From Marinibacterium profundimaris (GTDB lineage Bacteria > Pseudomonadota > Alphaproteobacteria > Rhodobacterales > Rhodobacteraceae): a stretch of DNA of 64,000 nucleotides. The stretch's first letter is position 1. The number at the start of each line of letters is the position of its first letter. The translations under genes and the position numbers were made by a program. Below the pieces are notes generated by a model. That model had not been told where the DNA came from, did no database searches, and saw only the letters and a program-made list of their open reading frames with translations. The DNA lies in assembly GCF_002210095.1 (NCBI RefSeq), contig NZ_AQQR01000009.1, forward strand, positions 1-64,000, in the 5' to 3' direction. Shown here in pieces: positions 1 through 64,000 of this stretch.

Positions 1-883
1 TCTGGAACGCCATGAAGGCGATCAGCACGGGCACCAGGGACAGGACGGACATCGCGAACATCTGGCCGAAGGCCGATGTGCCCTCGCGGTCGACGAAAAG
101 GCGCAGCGCGAGCGGCACGGTGTAGCTCTGGATGTCGTTTAGATAGATCAGCGGGGCGAGGAAATCCTCCCAGACCCAGATCATCGAGAAGATGGCCGCC
201 GTGGCCATGGCCGGCAGCGACAGGGGCAGGATGACGGCCCAGTAGATCTTGAACGGGCCGCAGCCGTCGATCATCGCCGCCTCGTCCAGCTCGCGCGGGA
301 TGCCGCGGAAGAACTGGATCATCAGGAAGATGAAGAACCCGTCGGCAGCCAGGAAGCGCGGCACGATCAGCGGCAGGTAGGTATCGACCCAGCCGAGCTT
401 CAGAAACAGCACGTATTGCGGGATCAGGACGACGTGATACGGCAGCATCATCGTCATCATCATCAGCCCGAAAAAGAAGGTGCGCCCGTTGAACTCCAGC
501 CGGGCAAAGGCATAGGCCGCGAAGGAACAGCTGAGCAGGTTGCCGATGACCGACAGGATCGTGACGATGGCCGAATTCTTGTAGAACACGGTGAAGCTGA
601 CCGGTAGCGCGTTCCAGCCCTCGGTGTAATTCGACCACTGGAAGCTTGACGGCCAGAGCCCCAGCGAGCCGAAGATCTCGTTCTCCGGCTTCAGCGAGGA
701 GGCCGTCAGCCAGAACAGCGGGTAGAGCATCACGAAGCTGAGCAGGATCAGAAACGCGTGTTTCAGCAGCTTTGCGCGCTTTTCCCGCTGTTTCTGGCGC
801 AGGCGCATTTCATGGGCGATCCGGGCGTCGTGGTCGCCTGCCGCGCTCATGGCGGCCGCGCCGTCAATCACGTTCGTTTTCAT
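1..883 (-). CDS. Carbohydrate ABC transporter permease, MalG type (3' end outside window)
   Basis: Inner-membrane subunit of a sugar importer. Reading the minus strand from the ATG at 883 gives a cytoplasmic basic N-terminus, then membrane segments beginning LILLSFVMLYPLFWL. The loop DEAAMIDGCGPF is the EAA motif that docks on the ATPase in MalG/CUT1 permeases. The frame is still open at base 1, so the C-terminus and probably the ATPase gene lie outside. It overlaps the upstream MalF-type permease by 20 bases, which indicates translational coupling. Together with the binding protein and the GH105 enzyme it should import oligosaccharides; the exact sugar is inferred from GH105, not seen here. 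Confidence 0.9.
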   Translation of the reverse strand, partial: MKTNVIDGAAAMSAAGDHDARIAHEMRLRQKQREKRAKLLKHAFLILLSFVMLYPLFWLTASSLKPENEIFGSLGLWPSSFQWSNYTEGWNALPVSFTVFYKNSAIVTILSVIGNLLSCSFAAYAFARLEFNGRTFFFGLMMMTMMLPYHVVLIPQYVLFLKLGWVDTYLPLIVPRFLAADGFFIFLMIQFFRGIPRELDEAAMIDGCGPFKIYWAVILPLSLPAMATAAIFSMIWVWEDFLAPLIYLNDIQSYTVPLALRLFVDREGTSAFGQMFAMSVLSLVPVLIAFMAFQ

Positions 884-1757
884 AATGCACCCAGTATTTG
901 GACGTCGCGAAGGCCAGCGCAGTGAAGGCGGCGATGATGATCAGCAGCACCCAGGCCAGCGCCGAGGCATAGCCCATCCGGAAGAACTTGAACGCCTCGT
1001 TGAACAGGTAAACGGTGTAGAACAGCAGGCTGTCGGCCGGCGCGCCGGTACCGTTCGAGATGATGAAGGCCGATGTGAAGGTCTTGAAGGCCTCGATGGT
1101 CTGCAGCACCAGGTTGAAGAAGATCACCGGCGCCAGCATCGGCAGGGTGATCCGGGTGAACCGCCGCCAGGGGGGCGTGCCGTCGATCTCGGCGGCCTCG
1201 TAGAGATCGCGCGGGATGCCGCGCAGCCCGGCAAGAAAGATCAGCATCGGCGAGCCGAACTGCCACATGGCAAGGATGACGATCGTGTAGATCGAGGTGT
1301 CGGGGCTGGTGATCCAGCCGATGCCCTCGATCCCGAACAGCGCCAGCACGCCGTTGACCACGCCGTTCAGCCCGAACATCTCGCGCCAGAGCAGCGCGAT
1401 TGCGATCGACGCGCCCAGAAGCGAGGGCAGGTAGAAGATGGCGCGGTACAGGCCGATGGTCCGCAGCCCCTTGTCCAGCAGCATCGCCACGCCAAGCGCC
1501 ATCGCCAGCCGCAGCGGCACCGATAGCGCCACGAACAGGAACGTCACCTGCAACGCCTTGTAGAACCGCCGGTCGTACTGGAACATGTACTGGTAATTGC
1601 CCAGCCCGTCCCAGACCGGTGCCGTCACCATGTCGTAGCGCGTGAAGCTGAGATAGAGCGAGGCCAGGATCGGCCCCAGCGCCAGAAAGAAGAACCCGAT
1701 CAGCCAGGGCGACAGGAACAGGTATCCGGCGGCATTTCGGCGAAGGAAACGGTGCAT
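864..1757 (-). CDS. Carbohydrate ABC transporter permease, MalF type
   Basis: 297-residue inner-membrane permease of the CUT1 sugar ABC family. About six hydrophobic segments are visible, the first being AGYLFLSPWLIGFFFLALG near residue 10. The EAA loop reads YEAAEIDGTPPWRRF near residue 190. It lies 65 bases downstream of the binding protein and overlaps the next permease, so all belong to one operon read leftward. Length and topology fit the short MalF/UgpA type, without the long periplasmic loop of E. coli MalF. Confidence 0.93.
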   Translation of the reverse strand: MHRFLRRNAAGYLFLSPWLIGFFFLALGPILASLYLSFTRYDMVTAPVWDGLGNYQYMFQYDRRFYKALQVTFLFVALSVPLRLAMALGVAMLLDKGLRTIGLYRAIFYLPSLLGASIAIALLWREMFGLNGVVNGVLALFGIEGIGWITSPDTSIYTIVILAMWQFGSPMLIFLAGLRGIPRDLYEAAEIDGTPPWRRFTRITLPMLAPVIFFNLVLQTIEAFKTFTSAFIISNGTGAPADSLLFYTVYLFNEAFKFFRMGYASALAWVLLIIIAAFTALAFATSKYWVHYENERD

Positions 1758-1822
1758 CTGTGATCATCCGGTAAGGCGGCCCCCGCCATGGGAGGGTACG
1801 GGGGCCGTAGTGGAGCCAGCCG

Positions 1823-3106
1823 TCAGCGGTTGGCCCGGAACAGGATCGCCTCGGCGTCGCCTGTGAATTGCGCGGCGGCATCCTCGGGTGACATGTTGCC
1901 CAGCACCACTTCGGTACCGATCCGCATGAAGGCGTCGCGCACCTCGCCCGCGCCTTTCGGCTTGGCCGTGGGCCGCGGGCCGATCTTGGGCTGGATCGCG
2001 CCAAAATACTCGACAACGGCGGTTTCGGTCTCGTTCAGGCTGGGGGCCAGCGCCTCGCGGCCGGTCTGGCTGGGCGGGATACCCCGGTCGAGGCCAAGCG
2101 CCACGATGCTTTCCGGGTCGTTGATCCAGTCGTTGATGTAAAGCGCCGCGGCATCCAGATCGCCGACGTCGCGGGTGATCGACAGGAACATCGACGGCAG
2201 CACGAAATGTCCGTAGCCCATGCCGGGCCGCTGCGGCACCATGGCCACGCCGACGGGGTCGACCATCAGGGCCTGCACCGCGCCGACCTGGTTGGCATAG
2301 CGGAACGTGGCCGCCGTGTTGCCCTTGACGATGCCCAGCTCGGCCATGCCCTTGTCGAGGATCACGGTCTGATCCTTGCCCTCGATCACGCCGGCATCGC
2401 GCAGCTCTTTCCAGAAGGCCCAGTAGCTTGCCACGTCCTCGGGCGTGCAGCCGATCTTGCCGTCCTCGGTGTACATCTCGTTGCCGGCGGCCCGCACCCA
2501 GACCTCGAAGTTCTCGATGTAAAGCGACAGGTCCTCGGATCCGGTCACCTCTCCGCCGGTCGACTCGGTGATCTTGGCGCAGGCGTCGGCGAATTCGTCC
2601 GTTGTCCAGCTCAGCGGGTCGAATTCGACGCCGGCGGCCTCGAAGACCTTCTTGTTGTAGGGGATCGCCTGGCTGGTGGCGCCGATCGAGATGCCGTAAA
2701 GCGACCCGTCGATCGTGCCCACGGCATTGGCGCCCTCGTCGTAATGCGACACGTCGATCTTGTCGCCGACCAGGTCATCCATCGACCGCAGCGCCCCGCG
2801 CGAGACGTATTCGTTGATGAAACCGTGATCCATCTGCACGACGTCGGCCATGTTGCCACCGGCGGTCTGGGTCGCCATCTTGGTCCAGTAGTCGCCCCAG
2901 CCGATGGTCTCGCCGGAGACCGTGATCTCGGGATGGTTGCCCTGGAAAATCTCGATCACGGCAAAGGTGTTCTTGTCCCGGGTGGGGTTGCCCCACCAGA
3001 AATGCCGGATGCTGCGCTCTTGCGCCAGGGCGGGCAGCCCGGGCAGGGCCGTTGCTGCGGTTGCGGCACCGATGGTGCCAAGCAGTCGTCTGCGGGTCAG
3101 CGTCAT
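1823..3106 (-). CDS. Extracellular sugar-binding protein of ABC importer
   Basis: 427-residue periplasmic binding protein (SBP_bac_1 type). The start at 3106 is chosen because it puts a GAGGA ribosome site just upstream and gives MTLTRRRLLGTIGAA, a Tat-like or Sec signal with ALAQ cleavage near residue 30; the open frame extends further upstream to 3199 without a signal. The mature part begins RSIRHFWWGNPTRDKN, a common start for CUT1 binding proteins. It is placed between the GH105 enzyme and two permeases. The ligand is probably an unsaturated uronic-acid-containing oligosaccharide, inferred from GH105 next door. Confidence 0.92.
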   Translation of the reverse strand: MTLTRRRLLGTIGAATAATALPGLPALAQERSIRHFWWGNPTRDKNTFAVIEIFQGNHPEITVSGETIGWGDYWTKMATQTAGGNMADVVQMDHGFINEYVSRGALRSMDDLVGDKIDVSHYDEGANAVGTIDGSLYGISIGATSQAIPYNKKVFEAAGVEFDPLSWTTDEFADACAKITESTGGEVTGSEDLSLYIENFEVWVRAAGNEMYTEDGKIGCTPEDVASYWAFWKELRDAGVIEGKDQTVILDKGMAELGIVKGNTAATFRYANQVGAVQALMVDPVGVAMVPQRPGMGYGHFVLPSMFLSITRDVGDLDAAALYINDWINDPESIVALGLDRGIPPSQTGREALAPSLNETETAVVEYFGAIQPKIGPRPTAKPKGAGEVRDAFMRIGTEVVLGNMSPEDAAAQFTGDAEAILFRANR

Positions 3107-3214
3107 CTGGGGGGTCCTCCTCTCATGTCGCCTTTTCAGGTCATTCTCTGTCCGGCCCCGGGCGCGCATTCCTCCTTTGCGCCCGTGGACCGGGGTCATG
3201 TCATCTGCCAGCCA

Positions 3215-4333
3215 TCACACGTAGCTCAGCAGGAATTCGGACAGGCAAAGCATCGCCATGGCCTGGCCATAGGGCATCGAGGTCAGCTTGATCTGCCGGT
3301 AGAAATCCAGATCGCTGCCCATCGCGGTGCCGAAGGAAACGTTCAGCAATTCGCCCTCGGGCGAGATATTGTCGATCACGCCCTTCACCGCGCGGGTGGC
3401 GACGGGGCGATACTCTTCGGGCAGATAGCGTTTGCGCACGCCCTTCAGCAGCCCATAGGCGAAGCCGGCGGTGGCCGACGCCTCGAGATAGCTGTCCGGA
3501 TCATCGATCAGCGTGTGCCAGAGGCCGCTTTCATCCTGCGTCTCCTTCAGTGCCCTCGCCTGCCGGTTCAGCAGCGACAGCAGGTGCCGGCGCAACGGAT
3601 CCGACGGCGGCAGATCGAGCAGGTCGATGAATTCGGGGATCGCGATGGTGATCCAGGAATTGCCGCGTGCCCAAAGCGCGCGGGCGAAATTGTGGTCGCC
3701 GTCAAATGTCCAGCCGTGGAACCACAGGCCCGAGGACGTATCAGCAAGATACTGGGAATGCACGAGGAACTGGTACTTGGCCTCCTCGACATACTCCGGC
3801 CGATCCAGCACCAGCCCGATCTTCGCCAGCGGCATGACCGACATCATCAGCGTGTCGTCCCACATCTGCTGGTCGTTGACCGAGTTGTAGACGATATGCT
3901 GCAGCCCGCCCTCGCGGGTGCGCGGCATTTCATGCATCACCCACTCTGCCCAGCGGTCCAGATAGGTACGCCACACGGGATTGGGATCACGTTCGTAAAG
4001 GCAGGCCAGCGTCAGAAAGGGCGCGACGGTGTTGATGTTCTTCGTCGGCGTCCCCTCGGCCAGCCGCGCTTCGAACCAGTCGGTGATGACCTGCATCGCC
4101 GCCGGATTGCCGGTGGTCTGCCAGTACTTGAACAGCCCATACAGCCCGATCCCATGAGTCCATTCCCAGCCGGCCCAGCCCTTGGTGTCGATCACGCGGC
4201 CATCTTCCAGCCGCAGCAGGAACTCGCCGGTCGTGTCCTCGATATTGATCAGATTGTCCGTCAGCCGGTCGATCAGGGCACAGACGTCGTCCCGTGGCAA
4301 CAGGCGCTCGGGCTGGCTGAGAAGGGGATGCAT
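3215..4333 (-). CDS. GH105/GH88-type unsaturated glucuronyl (rhamnogalacturonyl) hydrolase
   Basis: 372-residue alpha/alpha-barrel hydrolase of the YteR/YesR type. These enzymes remove the 4,5-unsaturated uronic acid left at the end of oligosaccharides by pectin or rhamnogalacturonan lyases. Visible family features: GWAGWEWTHGIGLYG near residue 55, MWDDTLMMSVMPLAKIG with the acidic active-site Asp, and the WARGNSW motif. No signal peptide with start 4333, so it acts in the cytoplasm after uptake. An ATG at 4411 would add 26 residues but runs through the likely promoter. It is the first gene of the importer operon and divergent from an IclR regulator. Confidence 0.85.
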   Translation of the reverse strand: MHPLLSQPERLLPRDDVCALIDRLTDNLINIEDTTGEFLLRLEDGRVIDTKGWAGWEWTHGIGLYGLFKYWQTTGNPAAMQVITDWFEARLAEGTPTKNINTVAPFLTLACLYERDPNPVWRTYLDRWAEWVMHEMPRTREGGLQHIVYNSVNDQQMWDDTLMMSVMPLAKIGLVLDRPEYVEEAKYQFLVHSQYLADTSSGLWFHGWTFDGDHNFARALWARGNSWITIAIPEFIDLLDLPPSDPLRRHLLSLLNRQARALKETQDESGLWHTLIDDPDSYLEASATAGFAYGLLKGVRKRYLPEEYRPVATRAVKGVIDNISPEGELLNVSFGTAMGSDLDFYRQIKLTSMPYGQAMAMLCLSEFLLSYV

Positions 4334-4374
4334 CACCGGGTTTGGCCTTCGTAGAACGTTGTGTTGACTTTTTC

Positions 4375-4387
4375 GGAACCAAGTTCC
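4375..4387. promoter_or_regulatory. Inverted repeat GGAAC-N3-GTTCC, candidate IclR operator
   Basis: Perfect 5-base arms around CAA in the divergent promoter between the GH105 operon and the IclR gene. IclR-family proteins often bind short GGAA/TTCC-type palindromes. A TTGACT hexamer lies just beside it at 4364. The assignment to IclR is inferred from position. Confidence 0.45.
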
Positions 4388-4528
4388 ATTTTTAAGGAAA
4401 CCATAATCCACCTATCATTGCAACAGCGATTTCGGATCAGGAGGGGAGCATGAAAATGTCGCAAAAACAGCCTCTTGAGGGACCACGCTCCGCTCGCTTG
4501 ACAGGGTGCGCCGAAAAAAACAGAATGC

Positions 4529-4540
4529 AATTCCAGAATT
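4529..4540. promoter_or_regulatory. Inverted repeat AATTC-N2-GAATT ahead of the IclR gene
   Basis: A 12-base perfect inverted repeat ends 15 bases before the IclR start codon. Its location suits autoregulation. Its sequence differs from the repeat at 4375, so at most one of the two may be the true IclR site. Confidence 0.3.
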
Positions 4541-4555
4541 TGCGAAACGATCGAG

Positions 4556-5374
4556 ATGTCTGATTCCTCCCCAAAGACCGAAAATGCGGCTGCCGTTCTC
4601 AAGGTCTTCGCGGTGTTCGAAACACTGGCCGAGGAAAAGCGCGCGAGCCTGTCCGAGATCGCGCAGCGGGCGATGACCTCAAAGACCACGGCGCACCGGC
4701 TGCTGCATACGCTGGTTGACCTGGGCTATGCCGAACAGGATCCGGACACCGAGAAATACGCGCTGACGCTCAAGCTGTTCAGCCTTGCGGCCCGGTCGCT
4801 CACGGGGCGGTCGGATCTGCTGCGGATCGCCGATCAGGTGATGGGGAAACTGTCGCGGGCGACGGGCGAATCCATCAACCTGGGCGTGATGGACGAGCGC
4901 GAGCAGAAGGTAACCTACATCCACAAGTACGACAGCTTCTACAATCTTTCGATGCAATCCACGCTGGGGCTGCGCAACCCGCTGTATTCCACGTCCCTGG
5001 GCAAGGCGCTGCTGGCGTGGCGCGATACCGAAGAGATCGAGGACCGCATCGCCGCGATGGAGATGGAGCCGCTGGCCCCCAACACGATCACCGACCCCGA
5101 CGCCCTGCGCCAACAGCTGCGCGAAACCCGCGCGCGCGGCTATTCGGAGGAGATCGAGGAAAGCGAGGCCGGCGTGCGCTGCCTGGCCACGCCGGTCCTC
5201 GATCACATGGGCAAGCCCGTCGCCGCGATCAGCATCTCGTTTCCGCTGTTCCGTTTCGACGAGGCGCGCAAGCCGGAATACGTGGCACTTCTGCGCGCGG
5301 CGGGCGAGGATGCCTCGGCCGCGCTTGGCTACGAGGGCACGCTGATCGACGCCCCTTACGGATCGGCCGTCTGA
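4556..5374 (+). CDS. IclR-family transcriptional regulator (KdgR-like)
   Basis: 272-residue regulator. The N-terminal winged helix (about 10-75) has SLSEIAQRAMTSKTTAHRLL as recognition region; the C-terminal effector domain (about 80-255) has SLGKALLAW and the RGYSEEIEESEAGVRCLATPV signature of IclR proteins. It is divergent from the pectin-type hydrolase/importer operon, where KdgR-like IclR members usually respond to sugar-acid intermediates. One base separates its stop from the esterase start, so both are co-transcribed. Confidence 0.92.
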   Translation: MSDSSPKTENAAAVLKVFAVFETLAEEKRASLSEIAQRAMTSKTTAHRLLHTLVDLGYAEQDPDTEKYALTLKLFSLAARSLTGRSDLLRIADQVMGKLSRATGESINLGVMDEREQKVTYIHKYDSFYNLSMQSTLGLRNPLYSTSLGKALLAWRDTEEIEDRIAAMEMEPLAPNTITDPDALRQQLRETRARGYSEEIEESEAGVRCLATPVLDHMGKPVAAISISFPLFRFDEARKPEYVALLRAAGEDASAALGYEGTLIDAPYGSAV

Positions 5375-5375
5375 G

Positions 5376-6032
5376 ATGGATCAGATCCGGACCGTCCTGT
5401 GTTTCGGGGATTCCAATACCTACGGGTCCTCCCCCATGACCGCGCGCGGCGACTCCTTTCGCTACAGGCCCGAAATCCGCTGGCCGATGCGGATGGCCGC
5501 CGCCCTCGGTCCCGGCTGGCATGTGATCGAAGAGGGCCTGCCCGGCCGGACGACCTGTCACGACAACCCGTTTGAAGGGCCGCACAAGAACGGGCTGCGG
5601 ATGCTGCCCGCGATTCTCGAGAGCCACGCGCCGATCGACGTCATCGTGATGATGCTGGGGACAAACGACCTGAAGGGCTACCTTGGCCTGACGGCGTTCG
5701 ACATCGCCAAGGGGTTGCGAACCTTGTTGCTAAGGATCCGCCAGAGCGCGGCGGGCCCGGGCGGAGGCGCCCCGGCCGTTGTCCTGGTGTCCCCCGTCCC
5801 GATCGAGGAATGCGGCCCCACCGCCGAAGGCCTGGCCGGCGGGGCAGAGAAATCCCGTCGCCTGACCGGGTTCTGCAAGGACCTGGCCGACGAGTTCGAC
5901 GCCGCGTTCCTGGATGCGGGGTCCGTTGCAACGGTCTCTGAGCAGGACGGGGTGCATCTGGACCCTCAGGCCCATGTCGCGCTTGGCGCCGCGGTGGCGG
6001 AGAAGGTGGCCTGCCTCTTCGCGCGGGCGTAG
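5376..6032 (+). CDS. SGNH/GDSL-family hydrolase (probable carbohydrate esterase)
   Basis: 218-residue serine esterase. Block I is CFGDSNTYG with nucleophile Ser13, block II has the Gly in EEGLPGRTT, block III is LGTND near residue 95, and block V is DGVHLD with the catalytic Asp/His near residue 190. No signal peptide, hence cytoplasmic. Close relatives deacetylate sugars or act as aryl esterases. Here it is co-transcribed with IclR beside a GH105 operon, so removal of acetyl groups from imported pectic oligosaccharides is a reasonable inference. The following 235 bases (6033-6267) hold nothing recognised. Confidence 0.87.
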   Translation: MDQIRTVLCFGDSNTYGSSPMTARGDSFRYRPEIRWPMRMAAALGPGWHVIEEGLPGRTTCHDNPFEGPHKNGLRMLPAILESHAPIDVIVMMLGTNDLKGYLGLTAFDIAKGLRTLLLRIRQSAAGPGGGAPAVVLVSPVPIEECGPTAEGLAGGAEKSRRLTGFCKDLADEFDAAFLDAGSVATVSEQDGVHLDPQAHVALGAAVAEKVACLFARA

Positions 6033-6267
6033 ACCTAGCGCGCCCCTGCCCCGGGCCCGGCAAGACACCGCAGCCTTGATCCTACGCCCATGGCCCATCC
6101 CGCCGATGGCGCCCGGTGACCCTGCTCCTCACCGGACCGGCCGGCTCAGTCAAAAGCCGGATCGCCCGCGCAAGGAAGCCTTCCAAGACAACGAGACCTC
6201 CGTCACCGCGCCCCCCCCGGAGTGTTCGAGAGGCCCGGACGTGCAGGCGGCGGCACATCAAGCCTGC

Positions 6268-6966
6268 CTAGCTGTTCGGAAGATTGAAAAGCGCAAGGTA
6301 AGCCTCGCTCAGTGAAGAAGACCCCGTCACGTTCACGCCGACGGCCTCGGGCGCCACATCCCCGTAAAAGACAGCCGCGAGGGGCGGTGCGCCCTCGGCC
6401 TCAAAGCGCAGGTCGGGCATGTCGGCCGCGCCCCGTTCCACCGGCATCTCGCCGTCGGACAGCCGCGCAGTGAATTGCGCTGTCCCGATCGCAAAAACCG
6501 CGACCAGGGACATGCCGCGCGCGGCCTCCCTGTCCAGCATCGTGCGCAGCGACAGCATGAAGGAGACCGGGGACAGCGGCAGTGTCGGGTCGTGCAGCGG
6601 AGAGGCGGCGGCCCAGCGACCGATCGCCTGGAGGATCGGCTCGGCGGAATAGCCCCATTCTGTCAGCCCATAAAGCTGCGCCGGCGCCGGCTCCGGCGCC
6701 TCGGACCGGACGACGACACCATTTACCTCAAGCCCCGCGAGTCGCTCGGTGAGGACCTTGGCGCTGATACCCGGCAGGTTTGCGCGAATGTCGCTGAACC
6801 GGCGTGGCCCGAACATAAGCTCGCGGACGATCAGCATCGCCCAGCGTTCCCCCAGAAGCTCCAGCCCGAAGGCGGTGCCGCAGGCATCGCCATACCAGCG
6901 CCCATGGGGGGAATCCGCCGACTTAGTTACTTTTTGTTTCTTCATGGTTGCTTTTTGTAACCCCAT
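6268..6966 (-). CDS. HxlR-family transcriptional regulator
   Basis: About 232 residues. The winged-helix core has the typical HxlR sequence GLELLGERWAMLIVRELMFGPRRFSDI and GISAKVLTERLAGLE. The remaining C-terminal half is an extra domain seen in longer HxlR proteins. Start is uncertain: ATG 6966 or ATG 6945 are possible; the DNA of the first 15 codons carries two operator-like repeats. It is divergent, with only 46 bases between start codons, from a VOC/GST operon which it probably controls. Many HxlR proteins sense electrophiles or oxidants through Cys; only one Cys is obvious here (GDACGTA). Confidence 0.85.
   Translation of the reverse strand: MGLQKATMKKQKVTKSADSPHGRWYGDACGTAFGLELLGERWAMLIVRELMFGPRRFSDIRANLPGISAKVLTERLAGLEVNGVVVRSEAPEPAPAQLYGLTEWGYSAEPILQAIGRWAAASPLHDPTLPLSPVSFMLSLRTMLDREAARGMSLVAVFAIGTAQFTARLSDGEMPVERGAADMPDLRFEAEGAPPLAAVFYGDVAPEAVGVNVTGSSSLSEAYLALFNLPNS
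6926..6958. promoter_or_regulatory. Twin GTTRC-TTTTT-GT sites, candidate HxlR operators
   Basis: Two 12-base copies, GTTACTTTTTGT (6926-6937) and GTTGCTTTTTGT (6947-6958), spaced 21 bases apart, so on the same helical face. The second extends to GGTTGC-N5-GTAACC, a near-perfect palindrome of the GTTAC-N5-GTAAC kind known for HxlR-family proteins. They overlap the 5' end of the regulator and the promoter of the divergent operon. Confidence 0.5.
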
Positions 6967-7012
6967 GCGCCTAACCTGTCCATGATTACGAGGCGACAAG
7001 GGAGGAAAGGCA

Positions 7013-7447
7013 ATGCCCCAGATGATTTTCGTGAATCTACCGGTGGCGGATCTTCAGCGTTCAACCGCCTTCTACGCGGCCCTGGGTTTCACCAGGGACG
7101 CGAGATGCAGCAATGAGCAGGCGGCCTGCATGGTCCTGTCCGACACCATTAGCGTGATGCTGCTGACGCATGATTTCTGGGCGACCTTCACGGATCGTCG
7201 CCGCGTCGATCCGGCGCGCGAGGCGCAGGTGCTTCTTTGCGTCAGCCGCCCGGACAGGGCGGCCGTGGATGCCATCACCGAGGCCGCGGTTGCCGCCGGC
7301 GGCACGGCCGATCCCTGCCCGGCGCAGGATCACGGCTTCATGTACGGGCGCAGCTTTGCCGATCCCGATGGTCATATCTGGGAACCCGTCTGGATGAGCG
7401 CCGAAGCCATCGAGAAAGGACCGGCGGAGATGTCCCATGCCGGTTGA
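7013..7447 (+). CDS. VOC-superfamily (glyoxalase/bleomycin-resistance-like) protein
   Basis: 144 residues with the paired beta-alpha-beta-beta-beta layout: IFVNLPVADLQRSTAFYAALGF opens the first unit and HGFMYGRSFADPDGHIWEPVWM closes the second. The Glu in HIWEPVW is a usual metal ligand. A strong GGGAGGAAAGG site precedes the ATG. First gene of a four-gene operon, overlapping the next by 11 bases. Substrate unknown; a metal-dependent detoxification or ring-cleaving role is typical for the superfamily. Confidence 0.85.
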   Translation: MPQMIFVNLPVADLQRSTAFYAALGFTRDARCSNEQAACMVLSDTISVMLLTHDFWATFTDRRRVDPAREAQVLLCVSRPDRAAVDAITEAAVAAGGTADPCPAQDHGFMYGRSFADPDGHIWEPVWMSAEAIEKGPAEMSHAG

Positions 7448-8156
7448 TCCTGACGCCGACATCACCATCACCGCGTTCGACTGGGTGCCCGACTTCGCCC
7501 GGGGGCAGGTCCGTGACCTGCGGGTCCGTTGGGCGCTGGAGGAAACGGGGCAGGCCTATGCCGTCCGCTATCTCTCGCAAGGTCAGCAAAAGGAGGCCGC
7601 GCACCGCGCGCTGCAGCCGTTCGGCCAGGTCCCGACCTACGAGGAGGGCGACCTGACGCTCTTCGAAAGCGGCACGATCGTCTGGCATATCGCCGAACGG
7701 TTTCCCGGATTGGTGCCGGAGGGATCCAGGGGCCGGGCAGAAGCGCTGGAATGGCTGTTTGCCGCGCTCAACACCATGGAGCCGCCGATTATGGACCGGG
7801 CGCAGATGACGATCTTCGAAGCGATGGAGCCCTGGGCCGGGCCGCGCCTTCCGGGCATCGACGAGCGCATTGCCGAACGCCTGCAGGAGGCCTCCGATCG
7901 CCTCGGCACGGCGACGTGGTTCGGTGGCAGCTTCTCTGCCGGCGACCTGATGATGGTCAGCGTGCTGCGGATCATCGAAGGCGCGGGCCTGATCGAAGCC
8001 TTCCCCAACCTTGCCGATTACATCGCACGGGCCACTGAGCGGCCCGCCTTTCGGCAGGCGATCACCGATCACCTGGCCGGTTTCACCGGCCATCCGCCGC
8101 CGGGGTTCGACGAATGGATGGCGGAACTTCGCACCAAGCAAGGAGAGTTTACATGA
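7437..8156 (+). CDS. Glutathione S-transferase-like protein
   Basis: 239 residues. The N-terminal thioredoxin-like part has RWALEETGQAYAVRYL and the conserved cis-Pro segment FGQVPTYEEGDLTLFES, where GSTs bind the glutathione gamma-glutamyl group; the C-terminal part is all-helical. Start lies inside the end of the VOC gene, and its stop overlaps the next start (ATGA). A second relative lies two genes on, so the pair arose by duplication within the operon. Likely adds or removes glutathione on an electrophile; substrate unknown. Confidence 0.88.
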   Translation: MPVDPDADITITAFDWVPDFARGQVRDLRVRWALEETGQAYAVRYLSQGQQKEAAHRALQPFGQVPTYEEGDLTLFESGTIVWHIAERFPGLVPEGSRGRAEALEWLFAALNTMEPPIMDRAQMTIFEAMEPWAGPRLPGIDERIAERLQEASDRLGTATWFGGSFSAGDLMMVSVLRIIEGAGLIEAFPNLADYIARATERPAFRQAITDHLAGFTGHPPPGFDEWMAELRTKQGEFT

Positions 8157-8506
8157 CCTACATCGCAGGCTTCCTCACCCCCGTCCCGAACGGGAACAAA
8201 CAGGCCTACATCGAAAGCGCGCGCAAGGCCTGGCCGCTGTTCAAGGAATACGGCGCCCTTGAGACCGTGGAAGCCTGGGGCGACCAGATCCCCGAAGGCA
8301 AGCACACCGATTTCAAGCGCGCCGTGGCGCTGGAAGAGGGAGAGACCGTCTGTTTCTCCTGGATAATCTGGCCGGACAAGGAAAGCCACGACCGCTGTGG
8401 CGCCAGCATGCAGACCGATCCGCGCTGGCAGGAGATGGACATGCCCTTCGACGGCAAGCGCATGATGTGGGGCAGCTTCACCCCGATCTTCGAAGAAAAG
8501 GCCTGA
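8153..8506 (+). CDS. DUF1428 family protein
   Basis: 117 residues, beginning MTYIAGFLTPVPNGNKQAYI; the conserved features WGDQIPEGKHTDFKRAV and the ending GKRMMWGSFTPIF are characteristic of DUF1428, small alpha/beta dimeric-barrel proteins of unknown biochemical role. Start 8153 overlaps the stop of the preceding gene by four bases. Placement between two GSTs suggests a part in the same detoxification response; this is inference only. Confidence 0.85.
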   Translation: MTYIAGFLTPVPNGNKQAYIESARKAWPLFKEYGALETVEAWGDQIPEGKHTDFKRAVALEEGETVCFSWIIWPDKESHDRCGASMQTDPRWQEMDMPFDGKRMMWGSFTPIFEEKA

Positions 8507-8510
8507 GGAC

Positions 8511-9176
8511 ATGTCCGCGCAGGCATCGGATGATCTGACGATCTGGACCTTCGACTGGGTGCCGGAGGGGCCACGCGGCTACGTGCGTGACCTGCGCCTC
8601 CGCTGGGCCTGTGAAGAGGCGGGGCTGAGCTACCGGACAGGCTCCGTCCCCTTCGATGATCGCGGGGCGGAGCATCATGCCCATCAACCCTTCGGGCAGG
8701 TGCCCTACCTGACCGAAGGTGATCTCGGCCTGTTCGAAAGCGGCGCCTGCCTGCTTTACCTTGCCGAGAAGAGCGAGGCGCTGATGCCGCGGGACCCCCG
8801 GCGTCGCGCGGACACCACATCCTGGATCATCTCGGCCCTGAACTCGGTCGAGATGGTCAGCGTGCCCTGGTGGTTCGTGGGGCTGTCCAGCCCGCCCGAG
8901 AACCCCTTGGACGGCTGGCTGAAGGCACGTCTGGATGTTCTGGAAGGCGTGCTGAACACGCGTGACTGGCTGGTGGGGGATCGCTTCACTGCGGCTGATC
9001 TGATCATGGCCGATGTCCTGCGCCTGCCCTGGATCCGCAAGATCGGCCGATACCCCGCGACCGATGCCTACGTCAGGCGCATCTGCGCGCGCCCGGCCTT
9101 TGCCAAGGCGCATGCCGACCAGATCGCACACTTCGCAGCGGCGGACGAGCAGCGTGACGCGCGAGGAGACTCTTAG
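8511..9176 (+). CDS. Glutathione S-transferase-like protein (second copy)
   Basis: 221 residues, clearly homologous to the gene at 7437: both share FDWVP near the start, VRDLRLRWACEEAG, and FGQVPYLTEGDLGLFESG. The C-terminal helical domain has WLVGDRFTAADLIMADVLR, the GST C-terminal folding motif. It ends the operon. The two copies differ enough that they may act on different compounds or form a heterodimer. Confidence 0.88.
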   Translation: MSAQASDDLTIWTFDWVPEGPRGYVRDLRLRWACEEAGLSYRTGSVPFDDRGAEHHAHQPFGQVPYLTEGDLGLFESGACLLYLAEKSEALMPRDPRRRADTTSWIISALNSVEMVSVPWWFVGLSSPPENPLDGWLKARLDVLEGVLNTRDWLVGDRFTAADLIMADVLRLPWIRKIGRYPATDAYVRRICARPAFAKAHADQIAHFAAADEQRDARGDS

Positions 9177-9467
9177 GCCCTGCCCTGGTGGCGGGCCTGT
9201 TCGGCTTGGCCGGCCATGTCACGCCGTCGTGTTCGCGATACCGGGCCGCTGCGTCGCGGACCGAAGAGAGGAAGGCGTCGACAACCGCCTATGCCGCCGC
9301 CAGGGCCGCCCCTTCGACCTACAGCATAGCCTGTCCAAGGGCGTCCGCGCGGCCACCGGCTGGATCGAAACCGAAGCCTCTGCCCGAAACGTCGGCCAGA
9401 TCCCGGCGTCGGCGATCACGACGTCGCCAAGGCCCCCTGCCCCGCGTCCGGCCCAGGCGGCGACAGG
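9177..9467. other. Intergenic stretch, no gene recognised
   Basis: 291 bases between two convergent genes. Open frames cross it but their translations are Arg/Pro/Ala-rich and match nothing recognisable. No clear hairpin terminator was found. Confidence 0.5.
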
Positions 9468-10145
9468 TCAGAGCATGTGCATGATCCGAGATGAATCGTA
9501 TGACTTCGGCGTGATGCTCGGCCCGACCATCACGCTGCCGTCGGGCAGATCGTCCTTGACCACCGCCGCGTTCATGATCGCGCAGCGCGCTCCGACGCGG
9601 CGCTTGTGCGCGATGCCGACCTGGCCGGCCAGGTAACATTCCTCACCGATCTCGGTCGACCCCGCGATCCCCACCTGGGACGACAGGAAACTGTGGTCGC
9701 CGATCACGCAGTGATGCGCGACGACGCTCGCGCTCCAGATCACGACGTTGTTGCCGACACGGGTGAAGGGCTGGATCGTGCAGGTGTCCAGGATGATGAC
9801 GTGATCGCCGATGTCTTCGGTCATCACCACACTGTTGGGATGGATGAAAGAGGCAAAGCCATAGCCCATCGCCTTGCCCTGCAGGTACCGGTCCCGGCGG
9901 AAGGTGTTCAGCCGCGCGAAGGTGGGCGGCCCGATCAGCCGGACCTGATCGGCAGGATACTCCGCCTCGATGTCCTCCCACGGCACCACAGGCCGGCCCA
10001 GAACATCTCCTTCGGGCATGTAGGCGCGGTCAACCGCGAAACCCACGACATTAAGATCGCTGAATCGTTCGAGATAGGCGACGATCACCTCGGCGGCGAC
10101 CCCGGTGCTGATCATCACGACATCGCGCGTGTCCGAGACCGTCAT
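9468..10145 (-). CDS. NeuD/PglD-like sugar O-acyltransferase (left-handed beta-helix)
   Basis: About 225 residues. The N-terminal Rossmann-like part (VVMISTGVAAEVIVAYL) is typical of the NeuD/PglD family and the C-terminal part has hexapeptide repeats, for example IGDHVIILDTCTIQPFTRVGN and IGEECYLAGQVGIAHKRRVG. These enzymes acetylate amino or hydroxyl groups on nucleotide sugars or glycans. Start 10145 has GGAG seven bases upstream; the longer frame to 10187 lacks a ribosome site. Divergent from a GT61 glycosyltransferase, which supports a role in surface polysaccharide. Confidence 0.8.
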   Translation of the reverse strand: MTVSDTRDVVMISTGVAAEVIVAYLERFSDLNVVGFAVDRAYMPEGDVLGRPVVPWEDIEAEYPADQVRLIGPPTFARLNTFRRDRYLQGKAMGYGFASFIHPNSVVMTEDIGDHVIILDTCTIQPFTRVGNNVVIWSASVVAHHCVIGDHSFLSSQVGIAGSTEIGEECYLAGQVGIAHKRRVGARCAIMNAAVVKDDLPDGSVMVGPSITPKSYDSSRIMHML

Positions 10146-10534
10146 GACATGACTCCGACCACCGGCCAGCCGACAGGTCTCCCGCAATCAGGCGTCCGGT
10201 TGCGGGCGACGGACCGGGAAACGCGGTCTTGGACTGGCATCATGTGTTCGAATTCCTCTGTGTCGTCTGCACGGCACACCGCGACGTCCCCATGTGGAAC
10301 GCCCGGAAAACCGCCGTTCCGTACATTACGCAGAATTTCGGAAACGAGAAGACATGATGCGGTTTTTGAACAGCTTTCATGGGAAAACCGGCTCCCCTCC
10401 CGGACCAAGCCAGGCGCATTAACGCATTGGCCCCGGTCGCAACCTGCTGTAGGCTGGCCGTTCCCCATGACCGTGCAGACGACCGGTGCCGTTGAGTGCG
10501 GCGGTGGACGCCACGCCACGGACGACCGGAGCCA
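10146..10534. other. Divergent promoter region between polysaccharide genes
   Basis: About 390 bases. It holds a GGAACG (10296-10301) and CGTTCC (10315-10320) inverted repeat with a 13-base spacer near the middle. No coding content is convincing. The repeat could bind a shared regulator of both divergent genes. Confidence 0.35.
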
Positions 10535-11890
10535 ATGAAAATGACTCAACTCGACGACGCATTGACGCCAGCCGAGAAAAAGATGCTGAGCAATGCACGA
10601 TCGGGGCAAGGCTACAATTGCCGCCCGATGTTCAGCCTGCGCCGGTCGCTTGTGACCCGGCTTGGCCCCGAAGAGGGCTTTGGCACGTTTCGCAGGCTGG
10701 TTCCGCCCGAACATCTGCCGCCCGGCGACAGCCTGCGCCTGCTGGCCCTGACCGAAATGGCGCAGGCCGCCCGCGATACCGGAGCGGTTCGGGTCATCGC
10801 CCCCGCCGGGCGCCCGATCGAGGCCGCCCCGCCAAGGGTCATCGGCGAGGGCAACCACCGGACGCTGCGCAAGACCGGGCGCGAGATCTTCGCCGGAACG
10901 CTTGAAGACGTACAGCTGCAGGGCGCATCCGGCGCGATGATCGCGGGCGACCGGCTGATCTGGGATTACGAGGGCACGGAAATCGCCGATACCCTGGATG
11001 CCATAGACTTCGATCCGGCCATCGTGGCCTTCGACCCTGCCACGGGCCGCGTCCAGACCCCCGCGATCGACCCCGGCGCGATGCCCGAGGTTGAAACCGC
11101 CTTCAACATGCTGGGCTGGAGCAGCGGGCATTTCGGCCACTGGATGATGGAATTCCTGCCGAAGTTCATGCTGGCGCTGCTGCATGACGGGCTTGCCGAA
11201 GGCTCGGTCGTTCTTGTCGACGAGGCCATGCCATCCAGCCATTTCGAGGCGATCTCGCTGCTGCTGCCCGAAGGCGCCAGCCTGCAGCGGGTGCCGCGCT
11301 TCACCCCGGTCCGGGCCCGGCGCCTGCAGGTCGTTTCGTCCCTGAACTACCCGGTCCTGGCGCCCCAGAGCGACGCGATCGCATTGGACCAGGCGGCCGT
11401 CGATCCCGATCTCTTCAGCACCGCAGCCCGCGCCATGGGCGAGCGGCTCGAGACCGCCGTGCCCTCCGGCGATGGGCCCGACAAGGTCTTCCTGTCGCGC
11501 CGTGGCATCGCCCGGCGGTCTCTTGTCAACACGGACGAGATCGAAGAGATCGCCCGCGCCGCCGGTTTCGCCATCGTCCAGCCCGAGACGATGGGCTTTG
11601 CCGACCAGTTCCGCCTGCTGCGCGATGCGAAGGTGGTCGCGGGACCCGAAGGGTCGGCCATGATGCTGGGTATGTTCTGCCGCCCCGGCACCCGCGGCCT
11701 GGTGCTGAACCATCAGCACACCGAGTATCTGGCGACCCTTTCGGCTGCGCTGGAACGGGGCGGGGTGGATATCACGGTCCTGACCGGCCCGCGCGAGGAA
11801 GCCCACGGCAAGTTCGCCCACAACGCCAGTTACCGGATTGATCCCGCTCGGGCGCGCAGATTGCTGAACGAGGCGTCGATTTCGGCCTGA
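10535..11890 (+). CDS. GT61-family (DUF563) glycosyltransferase
   Basis: 451-residue protein. Family hallmarks are GWSSGHFGHWMMEFLPKF near residue 195, FLSRRGIARRSLVNTDEI near residue 318, and the late GPEGSAMMLGMFC motif which corresponds to the GxGSA nucleotide-sugar site of GT61 proteins. Such enzymes build capsular or exopolysaccharide in alphaproteobacteria. Start 10535 (MKMTQLDD) has CCGGAG upstream. No membrane segment or signal peptide is visible. Divergent from the acyltransferase at 9468. Confidence 0.82.
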   Translation: MKMTQLDDALTPAEKKMLSNARSGQGYNCRPMFSLRRSLVTRLGPEEGFGTFRRLVPPEHLPPGDSLRLLALTEMAQAARDTGAVRVIAPAGRPIEAAPPRVIGEGNHRTLRKTGREIFAGTLEDVQLQGASGAMIAGDRLIWDYEGTEIADTLDAIDFDPAIVAFDPATGRVQTPAIDPGAMPEVETAFNMLGWSSGHFGHWMMEFLPKFMLALLHDGLAEGSVVLVDEAMPSSHFEAISLLLPEGASLQRVPRFTPVRARRLQVVSSLNYPVLAPQSDAIALDQAAVDPDLFSTAARAMGERLETAVPSGDGPDKVFLSRRGIARRSLVNTDEIEEIARAAGFAIVQPETMGFADQFRLLRDAKVVAGPEGSAMMLGMFCRPGTRGLVLNHQHTEYLATLSAALERGGVDITVLTGPREEAHGKFAHNASYRIDPARARRLLNEASISA

Positions 11891-11941
11891 TCGCTGCGTC
11901 TGGGCGCGGGCGGCGTGCCCCCGCCCCTGGCCCGTGCGGGC

Positions 11942-12350
11942 TCAGGCCGTCGGATCCAGCAGCCGCACGCCTGCGGGGCTGAAATCCGACCCGTTCGCCG
12001 TGACCACCACCGCGTCCCGCGTCAGCGCCTGCGCGGCGATCATCAGGTCGGCGCCCGAATGCCCGATCCGTGCCGAGAGCTCGCCCCAGCGCACCGCATC
12101 CTCGGCCGTGAACTCGATCAGACGGTCCGAGAACACGCGCAGGGTCCGTTCCAGCCAGATCCGCAGATCGCGCGCGAAATCGGGATTCTTCGGTTCCTGC
12201 AGCATGATCCCGCGCTCGATCTCGCCCAGGGTGATGACGCTGAGATACAGGTCTGCCTCGGTCCTGCACATCAAGCCAGGCGGCGATCTTCGGGGCCCGG
12301 TTCGGGCGGCGGGCGCCCGAGATCACGTTGGTGTCGAGGATGTGGATCAA
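11942..12350 (-). pseudogene. VapC/PIN-domain toxin, frameshifted
   Basis: The first part, MIHILDTNVISGARRPN with AAWLD (12350 to about 12265), is the normal start of a PIN-domain ribonuclease and contains the first catalytic Asp. It then leaves the frame; the rest (EADLYLSVITLGEIERGI, SGADLMIAAQAL, VVVTANGSDF) continues in another frame down to 11942. Removing one base near 12260-12266 would rejoin them into about 136 residues, the usual VapC length. Either the toxin is dead or the sequence has a single-base error here. Its start overlaps the antitoxin stop by four bases. Confidence 0.8.
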
Positions 12351-12592
12351 AACTCCACATCCCGTGGCCGCGCGTCGGCCCGGGGGATGTCATCGGCCGG
12401 GAAGTCCATCAGGTGATCCTGGAACCGCCCGCGCTGTGCCTGCGCGGCCTGCACGAGCCGTTCGTATTCCTCGGCCGCCAGAACCACCACGGCCGGCTTG
12501 CCGCGCCGCGACACCTGTTGCGGATGCCCGGCCAGCGCCGCCTCGACCACGGCGCTGAAGCGGTTCTTGGCCTCTTGCAGGGATAACATCAT
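12347..12592 (-). CDS. Phd/YefM-type antitoxin
   Basis: 81 residues. MLSLQEAKNRFSAVVEAAL and RRGKPAVVVLAAEEYERL are the Phd/YefM DNA-binding fold; the C-terminal tail (PADDIPRADARPRDVEF) is the part that usually wraps the toxin. ATG 12592 or ATG 12589 are both possible, with GGAGCG upstream. It precedes the PIN toxin with a four-base overlap. Phd/YefM antitoxin with PIN toxin is a common plasmid stability pairing. Confidence 0.88.
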   Translation of the reverse strand: MMLSLQEAKNRFSAVVEAALAGHPQQVSRRGKPAVVVLAAEEYERLVQAAQAQRGRFQDHLMDFPADDIPRADARPRDVEF

Positions 12593-12599
12593 GACGCTC

Positions 12600-12619
12600 C
12601 TGTCCAGCTAGTTGGACAG
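12600..12619. promoter_or_regulatory. Palindromic antitoxin operator CTGTCCA-N6-TGGACAG
   Basis: Perfect 7-base arms immediately upstream of the antitoxin start, overlapping the expected -10 region (TTATCT on the minus strand). Toxin-antitoxin operons are normally self-repressed through such a site. Confidence 0.7.
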
Positions 12620-12678
12620 ATAAGGCCATGCGGGGCGTCGATCAAGCTCCACTTGACGGGGGCACAGTCCAGGCCGCG

Positions 12679-15600
12679 TCAGAACAGCTCCTGCACACCG
12701 GACAGCGCCGAAAGATAGAGGGTCCCGTCCTCGGTCCCGTCGCTGGCGTCATAGTCCGACAGGCCCGGCCCGCCGAAGATAACATAGGCCTTGCCGGCAT
12801 TCTCGGCGCCGTCCACCTCCAGGCGGTAGTCGCCGATCACCAGATCGTCGAACCCGTCGCCGTTGATGTCTCCGGCGCCCTCGGCTCTCCCTCCGGACAG
12901 AAAATCACTGTCCTGCCATTCGCCAATGATCCGGTACCCGTCACTGCCGTCCAGTTCTTTCAGTTCGATGTCTGCATTGAACCCCTCATCCGTACCGAAA
13001 AGAAGAAAGGACACCCTGTTGAAATGATAAGTTTTGTGGAGATCATCGACTGTAGCTGTATACCCATCTGCGTAGACGCCACTGACGATGAGGTCTTCAA
13101 TACCGTCTCCGTTGACATCACCGGCATTGGAAGCCGACAGCGTTCCTGTTTCGTCGTGCCAATAGTTCCTGAGCGTGAAGCCATCACTGCCATCAAGATC
13201 AAGCAGGTCCAGGGTCGTGCCAAATCCGGAGTCTCGTCCGTAGACAACATAGACGTCCGACGGGAAGTCATACACGTACCCAAGGACGTCGAGATACAGC
13301 GAGTTGTCCCGGGCAACGATATCGTTGAGCCCATCCCCGTTGATGTCGATGCGCGTTTTCGAGACTTCGAAGGACTCCGGCCCCGTCAGCAGAACGCTGT
13401 CGCCGTCCGTCCAGTCCCTGAAGCCCGATGTGGCGTCCCACCACCCCTGTGCGTCGCCAAAGACCAGGTAGGTTCCGCCCTCGGCTTCGCTTTCGATGAC
13501 CAGGTCGTCGAATCCGTCACCGTTCACGTCGCCCATGTTGAAGAAGGTCTCGGCCGCGAAAACGGTGCCTTCGTCCGGGGCCAGAGCCGCGACATCGACA
13601 CTTGCTCCGAACCCGGTGGAGCGGCCGAAGACGACCGAATAGGTCCCGTTGTCCGGACCTTGTATCAGGATGTCGTTCAGCCCGTCACCGTCCAGATCCT
13701 CGGCGAGGATCTCGCCGACCTGGCCGTCGATCCGGTGTCGCAACGCAAAGCCATCGCTTCCGTCAAGCGCGGACAGATCGGTCTGCAGATCGAAGGGTTG
13801 TCCATCTCGTCCGAACAGGACGAACAAGGTATCCTTGGCCCGGCTTCCGATTAGGATGTCGTCGATCCCGTCTCCGTTCACGTCACCAAGCGGCGCGACG
13901 GCGGAGCCCAGGAAATCCTGATCCTGTCCCGGGTAAAGGTCCGTCGCACCAGTGCTGGAAACCGCGCTCACCCGGCTCGGAAAGAACTCTCCAGCTGACT
14001 GATCCCGCCCGAAGAGGACAAAGGCATCCGGAGACGTGGTGGACGGCTGCCCGGACCCCTGGGAGGGCACATAGTTTCCCTGCGCGACATAGAGATCATC
14101 GATGCCGTCGTTGTCGAGATCGCCGACATTCTGGAGGGTGTAGGCCAGTCGGCTGTTCTCGACTCCCCCCACAATCTGGAATCCGAACCCCGACGGGCGC
14201 CCAACCGGGTCGGGCTGACCCACGACCTGGATCTCGATCGTCTTCCACCCGGTGGAAAACTCCTGATCTTCTGCCCGCACGCTGAAGTAACGGCTGCGCG
14301 TTTGGCCCGGCTCAAGATCCTGATAGAGCCGGCCGGGATCGAAGGTCAGGAAACCACCGCTGTTGTAGTCAGTGTCCACCTCGGGACGGTTGTTGCCGTT
14401 GACACCGTAGACAAGCGTTTCACCTTCGGGATCCATGAACACGTCGCGGTAATCGATGATGGCAAGATCATCCGCGGACACGGTGAAAACCCTGTTCTCC
14501 GGCAGGAACACCGGCGCGTCATTCTCGCCCTCGACCCGGAAGCCAACGAAACCTTCCGTACTGCCGCCATTGGCATCGGTGATCCGGATTTTCGCGTCGA
14601 ACCGGCCCACCTGCCCCTCTTTCAGGAAATCGGACTCGTCCATCGCGTCGTAATACAGGGTGTTTCCCTCGACCCAGGCCCGCCCAACATTCGGCTGCTC
14701 GATGATCTCGTAGACGAAGGGCTTGCTGCGGTCGCTTTTGTCGATGTCGTCGGTGTAACGTCGAAGGTTGACCTCGCCGGTCTTGGTCTCCGGATCGGTG
14801 TCAAATCTGTAACTACGGAAGGTCGGGTTGTCGTTGCGACCCCTGACCTCGACCGTGACATTGAAGGTCGTCGGGCTGCCGCCGTTTTCAAAGGCGGTGA
14901 CGGGCACGAACACCTTGCGCACCTCGCCCATGGCCATCGTCTGGAAACCGTCACCCGGATCGTAGATCAGGGTCGAACCGTTGATCCGCGCCGTCCCGGC
15001 CTTGATATCCCCGGCGATGACATAGCTGATCGGGCCCGAGCTGTCCGGATCGTCGTAGATCCGGTTCAGGTTCAACTGCACCGGATCGCCGTCTTCGCGC
15101 GCCCTCAGCACCGCGGGCCGCAGAACCGGCCCGTCATCGGCGCCTGTGACCGAGGCGGTGATCACCTGCACGCTGCGTTCGCCGGTGGAATCGGTGGCCG
15201 TCACCTCGATCTGGACGTTGCGGCGCTGACCTTCGTCCAGGAACTGGAAATCCTGCCCCGGGTTGAACCGCAGCGTCGAGCCCCTCAGCGTGGCCTTGCC
15301 CAGCTCCGGCGCGCCGGTGATCTCATAGGTCACGGCGTCGCCTTCGGGATCGGTGGTGATCGTGTCCAGGTCCAGCCGCGCCACCGGGCCGTCCTCGGTC
15401 GTTTGCAGGCGCACGGCCTCGATCTCGGGCGCGTCGGTGCGGCCCAGCACGCGCACGGTCACCACCTCCCGGCTGGACACGCCCTGCGGGTCCGTGGCCA
15501 GCACCGCGACCTCGACATCGCGATGCTCTCCGGGGGCGAGATCCTGGAAGTCGTCCCCTGCCCGGAACCGCAGCGTCGACCCCCGGATCGAGGCGATCCC

Positions 15601-16332
15601 CTCGTCCGGCTGCCCCACGATCGCGTAGCTCAGCGCCCCGCCCTCGGGATCGGAGGCGATCGTGTCCAGGTCCAGCCGCCGCACCGGCCCGTCCTCGGCC
15701 GCGACCATCCACCCCGCCACCATGTCGGGCGCGTCATTGGTGCCGATCACCCGGACGGTGACCTCCTCCGTGGTGCTTTGCCCATACGGATCGGTCGCCG
15801 TCACCTCGATCTTGACGGCGCGGGTCTGGCCTTCTTTCAGGTCCTGGAAGTCATTCAGCGGATTGAACCGCAGCATCGACCCGTTCAGCGAGGCCTTGCC
15901 CAGCCCCGGCGCGCCGGTGATCTCATAGCTGAGCCGGTCGCCGTCGGGATCCGTGGCGATCGCGCCGAGGTTCAGCCGCACCACCGGCCCGTCCTCGCTT
16001 GTGGTGATGACCGAGGCCTCGATCTCGGGCGCGTCGTTGGCGCCGCGGACCGAAAGCGTGACCCGGCTGGACAGCTCTTCGCCGTCGGGCCCGGTCGCGG
16101 TGATCTCCATCTGCAGGCGGCGTATCTCGCCCTCGGACAGGTCCTGGAAATCCGGTCCGGGATTGAACCGCAATACGTGGCCCCGGACCGACGCGATGCC
16201 CTCGAGCGGCGGCCGGGTGATCGTGTAGGTGAACGCGGTCCCGTCGCCGCCGCCGATCAGCGCGGCCAGGTCGAGCCGTTTGACCGGCCCGTCTTCGCGC
16301 GCCGCGATCCTGCCATTGTCCATACTGGTCAT
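12679..16332 (-). CDS. Giant repeat protein: cadherin/VCBS-like repeats plus FG-GAP propeller repeats
   Basis: About 1,217 residues. The N-terminal 700 residues are tandem modules of roughly 100 residues, each ending in a variant of NDAPE (ANDAPE, TNDAPD, RTDAPE, ADDGPV, RNDNPT, ENDAPV) and containing FNPGxDFQxLxEGQ. From about residue 710 come FG-GAP/integrin-alpha-like blades with Ca-binding loops such as GDVNGDGIDDILIG, DLDGDGLNDILI and GDINGDGFDDLVIG, about seven copies. This is an adhesin or surface-layer type protein. No N-terminal signal peptide and no RTX nonapeptides are seen; type I secretion by a C-terminal signal is possible. Start 16332 (MTSMDN) has GGAGCG upstream. Confidence 0.88.
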   Translation of the reverse strand: MTSMDNGRIAAREDGPVKRLDLAALIGGGDGTAFTYTITRPPLEGIASVRGHVLRFNPGPDFQDLSEGEIRRLQMEITATGPDGEELSSRVTLSVRGANDAPEIEASVITTSEDGPVVRLNLGAIATDPDGDRLSYEITGAPGLGKASLNGSMLRFNPLNDFQDLKEGQTRAVKIEVTATDPYGQSTTEEVTVRVIGTNDAPDMVAGWMVAAEDGPVRRLDLDTIASDPEGGALSYAIVGQPDEGIASIRGSTLRFRAGDDFQDLAPGEHRDVEVAVLATDPQGVSSREVVTVRVLGRTDAPEIEAVRLQTTEDGPVARLDLDTITTDPEGDAVTYEITGAPELGKATLRGSTLRFNPGQDFQFLDEGQRRNVQIEVTATDSTGERSVQVITASVTGADDGPVLRPAVLRAREDGDPVQLNLNRIYDDPDSSGPISYVIAGDIKAGTARINGSTLIYDPGDGFQTMAMGEVRKVFVPVTAFENGGSPTTFNVTVEVRGRNDNPTFRSYRFDTDPETKTGEVNLRRYTDDIDKSDRSKPFVYEIIEQPNVGRAWVEGNTLYYDAMDESDFLKEGQVGRFDAKIRITDANGGSTEGFVGFRVEGENDAPVFLPENRVFTVSADDLAIIDYRDVFMDPEGETLVYGVNGNNRPEVDTDYNSGGFLTFDPGRLYQDLEPGQTRSRYFSVRAEDQEFSTGWKTIEIQVVGQPDPVGRPSGFGFQIVGGVENSRLAYTLQNVGDLDNDGIDDLYVAQGNYVPSQGSGQPSTTSPDAFVLFGRDQSAGEFFPSRVSAVSSTGATDLYPGQDQDFLGSAVAPLGDVNGDGIDDILIGSRAKDTLFVLFGRDGQPFDLQTDLSALDGSDGFALRHRIDGQVGEILAEDLDGDGLNDILIQGPDNGTYSVVFGRSTGFGASVDVAALAPDEGTVFAAETFFNMGDVNGDGFDDLVIESEAEGGTYLVFGDAQGWWDATSGFRDWTDGDSVLLTGPESFEVSKTRIDINGDGLNDIVARDNSLYLDVLGYVYDFPSDVYVVYGRDSGFGTTLDLLDLDGSDGFTLRNYWHDETGTLSASNAGDVNGDGIEDLIVSGVYADGYTATVDDLHKTYHFNRVSFLLFGTDEGFNADIELKELDGSDGYRIIGEWQDSDFLSGGRAEGAGDINGDGFDDLVIGDYRLEVDGAENAGKAYVIFGGPGLSDYDASDGTEDGTLYLSALSGVQELF

Positions 16333-16906
16333 GCGTGGTCGCTCCATATCATGCTGCGGTGCAGGGCCGCCGTCCGGCCGATCTTGCACGCCATCCAGGC
16401 CGCGCAATGCATCCGACGTTGGATCTGCATGGGCCGGTCATTTGAAAGGGATTGCGGATATGAGAAATATTTCAACATAAGGAAATCCGAAAAAAGGGTT
16501 AACAAAATCCGACAGTTAACGTTTCAAAAACCATCTCTCAGTCAATGTTGCGCGATACATCCGACCGATCAACCCCTTTTCCAAAGCGCCCGGCCGCCGC
16601 CGCCCCAAACCCCTTGTTTCCTTGCCCCAAGTCCTGTTTCGCCCCGCCGCAGGGGATGCGCGACAATAGCACCACGCCCGCCGGCACGCTTTATCGCACC
16701 GGTCGTAAAGCTTTTCGTTTCAGCCAAATTAACTTTCGGATTCTTCCGGTAAGGCGCAGTCCACCGCTTTCCCCTGGGGCGGGGTTTCCGAATCCCGCCC
16801 ACAGAATCGCAGTCGCATTCGGGCGCCTGAAACCGGCACGCCCGAGAGGCATGGTGTCCCGAAGATCGGCCCGCCGGACCCGCCCCAGGTTTCGCCTCAG
16901 ATGGCC
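16333..16906. other. Long AT-richer intergenic region upstream of the repeat protein
   Basis: About 570 bases. The part 16440-16530 is clearly AT-rich for this replicon and holds two GTTAAC hexamers (16498 and 16515). It probably carries the promoter of the giant repeat protein. The remainder, toward 16906, shows only weak open frames with no recognisable product. Confidence 0.45.
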
Positions 16907-17626
16907 TCAGACAACCCGGACCGTCAGCTCGCCTACCCCGTCGACATGGGCCAGCATCGTGTCGCCCCGCGAAATCGCGCCCACGCCCGAGGGCGTTCCC
17001 GAAAAGATCAGATCGCCCGGGGCCAGTTCGAAGAAGTCCGACAGGTACGAGATCATCTCGGGCGTCTTCCAGATCATCTGGTTCAGGTCTCCGGACTGCC
17101 GCAGCTCGCCGTTCACCTTGACCCAGACCTCGCCCTCGGTCGGATGGCCGATCTCGGTCGCGGGGACGATGGCGCTGCAGGGGGCCGAGGCCTCGAACGC
17201 CTTGGCGATTTCCCAGGGGCGGCGCATTTCCTTGGCCACCGACTGCAGATCGCGGCGCGTCATGTCGAGCCCGACGCCGTAGCCATAGATGTGATCGGTC
17301 GCGTCCTCGACCCGGATGCCACGGCCGCCCTTCGACAGGGCCACCACCATCTCGACCTCGAAATGCACATCGGAGGTCTGGGGCGGATAGGGAAAATCCT
17401 CGTCCGGGCCGATCAGGTTGTCGGGGTTCTTCTGGAAGAAAAACGGCGGCTCGCGATCCGGGTCATGACCCATCTCGATGGCATGCGCGGCATAGTTGCG
17501 ACCGATGCAGTAGATGCGGCGCACCGGAAAGCGGCCGCCCCCCTTCACCGGCACACAGGCCTGCGGCGGCGCCTGAATTACGAAATCCGCGCCATCCGGT
17601 GTATTCGCCTTGGCCTGATCGTTCAC
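16907..17626 (-). CDS. FAH-family hydrolase, fumarylpyruvate hydrolase-like
   Basis: 239 residues. RRIYCIGRNYAAHAIEMG, PPFFFQKNPDNL, FEVEMVVAL (metal-binding Glu) and YGYGVGLDMTRRDLQ are strong fumarylacetoacetate-hydrolase family features, closest to my memory of NagK-type fumarylpyruvate hydrolases of gentisate breakdown. GTG 17626 is preferred since GGAGG stands nine bases ahead; the open frame to 17773 has no ribosome site. Cytoplasmic, Mg/Mn-dependent cleavage of a C-C bond in a 2,4-dioxo acid is expected. It is downstream of LysR in the same direction; actual substrate unknown. Confidence 0.86.
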   Translation of the reverse strand: MNDQAKANTPDGADFVIQAPPQACVPVKGGGRFPVRRIYCIGRNYAAHAIEMGHDPDREPPFFFQKNPDNLIGPDEDFPYPPQTSDVHFEVEMVVALSKGGRGIRVEDATDHIYGYGVGLDMTRRDLQSVAKEMRRPWEIAKAFEASAPCSAIVPATEIGHPTEGEVWVKVNGELRQSGDLNQMIWKTPEMISYLSDFFELAPGDLIFSGTPSGVGAISRGDTMLAHVDGVGELTVRVV

Positions 17627-17762
17627 GTTGCTGCCTCCAATGGGTCGACTCGTCTGCTGCGCGCCAATGTCGGGCAATAGATAATTGGGCGCAACGGGGA
17701 CAACCAGTTTCACCGCGCGATCACCGTGATCGCAGCCTGGGAAACACCATCCTGACGCGTTG

Positions 17763-18689
17763 TCAGGCGCCACCCGCCCCGCGCTTCGGCAATGCCCCCA
17801 CGCCTTCGGCCACGAGATCCAGAAGACGCGGCACGATCGGATACTGCAGCGAGGACCGGCGCGTGTAGGCGCCGGCCGGGAACTCGTCCAGCGGCTCGTC
17901 CAGCGGCAGCGCGGTCAGGCCGAGGGGCTCGAAAGTGGTGTCCAGCTCGATCGGCGCGGGCATGACGTATTTCCCGGTCGCCAGCAGGTTCAGGCCGAAT
18001 TCATAAGAGGTTGTCTGAACGGTGAAGTCGGGTGGGCGAAGCCCGTGGCGGATGAAATATCCGCGCACCATCGATGTCGTCTCGGGATCATCGGAATACA
18101 GGATCCACTGGGTCCGCGCCAGGTCCTCTGCCGAAACGGGGCCGTTGCCGGACAGGATCTCGTGCCGGACAGAGGCCAGGGCGCCCAGATGCACATCCGT
18201 CATCTTGCGCACCTCGATGGTCTCGTCGGCATCGTCGCGGACCAGCGCGCCAAAGACGACATCCAGCTCGCCCTTGCGCAGCAATGGCAGGTTGCGCAGG
18301 TGCACGTCGGCGCGCAGCACCAGCCGGGTTTCGGGGAATTCGGTGCGCAGCTTCTCGAAGGCGCCGGCCAGATAAGCGCGGCGGAACAGCGGCCCGGCGC
18401 CGACGCGCAGCACGTCCAGCCGGCGCGACTTGGTCGCCTCGATGGTCTCGCGGGCCTGCAGGTAGGCGTGCTCGATCCCGGTGGCGTGTTCGAACAGGTG
18501 GCGCCCGGCGGCCGTCAGCGTCATGCCCCGCGGCTGGCGCTCGAACAGAGGGGCCTGGTATTCATCCTCGAGCAGCTTCAGCCGCTTGGTCAGCGTGGGC
18601 TGGGCCAGCCGCAGCACGTCCGCCGCGGCGGTGAGCGTTCCGCAGCGCGCGATGGCCAGGAAGGCCGCGAGGTTCCTATCCATTCCCAT
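17763..18689 (-). CDS. LysR-family transcriptional regulator
   Basis: About 308 residues. Winged-helix start: LTAAADVLRLAQPTLTKRLKLLEDEYQAPLFER, then a periplasmic-binding-like effector domain (about 90-300). ATG 18689 and ATG 18683 are alternatives. It is divergent from the sulfatase/TTT operon and upstream of the FAH hydrolase, so it likely controls both. Confidence 0.92.
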   Translation of the reverse strand: MGMDRNLAAFLAIARCGTLTAAADVLRLAQPTLTKRLKLLEDEYQAPLFERQPRGMTLTAAGRHLFEHATGIEHAYLQARETIEATKSRRLDVLRVGAGPLFRRAYLAGAFEKLRTEFPETRLVLRADVHLRNLPLLRKGELDVVFGALVRDDADETIEVRKMTDVHLGALASVRHEILSGNGPVSAEDLARTQWILYSDDPETTSMVRGYFIRHGLRPPDFTVQTTSYEFGLNLLATGKYVMPAPIELDTTFEPLGLTALPLDEPLDEFPAGAYTRRSSLQYPIVPRLLDLVAEGVGALPKRGAGGA

Positions 18690-18708
18690 TGGTAATCTCA
18701 CCTTACCA
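18690..18708. promoter_or_regulatory. Inverted repeat TGGTAA-N7-TTACCA, candidate LysR site
   Basis: Perfect 6-base arms directly at the LysR start codon, followed by an AT-rich tract (18709-18730) that could form the divergent promoter. The 19-base dyad is near the size of LysR T-N11-A boxes. Confidence 0.5.
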
Positions 18709-18820
18709 TATTTTCTATTTTATTCTATCCCATCGACCCGATACCTCTCCGCGAAACGCAATCGGGCCGACCGGTGCCATAGCATGTGCACCACCGGAAC
18801 CGAGGGGGAGGGGAAAGTCC

Positions 18821-20404
18821 ATGCGCACAATCTTCGTCATGTTCGACTCGCTCAATCGTTCGGCTCTGGGCGCCTATGGCGGCACTGCGATCGACACGCC
18901 CAATTTCGACCGGTTCGCCAATCGCGCCGTCACCTTCGATCGCCACTACGTCGGCTCCCTGCCCTGCATGCCCGCACGCCGCGACATGCACACCGGGCGG
19001 CTGAACTTCCTGCACCGGCCCTGGGGCCCGCTGGAACCTTTCGACAATTCCTATGCCAAGCTGCTCGGCACCGCCGGGGTCTACACGCATCTCGTGTCCG
19101 ACCATCTGCACTACTTCGAGGACGGCGGCGCAGGCTATGTCACGACCTTCGACAGCTGGGATTTCATCCACGGCCAGGAATACGACCCGGTCAAGGCGCT
19201 GGTGGAACCCCCCGTGGCCCGCTTCCGCGAGATGTTCGATCCGCGTCACTATCCGCTGGAGCGCCTGAACGAGACCGGCCCGGTGACCCGCGAAGCCAGC
19301 GACCTGCTGGCCTGGCGCCGCGTGCGGCACGCGACCAACACGCTCTTCGTCCGCGAGGAAGAGGAATTCCCGACCGCGCGCTGCTTTGCCAGCGCCTTCG
19401 ACTTCCTCGAGCTGAACAAGGAGTCCGACAACTTCTTCCTGCAGCTGGAATGCTTCGACCCGCACGAGCCCTTCTGCGCGCCCGAGCGGTTCATGCAGGC
19501 CTATGACACCGGCCGCAAGGGGCCGATCCTCGACTGGCCGGTCTACGAGAAGGTCACGAACTCCGCCGAGGAAATCGCCGATCTGCGCGGCAACTACGCC
19601 GCGCTGGCCGCCATGTGCGACGAATACTTCGGCAAGCTGCTGGACTGGATGGACGAGAACGACGCCTGGAAGGACACCTGCCTGATCCTGACCACCGATC
19701 ATGGCTTCCTGCTGGGCGAACACGAATGGTGGGGCAAGAACAAGATGCCCTACTACGAGGAGATCTCGCACATCCCGCTGATGATCTGGCATCCCGAGGC
19801 CGCCGACCAGGCCGGCACGCGCCGCGAGGCGCTAACCCAGACGACCGACCTGATGCCCACCTTCCTTGACCTCTACGGCATCGACGTGCCTGCGGAAGCG
19901 ACCGCGCAGTCGCTGCTGCCGCTGGTCCGGGGAGAAGGGCAAGGCGCCGACAGCGTGATCTACGGAATGTTCGCCGGCCCCATCGGCATTACGGACGGAA
20001 CCTATTCCTACTATCATTACCCCTGCTCCACCGATGGCGAGGGGTTCAGTCTCTATACCGTGATGCCGGCGCATATGGACAAGCCCTTCGACGTGGCCGA
20101 GATCCGCGCGGCCTCGTTGTCGCAGCCCTTCGATTTCACCAAGGGCGCGCCGCTTCTGCGCGTGCCGATGTCGCCGCAGAACGGCGAGGCCGGGCTGGAC
20201 GCCGTACGCAACCGGCCCGATGCGCTGCAACTATTCGACCTGGCCCGCGATCCCGGGCAGGAAAACCCGATCGAGAACCCGGCGCTGGTCGCCCGGTTCC
20301 GCCGCGAGATCGCGGCACATATGGCCCGCCACGATGCCCCTGCCGAGATGTACGATCTCTACGGGCTCGACCGCGAACAACAGGACCGGATGGCCGCGAC
20401 CTGA
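18821..20404 (+). CDS. Type I sulfatase (formylglycine-dependent), cytoplasmic
   Basis: 527 residues. MFDSLNRSALGAYGG is the usual metal-binding N-terminus, and Cys49 in CMPARRDMHTGR matches the C-x-P-x-R motif whose Cys is converted to formylglycine. LILTTDHGFLLGEHEWWGKN gives the DH metal ligands and KNKMPYYEE follows. No signal peptide, so the substrate must be imported first; the TTT importer genes follow directly. Members of this family cut sulfate or phosphonate esters. The maturase is not in the window. The translation starting upstream of 18821 lacks a ribosome site; GGGGGAGGGG precedes 18821. Confidence 0.9.
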   Translation: MRTIFVMFDSLNRSALGAYGGTAIDTPNFDRFANRAVTFDRHYVGSLPCMPARRDMHTGRLNFLHRPWGPLEPFDNSYAKLLGTAGVYTHLVSDHLHYFEDGGAGYVTTFDSWDFIHGQEYDPVKALVEPPVARFREMFDPRHYPLERLNETGPVTREASDLLAWRRVRHATNTLFVREEEEFPTARCFASAFDFLELNKESDNFFLQLECFDPHEPFCAPERFMQAYDTGRKGPILDWPVYEKVTNSAEEIADLRGNYAALAAMCDEYFGKLLDWMDENDAWKDTCLILTTDHGFLLGEHEWWGKNKMPYYEEISHIPLMIWHPEAADQAGTRREALTQTTDLMPTFLDLYGIDVPAEATAQSLLPLVRGEGQGADSVIYGMFAGPIGITDGTYSYYHYPCSTDGEGFSLYTVMPAHMDKPFDVAEIRAASLSQPFDFTKGAPLLRVPMSPQNGEAGLDAVRNRPDALQLFDLARDPGQENPIENPALVARFRREIAAHMARHDAPAEMYDLYGLDREQQDRMAAT

Positions 20405-20444
20405 GCGGGCCGCCGGCAATCAGTAGAACCGAGGAGGAGACACC

Positions 20445-21440
20445 ATGACCATCAAGTTGACCGCAGTTTCTCTGGCCGGGGCAGCAGCCCTCGCCCTCAG
20501 CGCCGGGACGGCATTCGCCGAATTCCCCGAGCGCAACATCGAGAACATCTTTCCCTGGGGCCCCGGCTCGGCCATGGCCGCGACCCAGATCATCTCGGAA
20601 GCCATGGGCGAAGAGCTGGACACCAATATCTCGGTTGTCTCGACGCCCGGCGGCGCCGGGGTGAAGGCCTTTGAAACCGCGTTGAGGAAGCCCGCCGACG
20701 GCTACACGATCATCGACGGATGGGTCGCGCCGCTGGTGCTGCAGCCGCAGGTCGGCAATGCCGACTGGTCGCATGACGATTTCATCCCGCTGTGGTCCGC
20801 GACCTCGGTGCCCTTCGCACTGGTGACCCGCAAGGACGAAGACCGCTGGACCGATTTCCCAAGCTTCATCCAGTACATGAAGGACAACCCGGGCGAGCTG
20901 CGCTATTCCTCCGGGTCCATCGGGAACATCCCGCACATGGTGCTGGCCAAGGTCATGCAGGCCAACGGCGTCTATGCGCGCAACATCCCCTATCCGCAGG
21001 ACGGCGACGCCTTCAAGGATCTGCGCGGCGGGCTGCTGGATTTCAGCTTCAACAACCCCACCACCTATGACGCCAACAGCGACGCGTTCCAGGCCCTGGC
21101 CGTGCTCAGCGACCGCGAAGACATCCGCCCGCTGTTCGACGACGCGCCGCTGGTGAACTCCTTCGGGGCCGATATGGGGCTGTCGGGGCTCGCTCCGGGT
21201 GGCTGGCACTGGTACCTGGTCAAGGAAGGCACACCTGACGATGTGGTGGAAACGCTGCGGACGGCGATGAAGGCGGCGCTGGACCGGCCCGAAGTGCAGG
21301 AAAAGCTGATCTCGATCGGGTTCTTCCCGACGATGTATTCGCCCGACCAGTATGACGAGATCGTCGGCACCGTGGGCGAACAGCTGCAATCGGCGCAGGA
21401 CGCCATCGCCTGGGAAGCCGAAAAGAACGCCGGAAACTAA
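20445..21440 (+). CDS. Tripartite tricarboxylate transporter (TctC/Bug) binding protein
   Basis: 331 residues with a clear signal peptide ending AGTAFAEFPERNI near residue 26. GPGSAMAATQIISEAM, GGAGVKAFETAL and LRYSSGSIGNIPHM follow the TctC pattern. Periplasmic capture of a carboxylated ligand for the TctA/TctB channel downstream. Coming straight after a cytoplasmic sulfatase suggests the ligand is a sulfate ester of an organic acid; that is inference. Confidence 0.9.
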   Translation: MTIKLTAVSLAGAAALALSAGTAFAEFPERNIENIFPWGPGSAMAATQIISEAMGEELDTNISVVSTPGGAGVKAFETALRKPADGYTIIDGWVAPLVLQPQVGNADWSHDDFIPLWSATSVPFALVTRKDEDRWTDFPSFIQYMKDNPGELRYSSGSIGNIPHMVLAKVMQANGVYARNIPYPQDGDAFKDLRGGLLDFSFNNPTTYDANSDAFQALAVLSDREDIRPLFDDAPLVNSFGADMGLSGLAPGGWHWYLVKEGTPDDVVETLRTAMKAALDRPEVQEKLISIGFFPTMYSPDQYDEIVGTVGEQLQSAQDAIAWEAEKNAGN

Positions 21441-21463
21441 GCCGGGCTGCGGAGGTACTCTTG

Positions 21464-22006
21464 ATGGAACAGGGCGGACAGCGACGGACAGCGGAATGGC
21501 TGGTACTTGCGGCGTTTCTCGCCGTCGTCGCCCTGGTCTTTCAGCAGATCGCAACCTCGCTGACCGCCCAGGGCGCGGCCAGCGGGGATCCGTTGTCCAA
21601 CTCGGCGATGTTCCCGCGGCTGGTGGCCTGGGTGATGCTCGGGCTATCCGCCCTGATCGCCGTGATGATGCTCATTGGGCGGATGCCCCGCCCTGGCGAG
21701 ATCCACGCCGTCGACACCACCCCTGACATTCCCCCAGAGCCGGAAGCCCTGCGCAAAGGCATGCTGATCGGCATGATCGGGGCGGTTGTGCTCTATCTCC
21801 TGCTGCTCCAGCCGCTCGGCTTCCAACTGGCGACCCTTGCGCTCATGACCGGGCTCTTCGCGCTCTTCGGCGTCCGGCCCTGGTGGCGCGCGGTGGTCGC
21901 CGGCGCCGGCATCACGCTGCTGGTCTCATTCGTCTTCGAGGGCATCCTGAAGGTCGTCCTGCCCACGGGCGTCTTCGGGATCTCGCTCCCGCTCGGCCTG
22001 TTCTGA
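21464..22006 (+). CDS. TTT transporter small membrane subunit (TctB)
   Basis: 180 residues with four hydrophobic segments (about 10-30, 50-70, 98-118, 120-165), as usual for TctB. GGAGG stands eight bases before ATG 21464; a TTG at 21461 is an alternative. It lies between TctC and TctA in the standard order. Confidence 0.88.
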   Translation: MEQGGQRRTAEWLVLAAFLAVVALVFQQIATSLTAQGAASGDPLSNSAMFPRLVAWVMLGLSALIAVMMLIGRMPRPGEIHAVDTTPDIPPEPEALRKGMLIGMIGAVVLYLLLLQPLGFQLATLALMTGLFALFGVRPWWRAVVAGAGITLLVSFVFEGILKVVLPTGVFGISLPLGLF

Positions 22007-22016
22007 GGATTCGTCC

Positions 22017-23528
22017 ATGTTCGACATGCTCCTGTCCGGAATGGACCTGCTCGCATCGCCGCAGGTGATCCTGCTGGTGGCCTTCGGCTGCATCGGCGGT
22101 CTGCGGGTCGGCGCTCTGCCCGGGCTTGGCCCGCTGATGGGCATCATCCTCATGCTGCCGCTGGCCTATTACCTGCCCCCGGTGGCCGGCATGGGGATGC
22201 TGATCGCGATCTATGTCGGCGGCTCCTGCGGCGGCGCGGTCGCGGCGATCCTGCTAAGGATACCCGGCACACCCCTGGCCGCCGCCACCCTGCTTGACGG
22301 CTATCCCATGGCAAAGAACGGCCGGGCCGGTGACGCCATCGGCGTGGCGATCTCGGCCTCGGCCATCGGCGGGATCTTCGGCGGCATCGTCCTGGTCTTC
22401 TTCGCGCCGCTGCTGGCGCAGGTCGCGGTCAATTTCGGTCCGCCCGAGTATTTCGCCCTGGCCATCACGGGGCTGCTCTCGATTGCCGTGGTGTCGTCGG
22501 AATCCACGCTCAAGGGCCTGCTGACGGGCTGCCTCGGCCTGCTTATCGCCATGGTCGGCACCGACCCGATGAACAACGCCTACCGCTTCGACTTCGGCAT
22601 GTCCGACCTGCTTGGCGGCGTCCACATCGTCGCCGTCGTCGTCGGGCTTTTCGCGCTGTCCGAAGCCGCGTTCCAGATTCGCGAGGGGCACATGGATGCC
22701 CGTCCCGACGTGCAGAATGTCCGCGTCTCGTTCCGGTCGCTGTTCCTGATGCTGGAGCACAAGTGGAACCTGCTGCGCTCCAGCGTGATCGGCACCTTCT
22801 TCGGCGCCCTGCCCGGCGCCAGCGGCATCATCGCCTCGTTCACCGCCTATGCCATCGCCCGCGCCGGAAACCGCGGCGGCGAAACATATGGCGAGGGCGC
22901 GGTGGGCGGTGTCGTCGCGACCGAATCCTCCAACAACGCCTGCTGCGGCGGCGCGCTGATACCGACGCTTGCGCTGGCCATCCCCGGCGATGCCGCCTGC
23001 GCCGTGCTGATGGGCGCGCTGCTTCTGCTGGGCCTGCAGCCCGGGCCGCAGCTTTTCACGCTGAGCGGCGACATCGTCGGCGGCGTGTTCCTGGCCTACC
23101 TGCTTGCCAATGTCTTTCTCTTCGTGCTGGGCATCCTGCTGACGCCGGTCTTCGTTTCGGTTCTGAAACTGAAGAAGAAGTTCCTCGTGCCCTCGGTTCT
23201 GCTGCTGTCGCTGGTGGGGGTATACGCTCTGCAATCCTCGGTCTTCGACCTGTGGATGGCCTTCCTCTTCGGGGCGGTGGGCTACGTGCTGCGCCGGTTC
23301 GACTACCCGCTGGCGCCCATTGTCATCGGTATCGTGCTGGGCCCCATTGCCGAGGGCAACTATCGCCGCTCGCTGCTGTTGTCGCGCGACGGGTTCGAGA
23401 TCTTTCTCGACCGGCCGATCTGCGCCACCATCCTGGCAATCAACGTGCTGGTGATCCTCTGGGTCGTCACGCCCGCCAGGTTCAAATCCCGCCTGACGCA
23501 GCGCCTTCACCTGGCGGGGCCGCGATGA
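22017..23528 (+). CDS. TTT transporter large membrane subunit (TctA)
   Basis: 503 residues, multi-pass. Family signatures GALPGLGPLMGIILMLPLAY near residue 32, YVGGSCGGAVAAILLRIPGTP and DGYPMAKNGRAGDAIG are visible. The usual Asn-Pro-Gly in the second signature is Arg-Ile-Pro-Gly here. It ends the sulfatase operon; a strong hairpin lies about 290 bases downstream. A possible 81-codon frame overlapping its stop (23525-23770) is not convincing. Confidence 0.92.
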   Translation: MFDMLLSGMDLLASPQVILLVAFGCIGGLRVGALPGLGPLMGIILMLPLAYYLPPVAGMGMLIAIYVGGSCGGAVAAILLRIPGTPLAAATLLDGYPMAKNGRAGDAIGVAISASAIGGIFGGIVLVFFAPLLAQVAVNFGPPEYFALAITGLLSIAVVSSESTLKGLLTGCLGLLIAMVGTDPMNNAYRFDFGMSDLLGGVHIVAVVVGLFALSEAAFQIREGHMDARPDVQNVRVSFRSLFLMLEHKWNLLRSSVIGTFFGALPGASGIIASFTAYAIARAGNRGGETYGEGAVGGVVATESSNNACCGGALIPTLALAIPGDAACAVLMGALLLLGLQPGPQLFTLSGDIVGGVFLAYLLANVFLFVLGILLTPVFVSVLKLKKKFLVPSVLLLSLVGVYALQSSVFDLWMAFLFGAVGYVLRRFDYPLAPIVIGIVLGPIAEGNYRRSLLLSRDGFEIFLDRPICATILAINVLVILWVVTPARFKSRLTQRLHLAGPR

Positions 23529-23817
23529 CCCGCAGGGTCAGGGCAATGATCGACCAGCTGCGGACGCGCTTCGCCTATCGGCCCGAGCGCCACTACATGC
23601 GCGGCCCGGGTCCTGCATCCTCTGCCGGCGGGCCTGCCGCCGGGGCAGATCGCGCCCCCCGAACGCATCAGGACGGGCGGCACGGCGATGCGCAGGAGAC
23701 GCAGTCCTCTTCCACGCAGTCCGGGCAGGCATCCGATCGGATGGCACGCTCGCAGGCGTCAGGCGGCTGAGCCGGGTCAATCTTACCGGTCACACCGAAG
23801 GGGGGTCCGGAAAGGAC

Positions 23818-23854
23818 AAAAAGGGGAGCCGGAGATGAGCCGGCTCCCCTTTTT
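23818..23854. terminator. Bidirectional rho-independent terminator
   Basis: A5, then GGGGAGCCGG (23823-23832), 7-base loop, CCGGCTCCCC (23840-23849), then T5. The perfect 10-bp GC stem with A and T tracts on either side can end both the rightward TTT operon and the leftward MFS gene. Confidence 0.9.
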
Positions 23855-23889
23855 AATGTCACGTGCGCCAGGTCGGTGGCGCGCGACGG

Positions 23890-25158
23890 TCAGGCCAGTT
23901 GCCGGCGTGTCCAGCGCTGGAACAGGTACAGCGTGACAGAGGTCACGATCACCCCCGACAGCAGGTAGAGCGCCGCCGCCCAGAGCCCGAAGGCATTGGT
24001 CAGCACCAGACCCGCCAGCGGCGCGAAGGCCGCGCCGAACAGCCACGACAGGTTGGTCGCGACCGCCGTGCCGGAATAGCGGAACTCGGCCGGGAAACGG
24101 TTGGGCACGATGGCGCTGGCCTGGCCATAGGCGAAGCCCAGCAGCAGGAAGCCCAGCAGAATGAAGACCCAGGGCGCGGACTCCAGCGTGCCGATGCTCA
24201 GGCACAGGAGCACGATCAGCGAGGTGCTGATCCAGAGCACGGTCTGCCGCCCGATCCGGTCCGCCAGGATCCCCGACATGATCACGCCGAAGACCCCGAG
24301 GATCGCGCCCATCAGCTGGTAAAGCAGGATGTTCGAGATCGGCTGGTCGGTATACAGAAGCGCGTATGCCAGCGGGAAGACCGTGACCATGTGGAACAGC
24401 GCGTAGCTTGCCAGCGGCAGGAAGGTCGAAACCACGATCGGCCGCCACTGGGTGTCCAGAAGCTCGCGGAACGGGGCGGATTGCAGCGGCGCCCGATCGC
24501 CGCCGAAATCCGCTTCAAGCAAACGGATCCGTGCAAACAGCGCCACGACGTTTACCGCGAAAACGGCGAAGAAGGCAAAGCGCCAGCCGAACTGCATGAA
24601 CTCGGCGTCCGTCAGGAAACCGGTGAGCACGAAGTAGAGAGACGCCGCAACGACGAAGCCCAGCGGGCCGCCCAGTTGCGGGATCATCGCGTAGAAACCG
24701 TTCCTGTTCTTCGGTGCGGCATTTTGCAACTGCAGCGTCAAACCGTCCCAGGCACCGCCCAGGCCGATGCCCTGAAGAAAGCGCATCACGGCCAGCAGCA
24801 GCGGCGCGGCGACGCCGGCCTTCTCGTAGCCGGGCAGCAGCCCGATCGCGACGGTCGAGGTGCCAAGGATCATCAGTGCGGCCACCACTTTCCATTGCCG
24901 GCCAAGCCGCCGCTGCACCCGCCTACCGAGAAGTCCGGCCACGGGGCGGGCGATAAATGCCAGAGAAAACAGAAGGAAAGACAGCATTGTGCCGGTGACG
25001 GGATCAAAATTCGGAAAAAACAGCTGCGGGAAGACGATGGCCGAGGCGATCGCGTAGACAAAAAATCCGAAGAAATCCGTCACGCGCGCCATGATCACCG
25101 TGGTGACGATTTCGTCCATGGTCACGTGCCGGGAAGCGTGGTTATCTATGGTTGTCAC
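23890..25158 (-). CDS. MFS transporter, metabolite:H+ symporter-like
   Basis: 422 residues, about 12 membrane segments. DFFGFFVYAIASAIVFPQLFF at the start, RPVAGLLGRRVQRRLGR after segment 2, and RFLQGIGLGGAWDG in segment 4 resemble the MHS (ProP/PcaK-like) group that takes up organic acids, betaines or aromatic acids. Divergent from cyoA and without an adjacent enzyme, so no substrate can be named. Confidence 0.85.
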   Translation of the reverse strand: MTTIDNHASRHVTMDEIVTTVIMARVTDFFGFFVYAIASAIVFPQLFFPNFDPVTGTMLSFLLFSLAFIARPVAGLLGRRVQRRLGRQWKVVAALMILGTSTVAIGLLPGYEKAGVAAPLLLAVMRFLQGIGLGGAWDGLTLQLQNAAPKNRNGFYAMIPQLGGPLGFVVAASLYFVLTGFLTDAEFMQFGWRFAFFAVFAVNVVALFARIRLLEADFGGDRAPLQSAPFRELLDTQWRPIVVSTFLPLASYALFHMVTVFPLAYALLYTDQPISNILLYQLMGAILGVFGVIMSGILADRIGRQTVLWISTSLIVLLCLSIGTLESAPWVFILLGFLLLGFAYGQASAIVPNRFPAEFRYSGTAVATNLSWLFGAAFAPLAGLVLTNAFGLWAAALYLLSGVIVTSVTLYLFQRWTRRQLA

Positions 25159-25205
25159 GGGAGGTTCTCCGATAGAGGGGCGGCCGCCTGAAGCGGGGTG
25201 CGCGC

Positions 25206-25219
25206 TTGTGCCTTATCAA
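25206..25219. promoter_or_regulatory. FNR-like box TTGTG-N4-ATCAA upstream of cyoA
   Basis: Matches the FNR/FnrL consensus TTGAT-N4-ATCAA in eight of ten positions, in the 206-base gap between the MFS gene and cyoA. Oxygen-dependent control of cyo operons by FNR-type proteins is known in other bacteria; its use here is inferred. Confidence 0.4.
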
Positions 25220-25364
25220 ATCAGTGGGAATTTCATCAAGAAGCCATTGCGTTTTTCTGCAACTGCGAGATATCCCGCCCTCGCCGGATGTTGCTGCCAG
25301 CCATTGGCCGACCTGCCATGACCCAGACCTGCCATGTCCGGAAAAATCGAGACGGAGACAGACC

Positions 25365-26483
25365 ATGAGCACCCGGCGCTCCCGCATCCTATCGGTATCG
25401 GCTCTCGTGATATCGGCGTCCCTCCTGTCGGGATGCGACCTTTTGCTGCTGAACCCATCCGGCGACGTGGCGGCCCAGCAGGGCGAACTTATCATATATT
25501 CCACGATTCTCATGCTGATCGTGATCCTGCCGGTCCTGGCGCTGACGGTGTTCTTCGCGTGGAAGTACCGCGAATCGAACCGCGAGGCGCGCTACGAGCC
25601 GGACTGGGATCACTCCATCAGCCTCGAAATCGTCGTCTGGTCGCTGCCGCTTGCGATCATCATCTGCCTCGGCGGGCTGACCTGGGTCGCGACGCACCGG
25701 CTGAACCCCTATGACGAGGTCAGGCGCATCGCGCCGGGCGTCCCGGTGGACGAAACCGTCAAGCCGCTGACCATCCAGGTCGTCGCGCTCGACTGGAAAT
25801 GGCTGTTCATCTACCCCGAACAGAACATCGCCATGGTCAACGAGGTCGCCGCGATCACCGACCGCCCGGTCGAGTTCAAGCTGACCTCCTCCACGGTGAT
25901 GAACTCCTTCTACATCCCGTCGCTGGCCGGCATGATCTACACCATGCCCGGCATGGAGACCGAGATGAACGCCGTCATGAACGAGGATGGCGTCTACGAG
26001 GGCTTTGCCTCCAACTACTCGGGCCTCGGCTACAACTGGATGCGGTTCACCTTCCATTCCACGGACGAGGCCGGGTTCGACGAATGGGTCGAAAAGGTCC
26101 GCTCCGAAGGCGCAACGCTGGACCGCGACGCCTTTGTCGCGCTGGACCAGCCCTCGATGAAACATCCGGTCACGCCCTACGGCACAGTCGAGGACGGGCT
26201 CTGGACCCGGATCCTAAACCAATGCGTCGACGACCAGTCGCTGTGCCTGAACGACATGATGATGGTCGATGCGCTTGGCGGCGGCGGGCTGGAAGGGATC
26301 TATAACCGCGAGATCTACCGCGGGCTGTGCACCGCGGAAAATCCGCATGCCCTGATCGAGATCCTGCGCCCGCAGGACGCCCATCGCGAAGCCGCGCTGC
26401 TGTCGGCCATCGGGGGCACCCCCCCGATGCCGCCGGTATCGACGGCCAAACCGCAGACCTCCACAGGACCCGAAGGGCAGTAA
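25365..26483 (+). CDS. cyoA: Cytochrome bo3-type quinol oxidase subunit II
   Basis: 372-residue lipoprotein: signal peptide with lipobox LLSGC (Cys near residue 24), two membrane segments (about 45-65 and 90-110), then a periplasmic cupredoxin fold. [17 protein letters not shown] and [23 protein letters not shown] are CyoA-like; the CuA ligands of cytochrome c oxidases are absent, which marks it as a quinol oxidase. ATG 25365 is preferred with GGAGA eleven bases upstream, since it alone gives a proper lipoprotein signal. First gene of cyoABCD-SURF1. Confidence 0.96.
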
Positions 26484-26487
26484 GACC

Positions 26488-28518
26488 ATGGCCACCGACC
26501 TGACGCACCTTCCCGCCGTCCACACCGACGTGCACCCGATTTTCGGCAAGCTCACCTGGCAGTCGATCCCGATCCACGAGCCCGTGCTCGTCGGCACCTT
26601 CATCGGCGTGGCGATCATCGCCTCCGTCGTTCTCTACCTGCTCACCAAGTACAAATGGTGGGGCTATCTGTGGTCCGAATGGTTCACCTCGATCGACCAC
26701 AAGAAGATCGGCATCATGTACATGGTGCTGGGCTTCATCATGTTCGTGCGCGGCTTTGCCGACGCGCTGCTGATGCGGTCACAGCAGGCGCTGGCCTCGA
26801 TGGGCTACGAAGGCTACCTGATCCCGCACCATTACGATCAGATCTTCTCGGCCCATGGCGTGATCATGATCTTCTTCGCCGCGATGCCCTTTGTCACCGG
26901 CTTCATGAACTACGTGATGCCCCTGCAGATCGGCGCACGCGACGTGGCCTTCCCGTTCCTCAACAACCTCAGCTTCTGGCTGACGGTGTCGGGCGCGGTG
27001 CTGGTGATGATCTCGCTTTTCGTCGGCGAATTCTCCACCAACGGCTGGCTGGCCTATCCGCCGCTCTCGGGGCTGGAATATTCGCCCTCCGTGGGCATGG
27101 ATTACTACCTCTGGGCGCTGAACATCGCCGGGATCGGCACGACATTGTCGGGGATCAACCTGGTGGTCACCATCGTCAAGATGCGCTGCCCGGGCATGAC
27201 CTGGATGCGGATGCCGATCTTCACCTGGACGACGCTGTGCACCAACATCCTGATCGTCGCCTCCTTCCCGGTGCTGGCGGCCACGCTCGCCCTGATCACC
27301 GCCGACCGCTACATCGGCACCCAGTTCTTCAACACCGAACTGGGCGGCAACCCGATGATGTACGTCAACCTCATCTGGATCTGGGGCCACCCGGAGGTCT
27401 ACATCCTGATCCTGCCGATCTTCGGCATCTTCTCCGAGGTGGTGTCGACCTATTCGGGCAAGCGGCTCTTCGGCTATACCTCGATGGTCTATGCCACCTG
27501 CGTGATCATGGTTCTGTCCTACCTGGTCTGGCTGCACCACTTCTTCACCATGGGCGCGGGCGCGAGCGTGAACTCGTTCTTCGGGATCACCACGATGATC
27601 ATCTCGATCCCGACGGGCGCGAAGCTCTTCAACTGGCTGTTCACCATGTACAAGGGGCGCATCCGGTTCGAGCTGCCGATGATGTGGACCATCGCCTTCA
27701 TGCTGACCTTCACCATCGGTGGCATGACCGGGGTCCTGCTGGCCGTTCCGCCGGCGGATTACGTGCTGCACAACTCGCTGTTCCTGGTCGCGCATTTCCA
27801 CAACGTGATCATCGGCGGCGTGGTCTTCGGCGTCTTCGCCGGGGTGACGCACTGGTTCCCCAAGGCTTTCGGCTTCAAGCTTGATCCCTACTGGGGCCAC
27901 CTCAGCTTCTGGGGCTGGATCATCGGCTTCTACCTTGCCTTCATGCCGCTTTACCTGCTGGGGCTGATGGGCGTGACCCGCCGCCTGAGCCAGTTCGAGG
28001 ACACGATCTACGCGGCCTACTTCATCACCGCCGCGATCGGTGCGCTGTTCATCGCCGGGGGCATCGCCTCGTTCTTCATCCAGCTCTACGTCTCGATCCG
28101 CGATCGCGACAGCGAGCGGCTGCGCGACGACACGGGCGATCCATGGGACGGGCGGACGCTGGAATGGTCGACCTCTTCGCCGCCGCCCTATTACAACTTT
28201 GCCTTTACCCCGCGCGTGCATGGCATCGACACCTATGCCGAGATGAAGCGCCATGGCTACCAGCGCCCGACCGATGGGTTCGCGCCGATCCACATGCCGC
28301 GCTACACGGCATCGGGCGTGGTGATCGCCGGCCTGCTGACGGTGATGGGCTTCGGGCTGATCTGGCACATCTGGTGGATGGCCGCCTTCGGCTTTGTCAC
28401 GGCGATCCTCTGGGCCATTGGCCACACCTTCAACTACAACCGTGACTATTATGTCCCGGCCGAAGAGGTCCGCGCGATCGAAACGGCCCGTGGCCCGCGC
28501 ATGGAGCCCGCAGAATGA
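26488..28518 (+). CDS. cyoB: Cytochrome bo3-type quinol oxidase subunit I
   Basis: 676 residues. All metal ligands are present: His of [11 protein letters not shown] (low-spin heme), [12 protein letters not shown] with the His-Tyr pair at Cu[10 protein letters not shown] (two CuB His), and VAHFHNVI (heme o3 and heme b His). [14 protein letters not shown] near the C-terminus is also typical of CyoB. It reduces oxygen to water and pumps protons. Four bases separate it from cyoA and it overlaps cyoC by four. Confidence 0.98.
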
Positions 28519-29156
28519 GCACCGCAACGCCTTCCGCAACGGACATGCCCGAGTATCACGTGATCGAGACGCCGCATCACGACGGCGAAGAGCATCCCCA
28601 CGAAACCGGCACCATGCTGGGCTTCTGGATCTACCTGATGAGCGATTGCCTCATCTTCGGGGTGCTCTTTGCCGTCTACGCGGTGGTCGGCCAGAACTAC
28701 GCGGCGGGCCCCTCGCCCGCGGATCTGTTCGAGATCGACATGATCCTCCTGTCCACCTTCATGCTGCTGTTCTCGTCGATCACCTACGGCTTTGCCGTGA
28801 TCAACATGCAGCAGCGCAACACCGCGATGTTCTACCTCTGGATGGTGGTGACCCTTGGCTTCGGCCTCGCCTTCCTGGGGCTGGAGGTCAAGGAATTCAC
28901 CCATCTGTGGCACATCGGCGCGACCCCCTCGACCAGCGCCTTCCTGTCGGCCTTCTTCACCCTCGTCGGCACCCACGGGCTGCACGTCACGTTCGGGTCG
29001 ATCTGGCTGGTGGTGCTGCTGATCCAGGTCGGCCTGCATGGGCTGACCGCCGAAAACCAGCGCCGCGTCATGTGCCTCAGCCTGTTCTGGCACTTCCTCG
29101 ACCTGATCTGGATCGGGGTGTTTTCCTTCGTCTATCTCGCGGGAGTCCTGCAATGA
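28515..29156 (+). CDS. cyoC: Cytochrome bo3-type quinol oxidase subunit III
   Basis: 213 residues with five membrane segments. [22 protein letters not shown] and [18 protein letters not shown] are subunit III signatures, and [13 protein letters not shown] closes the protein. Its start and stop overlap the neighbouring cyo genes (ATGA both times). Confidence 0.97.
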
Positions 29157-29518
29157 GCGCCCCAACCCATCAAGACGACGCCGCACACGGGTCCTACAAA
29201 TCCTACCTCACCGGCTTTGCCCTGTCGGTCGTGCTGACGGTGATCCCCTTCTGGCTGGTGATGAGCGAGGCCGACATCGGCCTGGGCTGGGCGCTGGCGG
29301 TGATCTTCGGGCTGGGCGCGGTGCAGATCATCGTGCATGTGCATTACTTCCTGCATGTCACCGGCACCGCCGAACACGGCTGGCAGGCCATGTCGATGAT
29401 CTTCACCGCGATCCTGCTGGTGATCGTGCTGTCGGGCTCGATCTGGGTGATGTTCCACCTGGAGGAAAACATGATGCCCGCGCATGAGCAGATCGAGCGG
29501 GTCCGCAACCTTCCATGA
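29153..29518 (+). CDS. cyoD: Cytochrome bo3-type quinol oxidase subunit IV
   Basis: 121 residues, three membrane segments. SYLTGFALSVVLTVIPFWLVM and QIIVHVHYFLHV are the usual CyoD motifs. Start 29153 is fixed by the ATGA overlap with cyoC. The next gene in the operon is SURF1; no cyoE heme O synthase follows. Confidence 0.95.
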   Translation: MSAPTHQDDAAHGSYKSYLTGFALSVVLTVIPFWLVMSEADIGLGWALAVIFGLGAVQIIVHVHYFLHVTGTAEHGWQAMSMIFTAILLVIVLSGSIWVMFHLEENMMPAHEQIERVRNLP

Positions 29519-30225
29519 GCGAAGGCCGCGGGCCGCGCCGCCCGCTCTGGCTGGACCTGACGATCCTGGGCCTGGCCGGGGTGATCTTTGTCACGCTGGT
29601 CGGGCTTGGCACCTGGCAGGTCCGGCGGCTGCACTGGAAGCTGGACCTGATCGAAGCGGTCGAGACCCGTGCCCATGGCACACCCGTCGCCGCGCCGACG
29701 GGGCCGGTGAGCGATGACGATGATGTCTATCGCCGCGTGGTGGCCGAGGGACGGTTCCGCCACGACGCCTCGCACCTCGTGAAGGCCGTGACGGAGCTTG
29801 GTCCCGGCTACTGGGTCATGACCCCGCTGGAGACCTCCGCCAGCACCATCTGGATCAACCGCGGCTTCGTGCCCAACGGCCTGCCGCGCGACGACTGGTC
29901 GAGGCCCGTAGGTCCTGTCCGCGTCGAGGGGCTGCTGCGCATCACCGAGCCGGAGGGCACCCTGCTGGAAAGCAACGATCCGGCGGCGGACCGCTGGGTT
30001 TCGCGCGATGTTGCGGCGCTATCGGAGGTGTCGGGCATCGCCGATCCCGCGCCCTATTTCATCGACGCCGATCAAATGGGCCCGCCGGCCGACTGGCCCC
30101 GCGGCGGGCTGACGATGATCCGCTTCCGCAATTCGCACCTGTCCTACGCGCTGACATGGTACGCCATGGCGGTGCTGTTCCTGGTCGGCATGGGCATCGT
30201 GATGCGGGACAGGCTGCGCGGCTGA
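29515..30225 (+). CDS. SURF1-family oxidase assembly factor
   Basis: 236 residues: membrane anchor near residues 13-33 ending in GLGTWQVRRLHWK, a periplasmic domain with GYWVMTPLETSASTIWINRGFVP, and a second membrane anchor near the C-terminus (YALTWYAMAVLFLVGMGI). SURF1 helps insert heme into terminal oxidases. Overlap ATGA with cyoD makes it the last cyo-operon gene. The next 256 bases hold no gene. Confidence 0.94.
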   Translation: MSEGRGPRRPLWLDLTILGLAGVIFVTLVGLGTWQVRRLHWKLDLIEAVETRAHGTPVAAPTGPVSDDDDVYRRVVAEGRFRHDASHLVKAVTELGPGYWVMTPLETSASTIWINRGFVPNGLPRDDWSRPVGPVRVEGLLRITEPEGTLLESNDPAADRWVSRDVAALSEVSGIADPAPYFIDADQMGPPADWPRGGLTMIRFRNSHLSYALTWYAMAVLFLVGMGIVMRDRLRG

Positions 30226-30481
30226 TCCCCCTGCCCCGGGCACCCCGCCGTGGCACAGCCCGCGCAATCCCCCGCCCGCGCGCAACACGCGTGACACATT
30301 TCGCCACCATGAAAGACGCGACCGCCTCGCGGTCTGCCCCCTCCCCGATGAGCCGTCCTCTCGTGACCCGCGTGGGACCGAACGCCGCCCCATATCTGCT
30401 GCCTGACCCCTCGCCATTATTGACCTGAATAGTGATTCATGTTTCATCATGTGCAGGAGTGGTAATCGGGAGGATTTTCAC

Positions 30482-31654
30482 ATGAACCGCACACTCGCCC
30501 TGGGCGTGGCCGCGCTGCTGGCCGCAACGCCCCTGGCCGCCGAAATCCGCATAGCCCATGTCTACGGCAAGACCGGCGCGCTCGAAGCCTATGCCGCGCA
30601 GTCGCATATCGGCCTGATGCTGGGCCTCGAATATGCCACCGACGGCACCATGGAGATCGACGGAGAGCCGATCACCGTCATCGAAAAGGACACCCAGCTG
30701 AAGCCCGACATTGGCAAGGCCATGCTGGCCGAAGCTTATGGCGACGACGACGCGCAGATCGCCGTCGGCCCGGTGTCGTCGGGCGTGGCGCTGGCCATGC
30801 TGCCGGTCGCCGAGGAATACGAACGCCTCCTGATCGTGGAACCGGCGGTGGCCGACTCGATCACCGGCGAGAACCGCAACCGGTTCATCTTCCGCACCGG
30901 GCGCAATTCGTCCCAGGATGCCATCGCCAATGCCGTGGCCCTGGGGGGCGAAGGCGTGACGATCGCGACGCTGGCACAGGATTACGCCTTTGGCCGCGAT
31001 GGCGTGGCGGCGTTCAAGGAGGCGCTGGAAGCCACCGGCGCGACGCTGGCGCATGAGGAATACGTGCCCACCGACACCACCGATTTCACCGCCGCGGCCG
31101 AACGGATCTTTCAGGCCATGGGCGATATCGAGGGCGAGAAGAAGCTCTTCATCATCTGGGCCGGCGGCGGCAACCCGATGGGCAAGATCAACGCCATGGA
31201 TCCCTCGCGCTTCGGGATCGAGATCGCCACGGGCGGCAACATCCTGGCGGCCCTGACCGCCTACAAGGAACTGCCGGGCATGGAAGGGGCCACGTATTAC
31301 TACTACGAGATCCCCGACAACGAGGTGAACGACTGGCTGGTCGAACAGCATATGGACCGCTACGGCACCCCGCCCGATTTCTTCACCGCCGGCGGCATGG
31401 CGGCGGGCATCGCCGTGGTCGAGGCCATCAGGAAGGCCGGCGGCGCCGATGACGCCGAGGCGCTGATAGAGGCGATGGAAGGCATGGAGTTCCCGTCGCC
31501 CAAGGGCACGATGATCTTCCGCGCCGAGGATCACCAGGCGCTGCAGCCGATGTACCACTTCGTCACCGAAATCCAGGACGGCAAGGATTACGGCGTGCCC
31601 GTCCTCGTCCGCGAGATCGGCATCGACGACATGGACATCCCGGTCCGCGACTGA
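30482..31654 (+). CDS. Branched-chain amino-acid-type (HAAT) ABC binding protein
   Basis: 390 residues with signal peptide (cleavage after TPLAA near residue 20). IRIAHVYGKTGALEAYAAQ, GPVSSGVALAMLPVAEEY and TTDFTAAAERIFQ follow the Peripla_BP_6 pattern. GGGAGG stands eight bases before ATG 30482. Ligand may be an amino acid or an aromatic/alicyclic carboxylate; HAAT importers of aromatic acids often lie beside CoA ligases, as here. Confidence 0.9.
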   Translation: MNRTLALGVAALLAATPLAAEIRIAHVYGKTGALEAYAAQSHIGLMLGLEYATDGTMEIDGEPITVIEKDTQLKPDIGKAMLAEAYGDDDAQIAVGPVSSGVALAMLPVAEEYERLLIVEPAVADSITGENRNRFIFRTGRNSSQDAIANAVALGGEGVTIATLAQDYAFGRDGVAAFKEALEATGATLAHEEYVPTDTTDFTAAAERIFQAMGDIEGEKKLFIIWAGGGNPMGKINAMDPSRFGIEIATGGNILAALTAYKELPGMEGATYYYYEIPDNEVNDWLVEQHMDRYGTPPDFFTAGGMAAGIAVVEAIRKAGGADDAEALIEAMEGMEFPSPKGTMIFRAEDHQALQPMYHFVTEIQDGKDYGVPVLVREIGIDDMDIPVRD

Positions 31655-31719
31655 TCGCAATCAGGTCGCGCGCGCCACGCTGCGCGCGCGACCTGCAGTT
31701 CGACCAGAAAGGCTTTCCC

Positions 31720-32484
31720 TTGACCCAGACGCTTCTGGAAACTGACGGTCTGACCGTGCGTTTCGGAGGGCACGTGGCCGTGGATGCCGTGTCCTGCGCC
31801 TTTCGCGCCGGCGAGCTGACCGCCATCGTGGGCCCGAACGGGGCCGGCAAGACCACCTATTTCAACCTGATCTCCGGCCAGATCCCGTCCAGCGCGGGCA
31901 GCGTCCGGCTGATGGGCGAGGACATCACCCGCCAGGGCGTGGCCGAGCGCTGCCGCAAGGGCCTGGGCCGGGCGTTCCAGCTGACCAACCTGTTTCCCGA
32001 CCTCAGCGTTCTGGAAAACGTGCGCCTGGTGATCCAGGCGCATCAACACAAGGGCTTTTCCCTGTTCTCCATGGCGTCGAGCCATACCGAACTGACCACC
32101 GCCGCCATGGCGGTGCTGGACCGGGTGAAGCTGGACCGCCTCAAGGACCAGAAGGTCAGCGAGTTGAGCCACGGCAACCAGCGCAAGCTGGAGGTCGCGC
32201 TGCTGATCGCGCTCGACCCGAAGGTCTACATGTTCGACGAACCCACAGCGGGCATGAGCGCCGACGAAGCGCCCGTCGTCCTCGACCTGATCGCCGAGCT
32301 GAAGCACGACACGGACCGCACGATCCTGCTGGTCGAACACAAGATGGACGTGATCCGCACGCTCGCCGACCGGATCATCGTGCTGCACAACGGCGCGCTG
32401 GCCGCCGATGGCCCCCCGGCCGAGGTCATGGCCTCGGACATCGTGCAGGAGGCCTATATGGGCAAGGAGCTGGACGATGTCTGA
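31720..32484 (+). CDS. HAAT ABC importer ATPase, LivG type
   Basis: 254 residues. Walker A GPNGAGKTT near residue 40, signature LSHGNQRKLE, Walker B VYMFDEPTAGMS, and the switch His in LLVEHKMDV. The start is TTG 31720 with AAAGG upstream. It overlaps the LivF-type gene by eight bases. Order SBP-LivG-LivF-LivH-LivM. Confidence 0.93.
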   Translation: MTQTLLETDGLTVRFGGHVAVDAVSCAFRAGELTAIVGPNGAGKTTYFNLISGQIPSSAGSVRLMGEDITRQGVAERCRKGLGRAFQLTNLFPDLSVLENVRLVIQAHQHKGFSLFSMASSHTELTTAAMAVLDRVKLDRLKDQKVSELSHGNQRKLEVALLIALDPKVYMFDEPTAGMSADEAPVVLDLIAELKHDTDRTILLVEHKMDVIRTLADRIIVLHNGALAADGPPAEVMASDIVQEAYMGKELDDV

Positions 32485-33199
32485 CCCGATCCTGACGCTG
32501 TCGGGTGTGCATACCGACATCGCGCAATACCACATCCTCGAAGGTGTCGACCTTCAGGTGCCGCGCGGCGGCGTGACCATGCTGCTGGGCCGCAACGGCG
32601 TGGGCAAGACCACGACGCTGCGCACGATCATCGGCCACTGGAAGGCGAAATCCGGCACCATCTCCTTCGACGGCAGCGACATCACCGCCCTGCCCGTCCC
32701 GGCCCGCGCCCGGGCCGGCATCGGGTTCGTTCCGGAAGACATGGGCATCTTCGGCGACCTTTCCGTCGAGGAGAACATGGTGCTGGCCGCCGTCTCCGGC
32801 CCCCTGGATCCGGCCCGGCTGGACTGGCTCTTCACCGTCTTCCCGCCGCTGAAAACCTTCTGGAAATCCCCCGCCGGCACGCTGTCGGGCGGGCAGAAGC
32901 AGATGCTGTCCATCGCCCGCGCCATGGCCGAGGACCGCAGGCTTTACCTGATCGACGAACCCACCAAGGGTCTGGCCCCCGCGATCATCTCGACCATGGC
33001 CGGCGCCCTGCGCGAGCTGAAACGCCAGGGCGCGTCGATCCTGCTGGTGGAACAGAACTTCTCGGTCGCCAAGGCGCTTGGCGACACCGTCGCCGTCATG
33101 GAAAACGGCCGCATCATCTGGACCGGAGAGATGGCCCAGCTGGCCACCGACGCCGCCCTTCAGGAACGCCTGATGGGCCTCAGCATGGAGGCGCATTGA
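32477..33199 (+). CDS. HAAT ABC importer ATPase, LivF type
   Basis: 240 residues. Walker A GRNGVGKTT, Q-loop region FVPEDMGIFGDLSVEEN, signature LSGGQKQML, Walker B LYLIDEPTKGL, switch region LLVEQNF. ATG 32477 is inside the end of LivG and the stop overlaps the LivH start by one base. Confidence 0.94.
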   Translation: MSDPILTLSGVHTDIAQYHILEGVDLQVPRGGVTMLLGRNGVGKTTTLRTIIGHWKAKSGTISFDGSDITALPVPARARAGIGFVPEDMGIFGDLSVEENMVLAAVSGPLDPARLDWLFTVFPPLKTFWKSPAGTLSGGQKQMLSIARAMAEDRRLYLIDEPTKGLAPAIISTMAGALRELKRQGASILLVEQNFSVAKALGDTVAVMENGRIIWTGEMAQLATDAALQERLMGLSMEAH

Positions 33200-34230
33200 T
33201 GTCCGCCGCCCCCGACCATACCCCCACCTTCGCCGCACTCAGCCTGTCGGACCGGCTGGAAAAGGCGGCGCCCTTCCTGCTGGTGCCCGTCCTCGTCGTG
33301 CTGGGCTTTTTCGCCATCGGCACGACATCGTCCTGGCTGACACTGACCGTGTCCGGGCTGGCCATGGGGATGATGATCTTCATCATGGCCTCGGGCCTCA
33401 CCCTCGTCTTCGGGCTGATGGACGTGATCAACTTCGGCCACGGCGCCTTCATCTCGGTCGGGGCCTATGTCGGCATCTCGGTGCTGCTGGCGCTGTCGGG
33501 CTGGACCGGGGCGCCGTCGCTGGTTCTGAACATCCTGGCCGTGCTGCTGGCCGTCTTCGCCGCCATCGCGGTGACCGGCGCGCTTGGCTGGGGGTTCGAA
33601 CGTGTCATCGTCCGGCCCGTCTATGGCGCGCATCTGAAACAGATCCTCGTCACCGTCGGCGGCCTCATCGTCATCGAACAGCTGATCCAGATGGTCTGGG
33701 GCCCCGAAGAGATCTTTCTCACCCGGCCCGAGATGCTGAAGGGCGCCGTCACCTTCGCCGGTGCGGCGGTCGAGAAATACCGGCTGCTGGCCGTGGTCAT
33801 CGGCCTGATCCTGTTCGTCGCCATGCGGATGGTCCTGCTGCGCACCAAGATCGGCCTGATCGTCCGCGCGGGCGTCGCCAATGGCGAGATGGTCGAGGCG
33901 CTTGGCTATCGCCTGCGGATCGTCTTCATCGGCGTCTTCATCGCCGGCTCGGCGCTGGCAGGGCTGGGCGGCGTCATGTGGGGCCTCTACCAGGAGGTCA
34001 TCACCGCCGGCATGGGCGAAGAGATGATGATCCTGGTGTTCATCGTCGTGATCATCGGCGGGCTGGGCTCGGTCGAGGGCGCCTTCATCGGCGCGCTGCT
34101 GGTGGGGCTCTTGCAGAACTACCTGGCCTTCCTCGAACCCAAGCTGGCCCTGATTTCCAATATCGCGCTGATGGCCGCGATCCTGATGTGGCGGCCGCAG
34201 GGAATGCTGCCCGTGGTGAAGGCAAAGTAA
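33199..34230 (+). CDS. HAAT ABC importer permease, LivH type
   Basis: 343 residues, about eight membrane segments plus a hydrophilic N-terminus of about 35 residues. GLTLVFGLMDVINFGHGAFISVGAYVG is split across the classical LivH signature, and GLGGVMWGLYQEVITAGMG and VVIIGGLGSVEGAFIGALLVG are typical of the C-terminal half. Confidence 0.93.
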   Translation: MSAAPDHTPTFAALSLSDRLEKAAPFLLVPVLVVLGFFAIGTTSSWLTLTVSGLAMGMMIFIMASGLTLVFGLMDVINFGHGAFISVGAYVGISVLLALSGWTGAPSLVLNILAVLLAVFAAIAVTGALGWGFERVIVRPVYGAHLKQILVTVGGLIVIEQLIQMVWGPEEIFLTRPEMLKGAVTFAGAAVEKYRLLAVVIGLILFVAMRMVLLRTKIGLIVRAGVANGEMVEALGYRLRIVFIGVFIAGSALAGLGGVMWGLYQEVITAGMGEEMMILVFIVVIIGGLGSVEGAFIGALLVGLLQNYLAFLEPKLALISNIALMAAILMWRPQGMLPVVKAK

Positions 34231-34231
34231 C

Positions 34232-35290
34232 ATGCTGGTCAAACTGCTCTCCGGCGACAAGCCGAACTCGGTCGTGCTGACGATCATTCTGCTGATCATC
34301 CTCGTCTGCCTGGCGCTCGCCCCGTTCCTGTTTCCAGGCGTGCGGTCTCTGGAAACCGCCGCAAGGATCTGCATCTTCATCGTGCTGGTGGCCAGCTACG
34401 ACCTGCTGCTGGGCTACACGGGCATCGTCAGCTTCGCCCACACGATGTTCTTCGGGCTGGGCGCCTACGGCGTGGCGCTGGCCTCCGATCATCTCGGGCG
34501 CGGCTTCGGCCCGCTGCTTCTGGGCACCACGCTGGGCGCCCTCGCCGCCGGGGTGCTGGCCGTGCTGATCGGGCTTTTCAGCCTGCGCGTGCGCGCGATC
34601 TTCTTTGCCATGATCACGCTGGCCGTGGCCTCGGCCGTCGCCGTTCTGGTCTCGCAATTCTCGACCATCACCGGGGGCGAGGACGGGCTGAACTATTCGA
34701 TCCCGCGCGCGCTGACCCCCGCCTTCCGGCTGGGCGAGATCGCCGGGGTCAAGATCAACGGCAAGATCCTGAACTATTACCTGATCTTCTTCTGCTCGGG
34801 CGCGCTGTTCCTGCTGCTGCTGCGGATCGTGAATTCGCCCTTTGGCCGCGTGCTCGAGGCGATCCGCGAGAACGAGTTCCGCGCCGAGGCCATCGGCTAC
34901 AAGGTCGTCTGGTACCGTACCGCCGCCACCTGCCTGTCGGCCGCCGTCGCCGCCCTGGCCGGCAGCCTCTTCGCGATCTGGCTGCGCTATGTCGGGCCCG
35001 ACACCACGCTTTCGTTCGAGATCATGCTGGATATCCTGCTGATGGTCGTGATCGGCGGCATGGGCACGATGTACGGCGCGGTGATCGGGGCGACGATCTT
35101 CGTGCTGGCCCAGAACTACCTGCAGAACCTCATGGGCGTGGCCGAGGAGGCCACCGCGAACCTGCCTCTGCTGCCGCATTTCCTCGATCCCGATCGCTGG
35201 CTGATGTGGCTTGGCGTGCTCTTCATCCTCAGCGTCTACTTCTTCCCGACCGGCATCGTCGGGCGGCTGAGGGCCGGGCGGCAGGGGTGA
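34232..35290 (+). CDS. HAAT ABC importer permease, LivM type
   Basis: 352 residues. YDLLLGYTGIVSFAHTMFFG near residue 55, FGRVLEAIRENEFRAEAIGY and VVIGGMGTMYGAVIGA are LivM signatures. One base after LivH and overlapping the following hydrolase start by GTGA, so importer and hydrolase are translated together. Confidence 0.93.
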   Translation: MLVKLLSGDKPNSVVLTIILLIILVCLALAPFLFPGVRSLETAARICIFIVLVASYDLLLGYTGIVSFAHTMFFGLGAYGVALASDHLGRGFGPLLLGTTLGALAAGVLAVLIGLFSLRVRAIFFAMITLAVASAVAVLVSQFSTITGGEDGLNYSIPRALTPAFRLGEIAGVKINGKILNYYLIFFCSGALFLLLLRIVNSPFGRVLEAIRENEFRAEAIGYKVVWYRTAATCLSAAVAALAGSLFAIWLRYVGPDTTLSFEIMLDILLMVVIGGMGTMYGAVIGATIFVLAQNYLQNLMGVAEEATANLPLLPHFLDPDRWLMWLGVLFILSVYFFPTGIVGRLRAGRQG

Positions 35291-36024
35291 GCCGGCCTCT
35301 CGTGCTCCTGCACGGCTGGACGATGACGGGGGCGGTCTTCGACGACTTGGCGGGCCGGTTGTCGGATCATGCCTGCATCGCCCCGGACCTGCCCGGCCAC
35401 GGCCGCGCCCGGCACGTGGCGCCCACGGCCGATGCCCTGGCCGAGAGCATCGCGCAGACCCTTGCCCCGCTCCGCGCGCCTGTGGTGGTGGGCTGGTCGA
35501 TGGGGGCCGCCGCGCTCTGGCGCTACGTGGCGTGTCACGGAACCGGCGAAATCGCCGGGCTGATCACCGTCGACATGAGCCCCCGGATGCGACCCGCCCC
35601 GGACTGGCCGCACGGGCTCGCGGACCAGGACGACGGCTCGATCGCGGCCATTGCCCGACGCTTCCGGCGGGATTGGGACGGCGCGAGCCACGGCATCGCC
35701 GCCTCGATGTTCGCCTCCGACGACGCGGCCCGGCGCGCCGAGGCCCGGTCGGCGATCCTGTCGCAGGACCCGGACACCATGCGCCGGGCCTGGGACATGC
35801 TGGTGGATCTCGACGCCCGCGCCATCGTGCCACGGATCGACATTCCCTGGCTGATCTGTTCCGGCGCGCACAGCCGGGTCTATCCCGCAGCGGCCTCGGA
35901 CTGGATCGCGGCGCAGGCACCGCAGGGACGGCGTCACGTGTTCCGCAGGTCGGGTCATTCGCCGCATCTGGAGGAACCGGACGCCTTCGCACAGGCCGTG
36001 CGGGCCTTTACCCGGACGCTTTGA
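35287..36024 (+). CDS. Alpha/beta hydrolase
   Basis: 245 residues. LVLLHGWTMTG gives the oxyanion-hole HG, VGWSMGAA holds nucleophile Ser71, and SGHSPHLEEP near the end supplies the catalytic His. GTG start 35287 overlaps the LivM stop. Last gene of the importer operon; its end overlaps the convergent MaoC-like gene by 17 bases. Likely a cytoplasmic esterase/thioesterase/lactonase acting on the imported compound; not further definable. Confidence 0.87.
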   Translation: MSRPLVLLHGWTMTGAVFDDLAGRLSDHACIAPDLPGHGRARHVAPTADALAESIAQTLAPLRAPVVVGWSMGAAALWRYVACHGTGEIAGLITVDMSPRMRPAPDWPHGLADQDDGSIAAIARRFRRDWDGASHGIAASMFASDDAARRAEARSAILSQDPDTMRRAWDMLVDLDARAIVPRIDIPWLICSGAHSRVYPAAASDWIAAQAPQGRRHVFRRSGHSPHLEEPDAFAQAVRAFTRTL

Positions 36025-36427
36025 CCGGCGGCCCGGACAGGCCCGTGGCCCGGTCGGCGGCCCCCTCCCCTGCCCCTTCAGCGGCCTTGACCAGAGCCCT
36101 GCCCTCGCAGACCAGCGTGCCGTCCGGCAGCACGCAGCGCGCCCAGAGATCGACCAGCCGCCTGTCGGGACGCAGGCGCGTGATCTCGACCGTGGCGGTC
36201 AGAGGCGTGCCCACGGGCGCGGGCGCGTGAAAGGTCATGTCCTGCTTGAGGTAATTCGTCCCCTGCCCCGGCAATCTGACGCCCAGCAGATAGGAAAACA
36301 GCGCCCCGATCAGCGGCTCGGGCACGTGCCCCCCTGCACCTGCCCCTGCGCCCGCCACCGCGGCAAAGCCCGCCATGTCCCCGGCGGTGAAGCACCGTGT
36401 CACCGATGCGCTGTCACCCACCCGCAT
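36008..36427 (-). CDS. MaoC/hot-dog-fold protein with degenerate active site
   Basis: 139 residues. FTAGDMAGFAAVAG and LIGALFSYLLGVRLPGQGTNYL align with (R)-specific enoyl-CoA hydratases, but the stretch that normally carries the catalytic Asp and His (SGDxNPIHxD) is replaced by a short Gly/Ala run, AGAGAGAGGHVPEP. It is probably catalytically inactive and may pair with the complete MaoC protein encoded next to it (start one base from that gene's stop), as in two-chain hot-dog hydratases. Last gene of the CoA-ligase operon. Confidence 0.75.
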   Translation of the reverse strand: MRVGDSASVTRCFTAGDMAGFAAVAGAGAGAGGHVPEPLIGALFSYLLGVRLPGQGTNYLKQDMTFHAPAPVGTPLTATVEITRLRPDRRLVDLWARCVLPDGTLVCEGRALVKAAEGAGEGAADRATGLSGPPVKASG

Positions 36428-36780
36428 CAGGCGATCCCCGCCTGTCCGACCAGAACCTCGGCGCCGTCCGCCACCCGGACGGCGCGCAGCGTCAGCACCC
36501 CGGGCGCCGTTTCGGTGATCGTCAGCTCCAGCGGATCCCCGGCAAAGGCCGGGTTCGGGAACATCATCGACTGGCGCAGCTGCCGCACCCCGGGCCGGGC
36601 CTGCACCAGCAGCGCCCAGAGCCGGGCATAGATCAGCATCCCGTGGCTGACCGTCCGCCCGAAGCCCGTGCGCGCGGAATAGCCCGGGTCCACATGGATC
36701 GCGTTGTCATCGCCCGAGACCCCGGCAAAGGCGTCGAACTCCGCCTGGGCGGGCGTCCAGGTCGCGCGCAGGTCAAGCAT
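36427..36780 (-). CDS. MaoC-family acyl-CoA hydratase (active-site-bearing chain)
   Basis: 117 residues. VSGDDNAIHVDPGYSARTG and FGRTVSHGMLIYARL are the hydratase motif with the catalytic Asp/His. Acts on enoyl-CoA thioesters in the cytoplasm. It overlaps the upstream CoA ligase by eight bases, so ligase product and hydratase substrate are probably linked. Confidence 0.87.
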   Translation of the reverse strand: MLDLRATWTPAQAEFDAFAGVSGDDNAIHVDPGYSARTGFGRTVSHGMLIYARLWALLVQARPGVRQLRQSMMFPNPAFAGDPLELTITETAPGVLTLRAVRVADGAEVLVGQAGIA

Positions 36781-38266
36781 AGCTGAGCGCCTTGCGCAGC
36801 TCGGGCTTGCGGATCTTGCCGGCGGCGGTGCGCGGGAACTCCTCGACCACCCTTATCCGGGCCGGCACCTTGTAGCCGGCCAGCCGCTCGCGGCACCAGT
36901 GGCGCAGCGCTTCGGGATCGTCCACCGCAGCCCCCGGACGCAGCATCACGAAGCCGGCGCCGACCTCGCCCCAGCGGTCGTCGGGCACGCCGACGACGGC
37001 GGCCTCCAGCACGGCGGGATGGGTGGTCAGGATGCGCTCGACCTCGGCCGGGTACACGTTCTCTCCGCCCGAGATGTACATGTCCTTGATGCGGTCCACG
37101 ATCCAGTAATAGCCCTCGGCATCGCGCCGCGCGATATCGCCCGTCGCCAGCCAGCCATCCTCGGTGAAGGCCCGCGCGGTCGCCTTGGCGTCGCCATAAT
37201 AGCCCGGCGTGATGCCCGGCCCGCGCAGCTGGACCTCGCCCTGCCCGGGCAGGCCATCGGGCAAGCCGTCCAGCCGCACCTCGGTCAGGATCTGGGCCTT
37301 GCCGACCGACCCGACCTTCCGCCCGGCCCCGGCCTCATCCATCAGGAACACCGTCGGCCCGGTCTCGGTCAGCCCGCAACCGTTGAGCACATGCGCCCCG
37401 CGCGCGGCGAAGGACTCGATCAGCGGTTCGGGCAAGGGCGCCCCGCCGCAGCCGCAGCTGATCCCCGACCAGTCGACGCGATCCACATCCGGGCTTAACG
37501 AGAACGCCTGGTAAATGGCGGGCACGCCGAAGAAATGGGTCACCTCTCCCCGGGCCAGCAGGTCCAGCACCTCCTGCGCATCGAAGCGCGGCAGGATCGT
37601 TGAGACCCCGCCATTCAGAAAGACCGGCAGCGTGTGCAGGTTGATCCCGGCAGTGTGAAAGAGCGGCAGGTAATTGACCGATCTCGCCGCCGCCGTCAGC
37701 CCTACGGCCTGACCCATGTTGACCGCGTTGGCCCAGGCCATGCGCGCGGTCTGGATCACCGCCCTGGGCTGGCCCGTGGTGCCGGAGGTGAACAGCAGGT
37801 ACCAGGGCCGCTCGGCCGGGATCCGGTCGCGGCGCGGCCGCCCCTGCCCCGCGATCCAGCCGGCAACCCGGTCCTCGATCCCCAGGCATATCGCGCCCGT
37901 GCGCGCGGCCACCCCGGCGGCCAGCGCGGCATGGGCATCATCGTGCAGCAGGGCCCGGGGCCGGATCGGCGCCAGCATGGCGGCCAGCTGCCCGGCCGGT
38001 TCGCGCCAGTTCACAGGACACAGAATGATGCCGGTCTTCTGACACGCCAGCAGCACAAGAAAGAATTCGGCCCGGTTGAAACACAGGATGCCCAGCCGGT
38101 CGCCCACGGCCAGCCCCTCGGCCTCCAGCCCCTCGGCTATGGCATCCGCCGCGGCGTTGACTTCGGCAAAGGTCCAGTCGCGCCCCTGCCCGGCGTCGCG
38201 AAAGGCGATCCGCCCGGGCGTGAGTTCTGCGCGTTTCTGCGCCATGTCAGGCACGGCATCAAACAT
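36773..38266 (-). CDS. AMP-forming acyl-CoA synthetase (aromatic/alicyclic acid CoA ligase-like)
   Basis: About 497 residues. YLLFTSGTTGQPRAVI (P-loop) near residue 165, GYYGDAKATARAFTEDGWLATGDIA, DRIKDMYISGGENVYPAEVE (hinge) and the C-terminal Lys in PRTAAGKIRKPEL are all present. ATG 38266 gives MFDAVPDM with GAGGAGG upstream; the frame reaches 38293. It activates a carboxylic acid with ATP and CoA. First gene of the operon with two MaoC chains, divergent from TetR. Confidence 0.92.
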   Translation of the reverse strand: MFDAVPDMAQKRAELTPGRIAFRDAGQGRDWTFAEVNAAADAIAEGLEAEGLAVGDRLGILCFNRAEFFLVLLACQKTGIILCPVNWREPAGQLAAMLAPIRPRALLHDDAHAALAAGVAARTGAICLGIEDRVAGWIAGQGRPRRDRIPAERPWYLLFTSGTTGQPRAVIQTARMAWANAVNMGQAVGLTAAARSVNYLPLFHTAGINLHTLPVFLNGGVSTILPRFDAQEVLDLLARGEVTHFFGVPAIYQAFSLSPDVDRVDWSGISCGCGGAPLPEPLIESFAARGAHVLNGCGLTETGPTVFLMDEAGAGRKVGSVGKAQILTEVRLDGLPDGLPGQGEVQLRGPGITPGYYGDAKATARAFTEDGWLATGDIARRDAEGYYWIVDRIKDMYISGGENVYPAEVERILTTHPAVLEAAVVGVPDDRWGEVGAGFVMLRPGAAVDDPEALRHWCRERLAGYKVPARIRVVEEFPRTAAGKIRKPELRKALSYA

Positions 38267-38391
38267 GACCCTGCTTGGCCTCCTCGACGGCATATGGGGC
38301 TGCGATCATGCCCATGTTCGCCTGTCCGGCCGGAAATCGGAAGTCAAACGTCACGGCGCCTGTCGCGGCGCGGAAACCTCTTGAACTTCAA

Positions 38392-38411
38392 ACATGAACC
38401 GGTGTTCATGT
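38392..38411. promoter_or_regulatory. TetR operator candidate ACATGAAC-N4-GTTCATGT
   Basis: 20-base dyad with perfect 8-base arms ending six bases before the tetR-type start and about 125 bases upstream of the CoA ligase. Position and size are right for an autoregulating TetR protein that also controls the divergent operon. Confidence 0.75.
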
Positions 38412-38416
38412 AACCC

Positions 38417-39019
38417 ATGGCGAAAGCAACAGCACCAAAGACCAGGCGCGGCATCGAGCGGCGGGCCAAGATCCTGGCCGCGGCAGAAACCGTCATGGGC
38501 GAACAGGGCTTCCCGGCGGCGTCGATCGCCGACATCACGCGCGAGGCCGGAACCGCCCTTGGCACCTTCTACATCTACTTCTCGAACAAGGAGGAGATCT
38601 TTCGCGAGCTGGTCCTCGAGATGGGCAAGGTCACGCGGAAGATGGTCGCCGAGGCGATTGCCGACGCCCCCGACCGACTCGCCGCGGAACGCGCCGGGCT
38701 GGCGGCCTTCCTGAATTTCGTGGCCAAACGCCCCGCGCTCTACCGCATCGTCGAAGAGGCGCGTTTTGTCGATCCCGAGGCCTACCAGCGCTACTTCACC
38801 AGTTTCGGCGATGCCTACGCGGCCCAGCTTCGGGCGGCCGAGGCAAAGGGAGAGATCTCGCCGGGCGATGCCGATATCCGGGCCTGGGCGCTGATGGGCA
38901 TGGCCAAGGCCCTGGGCGACCGCTACGTGATCTGGGACGATGTGCCCGATATCGATCGGGTCGTGAACGAAGCTCACCGCCTGATCTGCCGGGGTCTGGT
39001 TCCCGACGCGGCGGGCTAA
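38417..39019 (+). CDS. TetR-family transcriptional regulator
   Basis: 200 residues. N-terminal helix-turn-helix: ILAAAETVMGEQGFPAASIADITREAG with TFYIYFSNKEEIF, typical of TetR. The C-terminal ligand domain is about residues 70-195. It is divergent from the CoA ligase/MaoC operon; the ligand is probably the acyl-CoA product, as for FadR/PaaR-type TetR proteins (inference). Confidence 0.93.
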   Translation: MAKATAPKTRRGIERRAKILAAAETVMGEQGFPAASIADITREAGTALGTFYIYFSNKEEIFRELVLEMGKVTRKMVAEAIADAPDRLAAERAGLAAFLNFVAKRPALYRIVEEARFVDPEAYQRYFTSFGDAYAAQLRAAEAKGEISPGDADIRAWALMGMAKALGDRYVIWDDVPDIDRVVNEAHRLICRGLVPDAAG

Positions 39020-39151
39020 GCCGCCGACCGGCGGTCGCCCGCGCGACGCATCCGTGGCGCGGGGTCGCGGCGAAACCTCAGGCGGTACCGTCCATGACAT
39101 CTTGAACCCCGCCCGTCAGTATCCCCATGATTTCAAATCATTTTCCGGAAT

Positions 39152-39167
39152 ATTGCCAATTGGCAAT
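39152..39167. repeat. 16-base perfect palindrome, copy 1 (candidate parS)
   Basis: ATTGCCAATTGGCAAT lies three bases beyond the parB stop codon. An identical copy, with matching flanks over TATTGCCAATTGGCAATTT, lies at 43073 just past the rep gene. Plasmid centromeres bound by ParB are commonly 14-16-base palindromes near parAB. Confidence 0.75.
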
Positions 39168-39170
39168 TTC

Positions 39171-40160
39171 TCAGACCTTGCCGGCCTTTCGCGCCTTCAG
39201 GAACTGCTCCAGCGCGGCGCGCAAGGCGTCATCGTCCAGACCGCTTTCGAATTCCAGCTGCACGCGGCTGCCCTTCTTGCGCATCTGAACGCCTTTCTCA
39301 TCGGGATGCCTGCGGAACGTGTGATCGGCGACGTTGCGCGTCTTGCGGGGCTGGGCGGCGGCCTTGAGGCGCGACATCACGCGGGCCACGGGCACCCCCT
39401 GCCCTTTCTGCTCCGCTGCCAGCACATCCGCTTCTTCCAGCACGGCAGCGGCCCCGGCATCGGTGGCCATCAGCGGCTTCAGCTGGCGGGCATGCAGCTC
39501 TTTCACGTCCCGCAGGCTGGGAAAGGCCGCAACGATCCGCGCGTCAAGGCGGGCCAGCTGCAGATACCGCGACAGCCAGGCCGGCGAGACCTGCAACCGT
39601 TCCGCCATCAGCTTCTGCTTGCCGCCGTAATAGGCCTCCACCGCCCTGGCGTAATCCCGCGCCCGCTCGAAATCCGAAATATCCTCGCGGTCGCGGTTCT
39701 CGATATCGGCGAGGCGGAAGGCTTCCTCATCCGTCAGCACGCGTTCTTCGATCAGGTACTTGAACTGGGGATAGTTGTTGGCCCGCAGCCACGATATCGC
39801 GAAATGGCGTCGCGCCCCGCAGATCACCTCGAACTCGGGCCCCTCGCCTTCGTGGGCCGGACGGAGCCGGCGCACGATGGCGGGAAATTCCTGCTGGCCC
39901 TGCGACAGGATCCCGTCGATCAGGTCCCTCGTGTTGGCCTCTGTCAGCAGGTCATAGGCGCGGTTGTGACGCGCCCACATCACGCAGGTCGACGGATCGA
40001 CCAGGCGCAGGGTCTTTTCCTGCCGCCCGCCCGACGCCTGTTCGGCCATGGTGTTCGATCGTTTGAGAAAGCGCGCGCCCGAGCGGTCGCGGGCCGGCTT
40101 CGCCTCCTCCCCGAGGCCCGCCAGGACATCGTCGAAAACGGCGTCGTGTTTCTTGCTCAC
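39171..40160 (-). CDS. parB: Plasmid partition protein ParB
   Basis: 329 residues. The CTP-binding ParB/Srx region holds ILSQGQQEFPAIVRRL and VICGARRHFAISWLRA (the GERR-like motif reads GARR). Then ENRDREDISDFERARDYARA and an HTH, QKLMAERLQVSPAWLSRYLQL. The C-terminus (SRVQLEFESGLDDDALRAALEQFLKA) is the likely dimerisation tail. It starts with GTG, overlapping the parA stop as GTGA. It should bind the palindromes at 39152 and 43073. Confidence 0.95.
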   Translation of the reverse strand: MSKKHDAVFDDVLAGLGEEAKPARDRSGARFLKRSNTMAEQASGGRQEKTLRLVDPSTCVMWARHNRAYDLLTEANTRDLIDGILSQGQQEFPAIVRRLRPAHEGEGPEFEVICGARRHFAISWLRANNYPQFKYLIEERVLTDEEAFRLADIENRDREDISDFERARDYARAVEAYYGGKQKLMAERLQVSPAWLSRYLQLARLDARIVAAFPSLRDVKELHARQLKPLMATDAGAAAVLEEADVLAAEQKGQGVPVARVMSRLKAAAQPRKTRNVADHTFRRHPDEKGVQMRKKGSRVQLEFESGLDDDALRAALEQFLKARKAGKV

Positions 40161-41359
40161 AGGATCCCCTCCTTCCTAAGGGCCGCATGATGGCTGGGCC
40201 ATGTCTTGCGGATCATCGTCTCGACCTCGCGGCCGACCGCGTCCAGGTAGACGCGGCACCGTTTGTGCGTCTCGGTGCGGGTCGCGGCGCCGGTCATCTC
40301 GTAGACGCTCATCAGGTTGGCGGTGGCGTTGTCGATCTCGGCGGAATCCTTCAGCACGGCCGTCATCATGTCATGCGGAAACACCGCCTCCATCACCCGT
40401 TTGATCGCCTGATGCGCGCTCTTCTGATCATTCATCTTCGTCGCGAGAATCTTTACGAAGTTATAACCGCGCGCACCGCCATGTTCGGCCAGCTCGTTCA
40501 GCGTCGCGCCCATCATCTTGAGGAAATGCGCGGTCGAGCCGAAGTCGATGTTGTTGGGCGGCGCGGGAATGATCAGCGCATTGGCCGCGCGCAGCACCGA
40601 CAGCGAGATCATCCCAAGCGCTGGCGGCGGATCCAGCAGGATCACGTCGAACTGGCTGGAAATCGTCTGGATCCCCGTGCGCAGGCGGTCGAGAACAAAG
40701 GTCTGCTCCTGCAGCATCCGCGCGGCAAACTCGTATTCCGCATCATAGAGCCCGAGGTTCGCCGGGATCAGCGCAACGTTGGGCCAATAGGTGGCCTGCA
40801 ACGCATAGTGAAGCGACTCCGGCCCGGCGTGCTGGAAGAACGGATAAAGCGTGTCCTCGTCCTCATCCACGTCCACATCGGGGTTCAGCCCAAAGACCGA
40901 GGTCGTCGAGGCCTGGCTGTCGCAATCGATGACGCAGACGCGATAGCCCTTCAGCGCCAGGTACTGTGCCAGGTGCACCACGACCGTCGACTTGCCGACC
41001 CCGCCCTTGAAGTTCTGGACCGCCAGAACCGTCGCGGGATCCTCCGGCGCCCGATGCGGCAGGGTGCCGAAGACCTCGCGCATACGATTGACGGCTTCGA
41101 GGCTATAGCCGGTGCGGCGCCCGGTGTCCGGGTCCTTTTCGGGTTCCGGCAGGCGGCCGTCGGCCTCGGCATCGCGGATCGCCTTTTCGGTGCGCCCGAC
41201 CATCTCGGCGGCGGTGCGCACGTTGAAGGTCAGCTCAAGGCTCTTTTGACTGCCCGGTGCGAACACCCGCTCGCGCAGCCGCTGGATCACCGTGTCCGCG
41301 CGGAGCGCAAGGCCATCGATTTCGTCTAGGGTGACAGGGTAGTCCTGCGGATCGGTCAT
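40157..41359 (-). CDS. parA: Plasmid partition ATPase ParA
   Basis: 400 residues from ATG 41359, which has a GAGG site upstream; an in-frame extension to 41572 is not supported. It is the long ParA type: N-terminal DNA-binding part with AAEMVGRTEKAIRDAEADGRL, then deviant Walker A NFKGGVGKSTVVVHLAQYLA near residue 125, VCVIDCDSQASTTSVFG, and Walker B FDVILLDPPPALG. It moves plasmid copies with ParB and may repress its own promoter through the N-terminal HTH. Confidence 0.96.
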   Translation of the reverse strand: MTDPQDYPVTLDEIDGLALRADTVIQRLRERVFAPGSQKSLELTFNVRTAAEMVGRTEKAIRDAEADGRLPEPEKDPDTGRRTGYSLEAVNRMREVFGTLPHRAPEDPATVLAVQNFKGGVGKSTVVVHLAQYLALKGYRVCVIDCDSQASTTSVFGLNPDVDVDEDEDTLYPFFQHAGPESLHYALQATYWPNVALIPANLGLYDAEYEFAARMLQEQTFVLDRLRTGIQTISSQFDVILLDPPPALGMISLSVLRAANALIIPAPPNNIDFGSTAHFLKMMGATLNELAEHGGARGYNFVKILATKMNDQKSAHQAIKRVMEAVFPHDMMTAVLKDSAEIDNATANLMSVYEMTGAATRTETHKRCRVYLDAVGREVETMIRKTWPSHHAALRKEGIL

Positions 41360-41978
41360 CGCTGCCTCGTGAGGTGTTTTGAGCCGAGCATGCCTTTTGC
41401 GGGCTTGCGTCTCAAGTGCGAAGTTTCGGACGCATCCCTGAAAAAACCGAACCTGAGCTTTCGGGGTCGCCATCACCGATAGATGCGCTGGCATCATCAG
41501 GGGTGCGGAAGTTTCAGCGCTGTGACCCCTGCCCTCACCCAGAACGTAGCATTTCGGGCGATCCTGCGGCAAAGGGCCCCCAAAACTCCAAAAACCAGAA
41601 AAAACATCCCCTTTGATTCTGGATTCTAGGATTCAACTGTTCAGGCCCCCGGAGCCCCTTGGTTCTATGGCGATCCTGCGTCCAGGCCATACATTTGGGG
41701 ATCGTTTCCCTTACGGATCGGATGGGCTGTGCTTACGGATCGGGTGGTGTCGCGCTACATCACGGGTGGGCTTTAAACTACTTTTCGGGATGGCGGATCT
41801 GTCGGGAATCACCCCCCTCGAAAAGCCCTTGAAAAGAAGGGGTATGCGATTCGCTCCCGAGTCCCCGCCTCGCCTGAAAGCTTACGTTTCGGGTGCAGCC
41901 CTTCGGAACCTTTCTCTTTACCGCTTACGTGGGCCGCGATACAAATGTAAGAAAACCATGTAATGGGGCCGAGCAGAA
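41360..41978. other. Replication origin/control region between parA and rep
   Basis: 619 bases without a gene between the divergent parA and rep. Contains AT-richer DNA near 41580-41640 with three near copies of GGATTCT (41614-41634), a row of iterons (listed separately), and two related sites, GCGAAGTTTCGGAC (about 41418) and GCGGAAGTTTCAGC (about 41504), near the parA promoter that could bind ParA or ParB. No DnaA box of the strict consensus was seen. Confidence 0.65.
41690..41794 (+). repeat. Iterons: five tandem 22-base-spaced repeats (plus one apart)
   Basis: Sixteen-base units beginning TAC at 41690, 41712, 41734, 41756 and 41779: steps of 22, 22, 22 and 23 bases. The best two are TACGGATCGGATGGGC and TACGGATCGGGTGGTG; the others keep TAC and a GGG-TGG core. 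A further copy, TACGTTTCGGGTGCAG, is at 41883. The phasing and position ahead of a Rep_3 initiator are those of plasmid iterons. Confidence 0.7.
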
Positions 41979-43025
41979 ATGGCCAAACCAACGACACGAT
42001 ACAGAACCGTCGATGCCCGGCCAAGCCGCGAGTCGCTGGTCAAGCCGGGCGAGCTGGTGGACCTGATCGAGGTCACGCCGCTGACGCTGACCGACCGGCG
42101 CATCTACAACCAGCTGCTGGAAAACGCCTGGGAGGCGATCGACAAGCCGGTGCTGCATGTCATCGCAAAGGCCGATCTGCGCGGGTCGCACAATTCCAAC
42201 GACCGGATCGGCGAAAGCATCGAGCGGTTGATGTCCGCCATCGTCAAGATCGAGGCGGTCTGGGACGGCAAGCCCGCGATCGAGCGGGTTCAGCTTCTGG
42301 GCGGCAACCTCGAGATGGCGCGCGCCGACGGGCTGTTCGAATACGAAATCCCGCCCCGTCTGCGCAAGATCATCTCGAACTCCACGATCTTTGCGCGGCT
42401 GCAGCGCGAGGTGATGTTCGCCCTGTCGTCGAAATACGCGCTGACCCTCTACGAGATGGTGCAGAAGCGCGGAAACCTGCGCTGGCGCTCGTCCGAGAAA
42501 TTCGCAGTCGAGGCGTTTCGCGGTGTGCTGGGCGTGCCCAAGGGCAAGCTGACCACCTGGTCCAACCTGCGCATGCGCGCGATCGACCCGGCGGTGCAGG
42601 AGGTGTCGGCCCTGTCGGATTACATGGTCGAGGTCAAACCGATCAAGACCGGCCGCAGCGTGACCCATGTGGAACTGCGCTGGTGGCGCAAGGATGGCGA
42701 GGCGACGGGCAAAGCCGAGCGCGCGTTGCAATTCGCCTCGCCGGGGCGCCGGGCCCGGGCCGAAGGCCGCGCGGAAGAACATGCCGAACCGCCGGCCGAA
42801 GAGCAGGCCCCGCCCGGCCGCGCGCGCCCCGCCTGGCTGGATCGCCAGAGCGAAGCGCTGCGCACCCAGACCTATGAAACCGCGCGGCTGCGCTTTCCCG
42901 GCTACGACATCTACTATGTCGAGGGCGAATGGCGCGCCTGGCTTGCCGGCAAGGAGGCGCCGAAAGACCCTGACCGGGCCTTCCTTGCCTTTTTCCGCAC
43001 CTACGTGGAAAAGAACCCGATCTGA
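41979..43025 (+). CDS. Rep_3-type plasmid replication initiator (RepB-type of roseobacters)
   Basis: 348 residues. LVKPGELVDLIEVTPLTLTDRRIYNQLLENAW and the following RGSHNSNDRIGESIERLM are the first winged-helix domain of Rep_3 (PF01051) initiators; FARLQREVMFALSSKYALTLYEMVQKRG and FRGVLGVPKGKLTTWSNLRMRAIDPAV form the second. It binds iterons and opens the origin. In roseobacters such proteins define the RepB replicon class, usually with divergent parAB as here. The tail (about 245-285) is Arg/Pro/Glu-rich linker. Confidence 0.88.
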   Translation: MAKPTTRYRTVDARPSRESLVKPGELVDLIEVTPLTLTDRRIYNQLLENAWEAIDKPVLHVIAKADLRGSHNSNDRIGESIERLMSAIVKIEAVWDGKPAIERVQLLGGNLEMARADGLFEYEIPPRLRKIISNSTIFARLQREVMFALSSKYALTLYEMVQKRGNLRWRSSEKFAVEAFRGVLGVPKGKLTTWSNLRMRAIDPAVQEVSALSDYMVEVKPIKTGRSVTHVELRWWRKDGEATGKAERALQFASPGRRARAEGRAEEHAEPPAEEQAPPGRARPAWLDRQSEALRTQTYETARLRFPGYDIYYVEGEWRAWLAGKEAPKDPDRAFLAFFRTYVEKNPI

Positions 43026-43072
43026 CGTTTCCAGTTTAGGTAAGCCTCTGTGGTTGAAAGAGAATTCTGTTT

Positions 43073-43088
43073 ATTGCCAATTGGCAAT
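43073..43088. repeat. 16-base perfect palindrome, copy 2 (candidate parS)
   Basis: ATTGCCAATTGGCAAT, identical to the copy at 39152, 48 bases after the rep stop codon. The two copies bracket the whole rep-par module. The 250 bases from 43026 to 43276 hold no gene. Confidence 0.75.
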
Positions 43089-43276
43089 TTTGCCTGTCAG
43101 GGCGCGAGAGCTGGCGAACGCCCTGCCCTTTCAGCGGCCGGGCCTTCGTCGGTGCTCTCTGCAAGACGGGTCCGCACGGCCGGTCGGTCCGGTGTGCATT
43201 GTGTCCTTGCGCTCGGGGCCGATATTCGGTCCGATCCCGCCGGGACAGACGGGGTGCGAATGCGGGGGTCGGCGCG

Positions 43277-44731
43277 GTGACGGCAGAACGGATTTTGGGC
43301 GTGGACGTGGGCACGACCTCGGTGAAGGCCGGGATGATGGACCTGCGCGGCAATGCGCTTGGCCGCTTTGCATCCGGCTATCCCACGCAGCGTCCGGGCG
43401 GGCCGCGGGCCGAACAGGATGCCGGCGACTGGATCCGCCTGGTCGAACAGGCCATCGCGACGCTGGCCGACGGCGCCCCGGTGCAGGCCGTGGGCCTGAC
43501 CAGCCAGGTGAACACGCATCTCTTCGTGGGCGCGGACGGCGCGCCGCTGATGCCGGCGATCGTCTGGCAGGACACCCGCGCCAGCGCCGAAGCGGCCGAG
43601 CTGGACGCAAGTGTCAGCGACGCGCAGAAGATCGCATGGTGGGGCGCGCCGATGCCCATCGACGCCAGTAACGTGCTGTCGCGGATGCTTTGGGTGGCGC
43701 GGCACCGGCCCGATGTCTGGGCCGCGACCCGCTGGGTGATGCTGCCCAAGGATTTCATCATCTACCGGCTGACCGGCGAGGTCACGACCGATCCGGTGTC
43801 CAATATCGGGCTGGTGGGGCCGGACATGACCTATGTCGATGCGGTCTTCGACCTTGTGCCCGGGGCGCGGGACAAGGCGCCCGCGCTGGTGCCCGTGACC
43901 GAAGTGACGGGCCGCGTGCGCGCCGGGCCGCTGGCGGGCGTGCCGGTGATCTCGGGCACGATGGACGCCTGGACCGGCCTGGTCGGCTGTGGCGGGGCGC
44001 GCGACCGGTCGACTGTTTACCTCAGCGGCACATCCGAGGTGATGGGGATTTCCTCGCGCGAGGGGGCGGGCACCCCGGGGGTGATCGTGTTTCCCCAGGT
44101 CGAAGGCATCCGCGTGCATGCGGCGCCGACCCAATCGGGCGGCGATGCGCTGGCCTGGTACACACAGATGTCGGGCCGCAGCCATGACGAGGTGTCCGCG
44201 CTGGCCGCCGGGCCGCGCCGCGCGGGGACGCCTCTGTTCCTGCCGCAGCTTGAAGGCGAACGCGCGCCGCTATGGGATGCGGGCCTGCGGGGCGCGTTCC
44301 TGGGCCTGACGCGGCGCACGGGCGATGCCGAAATGGCGCGGGCGGTTCTGGAAGGCGTTGCGCTGTCGGCCCGCCATGCGCTGGAGGCGGCGCGCGCCTC
44401 GGCGGCGATAGGGCCGGGGCCGATCACCTGCGGGGGCGGCGGATTCCGCTCGGCCCCCTGGGCGCAGATCCGGGCGGATGTGCTGGGGTGCGAGCTGAGC
44501 ACGCTGGCGGAAAAGGATCCGGGCATCCTGGGCGCGGCGATGCTGGCGGCGGTCGGGGCAGGGGTCTTTGACGCGATCGGCACCGCCTGGGACGAACTTG
44601 CGCGGTTCGACGCGACCTATGCGCCGGACCCGGGGCTGAGCGGCCTCTACGACGACCTCTTCGGCCTTTATTGCGAGGCCGTGACGACCCATGGCGCCCT
44701 TGGCCAAAGGCTGGCCGGGATGTCGGAATGA
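43277..44731 (+). CDS. FGGY-family carbohydrate kinase (xylulokinase-like)
   Basis: 484 residues. ILGVDVGTTSVKAGMMD is the first phosphate loop, VGLTSQVNTHLFV and AIVWQDTRAS follow the xylulokinase pattern, GTMDAWTGLVGCG the second domain, and CGGGGFRSAPWAQIRADVLG the adenosine motif. GTG 43277 is the likely start, giving VTAERILGVD. It phosphorylates a ketose or polyol in the cytoplasm. It leads an operon with a ribose-type importer, so the sugar is taken up and phosphorylated. Which sugar is not known. Confidence 0.88.
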   Translation: MTAERILGVDVGTTSVKAGMMDLRGNALGRFASGYPTQRPGGPRAEQDAGDWIRLVEQAIATLADGAPVQAVGLTSQVNTHLFVGADGAPLMPAIVWQDTRASAEAAELDASVSDAQKIAWWGAPMPIDASNVLSRMLWVARHRPDVWAATRWVMLPKDFIIYRLTGEVTTDPVSNIGLVGPDMTYVDAVFDLVPGARDKAPALVPVTEVTGRVRAGPLAGVPVISGTMDAWTGLVGCGGARDRSTVYLSGTSEVMGISSREGAGTPGVIVFPQVEGIRVHAAPTQSGGDALAWYTQMSGRSHDEVSALAAGPRRAGTPLFLPQLEGERAPLWDAGLRGAFLGLTRRTGDAEMARAVLEGVALSARHALEAARASAAIGPGPITCGGGGFRSAPWAQIRADVLGCELSTLAEKDPGILGAAMLAAVGAGVFDAIGTAWDELARFDATYAPDPGLSGLYDDLFGLYCEAVTTHGALGQRLAGMSE

Positions 44732-44754
44732 ACGGACAACAGATGGAGATGACG

Positions 44755-45660
44755 ATGAAAAAGTGGATGATGGCGGCGGCGTTGGCCGGGGCAGGGACCG
44801 TGGCCCAGGCCGAGACTGTGGCGGTGATCACGCCCTACCTCGCGCAGCCGGGCACACAGATGTACGTCGAGGGCTTCGAGGCCGCGGCGGAGGAAAAGGG
44901 CTGGGACGTGAACGTGGTCGATACCGCCGGTGACGTGGCCGCTGCCATCAGCCGGATCGAGGATGCGGTCACGCAGAACGTCGATGCCATCGTGATCAAC
45001 GTCGACCCGGCGCAGGTGGCGGCGGGGCTGATCGCGGCGGAACAGGCCGGCATCCCGGTGGTCGGCATGGACGCGGGCAGCGACCCGCTGCTGGCGGCCA
45101 ACATCACCTCGAACGGCTATGCCATGGCGGCCGAAACCGCCGTCTACGTGGCCAACCGCCTGAACGGCGAAGGCACGGTGGTGCAGTTCGTCTTTGACGC
45201 CTTTCCGCCGGTGCAGATCCGGGGCGTGATCGCCGACGCGGTTTTCGGTAACTACCCGGACATCGAGGTGCTGGACCGGATCACGCCGGATGTCTCTGAC
45301 GGGGGCATCGCCGACAGCCGGGCGCAGATGGAGGCGATCCTGGCGGCCAATCCCGACCCCGGTTCGATCGGCGCGGTCTGGGCCGCCTGGGACCAGCCGG
45401 CGCTTGGCGCGCTGCAGGCGATCCAGGACGCGGGACGGGGCGACGAGGGCATCGTCATCGTCGGCATGGACGCCAACCCGCAGGCCCGCGCGGCCATTGC
45501 CGAGGGCGGCAACTTCGAGGCCTCCATGGCGCAGGACTTCGAAGGGATCGGCCGGACGACGGCGGACACGGTGGGCCGTCTGCTGGCGGGCGAAGAGCTT
45601 CGGGCGAGCGTGATCTATGTGCCGACCCAGCTGATCACCGCGGCCAACGCCGGGGAATGA
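44755..45660 (+). CDS. Ribose/xylose-type sugar ABC binding protein
   Basis: 301 residues from ATG 44755 (GGAG seven bases upstream), giving signal peptide MKKWMMAAALAGAG with AQA cleavage. ISRIEDAVTQNVDAIVINVDP and EQAGIPVVGMDAG are Peripla_BP_4 motifs, and VWAAWDQPALGALQAI follows. In-frame ATGs at 44728 and 44749 are less likely. Periplasmic receptor for the ATPase/permease just downstream. Confidence 0.9.
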   Translation: MKKWMMAAALAGAGTVAQAETVAVITPYLAQPGTQMYVEGFEAAAEEKGWDVNVVDTAGDVAAAISRIEDAVTQNVDAIVINVDPAQVAAGLIAAEQAGIPVVGMDAGSDPLLAANITSNGYAMAAETAVYVANRLNGEGTVVQFVFDAFPPVQIRGVIADAVFGNYPDIEVLDRITPDVSDGGIADSRAQMEAILAANPDPGSIGAVWAAWDQPALGALQAIQDAGRGDEGIVIVGMDANPQARAAIAEGGNFEASMAQDFEGIGRTTADTVGRLLAGEELRASVIYVPTQLITAANAGE

Positions 45661-45664
45661 TCCG

Positions 45665-47170
45665 ATGGAAATGAGATTTTCCTGCATGCGGAAAGCCTAT
45701 GCAGGGGTGCCGGCGCTTGACGGGGTGGACCTGACGCTGCACGGCGGCACGATCCATGCCCTGATGGGCGAGAACGGAGCGGGAAAATCTACCTTGATCA
45801 AGCTGTTGGCCGGCGTTGTGCCGGCCGACGACATGGTGGTGGAGCGGGACGGACGGGCCGTGTCCCTGACGGGGCCAACCGACGCCCATGACCATGGATT
45901 TCGCTTTATACATCAAGAACTTAACATCGTTCCTTCACTCAGTGTGGCCGAAAACATCCTGCTGTCGCATCCGTTTCCGCGCCGCTTTGGCCTGACGGTG
46001 CATTGGAAGCGTCTGCGCGCGGGGGCGCGGGACGCGCTGGGGTTTCTCGGGGCCGATCACATCGACCCGGCAGCCATGGCGGGCAGTCTTGGGCCCGGCG
46101 ACCGGATGCTGATCAAGATTGCCGCCGCGCTGGTCACCGAGGACGACGGGCAGGCGCCCTGCCTTTACGTTCTGGACGAGCCGACGGCGGCTCTGAGCGG
46201 GCAGGAGAGCGAGATGCTGTTTGCCGTGCTCGCGCGGCTGAAAGGGCAGGGGGCGGCGATCCTTTATGTGTCGCATCGCATGGACGAGGTCATGCGGATC
46301 TGCGACGAGGTCACGGTGCTGCGGGACGGAAAGCGGGTCGCCCACCGCGCGGTCCGGGACACCACGAAGCGGACCATCATCCGTGACATGACGGGGCGCG
46401 ACGTGTCGGATGCCTATCCGCCGCGCACCACACCGATCCGGGACACCGTGGTGGCGCGGGTGGCGGACCTGCACTCGCCCCATCTGAGCGGCATCGGCTT
46501 CGAACTGCGCGCGGGCGAGATCCTGGGCGTCACCGGGCTTGCCGAAGCGGGGCAGTCTGCGCTGCTGGGCCTGTTCACCGGCCGGGAAAAGCGCCGCTCC
46601 GGCACGCTGGAGGCGCTGGGACAGGCCGCGCCGAAAAGCCCGGCGCAGGCGTGGGAGGCGGGGATTGCCAGCATCCCGCGTGAACGGCGCGGCGACGGGC
46701 TCATGCTGGAGATGGCGATCCGGTCGAACGTGGCGGTGTCGCATCTGAACGCCTATGGCTTCTGGGCCAGCAGGACCCGCGAAGCCAGCGATACCACCGA
46801 AATGGGCGCCAAGGTCCGCCTGAAGAGCAGCGGGCCGGAGCAGCCTGTGGGCCAGCTGTCGGGGGGGAACCAGCAGAAGGTGGTCTTTGCCCGCGCGCTG
46901 CTGGTGCAGCCGAACCTGCTGTTGCTGGACGAGCCGACGCGGGGTGTCGACGTGGGCGCGAAATTCGATATCTACACGCTGGTCCGCGAGCTGAGTGCCA
47001 GCGGCTGCGCCGTGATCCTGACGTCGACCGACCTGCCCGAGGTGCTGGGCATGTGCGACCGGATCCTGGTGCTGAACGAGGGCCGTCAGACCCACCTTTT
47101 GCCGCGCGGCACCATGGGGCAGGCCGAGCTGCTCGACACATTCTATGCGAAAGAGGCCGAAACGACATGA
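45665..47170 (+). CDS. Sugar ABC importer ATPase, tandem-domain RbsA/XylG type
   Basis: 501 residues with two ATPase halves. First half: Walker A GENGAGKST near residue 36, Walker B LYVLDEPTAAL, but the expected LSxGxxQ signature reads LGPGDRMLIKIA. Second half: Walker A is degenerate (GLAEAGQSALL), signature LSGGNQQKVVFARAL and Walker B LLLLDEPTRGVDVG intact. One weak and one good site is usual in this family, though the loss of the first signature Ser is more than usual. Overlaps the permease by four bases. Confidence 0.92.
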   Translation: MEMRFSCMRKAYAGVPALDGVDLTLHGGTIHALMGENGAGKSTLIKLLAGVVPADDMVVERDGRAVSLTGPTDAHDHGFRFIHQELNIVPSLSVAENILLSHPFPRRFGLTVHWKRLRAGARDALGFLGADHIDPAAMAGSLGPGDRMLIKIAAALVTEDDGQAPCLYVLDEPTAALSGQESEMLFAVLARLKGQGAAILYVSHRMDEVMRICDEVTVLRDGKRVAHRAVRDTTKRTIIRDMTGRDVSDAYPPRTTPIRDTVVARVADLHSPHLSGIGFELRAGEILGVTGLAEAGQSALLGLFTGREKRRSGTLEALGQAAPKSPAQAWEAGIASIPRERRGDGLMLEMAIRSNVAVSHLNAYGFWASRTREASDTTEMGAKVRLKSSGPEQPVGQLSGGNQQKVVFARALLVQPNLLLLDEPTRGVDVGAKFDIYTLVRELSASGCAVILTSTDLPEVLGMCDRILVLNEGRQTHLLPRGTMGQAELLDTFYAKEAETT

Positions 47171-48126
47171 TGAATACACTGCGCCAGTCGGGCACGCTGC
47201 TTGGCTTTCTGGCGATCGTGGTCTTTTTCGCGGTGCAGCTGCCCGACACCTTTCTGACGGCGCGCAACCTGATCAATATTACCCAGCAACTTTCGATGCT
47301 TATCGTCGTGGCCTCGGCGATGACCATCGTCATGGTGATGGGCGATTTCGACCTGTCGGTGGGCTCTGTCGCCAGCCTTGCCGGGGTGGTCGCGGCGGTG
47401 ATGTTCGCCCATGACTACCCGGTCTGGCAGGGGGTTCTGGCGGCGCTTGGCATGGGGCTGCTGGCGGGGCTTGGTAACGGGGTGCTGGTGTCTTACGTGG
47501 GCATCCTGCCCTTTGTCGCCACGCTGGGGACGCTGACGGTGTTCAGCGGCATGGCCTTTGTCGTGTCCGACGGCAAGACGATCTATGGCAAGGACATCCC
47601 GGCGGAGTTTTCCGGTTTCGCGCGGGGGGGATGGGCCGCGGAGTGGCTGGGGCAGGGGATGAAGATCCCGAACCTGACCATCGCGGCCCTGCTGGTTTTG
47701 ATCCTGGTCTGGGTGATCCTGGAACAGACGACATTCGGCCGGCGCCTTTATGCGATCGGCGGCAACCGCGAGGCTGCGCTGCTGGCGGGCCTGCGTGTCA
47801 AGCGGCTGAGATTGCTGGCCTTTGGCCTGACCGGCCTGGGCGCCGCGGGCGCCGGGCTGATGTATGCCGCGCGGGTGGCCAGCGCCAATCCCACACAAGG
47901 CTCGGGCCTGATGCTGGACGCCATCGCGGCGGTCTTCCTTGGCATGACGATGAGCCGTCATGGCGAGCCGCGGGTGCTGTTCACGCTGGTCGGCGTGCTG
48001 ATGCTGGGGATCCTCGACAACGGGCTGACGCAGATGAAAGTCGACAGCTATATCCGCGAAATCCTGGTGGGCGTGATCGTGATCCTGTCGGTGGGCGTGG
48101 CGGTTCTGACCAAGCGCCAGAGGTAG
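47167..48126 (+). CDS. Sugar ABC importer permease, RbsC/XylH type
   Basis: 319 residues, about nine membrane segments. MVMGDFDLSVGSVASLAGV is the classical sugar-permease signature, and GIKxxxV-like regions such as GLRVKRLRLLAFGLTG follow. ATG 47167 overlaps the ATPase stop. Last gene of the FGGY operon; 115 bases separate it from the convergent GntR gene. Confidence 0.92.
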   Translation: MMNTLRQSGTLLGFLAIVVFFAVQLPDTFLTARNLINITQQLSMLIVVASAMTIVMVMGDFDLSVGSVASLAGVVAAVMFAHDYPVWQGVLAALGMGLLAGLGNGVLVSYVGILPFVATLGTLTVFSGMAFVVSDGKTIYGKDIPAEFSGFARGGWAAEWLGQGMKIPNLTIAALLVLILVWVILEQTTFGRRLYAIGGNREAALLAGLRVKRLRLLAFGLTGLGAAGAGLMYAARVASANPTQGSGLMLDAIAAVFLGMTMSRHGEPRVLFTLVGVLMLGILDNGLTQMKVDSYIREILVGVIVILSVGVAVLTKRQR

Positions 48127-48241
48127 GCGGCGCATGGGCAGAGGGGCAGGTCGGCCACGGCCCCACGTTTGAGCAGGACCGGGTATCACGCGGCAATCCA
48201 TCCCTTTGGTGGCGGCGGCCCCGTGACCGGCCGGATGCGGC

Positions 48242-48922
48242 TCAGCTAACCGTGTCGATGGCGAACTGGAACAGCGACTGGATGTGATCGGCCACCGCCT
48301 TGCGCGCGGCTTTTGCATCGCGGGCCTCCAGTGAATCGAGGATCGCCTCGTGCTGGCGTGAATCGGGTTCCAGCCGTTCCGAAAGGCGGTCGATCTCGAA
48401 CATCTTGGTGCTGGAGCGCAGGGCGTGCATCAGGTCGGTCATGACCTTGTTGCCGCAATTCTCGATAAAGAGCCCGTGCACCTCGTCGTCCGAGCGCCAG
48501 TGCGCGCGCATGTCGTAGGGGACCTGTGCCTTGACCGCATGCAGGGTGGCGCGCGCCGCCTGGATGGCCCTGGCGTCTATCCGGTCCACGCAAAGCGCGG
48601 CGGCCTCGCTTTCCAGCAATTGCCGGACCTTCAGGCTTTGCAGGTATTCGCGCAGCTCGACCTTGCGCACGTGGTAGGACCGGCTGGCGTCCTTCACCAG
48701 GAGGCCCTCGGCCTCCAGCTTCTGCAGGGCCTGGCGCAAGGGGGTCCTGGACACGCCAAGCTCGTTGGCCAGGTGCTGTTCCACCACAGCCTGCCCGGAG
48801 ACCAGCCTGCGCTGTTCGATCATGGTCGAGAGCGCCGCGTAGGCCTGTTCCGAAAGTGTACCGGTCCTGCCGGACGGAGGGCTATCGGGGTCTGGCGCGA
48901 GGGTATGGGTCAGCTTCGTCAT
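48242..48922 (-). CDS. GntR/FCD-family regulator (paralogue 1)
   Basis: 226 residues. N-terminal winged helix: LSEQAYAALSTMIEQRRL, VVEQHLANELGVSRTPLRQAL; C-terminal FCD domain with metal/ligand residues in WRSDDEVHGLFIENCGNKVM and DSRQHEAILDSLE. Roughly 70 percent identical by eye to the protein at 58462. Divergent from the M20/ABC/PTE operon with twin GTATAC operators between, so it probably controls it. Confidence 0.92.
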   Translation of the reverse strand: MTKLTHTLAPDPDSPPSGRTGTLSEQAYAALSTMIEQRRLVSGQAVVEQHLANELGVSRTPLRQALQKLEAEGLLVKDASRSYHVRKVELREYLQSLKVRQLLESEAAALCVDRIDARAIQAARATLHAVKAQVPYDMRAHWRSDDEVHGLFIENCGNKVMTDLMHALRSSTKMFEIDRLSERLEPDSRQHEAILDSLEARDAKAARKAVADHIQSLFQFAIDTVS

Positions 48923-49047
48923 GATCGGTGTCTTTCGTCCCCGTTCCGGCAAACATGGTCACGCATAAAAAACGGGCACTGGCACGGGCCCAGGGCGGTT
49001 TCGGGCCGCCCTCTCATGTATCCCGAAAGGAATCTATTGCGTTCTGT

Positions 49048-49078
49048 CGGTATACGATGGTGAATGAGTTGTATACCG
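49048..49078. promoter_or_regulatory. Inverted repeat CGGTATAC-N15-GTATACCG (GntR operators)
   Basis: Perfect 8-base arms; each arm contains GTATAC (49050 and 49071), 21 bases apart on the same helix face. Short palindromes around GTNTAC are typical of FadR/FCD GntR regulators. The site lies 27 bases before the M20-like start and between the two divergent genes. Confidence 0.7.
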
Positions 49079-49105
49079 TTGGTGCGCAACGAAAGGACCC
49101 GACTG

Positions 49106-50395
49106 ATGAATGACGCAACCTCCCCTCAGGGCAGAACCGAAAGTGCCATCGCCTTTCTGCGCGAGCTGATCGCGGCCCAGGTGGACGGAGAAGCCGCGGT
49201 ACAGGCCGCGATCGGCGCGCGGCTGGCCCAGGCGGGATGTGACGTCAGTCATCATGACTACGACCCGGCCAAGGTGCCGGTGAAAGGCGAAATCGACGCG
49301 GCCAATGGGGCGACCGGTCTGCGCGGTGCGGTCGTGGGCGAGCTTGCCGGGCAGACGGATCTGCCCAGCCTGCTGATCTTTGCCCATCCCGACGGCGAAC
49401 CGGTGACCGACGCGGACCAATGGACACATGATGCCTTTGCCGGCGAGATTGACAATGGCCGGTTGCATGGCTGGGGTGTCGCAGACGACCTTGCCGGCTG
49501 CGCCGCGGCGGTCCTGGCGGTCGAGGCCGCGGCGGCCAGTGGTCAGCCGATGGGGCGGGTGGTTTTCGCCTCGACCCCATCGAAGCGCTATGCGCGCGGG
49601 GTTGCGGCGCTGTTGCACGACGGGCTGCGGGCGGATGCGGCGCTTTACCTTCACCCGGCGGAATCCGGTGTCGGCATGCGCGAGATCAAGGCGCTGGCCT
49701 CGGGCCACGTGGAATTCACCATCACCGTCAAGGGCCAGGCGCCCGACACGACCGAGCCGGGGCATACCGCCTTTTCGCATTTGTCGGCCAACCCGGTGAA
49801 CAAGGCCTTCCTGGTCTACACCGCTCTCATGCAATTGGCAGACGACCGCGCCGCGCGCGTGCGGCAGCCGCAAATGGAGGCGCGGGTCGGCCGGGCGACC
49901 AACCTGCACATCTCGCGGATGCAGTGCGGCGACATGCGCAAGTTTGGCCGCATCCACGACGAATGCATCATGGGCGGCGCGCTGTCCTTTCCGCCCGGCG
50001 AAACGCTGGCCGAGATATGTGCCGAGGTCGAGGGCGCCGTTGCCAGGGCGGCACAGGCCGACGACTGGCTGCGCGACAATCCTCCGGTGGTCAAATGGCT
50101 GACCGGTGTGACCGGCGCCCATGTCCCCGAGGACCATCCGCTTTACCAGGTCACCGCCCGCGCTGTCGGCGCGGTCACCGGCGAGGCGCCTTACGTCAAC
50201 GTGATGCACACCTCTTCCGATATCCGCAATCCGCCCGTCGAGGCGGGCATTCCCTGCGTCGCCTTCGGCTGCCTGTGTGGCGACCTCAGCCAGAACGAGA
50301 AGCGCGACGAATGGGTCGATGTGGATGACTTCCTGCGCATGGTCGATGTCACCACCCGGGTGGTCACCGACTGGTGCAGCGGACGGCAAGACTGA
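49106..50395 (+). CDS. M20-family metallopeptidase-like protein with altered catalytic motif
   Basis: 429 residues. FAHPDGEPV (His94, Asp96) and GWGVADDLAGCAAAV are the first metal-binding motifs of M20/ArgE/DapE amidohydrolases; ALYLHPAESG and VMHTSSDIRNPP may supply further ligands. Where the family has the catalytic Glu-Glu, this protein reads FASTPSKRYARG (about 154-164). So either it uses another base or it is not a standard hydrolase. ATG 49106 has AAGGA upstream; the frame opens at 49064. First gene of the operon. Confidence 0.8.
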   Translation: MNDATSPQGRTESAIAFLRELIAAQVDGEAAVQAAIGARLAQAGCDVSHHDYDPAKVPVKGEIDAANGATGLRGAVVGELAGQTDLPSLLIFAHPDGEPVTDADQWTHDAFAGEIDNGRLHGWGVADDLAGCAAAVLAVEAAAASGQPMGRVVFASTPSKRYARGVAALLHDGLRADAALYLHPAESGVGMREIKALASGHVEFTITVKGQAPDTTEPGHTAFSHLSANPVNKAFLVYTALMQLADDRAARVRQPQMEARVGRATNLHISRMQCGDMRKFGRIHDECIMGGALSFPPGETLAEICAEVEGAVARAAQADDWLRDNPPVVKWLTGVTGAHVPEDHPLYQVTARAVGAVTGEAPYVNVMHTSSDIRNPPVEAGIPCVAFGCLCGDLSQNEKRDEWVDVDDFLRMVDVTTRVVTDWCSGRQD

Positions 50396-50464
50396 GTTCA
50401 CCCAAACAGAGGGCCGGTCAAGCGGCCCCGCCCCCTCCCGAATGTTCCATCAGAGGAAAAAAAT

Positions 50465-51313
50465 ATGAAATACAATATACTAACCGGAACGGCGCTGGCC
50501 ACCGTGATCACCCTGGCTGCCGGCGTCGCCGCACAGGCACAGGACTGCCCGGCCGATCTTCCGCTTGTCGAGGACGGCAAGCTGACCATGTCGATCAACG
50601 CGACCATTCCGCCGAAGCAGTATATCGATGCCGACGGCAACCTTGCCGGTCTGCACAAGGACATGGGCGACGAGATCGCCAAGCGTCTGTGCCTTGAGCC
50701 GGTCTATCAGAACGTCGATTTCGCCGTGCAGATCCCCGGCCTTGATGCCGACCGCTGGGACATGATCAACACCGGCCTGTATTTCACCGACGAACGCGCG
50801 GGCTTCATGCAGCTGGTGCCCTATTCGGTCAACGCGCTGGCCCTGATCGCGGCGGCGGACAACCCCGAAGGCTTCGCCGGGCCCAAGGATCTTGCCGGAC
50901 ATCCGGTGGGTGTCGAGATCGCCGGGTTCGAAGAGAAGAAGCTGAACGAAATCAACGATGCCCAGGTGGCCGAAGGGCTGGAGGCGATGGATATCCGCGC
51001 CTTCAACACCTACGGCGAAGTCTTCCTTGCGCTTGGCGGCGGTCAGATCTCGGCGGTGTTCGCGGGCGATGCGATCGGCTCCTACTACCAGGAAAAGGGC
51101 CAGTTCTCGAAGGCCGCGACCGGTCTTTATCCCGGCACGCCCGGCGCCTTTGCCTTTGATGAACCGGCGCTGGCCCAGGCCGTGGCGGATGCGCTGAACG
51201 CGATGAAGGCCGACGGAACCTATGACGAGATGATGGATGCATATGGCACCACCAAGATCGACGTCTGGGACCGCTGGCCGGGTGAATTCACCTATTTCTA
51301 CACCGGCGACTGA
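50465..51313 (+). CDS. Polar amino-acid-type ABC binding protein
   Basis: 282 residues; signal peptide to AQAQ near residue 25. KLTMSINATIPPKQYIDADGNLAGLHKDMGDEIAKRL is a SBP_bac_3 start, with GLYFTDERAGFMQLVPYS following. Periplasmic receptor for the permease and ATPase downstream. Ligand unknown; operon content suggests a nitrogenous organic acid. Confidence 0.92.
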   Translation: MKYNILTGTALATVITLAAGVAAQAQDCPADLPLVEDGKLTMSINATIPPKQYIDADGNLAGLHKDMGDEIAKRLCLEPVYQNVDFAVQIPGLDADRWDMINTGLYFTDERAGFMQLVPYSVNALALIAAADNPEGFAGPKDLAGHPVGVEIAGFEEKKLNEINDAQVAEGLEAMDIRAFNTYGEVFLALGGGQISAVFAGDAIGSYYQEKGQFSKAATGLYPGTPGAFAFDEPALAQAVADALNAMKADGTYDEMMDAYGTTKIDVWDRWPGEFTYFYTGD

Positions 51314-51383
51314 GGCTTTCCGGAACGCTTGACGAAAAGACGGGGGGGCCACGCCGGCCACCCCGCACCGGGAAGGAGAGAGA

Positions 51384-52115
51384 ATGTCCTGGAGTTGGGA
51401 TCATTTCATGCAGTTCCTGTTCAGCCCCTACATGCTGAACGGGGTCTGGACGACGATCTGGCTGTCGATCGTCGCGATGCTGATCGGCTGTTCGCTGGGG
51501 GCCATGCTGGCCTTCATGAAGATGTCGAAAACCTGGATCCTGCGGCAGATCGCGAACACCTACATCTGGATCTGGCGCGGCACGCCGCTGCTGGTGCAGA
51601 TGGTCATCATCTATACCGTGCTGCCCAAGGCCGGCATAAAGCTGGGCGTGATCGAAAGCGCCATCATCGCGCTGTCGCTCCACGAGGCCGCCTATTTCGC
51701 CGAGATCGTCCGCTCTGGCATCACCTCGGTGAACAAGGGGCAGGAAGACGCCAGCCTTGCGCTTGGCATGACCTGGCCGCAGCGTATGCGCTATGTCATC
51801 GTTCCCCAGGCGACGCGCGTCATCATCCCGCCGCTGGGCAACCAGTTCAACCTGATGATCAAGACCACCTCGCTGGCTTCTGTCATTTCGATGGAGGAAC
51901 TGTTCCGCCGGACACAGCAGATGGCCCAGCTCGAGTTCAAGGTGCTCGAGGCCTACATGTGCGCGGCCTGCTGGTACCTTGTGATGACCACGCTCTGGGG
52001 TCTGATCCAGAAACGGCTCGAGGCTCATTACGACCGGCCCTTCGGTCCCGCCGCGGACACGGACGAGCGGAAGAAGCCCGACCCGGTCCTGTCCGGCCAG
52101 GCCGCCCAGGTGTGA
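51384..52115 (+). CDS. Polar amino-acid ABC importer permease
   Basis: 243 residues, about five membrane segments. [33 protein letters not shown] and the EAA-type loop [23 protein letters not shown] are HisM/GlnP features. Only one permease gene is present, so it probably works as a homodimer. The C-terminal tail of about 25 hydrophilic residues is longer than usual. Confidence 0.93.
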
Positions 52116-52131
52116 GATGGAGGACAAGGAT

Positions 52132-52953
52132 ATGAGCAACATGGAAAACGAAGTTCGTCCCGTGGCCAGGGCCGGGATGCGCGATCTTGGCCCGCCCATC
52201 GTCGAGATCCGGAACGTCGAAAAACGCTTTGGCAACGTGACGGTGCTGAAGGACGTCAGCCTGACGGTCCGCACGGGCGAGGTCGTCGTGATCGCCGGGC
52301 GTTCGGGGTCGGGCAAGTCGACCCTGCTGCGCTGCATCGACCATCTCGAAACCATCGAGGGCGGCAGCATCCATGCCTGCGGCGAGAACATGGGCTATCG
52401 CCAGGACAGCGGCGGCAAGCGTACTCTGCTGGGCGACCGCAGGACCGCCCGGCAGCGGCGCAACATGGGCATGGTGTTCCAGTCCTTCAACCTGTTTCCG
52501 CATCTGAACGTGCTGAGGAACATCACCCTGTCCCCGATCCGGATCATGGGCGAGGACCGGAAGACCGCCGAGGCCCATGCGCACGAGCTTCTGGCGAAGG
52601 TGGGGTTGCCCGAAAAGGCCGACGCCTATCCCAGCCAGCTTTCGGGCGGTCAGCAGCAGAGGGTGGCGATTGCCCGGGCGCTGGCGATGCGGCCGCAGGT
52701 GATGCTGTTCGACGAGCCGACCTCGGCGCTGGATCCGGAAATGATTTCCGAGGTGCTGGACGTGATGATCGACCTCAGCCGGCAGGGCATGACGATGATC
52801 GTGGTCACGCACGAGATGGGCTTTGCCCGGGCCGCGGCCGACCGCGTGCTGATGATGGCCGATGGCATGATCGTCGAGGAAGCGCCGCCCGAGGAATTCT
52901 TTACCAACCCGCAGAGCGAGCATACCAAGCTCTTCCTGTCGAAGATCCTCTGA
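52132..52953 (+). CDS. Polar amino-acid ABC importer ATPase
   Basis: 273 residues. Walker [11 protein letters not shown]-loop [14 protein letters not shown], signature [15 protein letters not shown], Walker [13 protein letters not shown], switch [12 protein letters not shown] 52132 is preferred because GGAGGACAAGG precedes it; ATG 52117 would add five residues. An N-terminal extension of about 25 residues precedes the ATPase fold. Confidence 0.95.
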
Positions 52954-52965
52954 GGGGGAGATCGC

Positions 52966-53988
52966 GTGATCAGAACCGTTCTGGGCGACGTATCTTCGGA
53001 TGCGGTCGGGCCGATCCTGCTGCACGAGCACCTGCTGTTCGATATCGTCCCGCCCGGCACGACGGGCGACCGTCAGGCGCAGATCCGTGCCGAAGACCGC
53101 TGGCAGATCGATTACCGCGCCAACGAATGCGCCGCGAACGCGCTGCAAACCGATGTCGGCATCGCCGCGGCCGAACTGGACCATTACGCGGCGGACGGCG
53201 GCAGCCTGCTGGTGGATCAGTCGATCTTCGGTCTGGCCCGCGACCCGGAAGGGCAGGCCAGGGCGTCACGGCAAAGCGGCGTTCACGTCGTCGCGGCGGC
53301 GGGCACCTATGTCGAGGCCTATGTGCCCGACGATATCAGGGCCCTGTCGTCCGGGGCGCTGGCCGACCGGTTCACCGCCGAGGTGACGGAGGGCATGGAT
53401 GGCACCGACATCCGCGCAGGGCTGATCGGCGAAATGGGATGTTCCTGGCCGATGACGGCGTTCGAGCGCCGCGCGCTTGAGGCCGCCGCCGAAGCGCAGC
53501 AGCGCACCGGCGCCTCGATCAGCGTTCATCCCGGCCGACACGAAACCGCCTGCGCGCAGGTGCTCGACATTCTTGAAGGCGCGGGGGCCGACCTGGGCCG
53601 GGTCGTGCTGTGCCACATGGACCGGACGCATCCCGACGGCAGCGGCATCCCCGCGCTGCTGGAACGCGGTGCGGTGGTCGAGTGGGATTTCTTCGGCGTC
53701 GAATCCTCGCATTACTGGATGACCGACGAGGTCGAGCTGCCCACCGACCTTGGCCGGCTGCGCCTGATCCGCGACCTGGCGGACCAGGGCTTTGGCGATC
53801 AGATCGCACTATCACACGACATTTGCACCAAGACCCGCCTGCGCCACTGGGGCGGGCACGGCTATGGCCACATCCTGCGCAATGTCACCACTCTCATGGA
53901 GCGGCTGGAGTTTGCTCCGCCGCTCGTCGCCGCGCTTCTGCGCGATACCCCCCTGCGATTGCTGAATTTGAAGGAGACCCCGCAATGA
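52966..53988 (+). CDS. Phosphotriesterase (PTE)-family metal-dependent hydrolase
   Basis: 340 residues, TIM barrel. LLHEHLLFD gives the HxH ligands, LIGEMGCSWP an acidic bridging residue where classical PTE has carbamylated Lys, ISVHPGRH and VVLCHMDR two further His, and ALSHDICTK the last Asp. Such proteins are usually lactonases or amide hydrolases rather than true phosphotriesterases. GTG start 52966 behind GGGGGAG. Its stop overlaps the DapA-type start by four bases. Confidence 0.9.
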   Translation: MIRTVLGDVSSDAVGPILLHEHLLFDIVPPGTTGDRQAQIRAEDRWQIDYRANECAANALQTDVGIAAAELDHYAADGGSLLVDQSIFGLARDPEGQARASRQSGVHVVAAAGTYVEAYVPDDIRALSSGALADRFTAEVTEGMDGTDIRAGLIGEMGCSWPMTAFERRALEAAAEAQQRTGASISVHPGRHETACAQVLDILEGAGADLGRVVLCHMDRTHPDGSGIPALLERGAVVEWDFFGVESSHYWMTDEVELPTDLGRLRLIRDLADQGFGDQIALSHDICTKTRLRHWGGHGYGHILRNVTTLMERLEFAPPLVAALLRDTPLRLLNLKETPQ

Positions 53989-54878
53989 CCCGTTTTCGCG
54001 GCACTTTTTCCGTGATGGTCACGGCCTATGATGATGCGGGCAATTTCGATCCCGCCCGCATGGCGCGTTACACCGACTGGCAGGTGACCGAAGGCATTCA
54101 CGGGCTGATCCCGCTTGGGTCGACCGGCGAATTCCTGTCGCTGGACAAGGCAGAGCGCGAAGCCGTGGCGCGCTGTGTCGTCGACACCGTGGCGGGCCGG
54201 GTGCCGGTGCTGCTGGGCGCGGGGGCCGAACGCACGGAAGACGTGATCGAGAACTGCCGCATGGCCGAGGCCGTGGGCGCCGACGGGGTGATGATCATCC
54301 CGCCCTTCTACTCGACCCCCACCGAGGACGAGCTTTACCGCCATTACGCGCGGATCAGCGAAGCGACCGACCTGCCGATCATGCTGTACAACAACCCGGC
54401 GACGGCCAACGTGGACCTGACCCCGCCCATCGTGGCGCGCCTGTCGACGCTGAAGGGTGTGGACTACATCAAGGAAAGCACGATGGACGTGACCCGGGTG
54501 CGCGACATCATCGACCTGTGCGGCGACCGGATGACCGTCTTTGGCGGGATCATGGGCTTTGAAAGCTTCGTCAACGGGGCGCAGGGCTGGGTTGCCGTCG
54601 GATCGAACATCCTTCCGAAGGATTGCGCCCGGCTCTTTACCCTGACCGCGGATGCGCAGGATTACGACGAAGCCCGCGCGCTCTACAGGAAGATGCTGCC
54701 GGTGATCCGGCTGGTGGGCGGGCATCGCTATGTCTCGGCCACCAAGAAGGCGCTGGAGCTGATGGACCTGCCGACCGGCGATCCGCGCAGCCCGCGCCTG
54801 CCCTTGCCGGAGGCGGATATGCCCGAGCTTCTGGCGGCGCTTGAAGCGGTGGGGTTGGTGCATCTGGCAGAGGCCTGA
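53985..54878 (+). CDS. DapA/NAL-family (dihydrodipicolinate synthase-like) lyase
   Basis: 297 residues, TIM barrel class I aldolase. PLGSTGEF (substrate carboxylate loop), LYNNPATANVDLTP (Tyr) and YIKESTMDV with the Schiff-base Lys near residue 161 are intact. The family adds or removes pyruvate-like 2-oxo acids or deaminates related compounds. In this catabolic setting a retro-aldol cleavage or deamination of a 2-oxo acid is more likely than lysine biosynthesis; inference from neighbours. Confidence 0.9.
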   Translation: MTRFRGTFSVMVTAYDDAGNFDPARMARYTDWQVTEGIHGLIPLGSTGEFLSLDKAEREAVARCVVDTVAGRVPVLLGAGAERTEDVIENCRMAEAVGADGVMIIPPFYSTPTEDELYRHYARISEATDLPIMLYNNPATANVDLTPPIVARLSTLKGVDYIKESTMDVTRVRDIIDLCGDRMTVFGGIMGFESFVNGAQGWVAVGSNILPKDCARLFTLTADAQDYDEARALYRKMLPVIRLVGGHRYVSATKKALELMDLPTGDPRSPRLPLPEADMPELLAALEAVGLVHLAEA

Positions 54879-54882
54879 GCCA

Positions 54883-57705
54883 ATGCAGTTCCACTGGAAC
54901 GGCGCCTCGATCGACGCGCGGCCCGGCGACAGCATCGCCGCCGCCCTGACGGCGGCGGGCGTGCGCAAGCTGGGTGCCGGTTGCACTGGCCAGGACAGGG
55001 CGATGTTCTGCGGCATGGGCGTGTGCCAGGACTGCGCGGTCCAGGTCGACGGACAGGTGGGGCAACTGGCCTGCATGACCAAGGTCAGGCCGGGCATGGA
55101 TGTGCGCGCCCAGGATGACCTGACAACCGCGCCCGCGCATTGGGACGGCAACGCTGCCCTGCCGCGCGCGGTGAAGGTGGACGTGGCCGTGATCGGTGCG
55201 GGCCCCGCCGGTTTGCGGGCCGCCCTGCTTCTGGTCGGGTCCGGGGCGCGTGTTCTGGTCCTGGATGAGCGTGATGCCACGGGCGGGCAGTATTTCAAAC
55301 CGCGCAGCGATGGCTTTCGGCATGGAACCCCGAAAGACGCCCAGCACCGCGCGGGCGATGCGCTGCGCGCTTCGGTCACGGCTGCGGGGGTCGAGGTCGT
55401 CCACGGCCAGACGGTTTGGCATGCGCGCGGGGGCAGGGGCTTCACCTTGCGGTCGCATGGCGCGGATGGCGATCTGTCGATCACCGCGCGCGCCGTTCTG
55501 CTGGCCACCGGCGGCTACGAGATACCCGCGGTGGTGCCGGGCTGGACCGGGTCCAACGTTCTCAGCATCGGTGGCGCGCAGACCCTTGTGCGGCGCTACG
55601 GTGTCCTGCCGCCGGGGCCGGTTCTGGTGGCAGGGCAGGGGCCGCTTGGCTGGCAGCTGGCCGATGAGATCCTGCGATTGGGCGGACAGGTCGCCGCCGT
55701 GGTGGAACGCGCGGCCCTGCGCCGGCCCGGCGCGGTTCTGAGCGCGGCCATGCAATCGCCCGGGCTGATCGCGGCGGGGCTGGGTCAAAGACTGCGTTTC
55801 GCGCGGGCCGGTGTTCCGGTGTTGACCGGCTGGGAGCTGGCCGGGATTTCCGAGGATGGAGCAATCGTGCAGCCCGTTGCCGGCGGCGCCACCCGGACGA
55901 TCCGGGCGCGCACGGTGTGCATCGGGGCCGGTTTCGCGCCACAGATGGAACTGGCGCGGCTGATGGGGGCCGAGCTGGTCGCGGGCAAGGGCCATGGCTG
56001 GCCGGTGCCGCGACGCGACGAGGATGGCACCACCTCGGTTCCGGGGCTTTGGATTGCCGGTGACGCTGGCGGCATGGGCGGGGCGCCCGCCGCCGAGGCG
56101 CAGGGCGCGCTGGCGGGCGCGGCGATCGCGCGGTTTCTGGGTCTTAGGCCGCCCGCGGTTTCGGCCGCGCCTCTTCACCGTGCGCAACGGTTCCAATCCG
56201 CGCTTTGGGCCTTGTTCGATGCACCGCCGCCAAAGCCGCCCGCCGACAGCGCCATGGTCTGCCGGTGCGAGGCGGTCACGGCAGGCGCGCTGCGCCGCTG
56301 CATTGCCGAAGGGGCCCGTGATCCCGGCGCCCTCAAACGCGAAACCCGCATGGGCATGGGGCGGTGCCAGGGGCGATATTGCCTGCCCGTGGCGCTTCGG
56401 CTGCTGGCGGATGCAGAGCAGCCGCAATCGCCCGAACGGCTGTTTGCACCGCAACTCCCTGCCAAGCCGGTCTCGGTCTCGGCGCTGGGGATCGAAAAGC
56501 CGGAATGGGGCGGCCACCGCGAAAGCGCACCGGCGGCCCGGCCCGGATCGCCGCCCGACACACCGCTGCATCAAGACAGCGCCGATCTTGTTGTCATTGG
56601 CGGCGGCATCACCGGCATTTCCGCCGCGCTTTTTGCCGGAAGGCAGGGCGCAAACGTCACCGTGCTGGAGCGTGGCTGGCTCAATGCCGAGGCCTCGGGC
56701 GGCAACGCGGGGAGCCTGCACCTGCAACTGCTGTCCTGGGACTTTGGACAAAAGGCGGTGGGCGGCGGCGACCTGCAACTGCGGACACTGCCGCTTCAGC
56801 AGGAATCCATCGCGCTCTGGGCCGAGCTGGAGCATCAGCTTGGCGCGGATTTCGAGATGACCACCTCCGGCGGCCTGATGGTGGCGGAAACCGAGGCGCA
56901 GATTCCCTTCCTTGAACAGAAGGCGCAGTCCGAAGCCCGGTTCGGCATCACGACCGAGATCATCGGCCCCGACCGTCTGCGCCAGATCGCGCCAGGGATT
57001 TCGCCGCGCATGGTGGCCGCGGCCTGGTGCCCGGGCGAGGGCAAGATCAATCCGCTTGCGGCCTCGCGGGCCCTGGTGGCCGAGGCACGCGCGCAGGGCG
57101 TCTGTTTCGAAGAACAGGCACCGGTCACGGGCATTGCACGCGCGGGCGACGGCTATGAGATCACGACGCCGCGCGGCACGGTCCGTGCGAAGCGTATCGT
57201 CATCGCGGCGGGCGGTTGGGCGTCGCAACTGGGCCGGATGCTGGGCGCGGACATCCCGGTCAAGGGCGCACCGTTGCAGATGGTGGTGACCGAACGCACG
57301 GCGCCGGTTCTGCCCTGCCTCGTGGCCCATGCCGACCGGCACCTGACCATGAAACAGACCCGCGCCGGCACCGTCCTGATCGGTGGCGCCTGGACGGCCG
57401 AAACCGGGCCGGGCGGCCAGTCGCGCGTTCTGCCCGAAAGCCTTGAGGGCAACCTTTGGGTGGCGGCGCGCACGGTTCCCGCGGTCGGCGGCCTGCGCGT
57501 TCTGCGCAGTTGGGCCGCGATGAACATCGACATTGACGGCGCGCCGCTGATCGGCCCTTTGCCGGGTCATCCCGGCGTCACGGTCGCCGCCACCGCCAAC
57601 GGTTACACCCTTGGCCCGCTGATGGGCCGCGAAGTGGCGCAGGCCGCTCTCAACGGCACCATGCGGCAGGACATCGCCGCATTCACCTTCGAACGTTTCA
57701 ATTGA
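54883..57705 (+). CDS. Three-subunit HcnABC/opine-oxidase-type dehydrogenase fused in one chain
   Basis: 940 residues. Residues 1-90: [2Fe-2S] domain with Cys43, Cys48, Cys51 and Cys64, as in HcnA. About 98-455: pyridine-nucleotide-disulfide-type flavoprotein, VIGAGPAGLRAALLL and GQGPLGWQLADEIL, as in HcnB. About 458-515: BFD-like [2Fe-2S] with Cys460, Cys462, Cys495 and Cys500. Pro-rich linker about 520-565. About 567-940: DAAO/GlyOx-type flavoprotein, VIGGGITGISAALFA and INIDGAPLIGPLPG-like end, as in HcnC. Relatives oxidise glycine, opines, D-hydroxyproline or sarcosine-like secondary amines at the membrane. ATG 54883 stands five bases after the lyase stop. Confidence 0.9.
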   Translation: MQFHWNGASIDARPGDSIAAALTAAGVRKLGAGCTGQDRAMFCGMGVCQDCAVQVDGQVGQLACMTKVRPGMDVRAQDDLTTAPAHWDGNAALPRAVKVDVAVIGAGPAGLRAALLLVGSGARVLVLDERDATGGQYFKPRSDGFRHGTPKDAQHRAGDALRASVTAAGVEVVHGQTVWHARGGRGFTLRSHGADGDLSITARAVLLATGGYEIPAVVPGWTGSNVLSIGGAQTLVRRYGVLPPGPVLVAGQGPLGWQLADEILRLGGQVAAVVERAALRRPGAVLSAAMQSPGLIAAGLGQRLRFARAGVPVLTGWELAGISEDGAIVQPVAGGATRTIRARTVCIGAGFAPQMELARLMGAELVAGKGHGWPVPRRDEDGTTSVPGLWIAGDAGGMGGAPAAEAQGALAGAAIARFLGLRPPAVSAAPLHRAQRFQSALWALFDAPPPKPPADSAMVCRCEAVTAGALRRCIAEGARDPGALKRETRMGMGRCQGRYCLPVALRLLADAEQPQSPERLFAPQLPAKPVSVSALGIEKPEWGGHRESAPAARPGSPPDTPLHQDSADLVVIGGGITGISAALFAGRQGANVTVLERGWLNAEASGGNAGSLHLQLLSWDFGQKAVGGGDLQLRTLPLQQESIALWAELEHQLGADFEMTTSGGLMVAETEAQIPFLEQKAQSEARFGITTEIIGPDRLRQIAPGISPRMVAAAWCPGEGKINPLAASRALVAEARAQGVCFEEQAPVTGIARAGDGYEITTPRGTVRAKRIVIAAGGWASQLGRMLGADIPVKGAPLQMVVTERTAPVLPCLVAHADRHLTMKQTRAGTVLIGGAWTAETGPGGQSRVLPESLEGNLWVAARTVPAVGGLRVLRSWAAMNIDIDGAPLIGPLPGHPGVTVAATANGYTLGPLMGREVAQAALNGTMRQDIAAFTFERFN

Positions 57706-57718
57706 TGAAAGGCACAGA

Positions 57719-58141
57719 ATGACCAAACTGAAGATCAAGGCCGGCCCCTATACCTTTGACGCCGTCCTGGAAGAGGAGGCCGCGCCGCAGACCTGCGCCG
57801 CCTTCCGCAAGCTGCTCCCCTATAAAAGCCAGGTGGTGCATGTCCGCTGGAGCGGCGAGGGCGTCTGGATTCCGCTGGGCGAGCATGACTTCGGCGTCGG
57901 CTATGAAAACCACACGTCGCACCCGGCACCGGGCCATATCATCCTGTACCCCGGCGGCATCTCTGAGACCGAGATCCTGCTGGCCTATGGCGGTGTCGAT
58001 TTCTCTTCCAAGATGGGCCAGCTTGCGGGCAACCACTTCATCACCCTCACCAGCGGGCATGAGAACCTGATGAAACTTGGCAATCTGACCCTTTGGGAAG
58101 GGGCGCAGGACGTCACGTTCGAACTGGCGCCCGACGCCTGA
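57719..58141 (+). CDS. DUF3830 family protein (cyclophilin-like fold)
   Basis: 140 residues. EEEAAPQTCAAFRKLLPYKS, VHVRWSGEGVWIPLG and GHIILYPGGISETEILLAYGG, then LAGNHFITLTSG match the DUF3830 family as I know it. Function is unknown; the fold resembles cyclophilin-like proteins and members often sit beside hydantoinase, M20 or ABC genes. Here it ends the GntR-flanked operon, 13 bases after the fusion enzyme. Confidence 0.85.
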   Translation: MTKLKIKAGPYTFDAVLEEEAAPQTCAAFRKLLPYKSQVVHVRWSGEGVWIPLGEHDFGVGYENHTSHPAPGHIILYPGGISETEILLAYGGVDFSSKMGQLAGNHFITLTSGHENLMKLGNLTLWEGAQDVTFELAPDA

Positions 58142-58461
58142 AGCAGGACAGGCGGCCCGGTCGGGCCCGGGGTTTCGGAAATCCCGGGTCCGGCCGGGGA
58201 CACCCGCGCGGGACGGTCTTAACCCGGTGGCAAGGGAGAGGCGCGGAGGCCGGTCAGTTTCCGTGCAGGCGCGCGGCATGCAGGGCTGTGCGGTCCAGCT
58301 TTGCCGGACCTGCGGTATCCGGTTAGAATACCGTCGATGTCCGGACGTGCGCCGCCTGGCCGAACCGGATTTACCGATGCCTGCCGCCGGGGCACCGCAA
58401 ACAGAGACCCCGGGGCCCGTCACCGGCTTTCACGGGCGAACATAGTTGGAATAATGATGTC
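58142..58461. other. Promoter region of GntR paralogue 2 with CGGTAT-N9-ATACCG dyad
   Basis: 320 bases without a gene. The dyad at 58313-58333 uses the same half-sites (CGGTAT and ATACCG) as the operator at 49048 but with arms drawn together by 10 bases, about one helical turn. This suggests cross-binding by one or both GntR paralogues. Confidence 0.5.
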
Positions 58462-59130
58462 ATGACGAAACAGCCGCCTTCCTCGGACCTCGCGGTGCCG
58501 CAGCGTCGGGGCACGTTGGCGGATCAGGCTTACGCCGCGATCTCGACGATGATCGAACAGCGCGACCTTTCCGCCGGAAGCGTGATCGTGGAGCAGCAGA
58601 TTGCCGACCTGCTGGGTATCTCACGCACCCCCTTGCGCCACGCCCTGCAGCGACTGGAATCGCAGGGCGTGCTTGTGAAGTCGGCCAACCGGTCCTTCCA
58701 GGTGCGCAAGGTCGAGTTGCGGGAATACCTGCAAAGCCTGAAGGTCAGGGAGCTTCTGGAAGCCGAGGCCGCGGCGCTGTGCGTGAACCGGGTCGATCCG
58801 GCGGCCATCGCACGGGCGCGTCAGACGTTGCACACCGTGAAAGAGCAGCAGCCCTACGACATGCTGGCCCATTGGCGGTCGGATGACGAAGTGCACGGGC
58901 TGGTGATCGAGAACTGCGGCAACCGCGTCATGGCCGACATGCTCCATGCCCTGCGCGCCAGCACCAAGATGTTCGAGATCGACCGCCTTGCGGAACGACT
59001 GGAGCCCGACACCCGCCAGCACGAGGCCATCCTAGACGCGCTGGAAGCCCGCGATGCCCGGCTTGCGCACGAGGCGATGGCCGGCCACATCCGGTCCCTG
59101 CTTCAGTTTGCGATCGAGACGGTGTCATGA
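58462..59130 (+). CDS. GntR/FCD-family regulator (paralogue 2)
   Basis: 222 residues. Nearly the same architecture as the protein at 48242, including identical runs such as RKVELREYLQSLKVR and AHWRSDDEVHGL. Winged helix VVEQ-like part reads VIVEQQIADLLGISRTPLRHAL. It ends the M20-to-DUF3830 region and is convergent (10 bases) with the DUF6282-type gene of the second importer operon. Confidence 0.93.
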   Translation: MTKQPPSSDLAVPQRRGTLADQAYAAISTMIEQRDLSAGSVIVEQQIADLLGISRTPLRHALQRLESQGVLVKSANRSFQVRKVELREYLQSLKVRELLEAEAAALCVNRVDPAAIARARQTLHTVKEQQPYDMLAHWRSDDEVHGLVIENCGNRVMADMLHALRASTKMFEIDRLAERLEPDTRQHEAILDALEARDARLAHEAMAGHIRSLLQFAIETVS

Positions 59131-59140
59131 TCTCCTTTGC

Positions 59141-60103
59141 CTAGGATCCGACCCTGAACAGCGCTGCAGGGGTCTCGCCGGTCATGCGCCGAAGCGCCTC
59201 GCGCGTCAGGCCGCAGCTTTCCAGCAGCAAGAGGAACTCTCGCAGCCCTTCGACCGGCGGCGGCAGGAGGAACACGCCGCAATCCCCCGAAAGCACCACC
59301 TTGTCCACCGGGGCGGACCGGATGAGGGCGACCATTTCGGGCGCGCTGACCGGGGGCACGGTGTTGCGGGCGGCGTCCACATGGGTCAGCCCGGTCTGGG
59401 TGGCGTGGCTGGCGAAGAAGAACGAAAATTCCACATGCGCGCCCATCCCGGCCAGTTCGGCCACGGTCGCGGCGTCATAGTGGCTGGCAGGCACGAGGAG
59501 ACGGGTGACACCACGGGCGCGCGCCGCGTCGACCATGCGCAGCGCCTCTGCCGCGCTCAGGTGGCCGGTGTTCAGCACCACGTCGGCCTCGGCCACCAGG
59601 TCGAGGATCTCGGGCAGCGGGTCGGGCAGAGGGCCGCTCTCGGGGATGGCGAGGCAGCGCGCGATGTGGTCCTCGGACCGGTTTTCCAATCGCGCAATGT
59701 GGCGGGTGTGATGGGTGGGCAGCGAGATGAAGCGCGCCCCATCGCCCGGCGCGCCATAGCCCAGCTTCAGCGCGACGCGCACGGCCTCGGCACTGATGCC
59801 GCCGGCGGGGGGTTCCATGATCAGCCCGCCGAAGACCTCGACGCCCAGGTGCCCCAACTGGCGATTGGCCAGCGCGGCAAGGCCCGAGGTATTGGCGAAA
59901 TTGTCCATCAGGCCAATGGCGCGCATGCCGGCGGCGGCGGCCATGCGGGTGGCCTCGAACACGTCAATCGAGCGGTGGTTGATATGCGGGCAGGCATGCA
60001 CATGCCCGTCCACCGCGCCGACCAGCAGGTCAGCGCCGGGCAGCCGGGAAGGCAGATTTGCGGGCAGCCCCTCAGTGGCGCAGGATTTTTCCGACGAAGT
60101 CAC
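59141..60103 (-). CDS. Amidohydrolase-like protein (DUF6282 type)
   Basis: 320 residues. VDGHVHACPHINHRSIDVFEATRMAAAAGMRAIGL has the HxH metal motif of amidohydrolases; SLPTHHTRH, LNTGHLSAAEALRMVDAA, VPASHYD and VLSGDCGVF supply further possible ligands. Resembles the DUF6282 family, of unknown substrate. GTG 60103 is chosen because AAAAGGAGAG stands right before it; this overlaps the ATPase gene by 32 bases. Last gene of the second amino-acid importer operon. Confidence 0.8.
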   Translation of the reverse strand: MTSSEKSCATEGLPANLPSRLPGADLLVGAVDGHVHACPHINHRSIDVFEATRMAAAAGMRAIGLMDNFANTSGLAALANRQLGHLGVEVFGGLIMEPPAGGISAEAVRVALKLGYGAPGDGARFISLPTHHTRHIARLENRSEDHIARCLAIPESGPLPDPLPEILDLVAEADVVLNTGHLSAAEALRMVDAARARGVTRLLVPASHYDAATVAELAGMGAHVEFSFFFASHATQTGLTHVDAARNTVPPVSAPEMVALIRSAPVDKVVLSGDCGVFLLPPPVEGLREFLLLLESCGLTREALRRMTGETPAALFRVGS

Positions 60104-60809
60104 GGGTTCTCTCCTTTTCGGGGGCATCGAAGATCTGCGCGGGCGAGCCGAGCTCGACCACCTTGCCGTCGGCCATGAAGGCGACGCGGGCGCTGATTTC
60201 GCGGATGAAGCCCATCTCGTGGCTGACGATCAGCATGGTCATGCCGTCTTCGGCCAGGCCCCGGATGGTATCGAGCACCTCGCTGACCAGCTCGGGGTCG
60301 AGCGCGGCGGTCACCTCGTCCAGCAGGAGGATTTCGGGCTTCAGGCACAGGCCGCGCGCGATGGCGACCCGCTGCTGCTGGCCGCCCGAAAGCTGGTCGG
60401 GGTAGCTGTTTATCTTGTCGGCCAGCCCGACCTTGGCCAGAAGATGCTCGGCTTCGGGGCGAACATCCCTGGGCTTGCGGCCGCGCACCTTGGTGGGCGC
60501 GATCATCACGTTTTCCAGCACGGTCAGGTTCTGAAACAGGTTGTATTGCTGGAACACGATGGCGGCGCGGTCGCGCAACCGCCGGATCTCGGCGGGCTTG
60601 TCGAAGTTGATCGGCTCGCCGCCCACGCGGACCTGGCCCGCCTCGGGTTTGAGCAGCCCGGTCAGCACCCGCAGGATCGTGCTCTTGCCCGATCCGGAGG
60701 GGCCGATCAGGCCGACGGTTTCACCTGAGCCGACCGAGATGTCGATCCCGTCGAGCACCCGCAGTTTTCCATAGGCGGCGCTGATGTTATCGAGTTCGAG
60801 ATGAGCCAA
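60072..60809 (-). CDS. Polar amino-acid ABC importer ATPase (second system)
   Basis: 245 residues. Walker A GPSGSGKST, Q-loop VFQQYNLFQNLTVLEN, signature [15 protein letters not shown], Walker B ILLLDEVTAALDPE (Val instead of the usual Pro after Glu), switch VSHEMGF. Overlaps the permease gene by 23 bases. Confidence 0.94.
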   Translation of the reverse strand: MAHLELDNISAAYGKLRVLDGIDISVGSGETVGLIGPSGSGKSTILRVLTGLLKPEAGQVRVGGEPINFDKPAEIRRLRDRAAIVFQQYNLFQNLTVLENVMIAPTKVRGRKPRDVRPEAEHLLAKVGLADKINSYPDQLSGGQQQRVAIARGLCLKPEILLLDEVTAALDPELVSEVLDTIRGLAEDGMTMLIVSHEMGFIREISARVAFMADGKVVELGSPAQIFDAPEKERTRDFVGKILRH

Positions 60810-61461
60810 GTTTTTTCTCCAGTTTCGCGCCGAGGCGGGACAGGGGGTAGGACAGCATGAAATAGGCGACGAGGATCACCCCAAAGGACACGCCCGCGGA
60901 AAAGCCGCGGTTGTTGAAGACCTTGCCGACATAGGTGAGCTCGATCACCCCGATCTGCGAGGCCAGCGCACTGTCCTTGATGAAGAGGATGAAGAAACCG
61001 AAGGCCGGCGGCAGGATCACCGTCCAGGCCTGCGGCAGCACCACGTAGCGGATGGTCTGCAGCAGCGTGAAGTTCATCGTCTCGGCGGCGTGCCACTGGT
61101 TGGGATGCACCGATTGCAGCCCGGCGCGCACGATCTCTGCCAAAAAGGCGGTGCCGATCAGCACGACGGTCACGCAGCCCACCGTGAAGGTCGAGACATC
61201 GAGCCCGCTGAACTGGAAGATGAAGAAACACAGCATCAGCGTGACAAGGAAGGGCACGCGGCGGAAGAATTCGGTGAAGACCAGCGCCAGCGCCCGCAGG
61301 GGCAGGGTGAGCGGCCCGGTCGTCAGCCGCGCCACGGCCAGCGCGGTGCCGAAGAGCCCGCCAAGGATGCAGCCCAGGGCCGACAGCGCGAAGGTGGTCG
61401 CCATGCCCTTGAGCAGGAAGATGACGTTGTAATAGGTGAGAAGATCGGCCAGTTCGCTCAT
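60787..61461 (-). CDS. Polar amino-acid ABC importer permease 2 (second system)
   Basis: 224 residues, about five membrane segments: YYNVIFLLKGMATTFALSALG start, RRVPFLVTLML, and the docking loop HAAETMNFTLLQTIRYVVLPQA. The start at 61461 touches the stop of the preceding permease. Confidence 0.93.
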   Translation of the reverse strand: MSELADLLTYYNVIFLLKGMATTFALSALGCILGGLFGTALAVARLTTGPLTLPLRALALVFTEFFRRVPFLVTLMLCFFIFQFSGLDVSTFTVGCVTVVLIGTAFLAEIVRAGLQSVHPNQWHAAETMNFTLLQTIRYVVLPQAWTVILPPAFGFFILFIKDSALASQIGVIELTYVGKVFNNRGFSAGVSFGVILVAYFMLSYPLSRLGAKLEKKLGSSRTR

Positions 61462-62135
61462 CACACCACCCTCATTTTTGCGCGGAAGGCAAAGCGGCCG
61501 AACAGCGCCAGAAGCACCGAGGCGGCCAGCGTGACCACCACGTAGATCACCGCCACGATCGAAAAGACCTCGAGCGAGCGGAAGGTTTCGCTGTTGATGT
61601 TGAAGGCCCGGCCGGTCAGTTCCTCGACCCCGAAGATCGCGGCCATCGAGGTGCCAAGCGTCATCAGGATGTAGTGGTTCGACAGCGGCGGAAACAGCAC
61701 CTTGGCCACGTGCGGCAGGATCACGTAGCGGATCTGCTGCCAGCGGGAAAAGCCCAGCACCTCGGCGGCTTCCATCTCGCTCTGGCGGCGGCTTTCGAAA
61801 CCGGCGCGCTGGATCTCGGTCAGGTAGGCGCCCGCGTTCAGCGTCATTCCCAGCAGCACCGCCATGTAGGAGCTCAGGAAGATGCCCATGTCGGGCAGGG
61901 CGAAATAAAGGAAGTAGATCTGCACCAGCTGCGGCGTGTTGACGAAGAACACCACGTAGGCGTTGACCCCGTGCCGCATCCAGCCGCTGCCGAATGTCTT
62001 GACCGCGGCGCAGGCGGTGCCGATCAGCATGCCACCGCAAAAGGCGAGAAAGGCGATCTGCAGGCTGAGCCAGGCGCCTTTCAGAAGATAGGGGACGTAT
62101 GGCCAGACCTGGCCGTACTGGAAAGTATAGTCCAT
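61461..62135 (-). CDS. Polar amino-acid ABC importer permease 1 (second system)
   Basis: 224 residues. YLLKGAWLSLQIAFLAFCGG, FFVNTPQLVQIYFLYFALP and MEAAEVLGFSRWQQIRYVILP are HisQ/GlnP-type features. The two permeases presumably form a heterodimer. It lies 83 bases downstream of the binding protein. Confidence 0.93.
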   Translation of the reverse strand: MDYTFQYGQVWPYVPYLLKGAWLSLQIAFLAFCGGMLIGTACAAVKTFGSGWMRHGVNAYVVFFVNTPQLVQIYFLYFALPDMGIFLSSYMAVLLGMTLNAGAYLTEIQRAGFESRRQSEMEAAEVLGFSRWQQIRYVILPHVAKVLFPPLSNHYILMTLGTSMAAIFGVEELTGRAFNINSETFRSLEVFSIVAVIYVVVTLAASVLLALFGRFAFRAKMRVV

Positions 62136-62218
62136 CGATTACCCGTATGTGGCGGTCCGAAGGCAAGGCCCCCGCGGCACAGCCGGCGGGGACCCTGATG
62201 GCGCTGGGGGAGAGAGGG

Positions 62219-63037
62219 TCAGAACCAGGGCGACATGTCGACGTCGCGGATCATCGGGCGTTCGAACCACTTGACCCAGAGATCGTCGACCACGCCGTCG
62301 CGGTGCAGTTCGAAGATCGCCACGTTCAGCCAGTCTTTCAGGCCGGTGCTGTTCTTGGCGACGCCGAGCGCGCAATAGTAGATGTCGACCGGGGTCTCGA
62401 CGACCTTCCAGGCGACGTCATGCTTGTTCATGTGTTCGCCGACGAAATCCACCACGTCGAGCATCGCGTCGCCGCGGCCCTGGGCCAGCGCGCGGATCAC
62501 GTCCGGGTAGTTGTCGAGCAGCAGGACCTCGGCCTCGGGCAGGTTTTCCTCGATGAACTTCACCGGGGTGGAGCCGCGCACCTGCACCATCGTCACGTCG
62601 GAGGTGTTCAGCTCTTTCCAGTCGCTATAGCCCTTGTCCTCGGTCGTGAGCACGCCGAAGACCTCGGTATGCACCGGCAGGGTGAAGTCGATCACCTTGG
62701 CGCGTTCCGGGTTGCGGGTCATGGCGCCCATGACGATGTCGATCTTGCCGCTGGCGACGAAGGGGATGCGGTCGGGCGAGCCGACCTGCACGACTTCAAG
62801 CTCGACGCCCAGCATGTCGGCGAGTTTCTGCGAGAAATCGACGTCGAAGCCGGCGATCTGGTTGGTTTCGTCATAGATGCCCAGCGGCGGCAGGGTCGGG
62901 TTCACACCGACCTTGAGGGTGCCGGAGGACAGGATTTCATCCAGCGACCGGGCCTCTGCCGCACCGGGCAGCAGCATGGATGCGGAGAGCAGTGCGCCCA
63001 CCCCGGCGACCATCGCGCGCTTGAAAAAAGTCATCAT
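62219..63037 (-). CDS. Polar amino-acid-type ABC binding protein (second system)
   Basis: 272 residues, signal peptide with cleavage near AAEA (about 28). ILSSGTLKVGVNPTLPPLGIYDE and GFDVDFSQKLADMLGVELE are SBP_bac_3 features. First gene of the leftward operon; divergent from the [2Fe-2S]/flavoprotein pair, with a TGTATACA site in the gap. Confidence 0.93.
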   Translation of the reverse strand: MMTFFKRAMVAGVGALLSASMLLPGAAEARSLDEILSSGTLKVGVNPTLPPLGIYDETNQIAGFDVDFSQKLADMLGVELEVVQVGSPDRIPFVASGKIDIVMGAMTRNPERAKVIDFTLPVHTEVFGVLTTEDKGYSDWKELNTSDVTMVQVRGSTPVKFIEENLPEAEVLLLDNYPDVIRALAQGRGDAMLDVVDFVGEHMNKHDVAWKVVETPVDIYYCALGVAKNSTGLKDWLNVAIFELHRDGVVDDLWVKWFERPMIRDVDMSPWF

Positions 63038-63102
63038 GTGTCTGTGTTCCCTGTTTTCGGTTGACGGCGCGGTAAACTCTATTGTTCACCCTGCACTCAA
63101 TC

Positions 63103-63110
63103 TGTATACA
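63103..63110. promoter_or_regulatory. TGTATACA palindrome in divergent promoter (GntR-type)
   Basis: The GTATAC core equals that of the operator at 49048. A partial copy (CATACAAG) follows 11 bases on. It lies between the second SBP gene and the HcnA-like gene, in a position to control both. Confidence 0.55.
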
Positions 63111-63166
63111 AAACCCATACAAGTAAACAACCTTCTTGAGACAGCCAGGGGCGGGCGCTTCCAAAG

Positions 63167-63436
63167 ATGATCGAAAATGAGGCAATCCAGTTGGTCGTGG
63201 ATGGAAAACCAGTCGATTGCGTGCCCGGCCAGACGGTGGCGGGGGCGCTTCTGGCGCAGGGCATCTACGCTTTCCGCGCCTCTCCGGGCGCGGGCACACC
63301 GCGCGGGCCCTTTTGCATGATGGGCGCCTGCCAGGAATGCGCGATCGAGATCGACGGGGTGGTGCGCCGCGCCTGCCAGACGCCGGTGGCGCCGGGCATG
63401 GTGTTGCGCCTGCGCGGCGCGGGGGCGGCGGAATGA
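63167..63436 (+). CDS. HcnA-like [2Fe-2S] subunit of amine/opine dehydrogenase
   Basis: 89 residues. Cys50, Cys55, Cys58 and Cys70 (FCMMGACQEC and RRACQ) match the plant-type-like [2Fe-2S] motif of HcnA/OoxA subunits. Homologous to the first domain of the fusion at 54883. Overlaps the next gene by four bases. Confidence 0.9.
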   Translation: MIENEAIQLVVDGKPVDCVPGQTVAGALLAQGIYAFRASPGAGTPRGPFCMMGACQECAIEIDGVVRRACQTPVAPGMVLRLRGAGAAE

Positions 63437-64000
63437 GCGGCTCGCATGACGTGATCGTCGTCGGCGCGGGTCCGGCGGGTGGCGAGGCGGCTCTGGCGGC
63501 TTCGGGCGCGGGGCTGCGGGTGGCCCTGATCGACGAGGGCCCGGCGCCGGGCGGCCAGGTCTGGCGCGCGCCGCGCACCGCACAGGCGCAGGCGGCCGCC
63601 GCGCGCGATCCCGATGGCCGGCAGGGCGGGGCGTTGCGAAAGCGGCTGCGGGACGCGTCGGTCACCCTTCTGGCCGGGGCCGAGGTCTGGGATGCCGAAC
63701 CCGGCTTCGTGGTGCAGTGTCTTGCGGCGACGGGAAACCACGCGTTGCAGGCGCCGCGCCTGATCCTGGCCACCGGCGCGATGGAGCGCGTGCTGCCCTT
63801 TCCGGGCTGGACCACGCCCGGTGTCTTCGGCCTGGCCGCGGCGACCGCGATCATGAAGTCGGAAAAGACCCTGCCGGGCAAGGAGATCGTGATCGCCGGC
63901 CAGGGGCCGCTTCTGATCGCCGTTGCCGTCAAGGCGCTTGAGCTGGGTCTGCGTCCGCGCGCGATTGTCGACCGGGCGGGCCCGCGCGACTGGCTGCGCG
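63433..64000 (+). CDS. HcnB-like FAD/NAD oxidoreductase subunit (3' end outside window)
   Basis: The 189 visible residues begin MSGSHDVIVVGAGPAGGEAA, an FAD-binding GxGxxG, with GGQVWRAPR after it; LILATGAMERVLPFPGWTTPGVFG and IAGQGPLLIAVAVKALELG match the HcnB/OoxA flavoprotein. It equals the second domain of the fusion at 54883. The BFD-like Cys motif and the third (HcnC-like) gene would lie beyond the window end. Confidence 0.88.
   Translation, partial: MSGSHDVIVVGAGPAGGEAALAASGAGLRVALIDEGPAPGGQVWRAPRTAQAQAAAARDPDGRQGGALRKRLRDASVTLLAGAEVWDAEPGFVVQCLAATGNHALQAPRLILATGAMERVLPFPGWTTPGVFGLAAATAIMKSEKTLPGKEIVIAGQGPLLIAVAVKALELGLRPRAIVDRAGPRDWLR

Follow-up and report, generated by a model that had tools for sequence, protein, structure and literature searches.

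Gene content, conservation and a proposed role of an opine-like catabolic gene block in Marinibacterium profundimaris

We have analysed the first 64,000 nt of contig NZ_AQQR01000009.1 of Marinibacterium profundimaris (the window), at the end of which lies the first part of a gene block that spans 48.2-69.8 kb of the contig (Table 1). Every gene named in the preliminary description of this DNA was found at its place, with some amendments. The HcnAB pair is unfused and divergent as described, but is actually the beginning of an HcnA-HcnB-HcnC triple (63167-65945), and the paired GntR paralogues, GntR1 and GntR2 (71% identity), are joined by a third regulator beyond the window, GntR3, which is 41-43% identical to either.

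Table 1. Genes and candidate operator sites of the gene block (contig positions; the window ends at 64000).
Feature	Position	Strand	Remarks
GntR regulator 1 (GntR1)	48242..48922	-	Divergent from M20 operon; NCBIfam GntR-type models, all under cut-offs
Two GTATAC palindromes (49050, 49071)	49045..49076		Between GntR1 and M20-like gene; candidate operator
M20-like protein	49064..50395, alternative start 49106	+	Pfam PF01546
Amino-acid-type solute-binding protein SBP_bac_3 (SBP)	50465..51313	+
ABC importer permease	51384..52115	+
ABC importer ATPase	52117..52953	+
PTE-family hydrolase	52966..53988	+	PF02126 2e-60
DapA-family Schiff-base lyase 1 (DapA1)	53985..54878	+	PF00701 2.5e-61
Single-chain fused dehydrogenase	54883..57705	+	Fer2_4, Pyr_redox_2, Fer2_BFD, DAO (Pfam)
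DUF3830 protein, cyclophilin-like fold	57719..58141	+	PF12903 4.8e-34
GntR/FCD regulator 2 (GntR2)	58462..59130	+	Pfam GntR and FCD domains
DUF6282 TIM-barrel metal-hydrolase-like protein	59141..60127	-	PF19799 7e-49
Second importer, whole	60072..63037	-
Second importer ATPase	60072..60809	-	Pfam
Second importer permease b2	60787..61461	-	Pfam
Second importer permease b1	61461..62135	-	31% identity to first permease and to b2
Second solute-binding protein (SBPb)	62219..63037	-
TGTATACAA palindrome	63100..63112		Between SBPb and HcnA; candidate operator
HcnA-type [2Fe-2S] subunit	63167..63436	+	Four-Cys motif read from sequence
HcnB-type FAD subunit	63433..64830	+	Crosses window end at 64000
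HcnC	64827-65945		Past window
DapA2	65961-66914		Past window
AllE-type cupin	66911-67657		Past window
GntR3	67661-68338	-	Past window
HydA, hydantoinase-type	68375-69760	-	Past window

A GTATAC palindrome occurs upstream of the M20 operon, of the SBPb/Hcn pair and of HydA, and was not found ahead of GntR2 or GntR3. Contig positions 1-82000 contain seven GTATAC sites, four of them within these three promoter regions, the motif having been picked after the same promoters had been inspected. If the M20-like gene truly begins at 49064, the second of the two sites ahead of it falls inside it; a double site recurs at this place in two other loci (L010 and L143). Of 31 loci, five have an exact GTATAC site near a GntR gene (8 of 43 rows, one site being repeated in several of them). 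The three GntR proteins may bind this palindrome as their operator.

The dehydrogenase is fused in 49 of the 80 related loci that were kept, and 40 of these 49 also carry the close DapA-family lyase; we refer to the latter as core loci, 10 of the 40 being incomplete stretches. Since gene maps built with a codon-bias filter still miss some genes, the counts were taken from tblastn, and those for the second importer ATPase were left unused because the two importer ATPases, at 43% identity, also match one another, which inflates the numbers. The same SBP is found in 36 of the 40 core loci and the same permease likewise in 36; the ATPase follows with 26, a GntR regulator with 25 or 26 depending on the query, HydA with 18, the M20-like protein with 14, DUF3830 with 10 and the PTE-family hydrolase with 8. 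At least one of HydA, M20-like and PTE is present in 29 core loci, while in the other 11 all three are absent from the fetched stretch. At the same thresholds, none of 16 control loci has any of these parts except DUF3830, on which the controls were centred. Within one family, 5 of 248 genomes have the M20-like gene, and the same five have the PTE gene and the fusion; in two genomes, G341 and G321 (the latter on a contig that is cut), the fusion occurs with no match to M20-like or PTE. In Agrobacterium, Aureimonas and Rhizobium, the layout is GntR-GntR-SBP-permease-DapA-fusion-ATPase-HydA-DUF3830. In the neighbourhood search proposed for DUF3830, PTE, DapA and the fusion, the parts travel together, well above the control loci, and a block that recurs across dozens of species appears, from its sequence, to be a conserved catabolic system.

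The dehydrogenase is one open frame of about 940 amino acids, in which the gamma, alpha and beta parts of opine dehydrogenase follow each other in a single chain. Eight cysteines and an Arg-X-Trp motif are present in all 42 fused dehydrogenases compared (from the window, the 40 core loci and locus L071). Arg-X-Trp has been described as a putative FMN motif in opine dehydrogenases and D-hydroxyproline dehydrogenases (PMC4575208). With alpha, beta and gamma homologues, [2Fe-2S] cysteines and this motif, the protein has the features of the flavin-containing opine dehydrogenase family (OpnDH, D-HypDH and HCN synthase); the separate subunits typical of that family are not found in the fusion, while the Hcn triple of the second half is unfused.

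The PTE/PTER metal site consists of HxH, Glu, His, His and Asp, and these ligands are kept in 14 of 14 sequences of the PTE-family hydrolase, the closest solved structure of which is 9efa (a phosphotriesterase-related protein; E 7.5e-73). PTER hydrolyses N-acetyltaurine (PMC11374699). DapA1 keeps the Schiff-base Lys and the Tyr in all 40 sequences. In dihydrodipicolinate synthase (DHDPS), Arg138 serves aspartate semialdehyde; the corresponding residue in DapA1 is Thr in 38 sequences, Ala in one and Val in one, and in view of the absence of Arg from all 40 we rejected a DHDPS function. HydA exceeds the NCBIfam cut-offs of PRK13404 (706 bits, cut-off 647) and of the D-hydantoinase model TIGR02033 (523, cut-off 393), by which it is predicted to belong to the hydantoinase/dihydropyrimidinase family, and the cupin exceeds that of TIGR03214 (259.5 bits, cut-off 200), predicting the (S)-ureidoglycine aminohydrolase type. 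RutA-like and HyuA-type genes further downstream each score below their cut-offs. HydA, past the window end, is the likeliest candidate for the ring opener.

M20 metallohydrolases rely on a Glu pair for catalytic and ligand residues. With M20 deacylases (ArgE/DapE), the M20-like protein shares the first His/Asp motif, the bridging Asp and a family-level match, but where those enzymes have the Glu pair and a ligand Glu, it has S[TA]PSK (alignment to 3pfo) and a His, in HPAESG. The pair is absent from 19 of 19 sequences; we rejected an ordinary M20 deacylase on this ground, and the protein cannot be taken for an ordinary amide hydrolase.

For the DUF3830 protein, structure 3kop is a match both by profile and by fold, the model being of middling confidence (pLDDT 71). 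The Pictet-Spenglerase KslB is a further fold neighbour (E 3.1e-4), to be taken as a lead only. Among ten loci where a closely related DUF3830 gene lies apart from the fusion, six have a HydA-family gene within the stretch fetched, to be compared with seven HydA-family genes in the entire 6.15 Mb genome; four of these six neighbours are only 32-34% identical and may differ in function. In four of five further plasmid loci, DUF3830 has allantoinase, ring-opening amidohydrolase, amidohydrolase/racemase or Zn-dependent hydrolase genes alongside; no such hydrolase neighbour was seen in the fifth (L005). Across a broader sample of the class, DUF3830 is carried by 19 of 190 genomes (our own included), with a HydA-family gene near it in 1 of 16 loci from 15 of these 19 genomes and with no dominant neighbour family, none of the 25 families listed occurring in more than three (Pfam, for 46 of 68 neighbour proteins). 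The class sample lends no support to the idea that DUF3830 universally accompanies cyclic amidases. For DUF6282, structure prediction gives a fold resembling TatD, NagA and dihydroorotase; of the five models, the top one has a pLDDT of 74 and the rest lie at 48-58. Our literature searches on DUF3830 and DUF6282 found nothing relevant, and that on KslB gave a paper on a different subject.

Do the two halves belong together? SBPb was detected in 7 of the 40 core loci, five of which also have clear HcnC2 and DapA2; further matches to DapA2 (30-31%, four core loci) and HcnC2 (33%, two core loci) are weak, the clear ones numbering five each. That the halves are unrelated catabolic operons, neighbours by chance, would agree with the 33 core loci in which SBPb was not seen (10 of the 40 being incomplete) and with the occurrence of the second importer without the core at L058, L066, L078 and L079. 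Against this, the halves adjoin repeatedly, in Acetobacteraceae and others (L023, L024, L027, L032, L033, L034, L037 and L056); HydA, DUF3830, DUF6282 and DapA2 form a single cluster at L071; GTATAC sites precede both halves, and all three GntR proteins are related. We tie the halves together because the HydA past the window is 70% identical to that of A. vitis, which sits inside the first-half operon, so that a close HydA occurs in both layouts. Chance neighbourhood is, to our mind, improbable. AllE (0 of 40) and DUF6282 (3 of 40) are rare in core loci and may therefore be local additions. The halves may handle two different, related compounds, as the preliminary description suggests, a reading to be set against the 33 core loci in which SBPb was not seen.

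Another reading sees in the block a salvage of cyclic ureides (hydantoins or dihydropyrimidines), in which HydA would open the ureide, loss of the N-carbamoyl group would leave a free D- or beta-amino acid to be oxidised, and no N-carboxyalkyl group would be involved. The scores of HydA and the cupin against their curated models favour it, as do the hydrolase neighbours of DUF3830 on the plasmids other than L005 and the sub-cut-off RutA-like and HyuA-type genes, yet the importers are of the amino-acid type, the dehydrogenase belongs with the opine/hydroxyproline/HCN enzymes, no gene of the cluster was recognised as a canonical N-carbamoylase and the Glu pair is missing from the M20-like protein; we regard ureide salvage as rather unlikely. 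The trans-4-hydroxyproline pathway (4HypE, D-HypDH, Pyr4H2C deaminase, KGSA dehydrogenase) shares the dehydrogenase and DHDPS superfamilies with our system and might be suspected from an importer, DapA and HcnABC-type genes; its oxidation and deamination enzymes are of these same superfamilies (PMC4113996). However, with a single query protein for each, and some loci being incomplete, the hydroxyproline epimerase/proline racemase family (PF05544) gave no match in any of the 40 core loci and aldehyde dehydrogenase, the family of KGSA dehydrogenase, gave one in two of them; the proline racemase family gene that this genome does have is on a different contig. The hydroxyproline label fails on the missing racemase, and we consider that pathway very improbable.

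To one co-regulated accessory catabolic system, working along opine-like lines on small ring-bearing, N-substituted amino-acid-like compounds, we give about an even chance. The two family-3 ABC importers would take up the compounds, and HydA would open a cyclic amide or ureide bond, after which the PTE-family enzyme, acting as an amidase rather than an esterase, may remove an N-acyl or N-carbamoyl group. The M20-like and DUF6282 proteins could work on a related bond by way of a non-canonical metal site, and DUF3830 might aid ring opening, for instance by isomerising or racemising the ring. The fusion in the first half and HcnABC in the second would oxidise the C-N bond beside the carboxylate, giving an imine and then a 2-oxo acid, which DapA1 or DapA2 would cleave or deaminate through a Schiff base. 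We infer the order of steps and the substrate class, for which our best guess is an N-substituted amino acid in cyclic amide or ureide form; the families are in keeping with the sequence put forward in the preliminary description (import, opening of a ring or amide, C-N oxidation, cleavage of the 2-oxo acid), and its statement that no characterised pathway is known to have this gene set agrees with the literature searched, in which none turned up. More tentatively, and with some doubt, the block may represent a widespread, undescribed route for natural cyclic N-substituted amino acids (e.g., opine- or glycation-derived lactams, hydantoins or hydroimidazolones), in which DUF3830 would be a new ring enzyme and the M20-like protein, its active site rebuilt, would represent a new class of metal enzyme.

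The system gives a functional context to DUF3830 and DUF6282, two families that had none, as well as to an opine-type dehydrogenase made as one chain and an M20 relative whose active site is rebuilt, and the ordered steps that it names can be tested in marine and plant-associated bacteria. The inducing compound, if found, would stand for a class of nutrients that annotation does not at present reveal.

Amongst known systems, hydantoin, allantoin and reductive pyrimidine catabolism have in common with ours a HydA of the PRK13404 dihydropyrimidinase subfamily and an AllE-type cupin, but here these are combined with an amino-acid importer and a C-N dehydrogenase, and the frames searched between 48 and 82 kb gave no recognisable dihydropyrimidine dehydrogenase or complete allantoin set. 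Nopaline and octopine catabolism of Ti plasmids (noc/occ) and the OpnDH systems of Pseudomonas putida and Bradyrhizobium use, as here, a family-3 ABC importer, and NoxAB/OoxAB are flavin/[2Fe-2S] dehydrogenases of the same kind, with the Arg-X-Trp motif in common; on pTiC58, a gene pair annotated hydantoinase/oxoprolinase lies beside the dehydrogenase, a further likeness. The differences are that identity with the Nox/Oox halves is 27-34%, alpha, beta and gamma being fused here; that HydA and PTE stand in for HyuAB and GntR for LysR, with a DapA lyase and DUF3830 in addition; and that the noc region includes arginase and ornithine cyclodeaminase, neither of which was recognised among the genes read here. 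Judged on the families encoded, the chemistry would resemble opine catabolism, but with a one-chain dehydrogenase and a different ring opener and lyase.

The gene content claimed in the preliminary description was borne out by ORF listing, Pfam and NCBIfam, and the close kinship of the GntR pair bracketing the first half of the system is seen in the 71% identity between GntR1 and GntR2. The window is the initial 64 kb of a 158-kb contig, and the system continues on that contig beyond the 64-kb end with the rest of its second half (see table), in which GntR3 shares 41–43% identity with GntR1 and GntR2. The HydA encoded there shares 70% identity with its counterpart in an Agrobacterium vitis cluster and 67% with the Aureimonas one; in both of these clusters, HydA is located within the first-half operon.

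Second-half genes at and beyond the end of the window (contig coordinates)
Feature	Position	Strand
HcnB	ends 64830	
HcnC	64827-65945	
DapA2	65961-66914	
AllE-type cupin	66911-67657	
GntR3	67661-68338	(-)
HydA	68375-69760	(-)

Shortly before GntR1, at positions 43199-48126, a kinase-like gene of the FGGY type lies with genes for a sugar-type ABC importer (binding protein, ATPase and permease), probably as an operon separate from the system; of all these genes, the permease alone was checked by Pfam. Past the window, the system is followed by a second gene set at 70.3-80.3 kb of the same contig, C60 (8318-18313 of locus L090), including LeuC (over the cut-off), RutA-like, PrpB-like and caprolactamase-alpha-like HyuA genes (under the cut-off), and isochorismatase-like, hydroxyacyl-CoA dehydrogenase-like and HyuB-like genes named by sequence reading alone.

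A contig scan with an alignment of four fusions retained the best 80 of at least 577 confirmed loci. In these 80, tblastn located the fused dehydrogenase in 49 and a close DapA1 in 40 of the 49, six of the remaining nine being pieces shorter than 13 kb. In the resulting 40 core loci, where DapA1 is present by construction and 10 are truncated, we found SBP and permease in 36 each, ATPase in 26, GntR in 25 or 26 (by query used), HydA in 18, the M20-like gene in 14, DUF3830 in 10, PTE in eight, the second-half binding protein SBPb in seven, clear HcnC2 and clear DapA2 in five each, DUF6282 in three and AllE in none. At equal thresholds, 16 DUF3830-centred control loci from other genomes of the class held no part of the system but DUF3830 (8/16); the parts travel together, as had been proposed. 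Another conserved cluster occurs in L055-L089 (e.g., L070, L073, L079 and L085), with unfused HcnABC, a DapA relative (about 40%), old-yellow-enzyme-like, GcvPA/GcvPB-like and several SDR genes and a sugar-type ABC importer, all named by reading, without family search.

Within the family, we surveyed 248 genomes, own included (one common draw, judging by the handles). The fusion occurs in eight (E up to 1e-100; partial in G323), the M20-like gene in five (E up to 1e-60) and PTE in the identical five (E up to 1e-90), all with the fusion; in genomes G321 (cut contig) and G341, the fusion is accompanied by neither M20-like nor PTE. DUF3830 occurs in 17 (E up to 1e-30), among them all seven with a full-length fusion. 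Given this spread, and a congener (G426) without a fusion match in the survey, the system is accessory and patchy in distribution. The order M20-SBP-permease-ATPase-PTE-DapA-fusion-DUF3830 is kept in three loci (L141, L142, L143); L144 reads M20-PTE-DapA-fusion-DUF3830 with no importer match between, L145 has the HydA layout and L140 is cut.

The two halves also meet elsewhere: an SBPb-type importer, HcnABC2 and DapA2 adjoin the core in L023, L027, L032, L033, L034 and L037, an importer and DUF6282 in L024 and L056, while L071 unites DapA2-HydA-DUF3830-DUF6282 in one cluster. The hexamer GTATAC occurs seven times in 82 kb of contig, four of them in three promoter regions of the system (two before the M20 operon, one at SBPb/Hcn, one at HydA) and three within long open reading frames. 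It is doubled ahead of M20 in L010 and L143, lies near GntR genes in L003, L021 and L064, and has near-matches between the divergent SBPb and Hcn genes of L023 and L032. GntR-associated sites were found in 8 of 43 GntR rows, amounting to 5 of 31 loci because rows repeat sites and genes (expected, about 0.045 per region). Since the inspected regions upstream of GntR2 and GntR3 lack the motif, and since it was picked post hoc, after inspecting promoters, these sites lend moderate support to one system across both halves.

All 42 fusion sequences (window, the 40 core loci from the best 80 of at least 577, and L071) retain eight Fe-S Cys and an Arg-X-Trp motif, and share 27–34% identity with the NoxAB/OoxAB halves. 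In DapA1, the Schiff-base Lys and the Tyr residues are present in 40/40 of these core loci, and Arg at the Arg138 place (E. coli numbering) in 0/40. In opine, D-hydroxyproline and archaeal proline dehydrogenases, Arg-X-Trp forms a putative FMN site (PMC4575208); the subunits of these enzymes are described there as separate chains, in contrast to the single-chain fusion. Elsewhere in the own genome, two HcnB-like matches, at C60:123684-125120 and C45:36828-38243, each contain one in-frame stop and may each be a pair of neighbouring genes.

The closest solved structure to PTE is 9efa, named phosphotriesterase-related protein (E 7.5e-73), and the PTE metal site is intact in 14/14 sequences. Because PTER hydrolyses N-acetyltaurine (PMC11374699) and controls N-acetyl-beta-alanine (PMC13311154), an amidase role appears likelier by analogy than an esterase role. 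The M20-like protein has S[TA]PSK in place of the Glu pair (19/19 sequences), and in HPAESG a His replaces the ligand Glu (alignment to 3pfo); as the remaining motif set is highly conserved, it looks remodelled rather than decayed. DUF6282 is modelled as a TIM barrel (best model pLDDT 74, other four 48–58), nearest folds including TatD, NagA and dihydroorotase.

DUF3830 resembles 3kop, which has a cyclophilin-like fold, both by profile and in its model (pLDDT 71), the next fold matches being to the Pictet-Spenglerase KslB. We read 10 family loci with DUF3830 and no fusion match: the stretch includes a HydA-family gene in six (L171, L172, L173, L174, L176 and L180; 32–63% identity, four of them 32–34%), and a DapA-family gene in three (L176, L177, L178); L175 and L179 (3.3 kb contig) show neither. 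In the own genome, of 6.15 Mb, HydA-family genes number seven. Cyclic-amide-type hydrolase genes lie near DUF3830 in four of five further plasmid loci opened; in the class-wide sample, the HydA link is weak (1/16 loci). DUF3830 adjoins Zn-dependent hydrolase genes on Halorubrum plasmid pHLAC01 (L009), and lies near one, with allE, on a Paracoccus pantotrophus plasmid (L008).

Among known systems, the hydroxyproline pathway has superfamilies in common with ours (PMC4113996); it was rejected, its epimerase being found in 0/40 and aldehyde dehydrogenase in 2/40 core loci (from the best 80 of at least 577; one query protein each, some loci truncated). The same logic is found on pTiC58: importer NocPTQM, a NoxA/NoxB-type dehydrogenase with a (2Fe-2S) partner and a hydantoinase/oxoprolinase-annotated pair. 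The genes named FAD-dependent oxidoreductase in its record we take to be Nox. NocT binds nopaline and its lactam pyronopaline (PMC4192606); since "hydantoin-" and "oxoprolinase" have no occurrence in the main text of that paper, it is we who infer the tie between the pair and pyronopaline. In the own genome, L157 (C45, 26-42 kb) resembles the pTiC58 noc layout, with HyuA/HyuB-like, HcnB-like, DAO-like and aldehyde-dehydrogenase-like genes, mostly named from sequence reading. Among the openly licensed PubMed Central papers searched, we found no paper naming DUF3830 or DUF6282 and, in agreement with the preliminary description, no pathway description for this gene set; the system is real and conserved, and its logic is opine-like.
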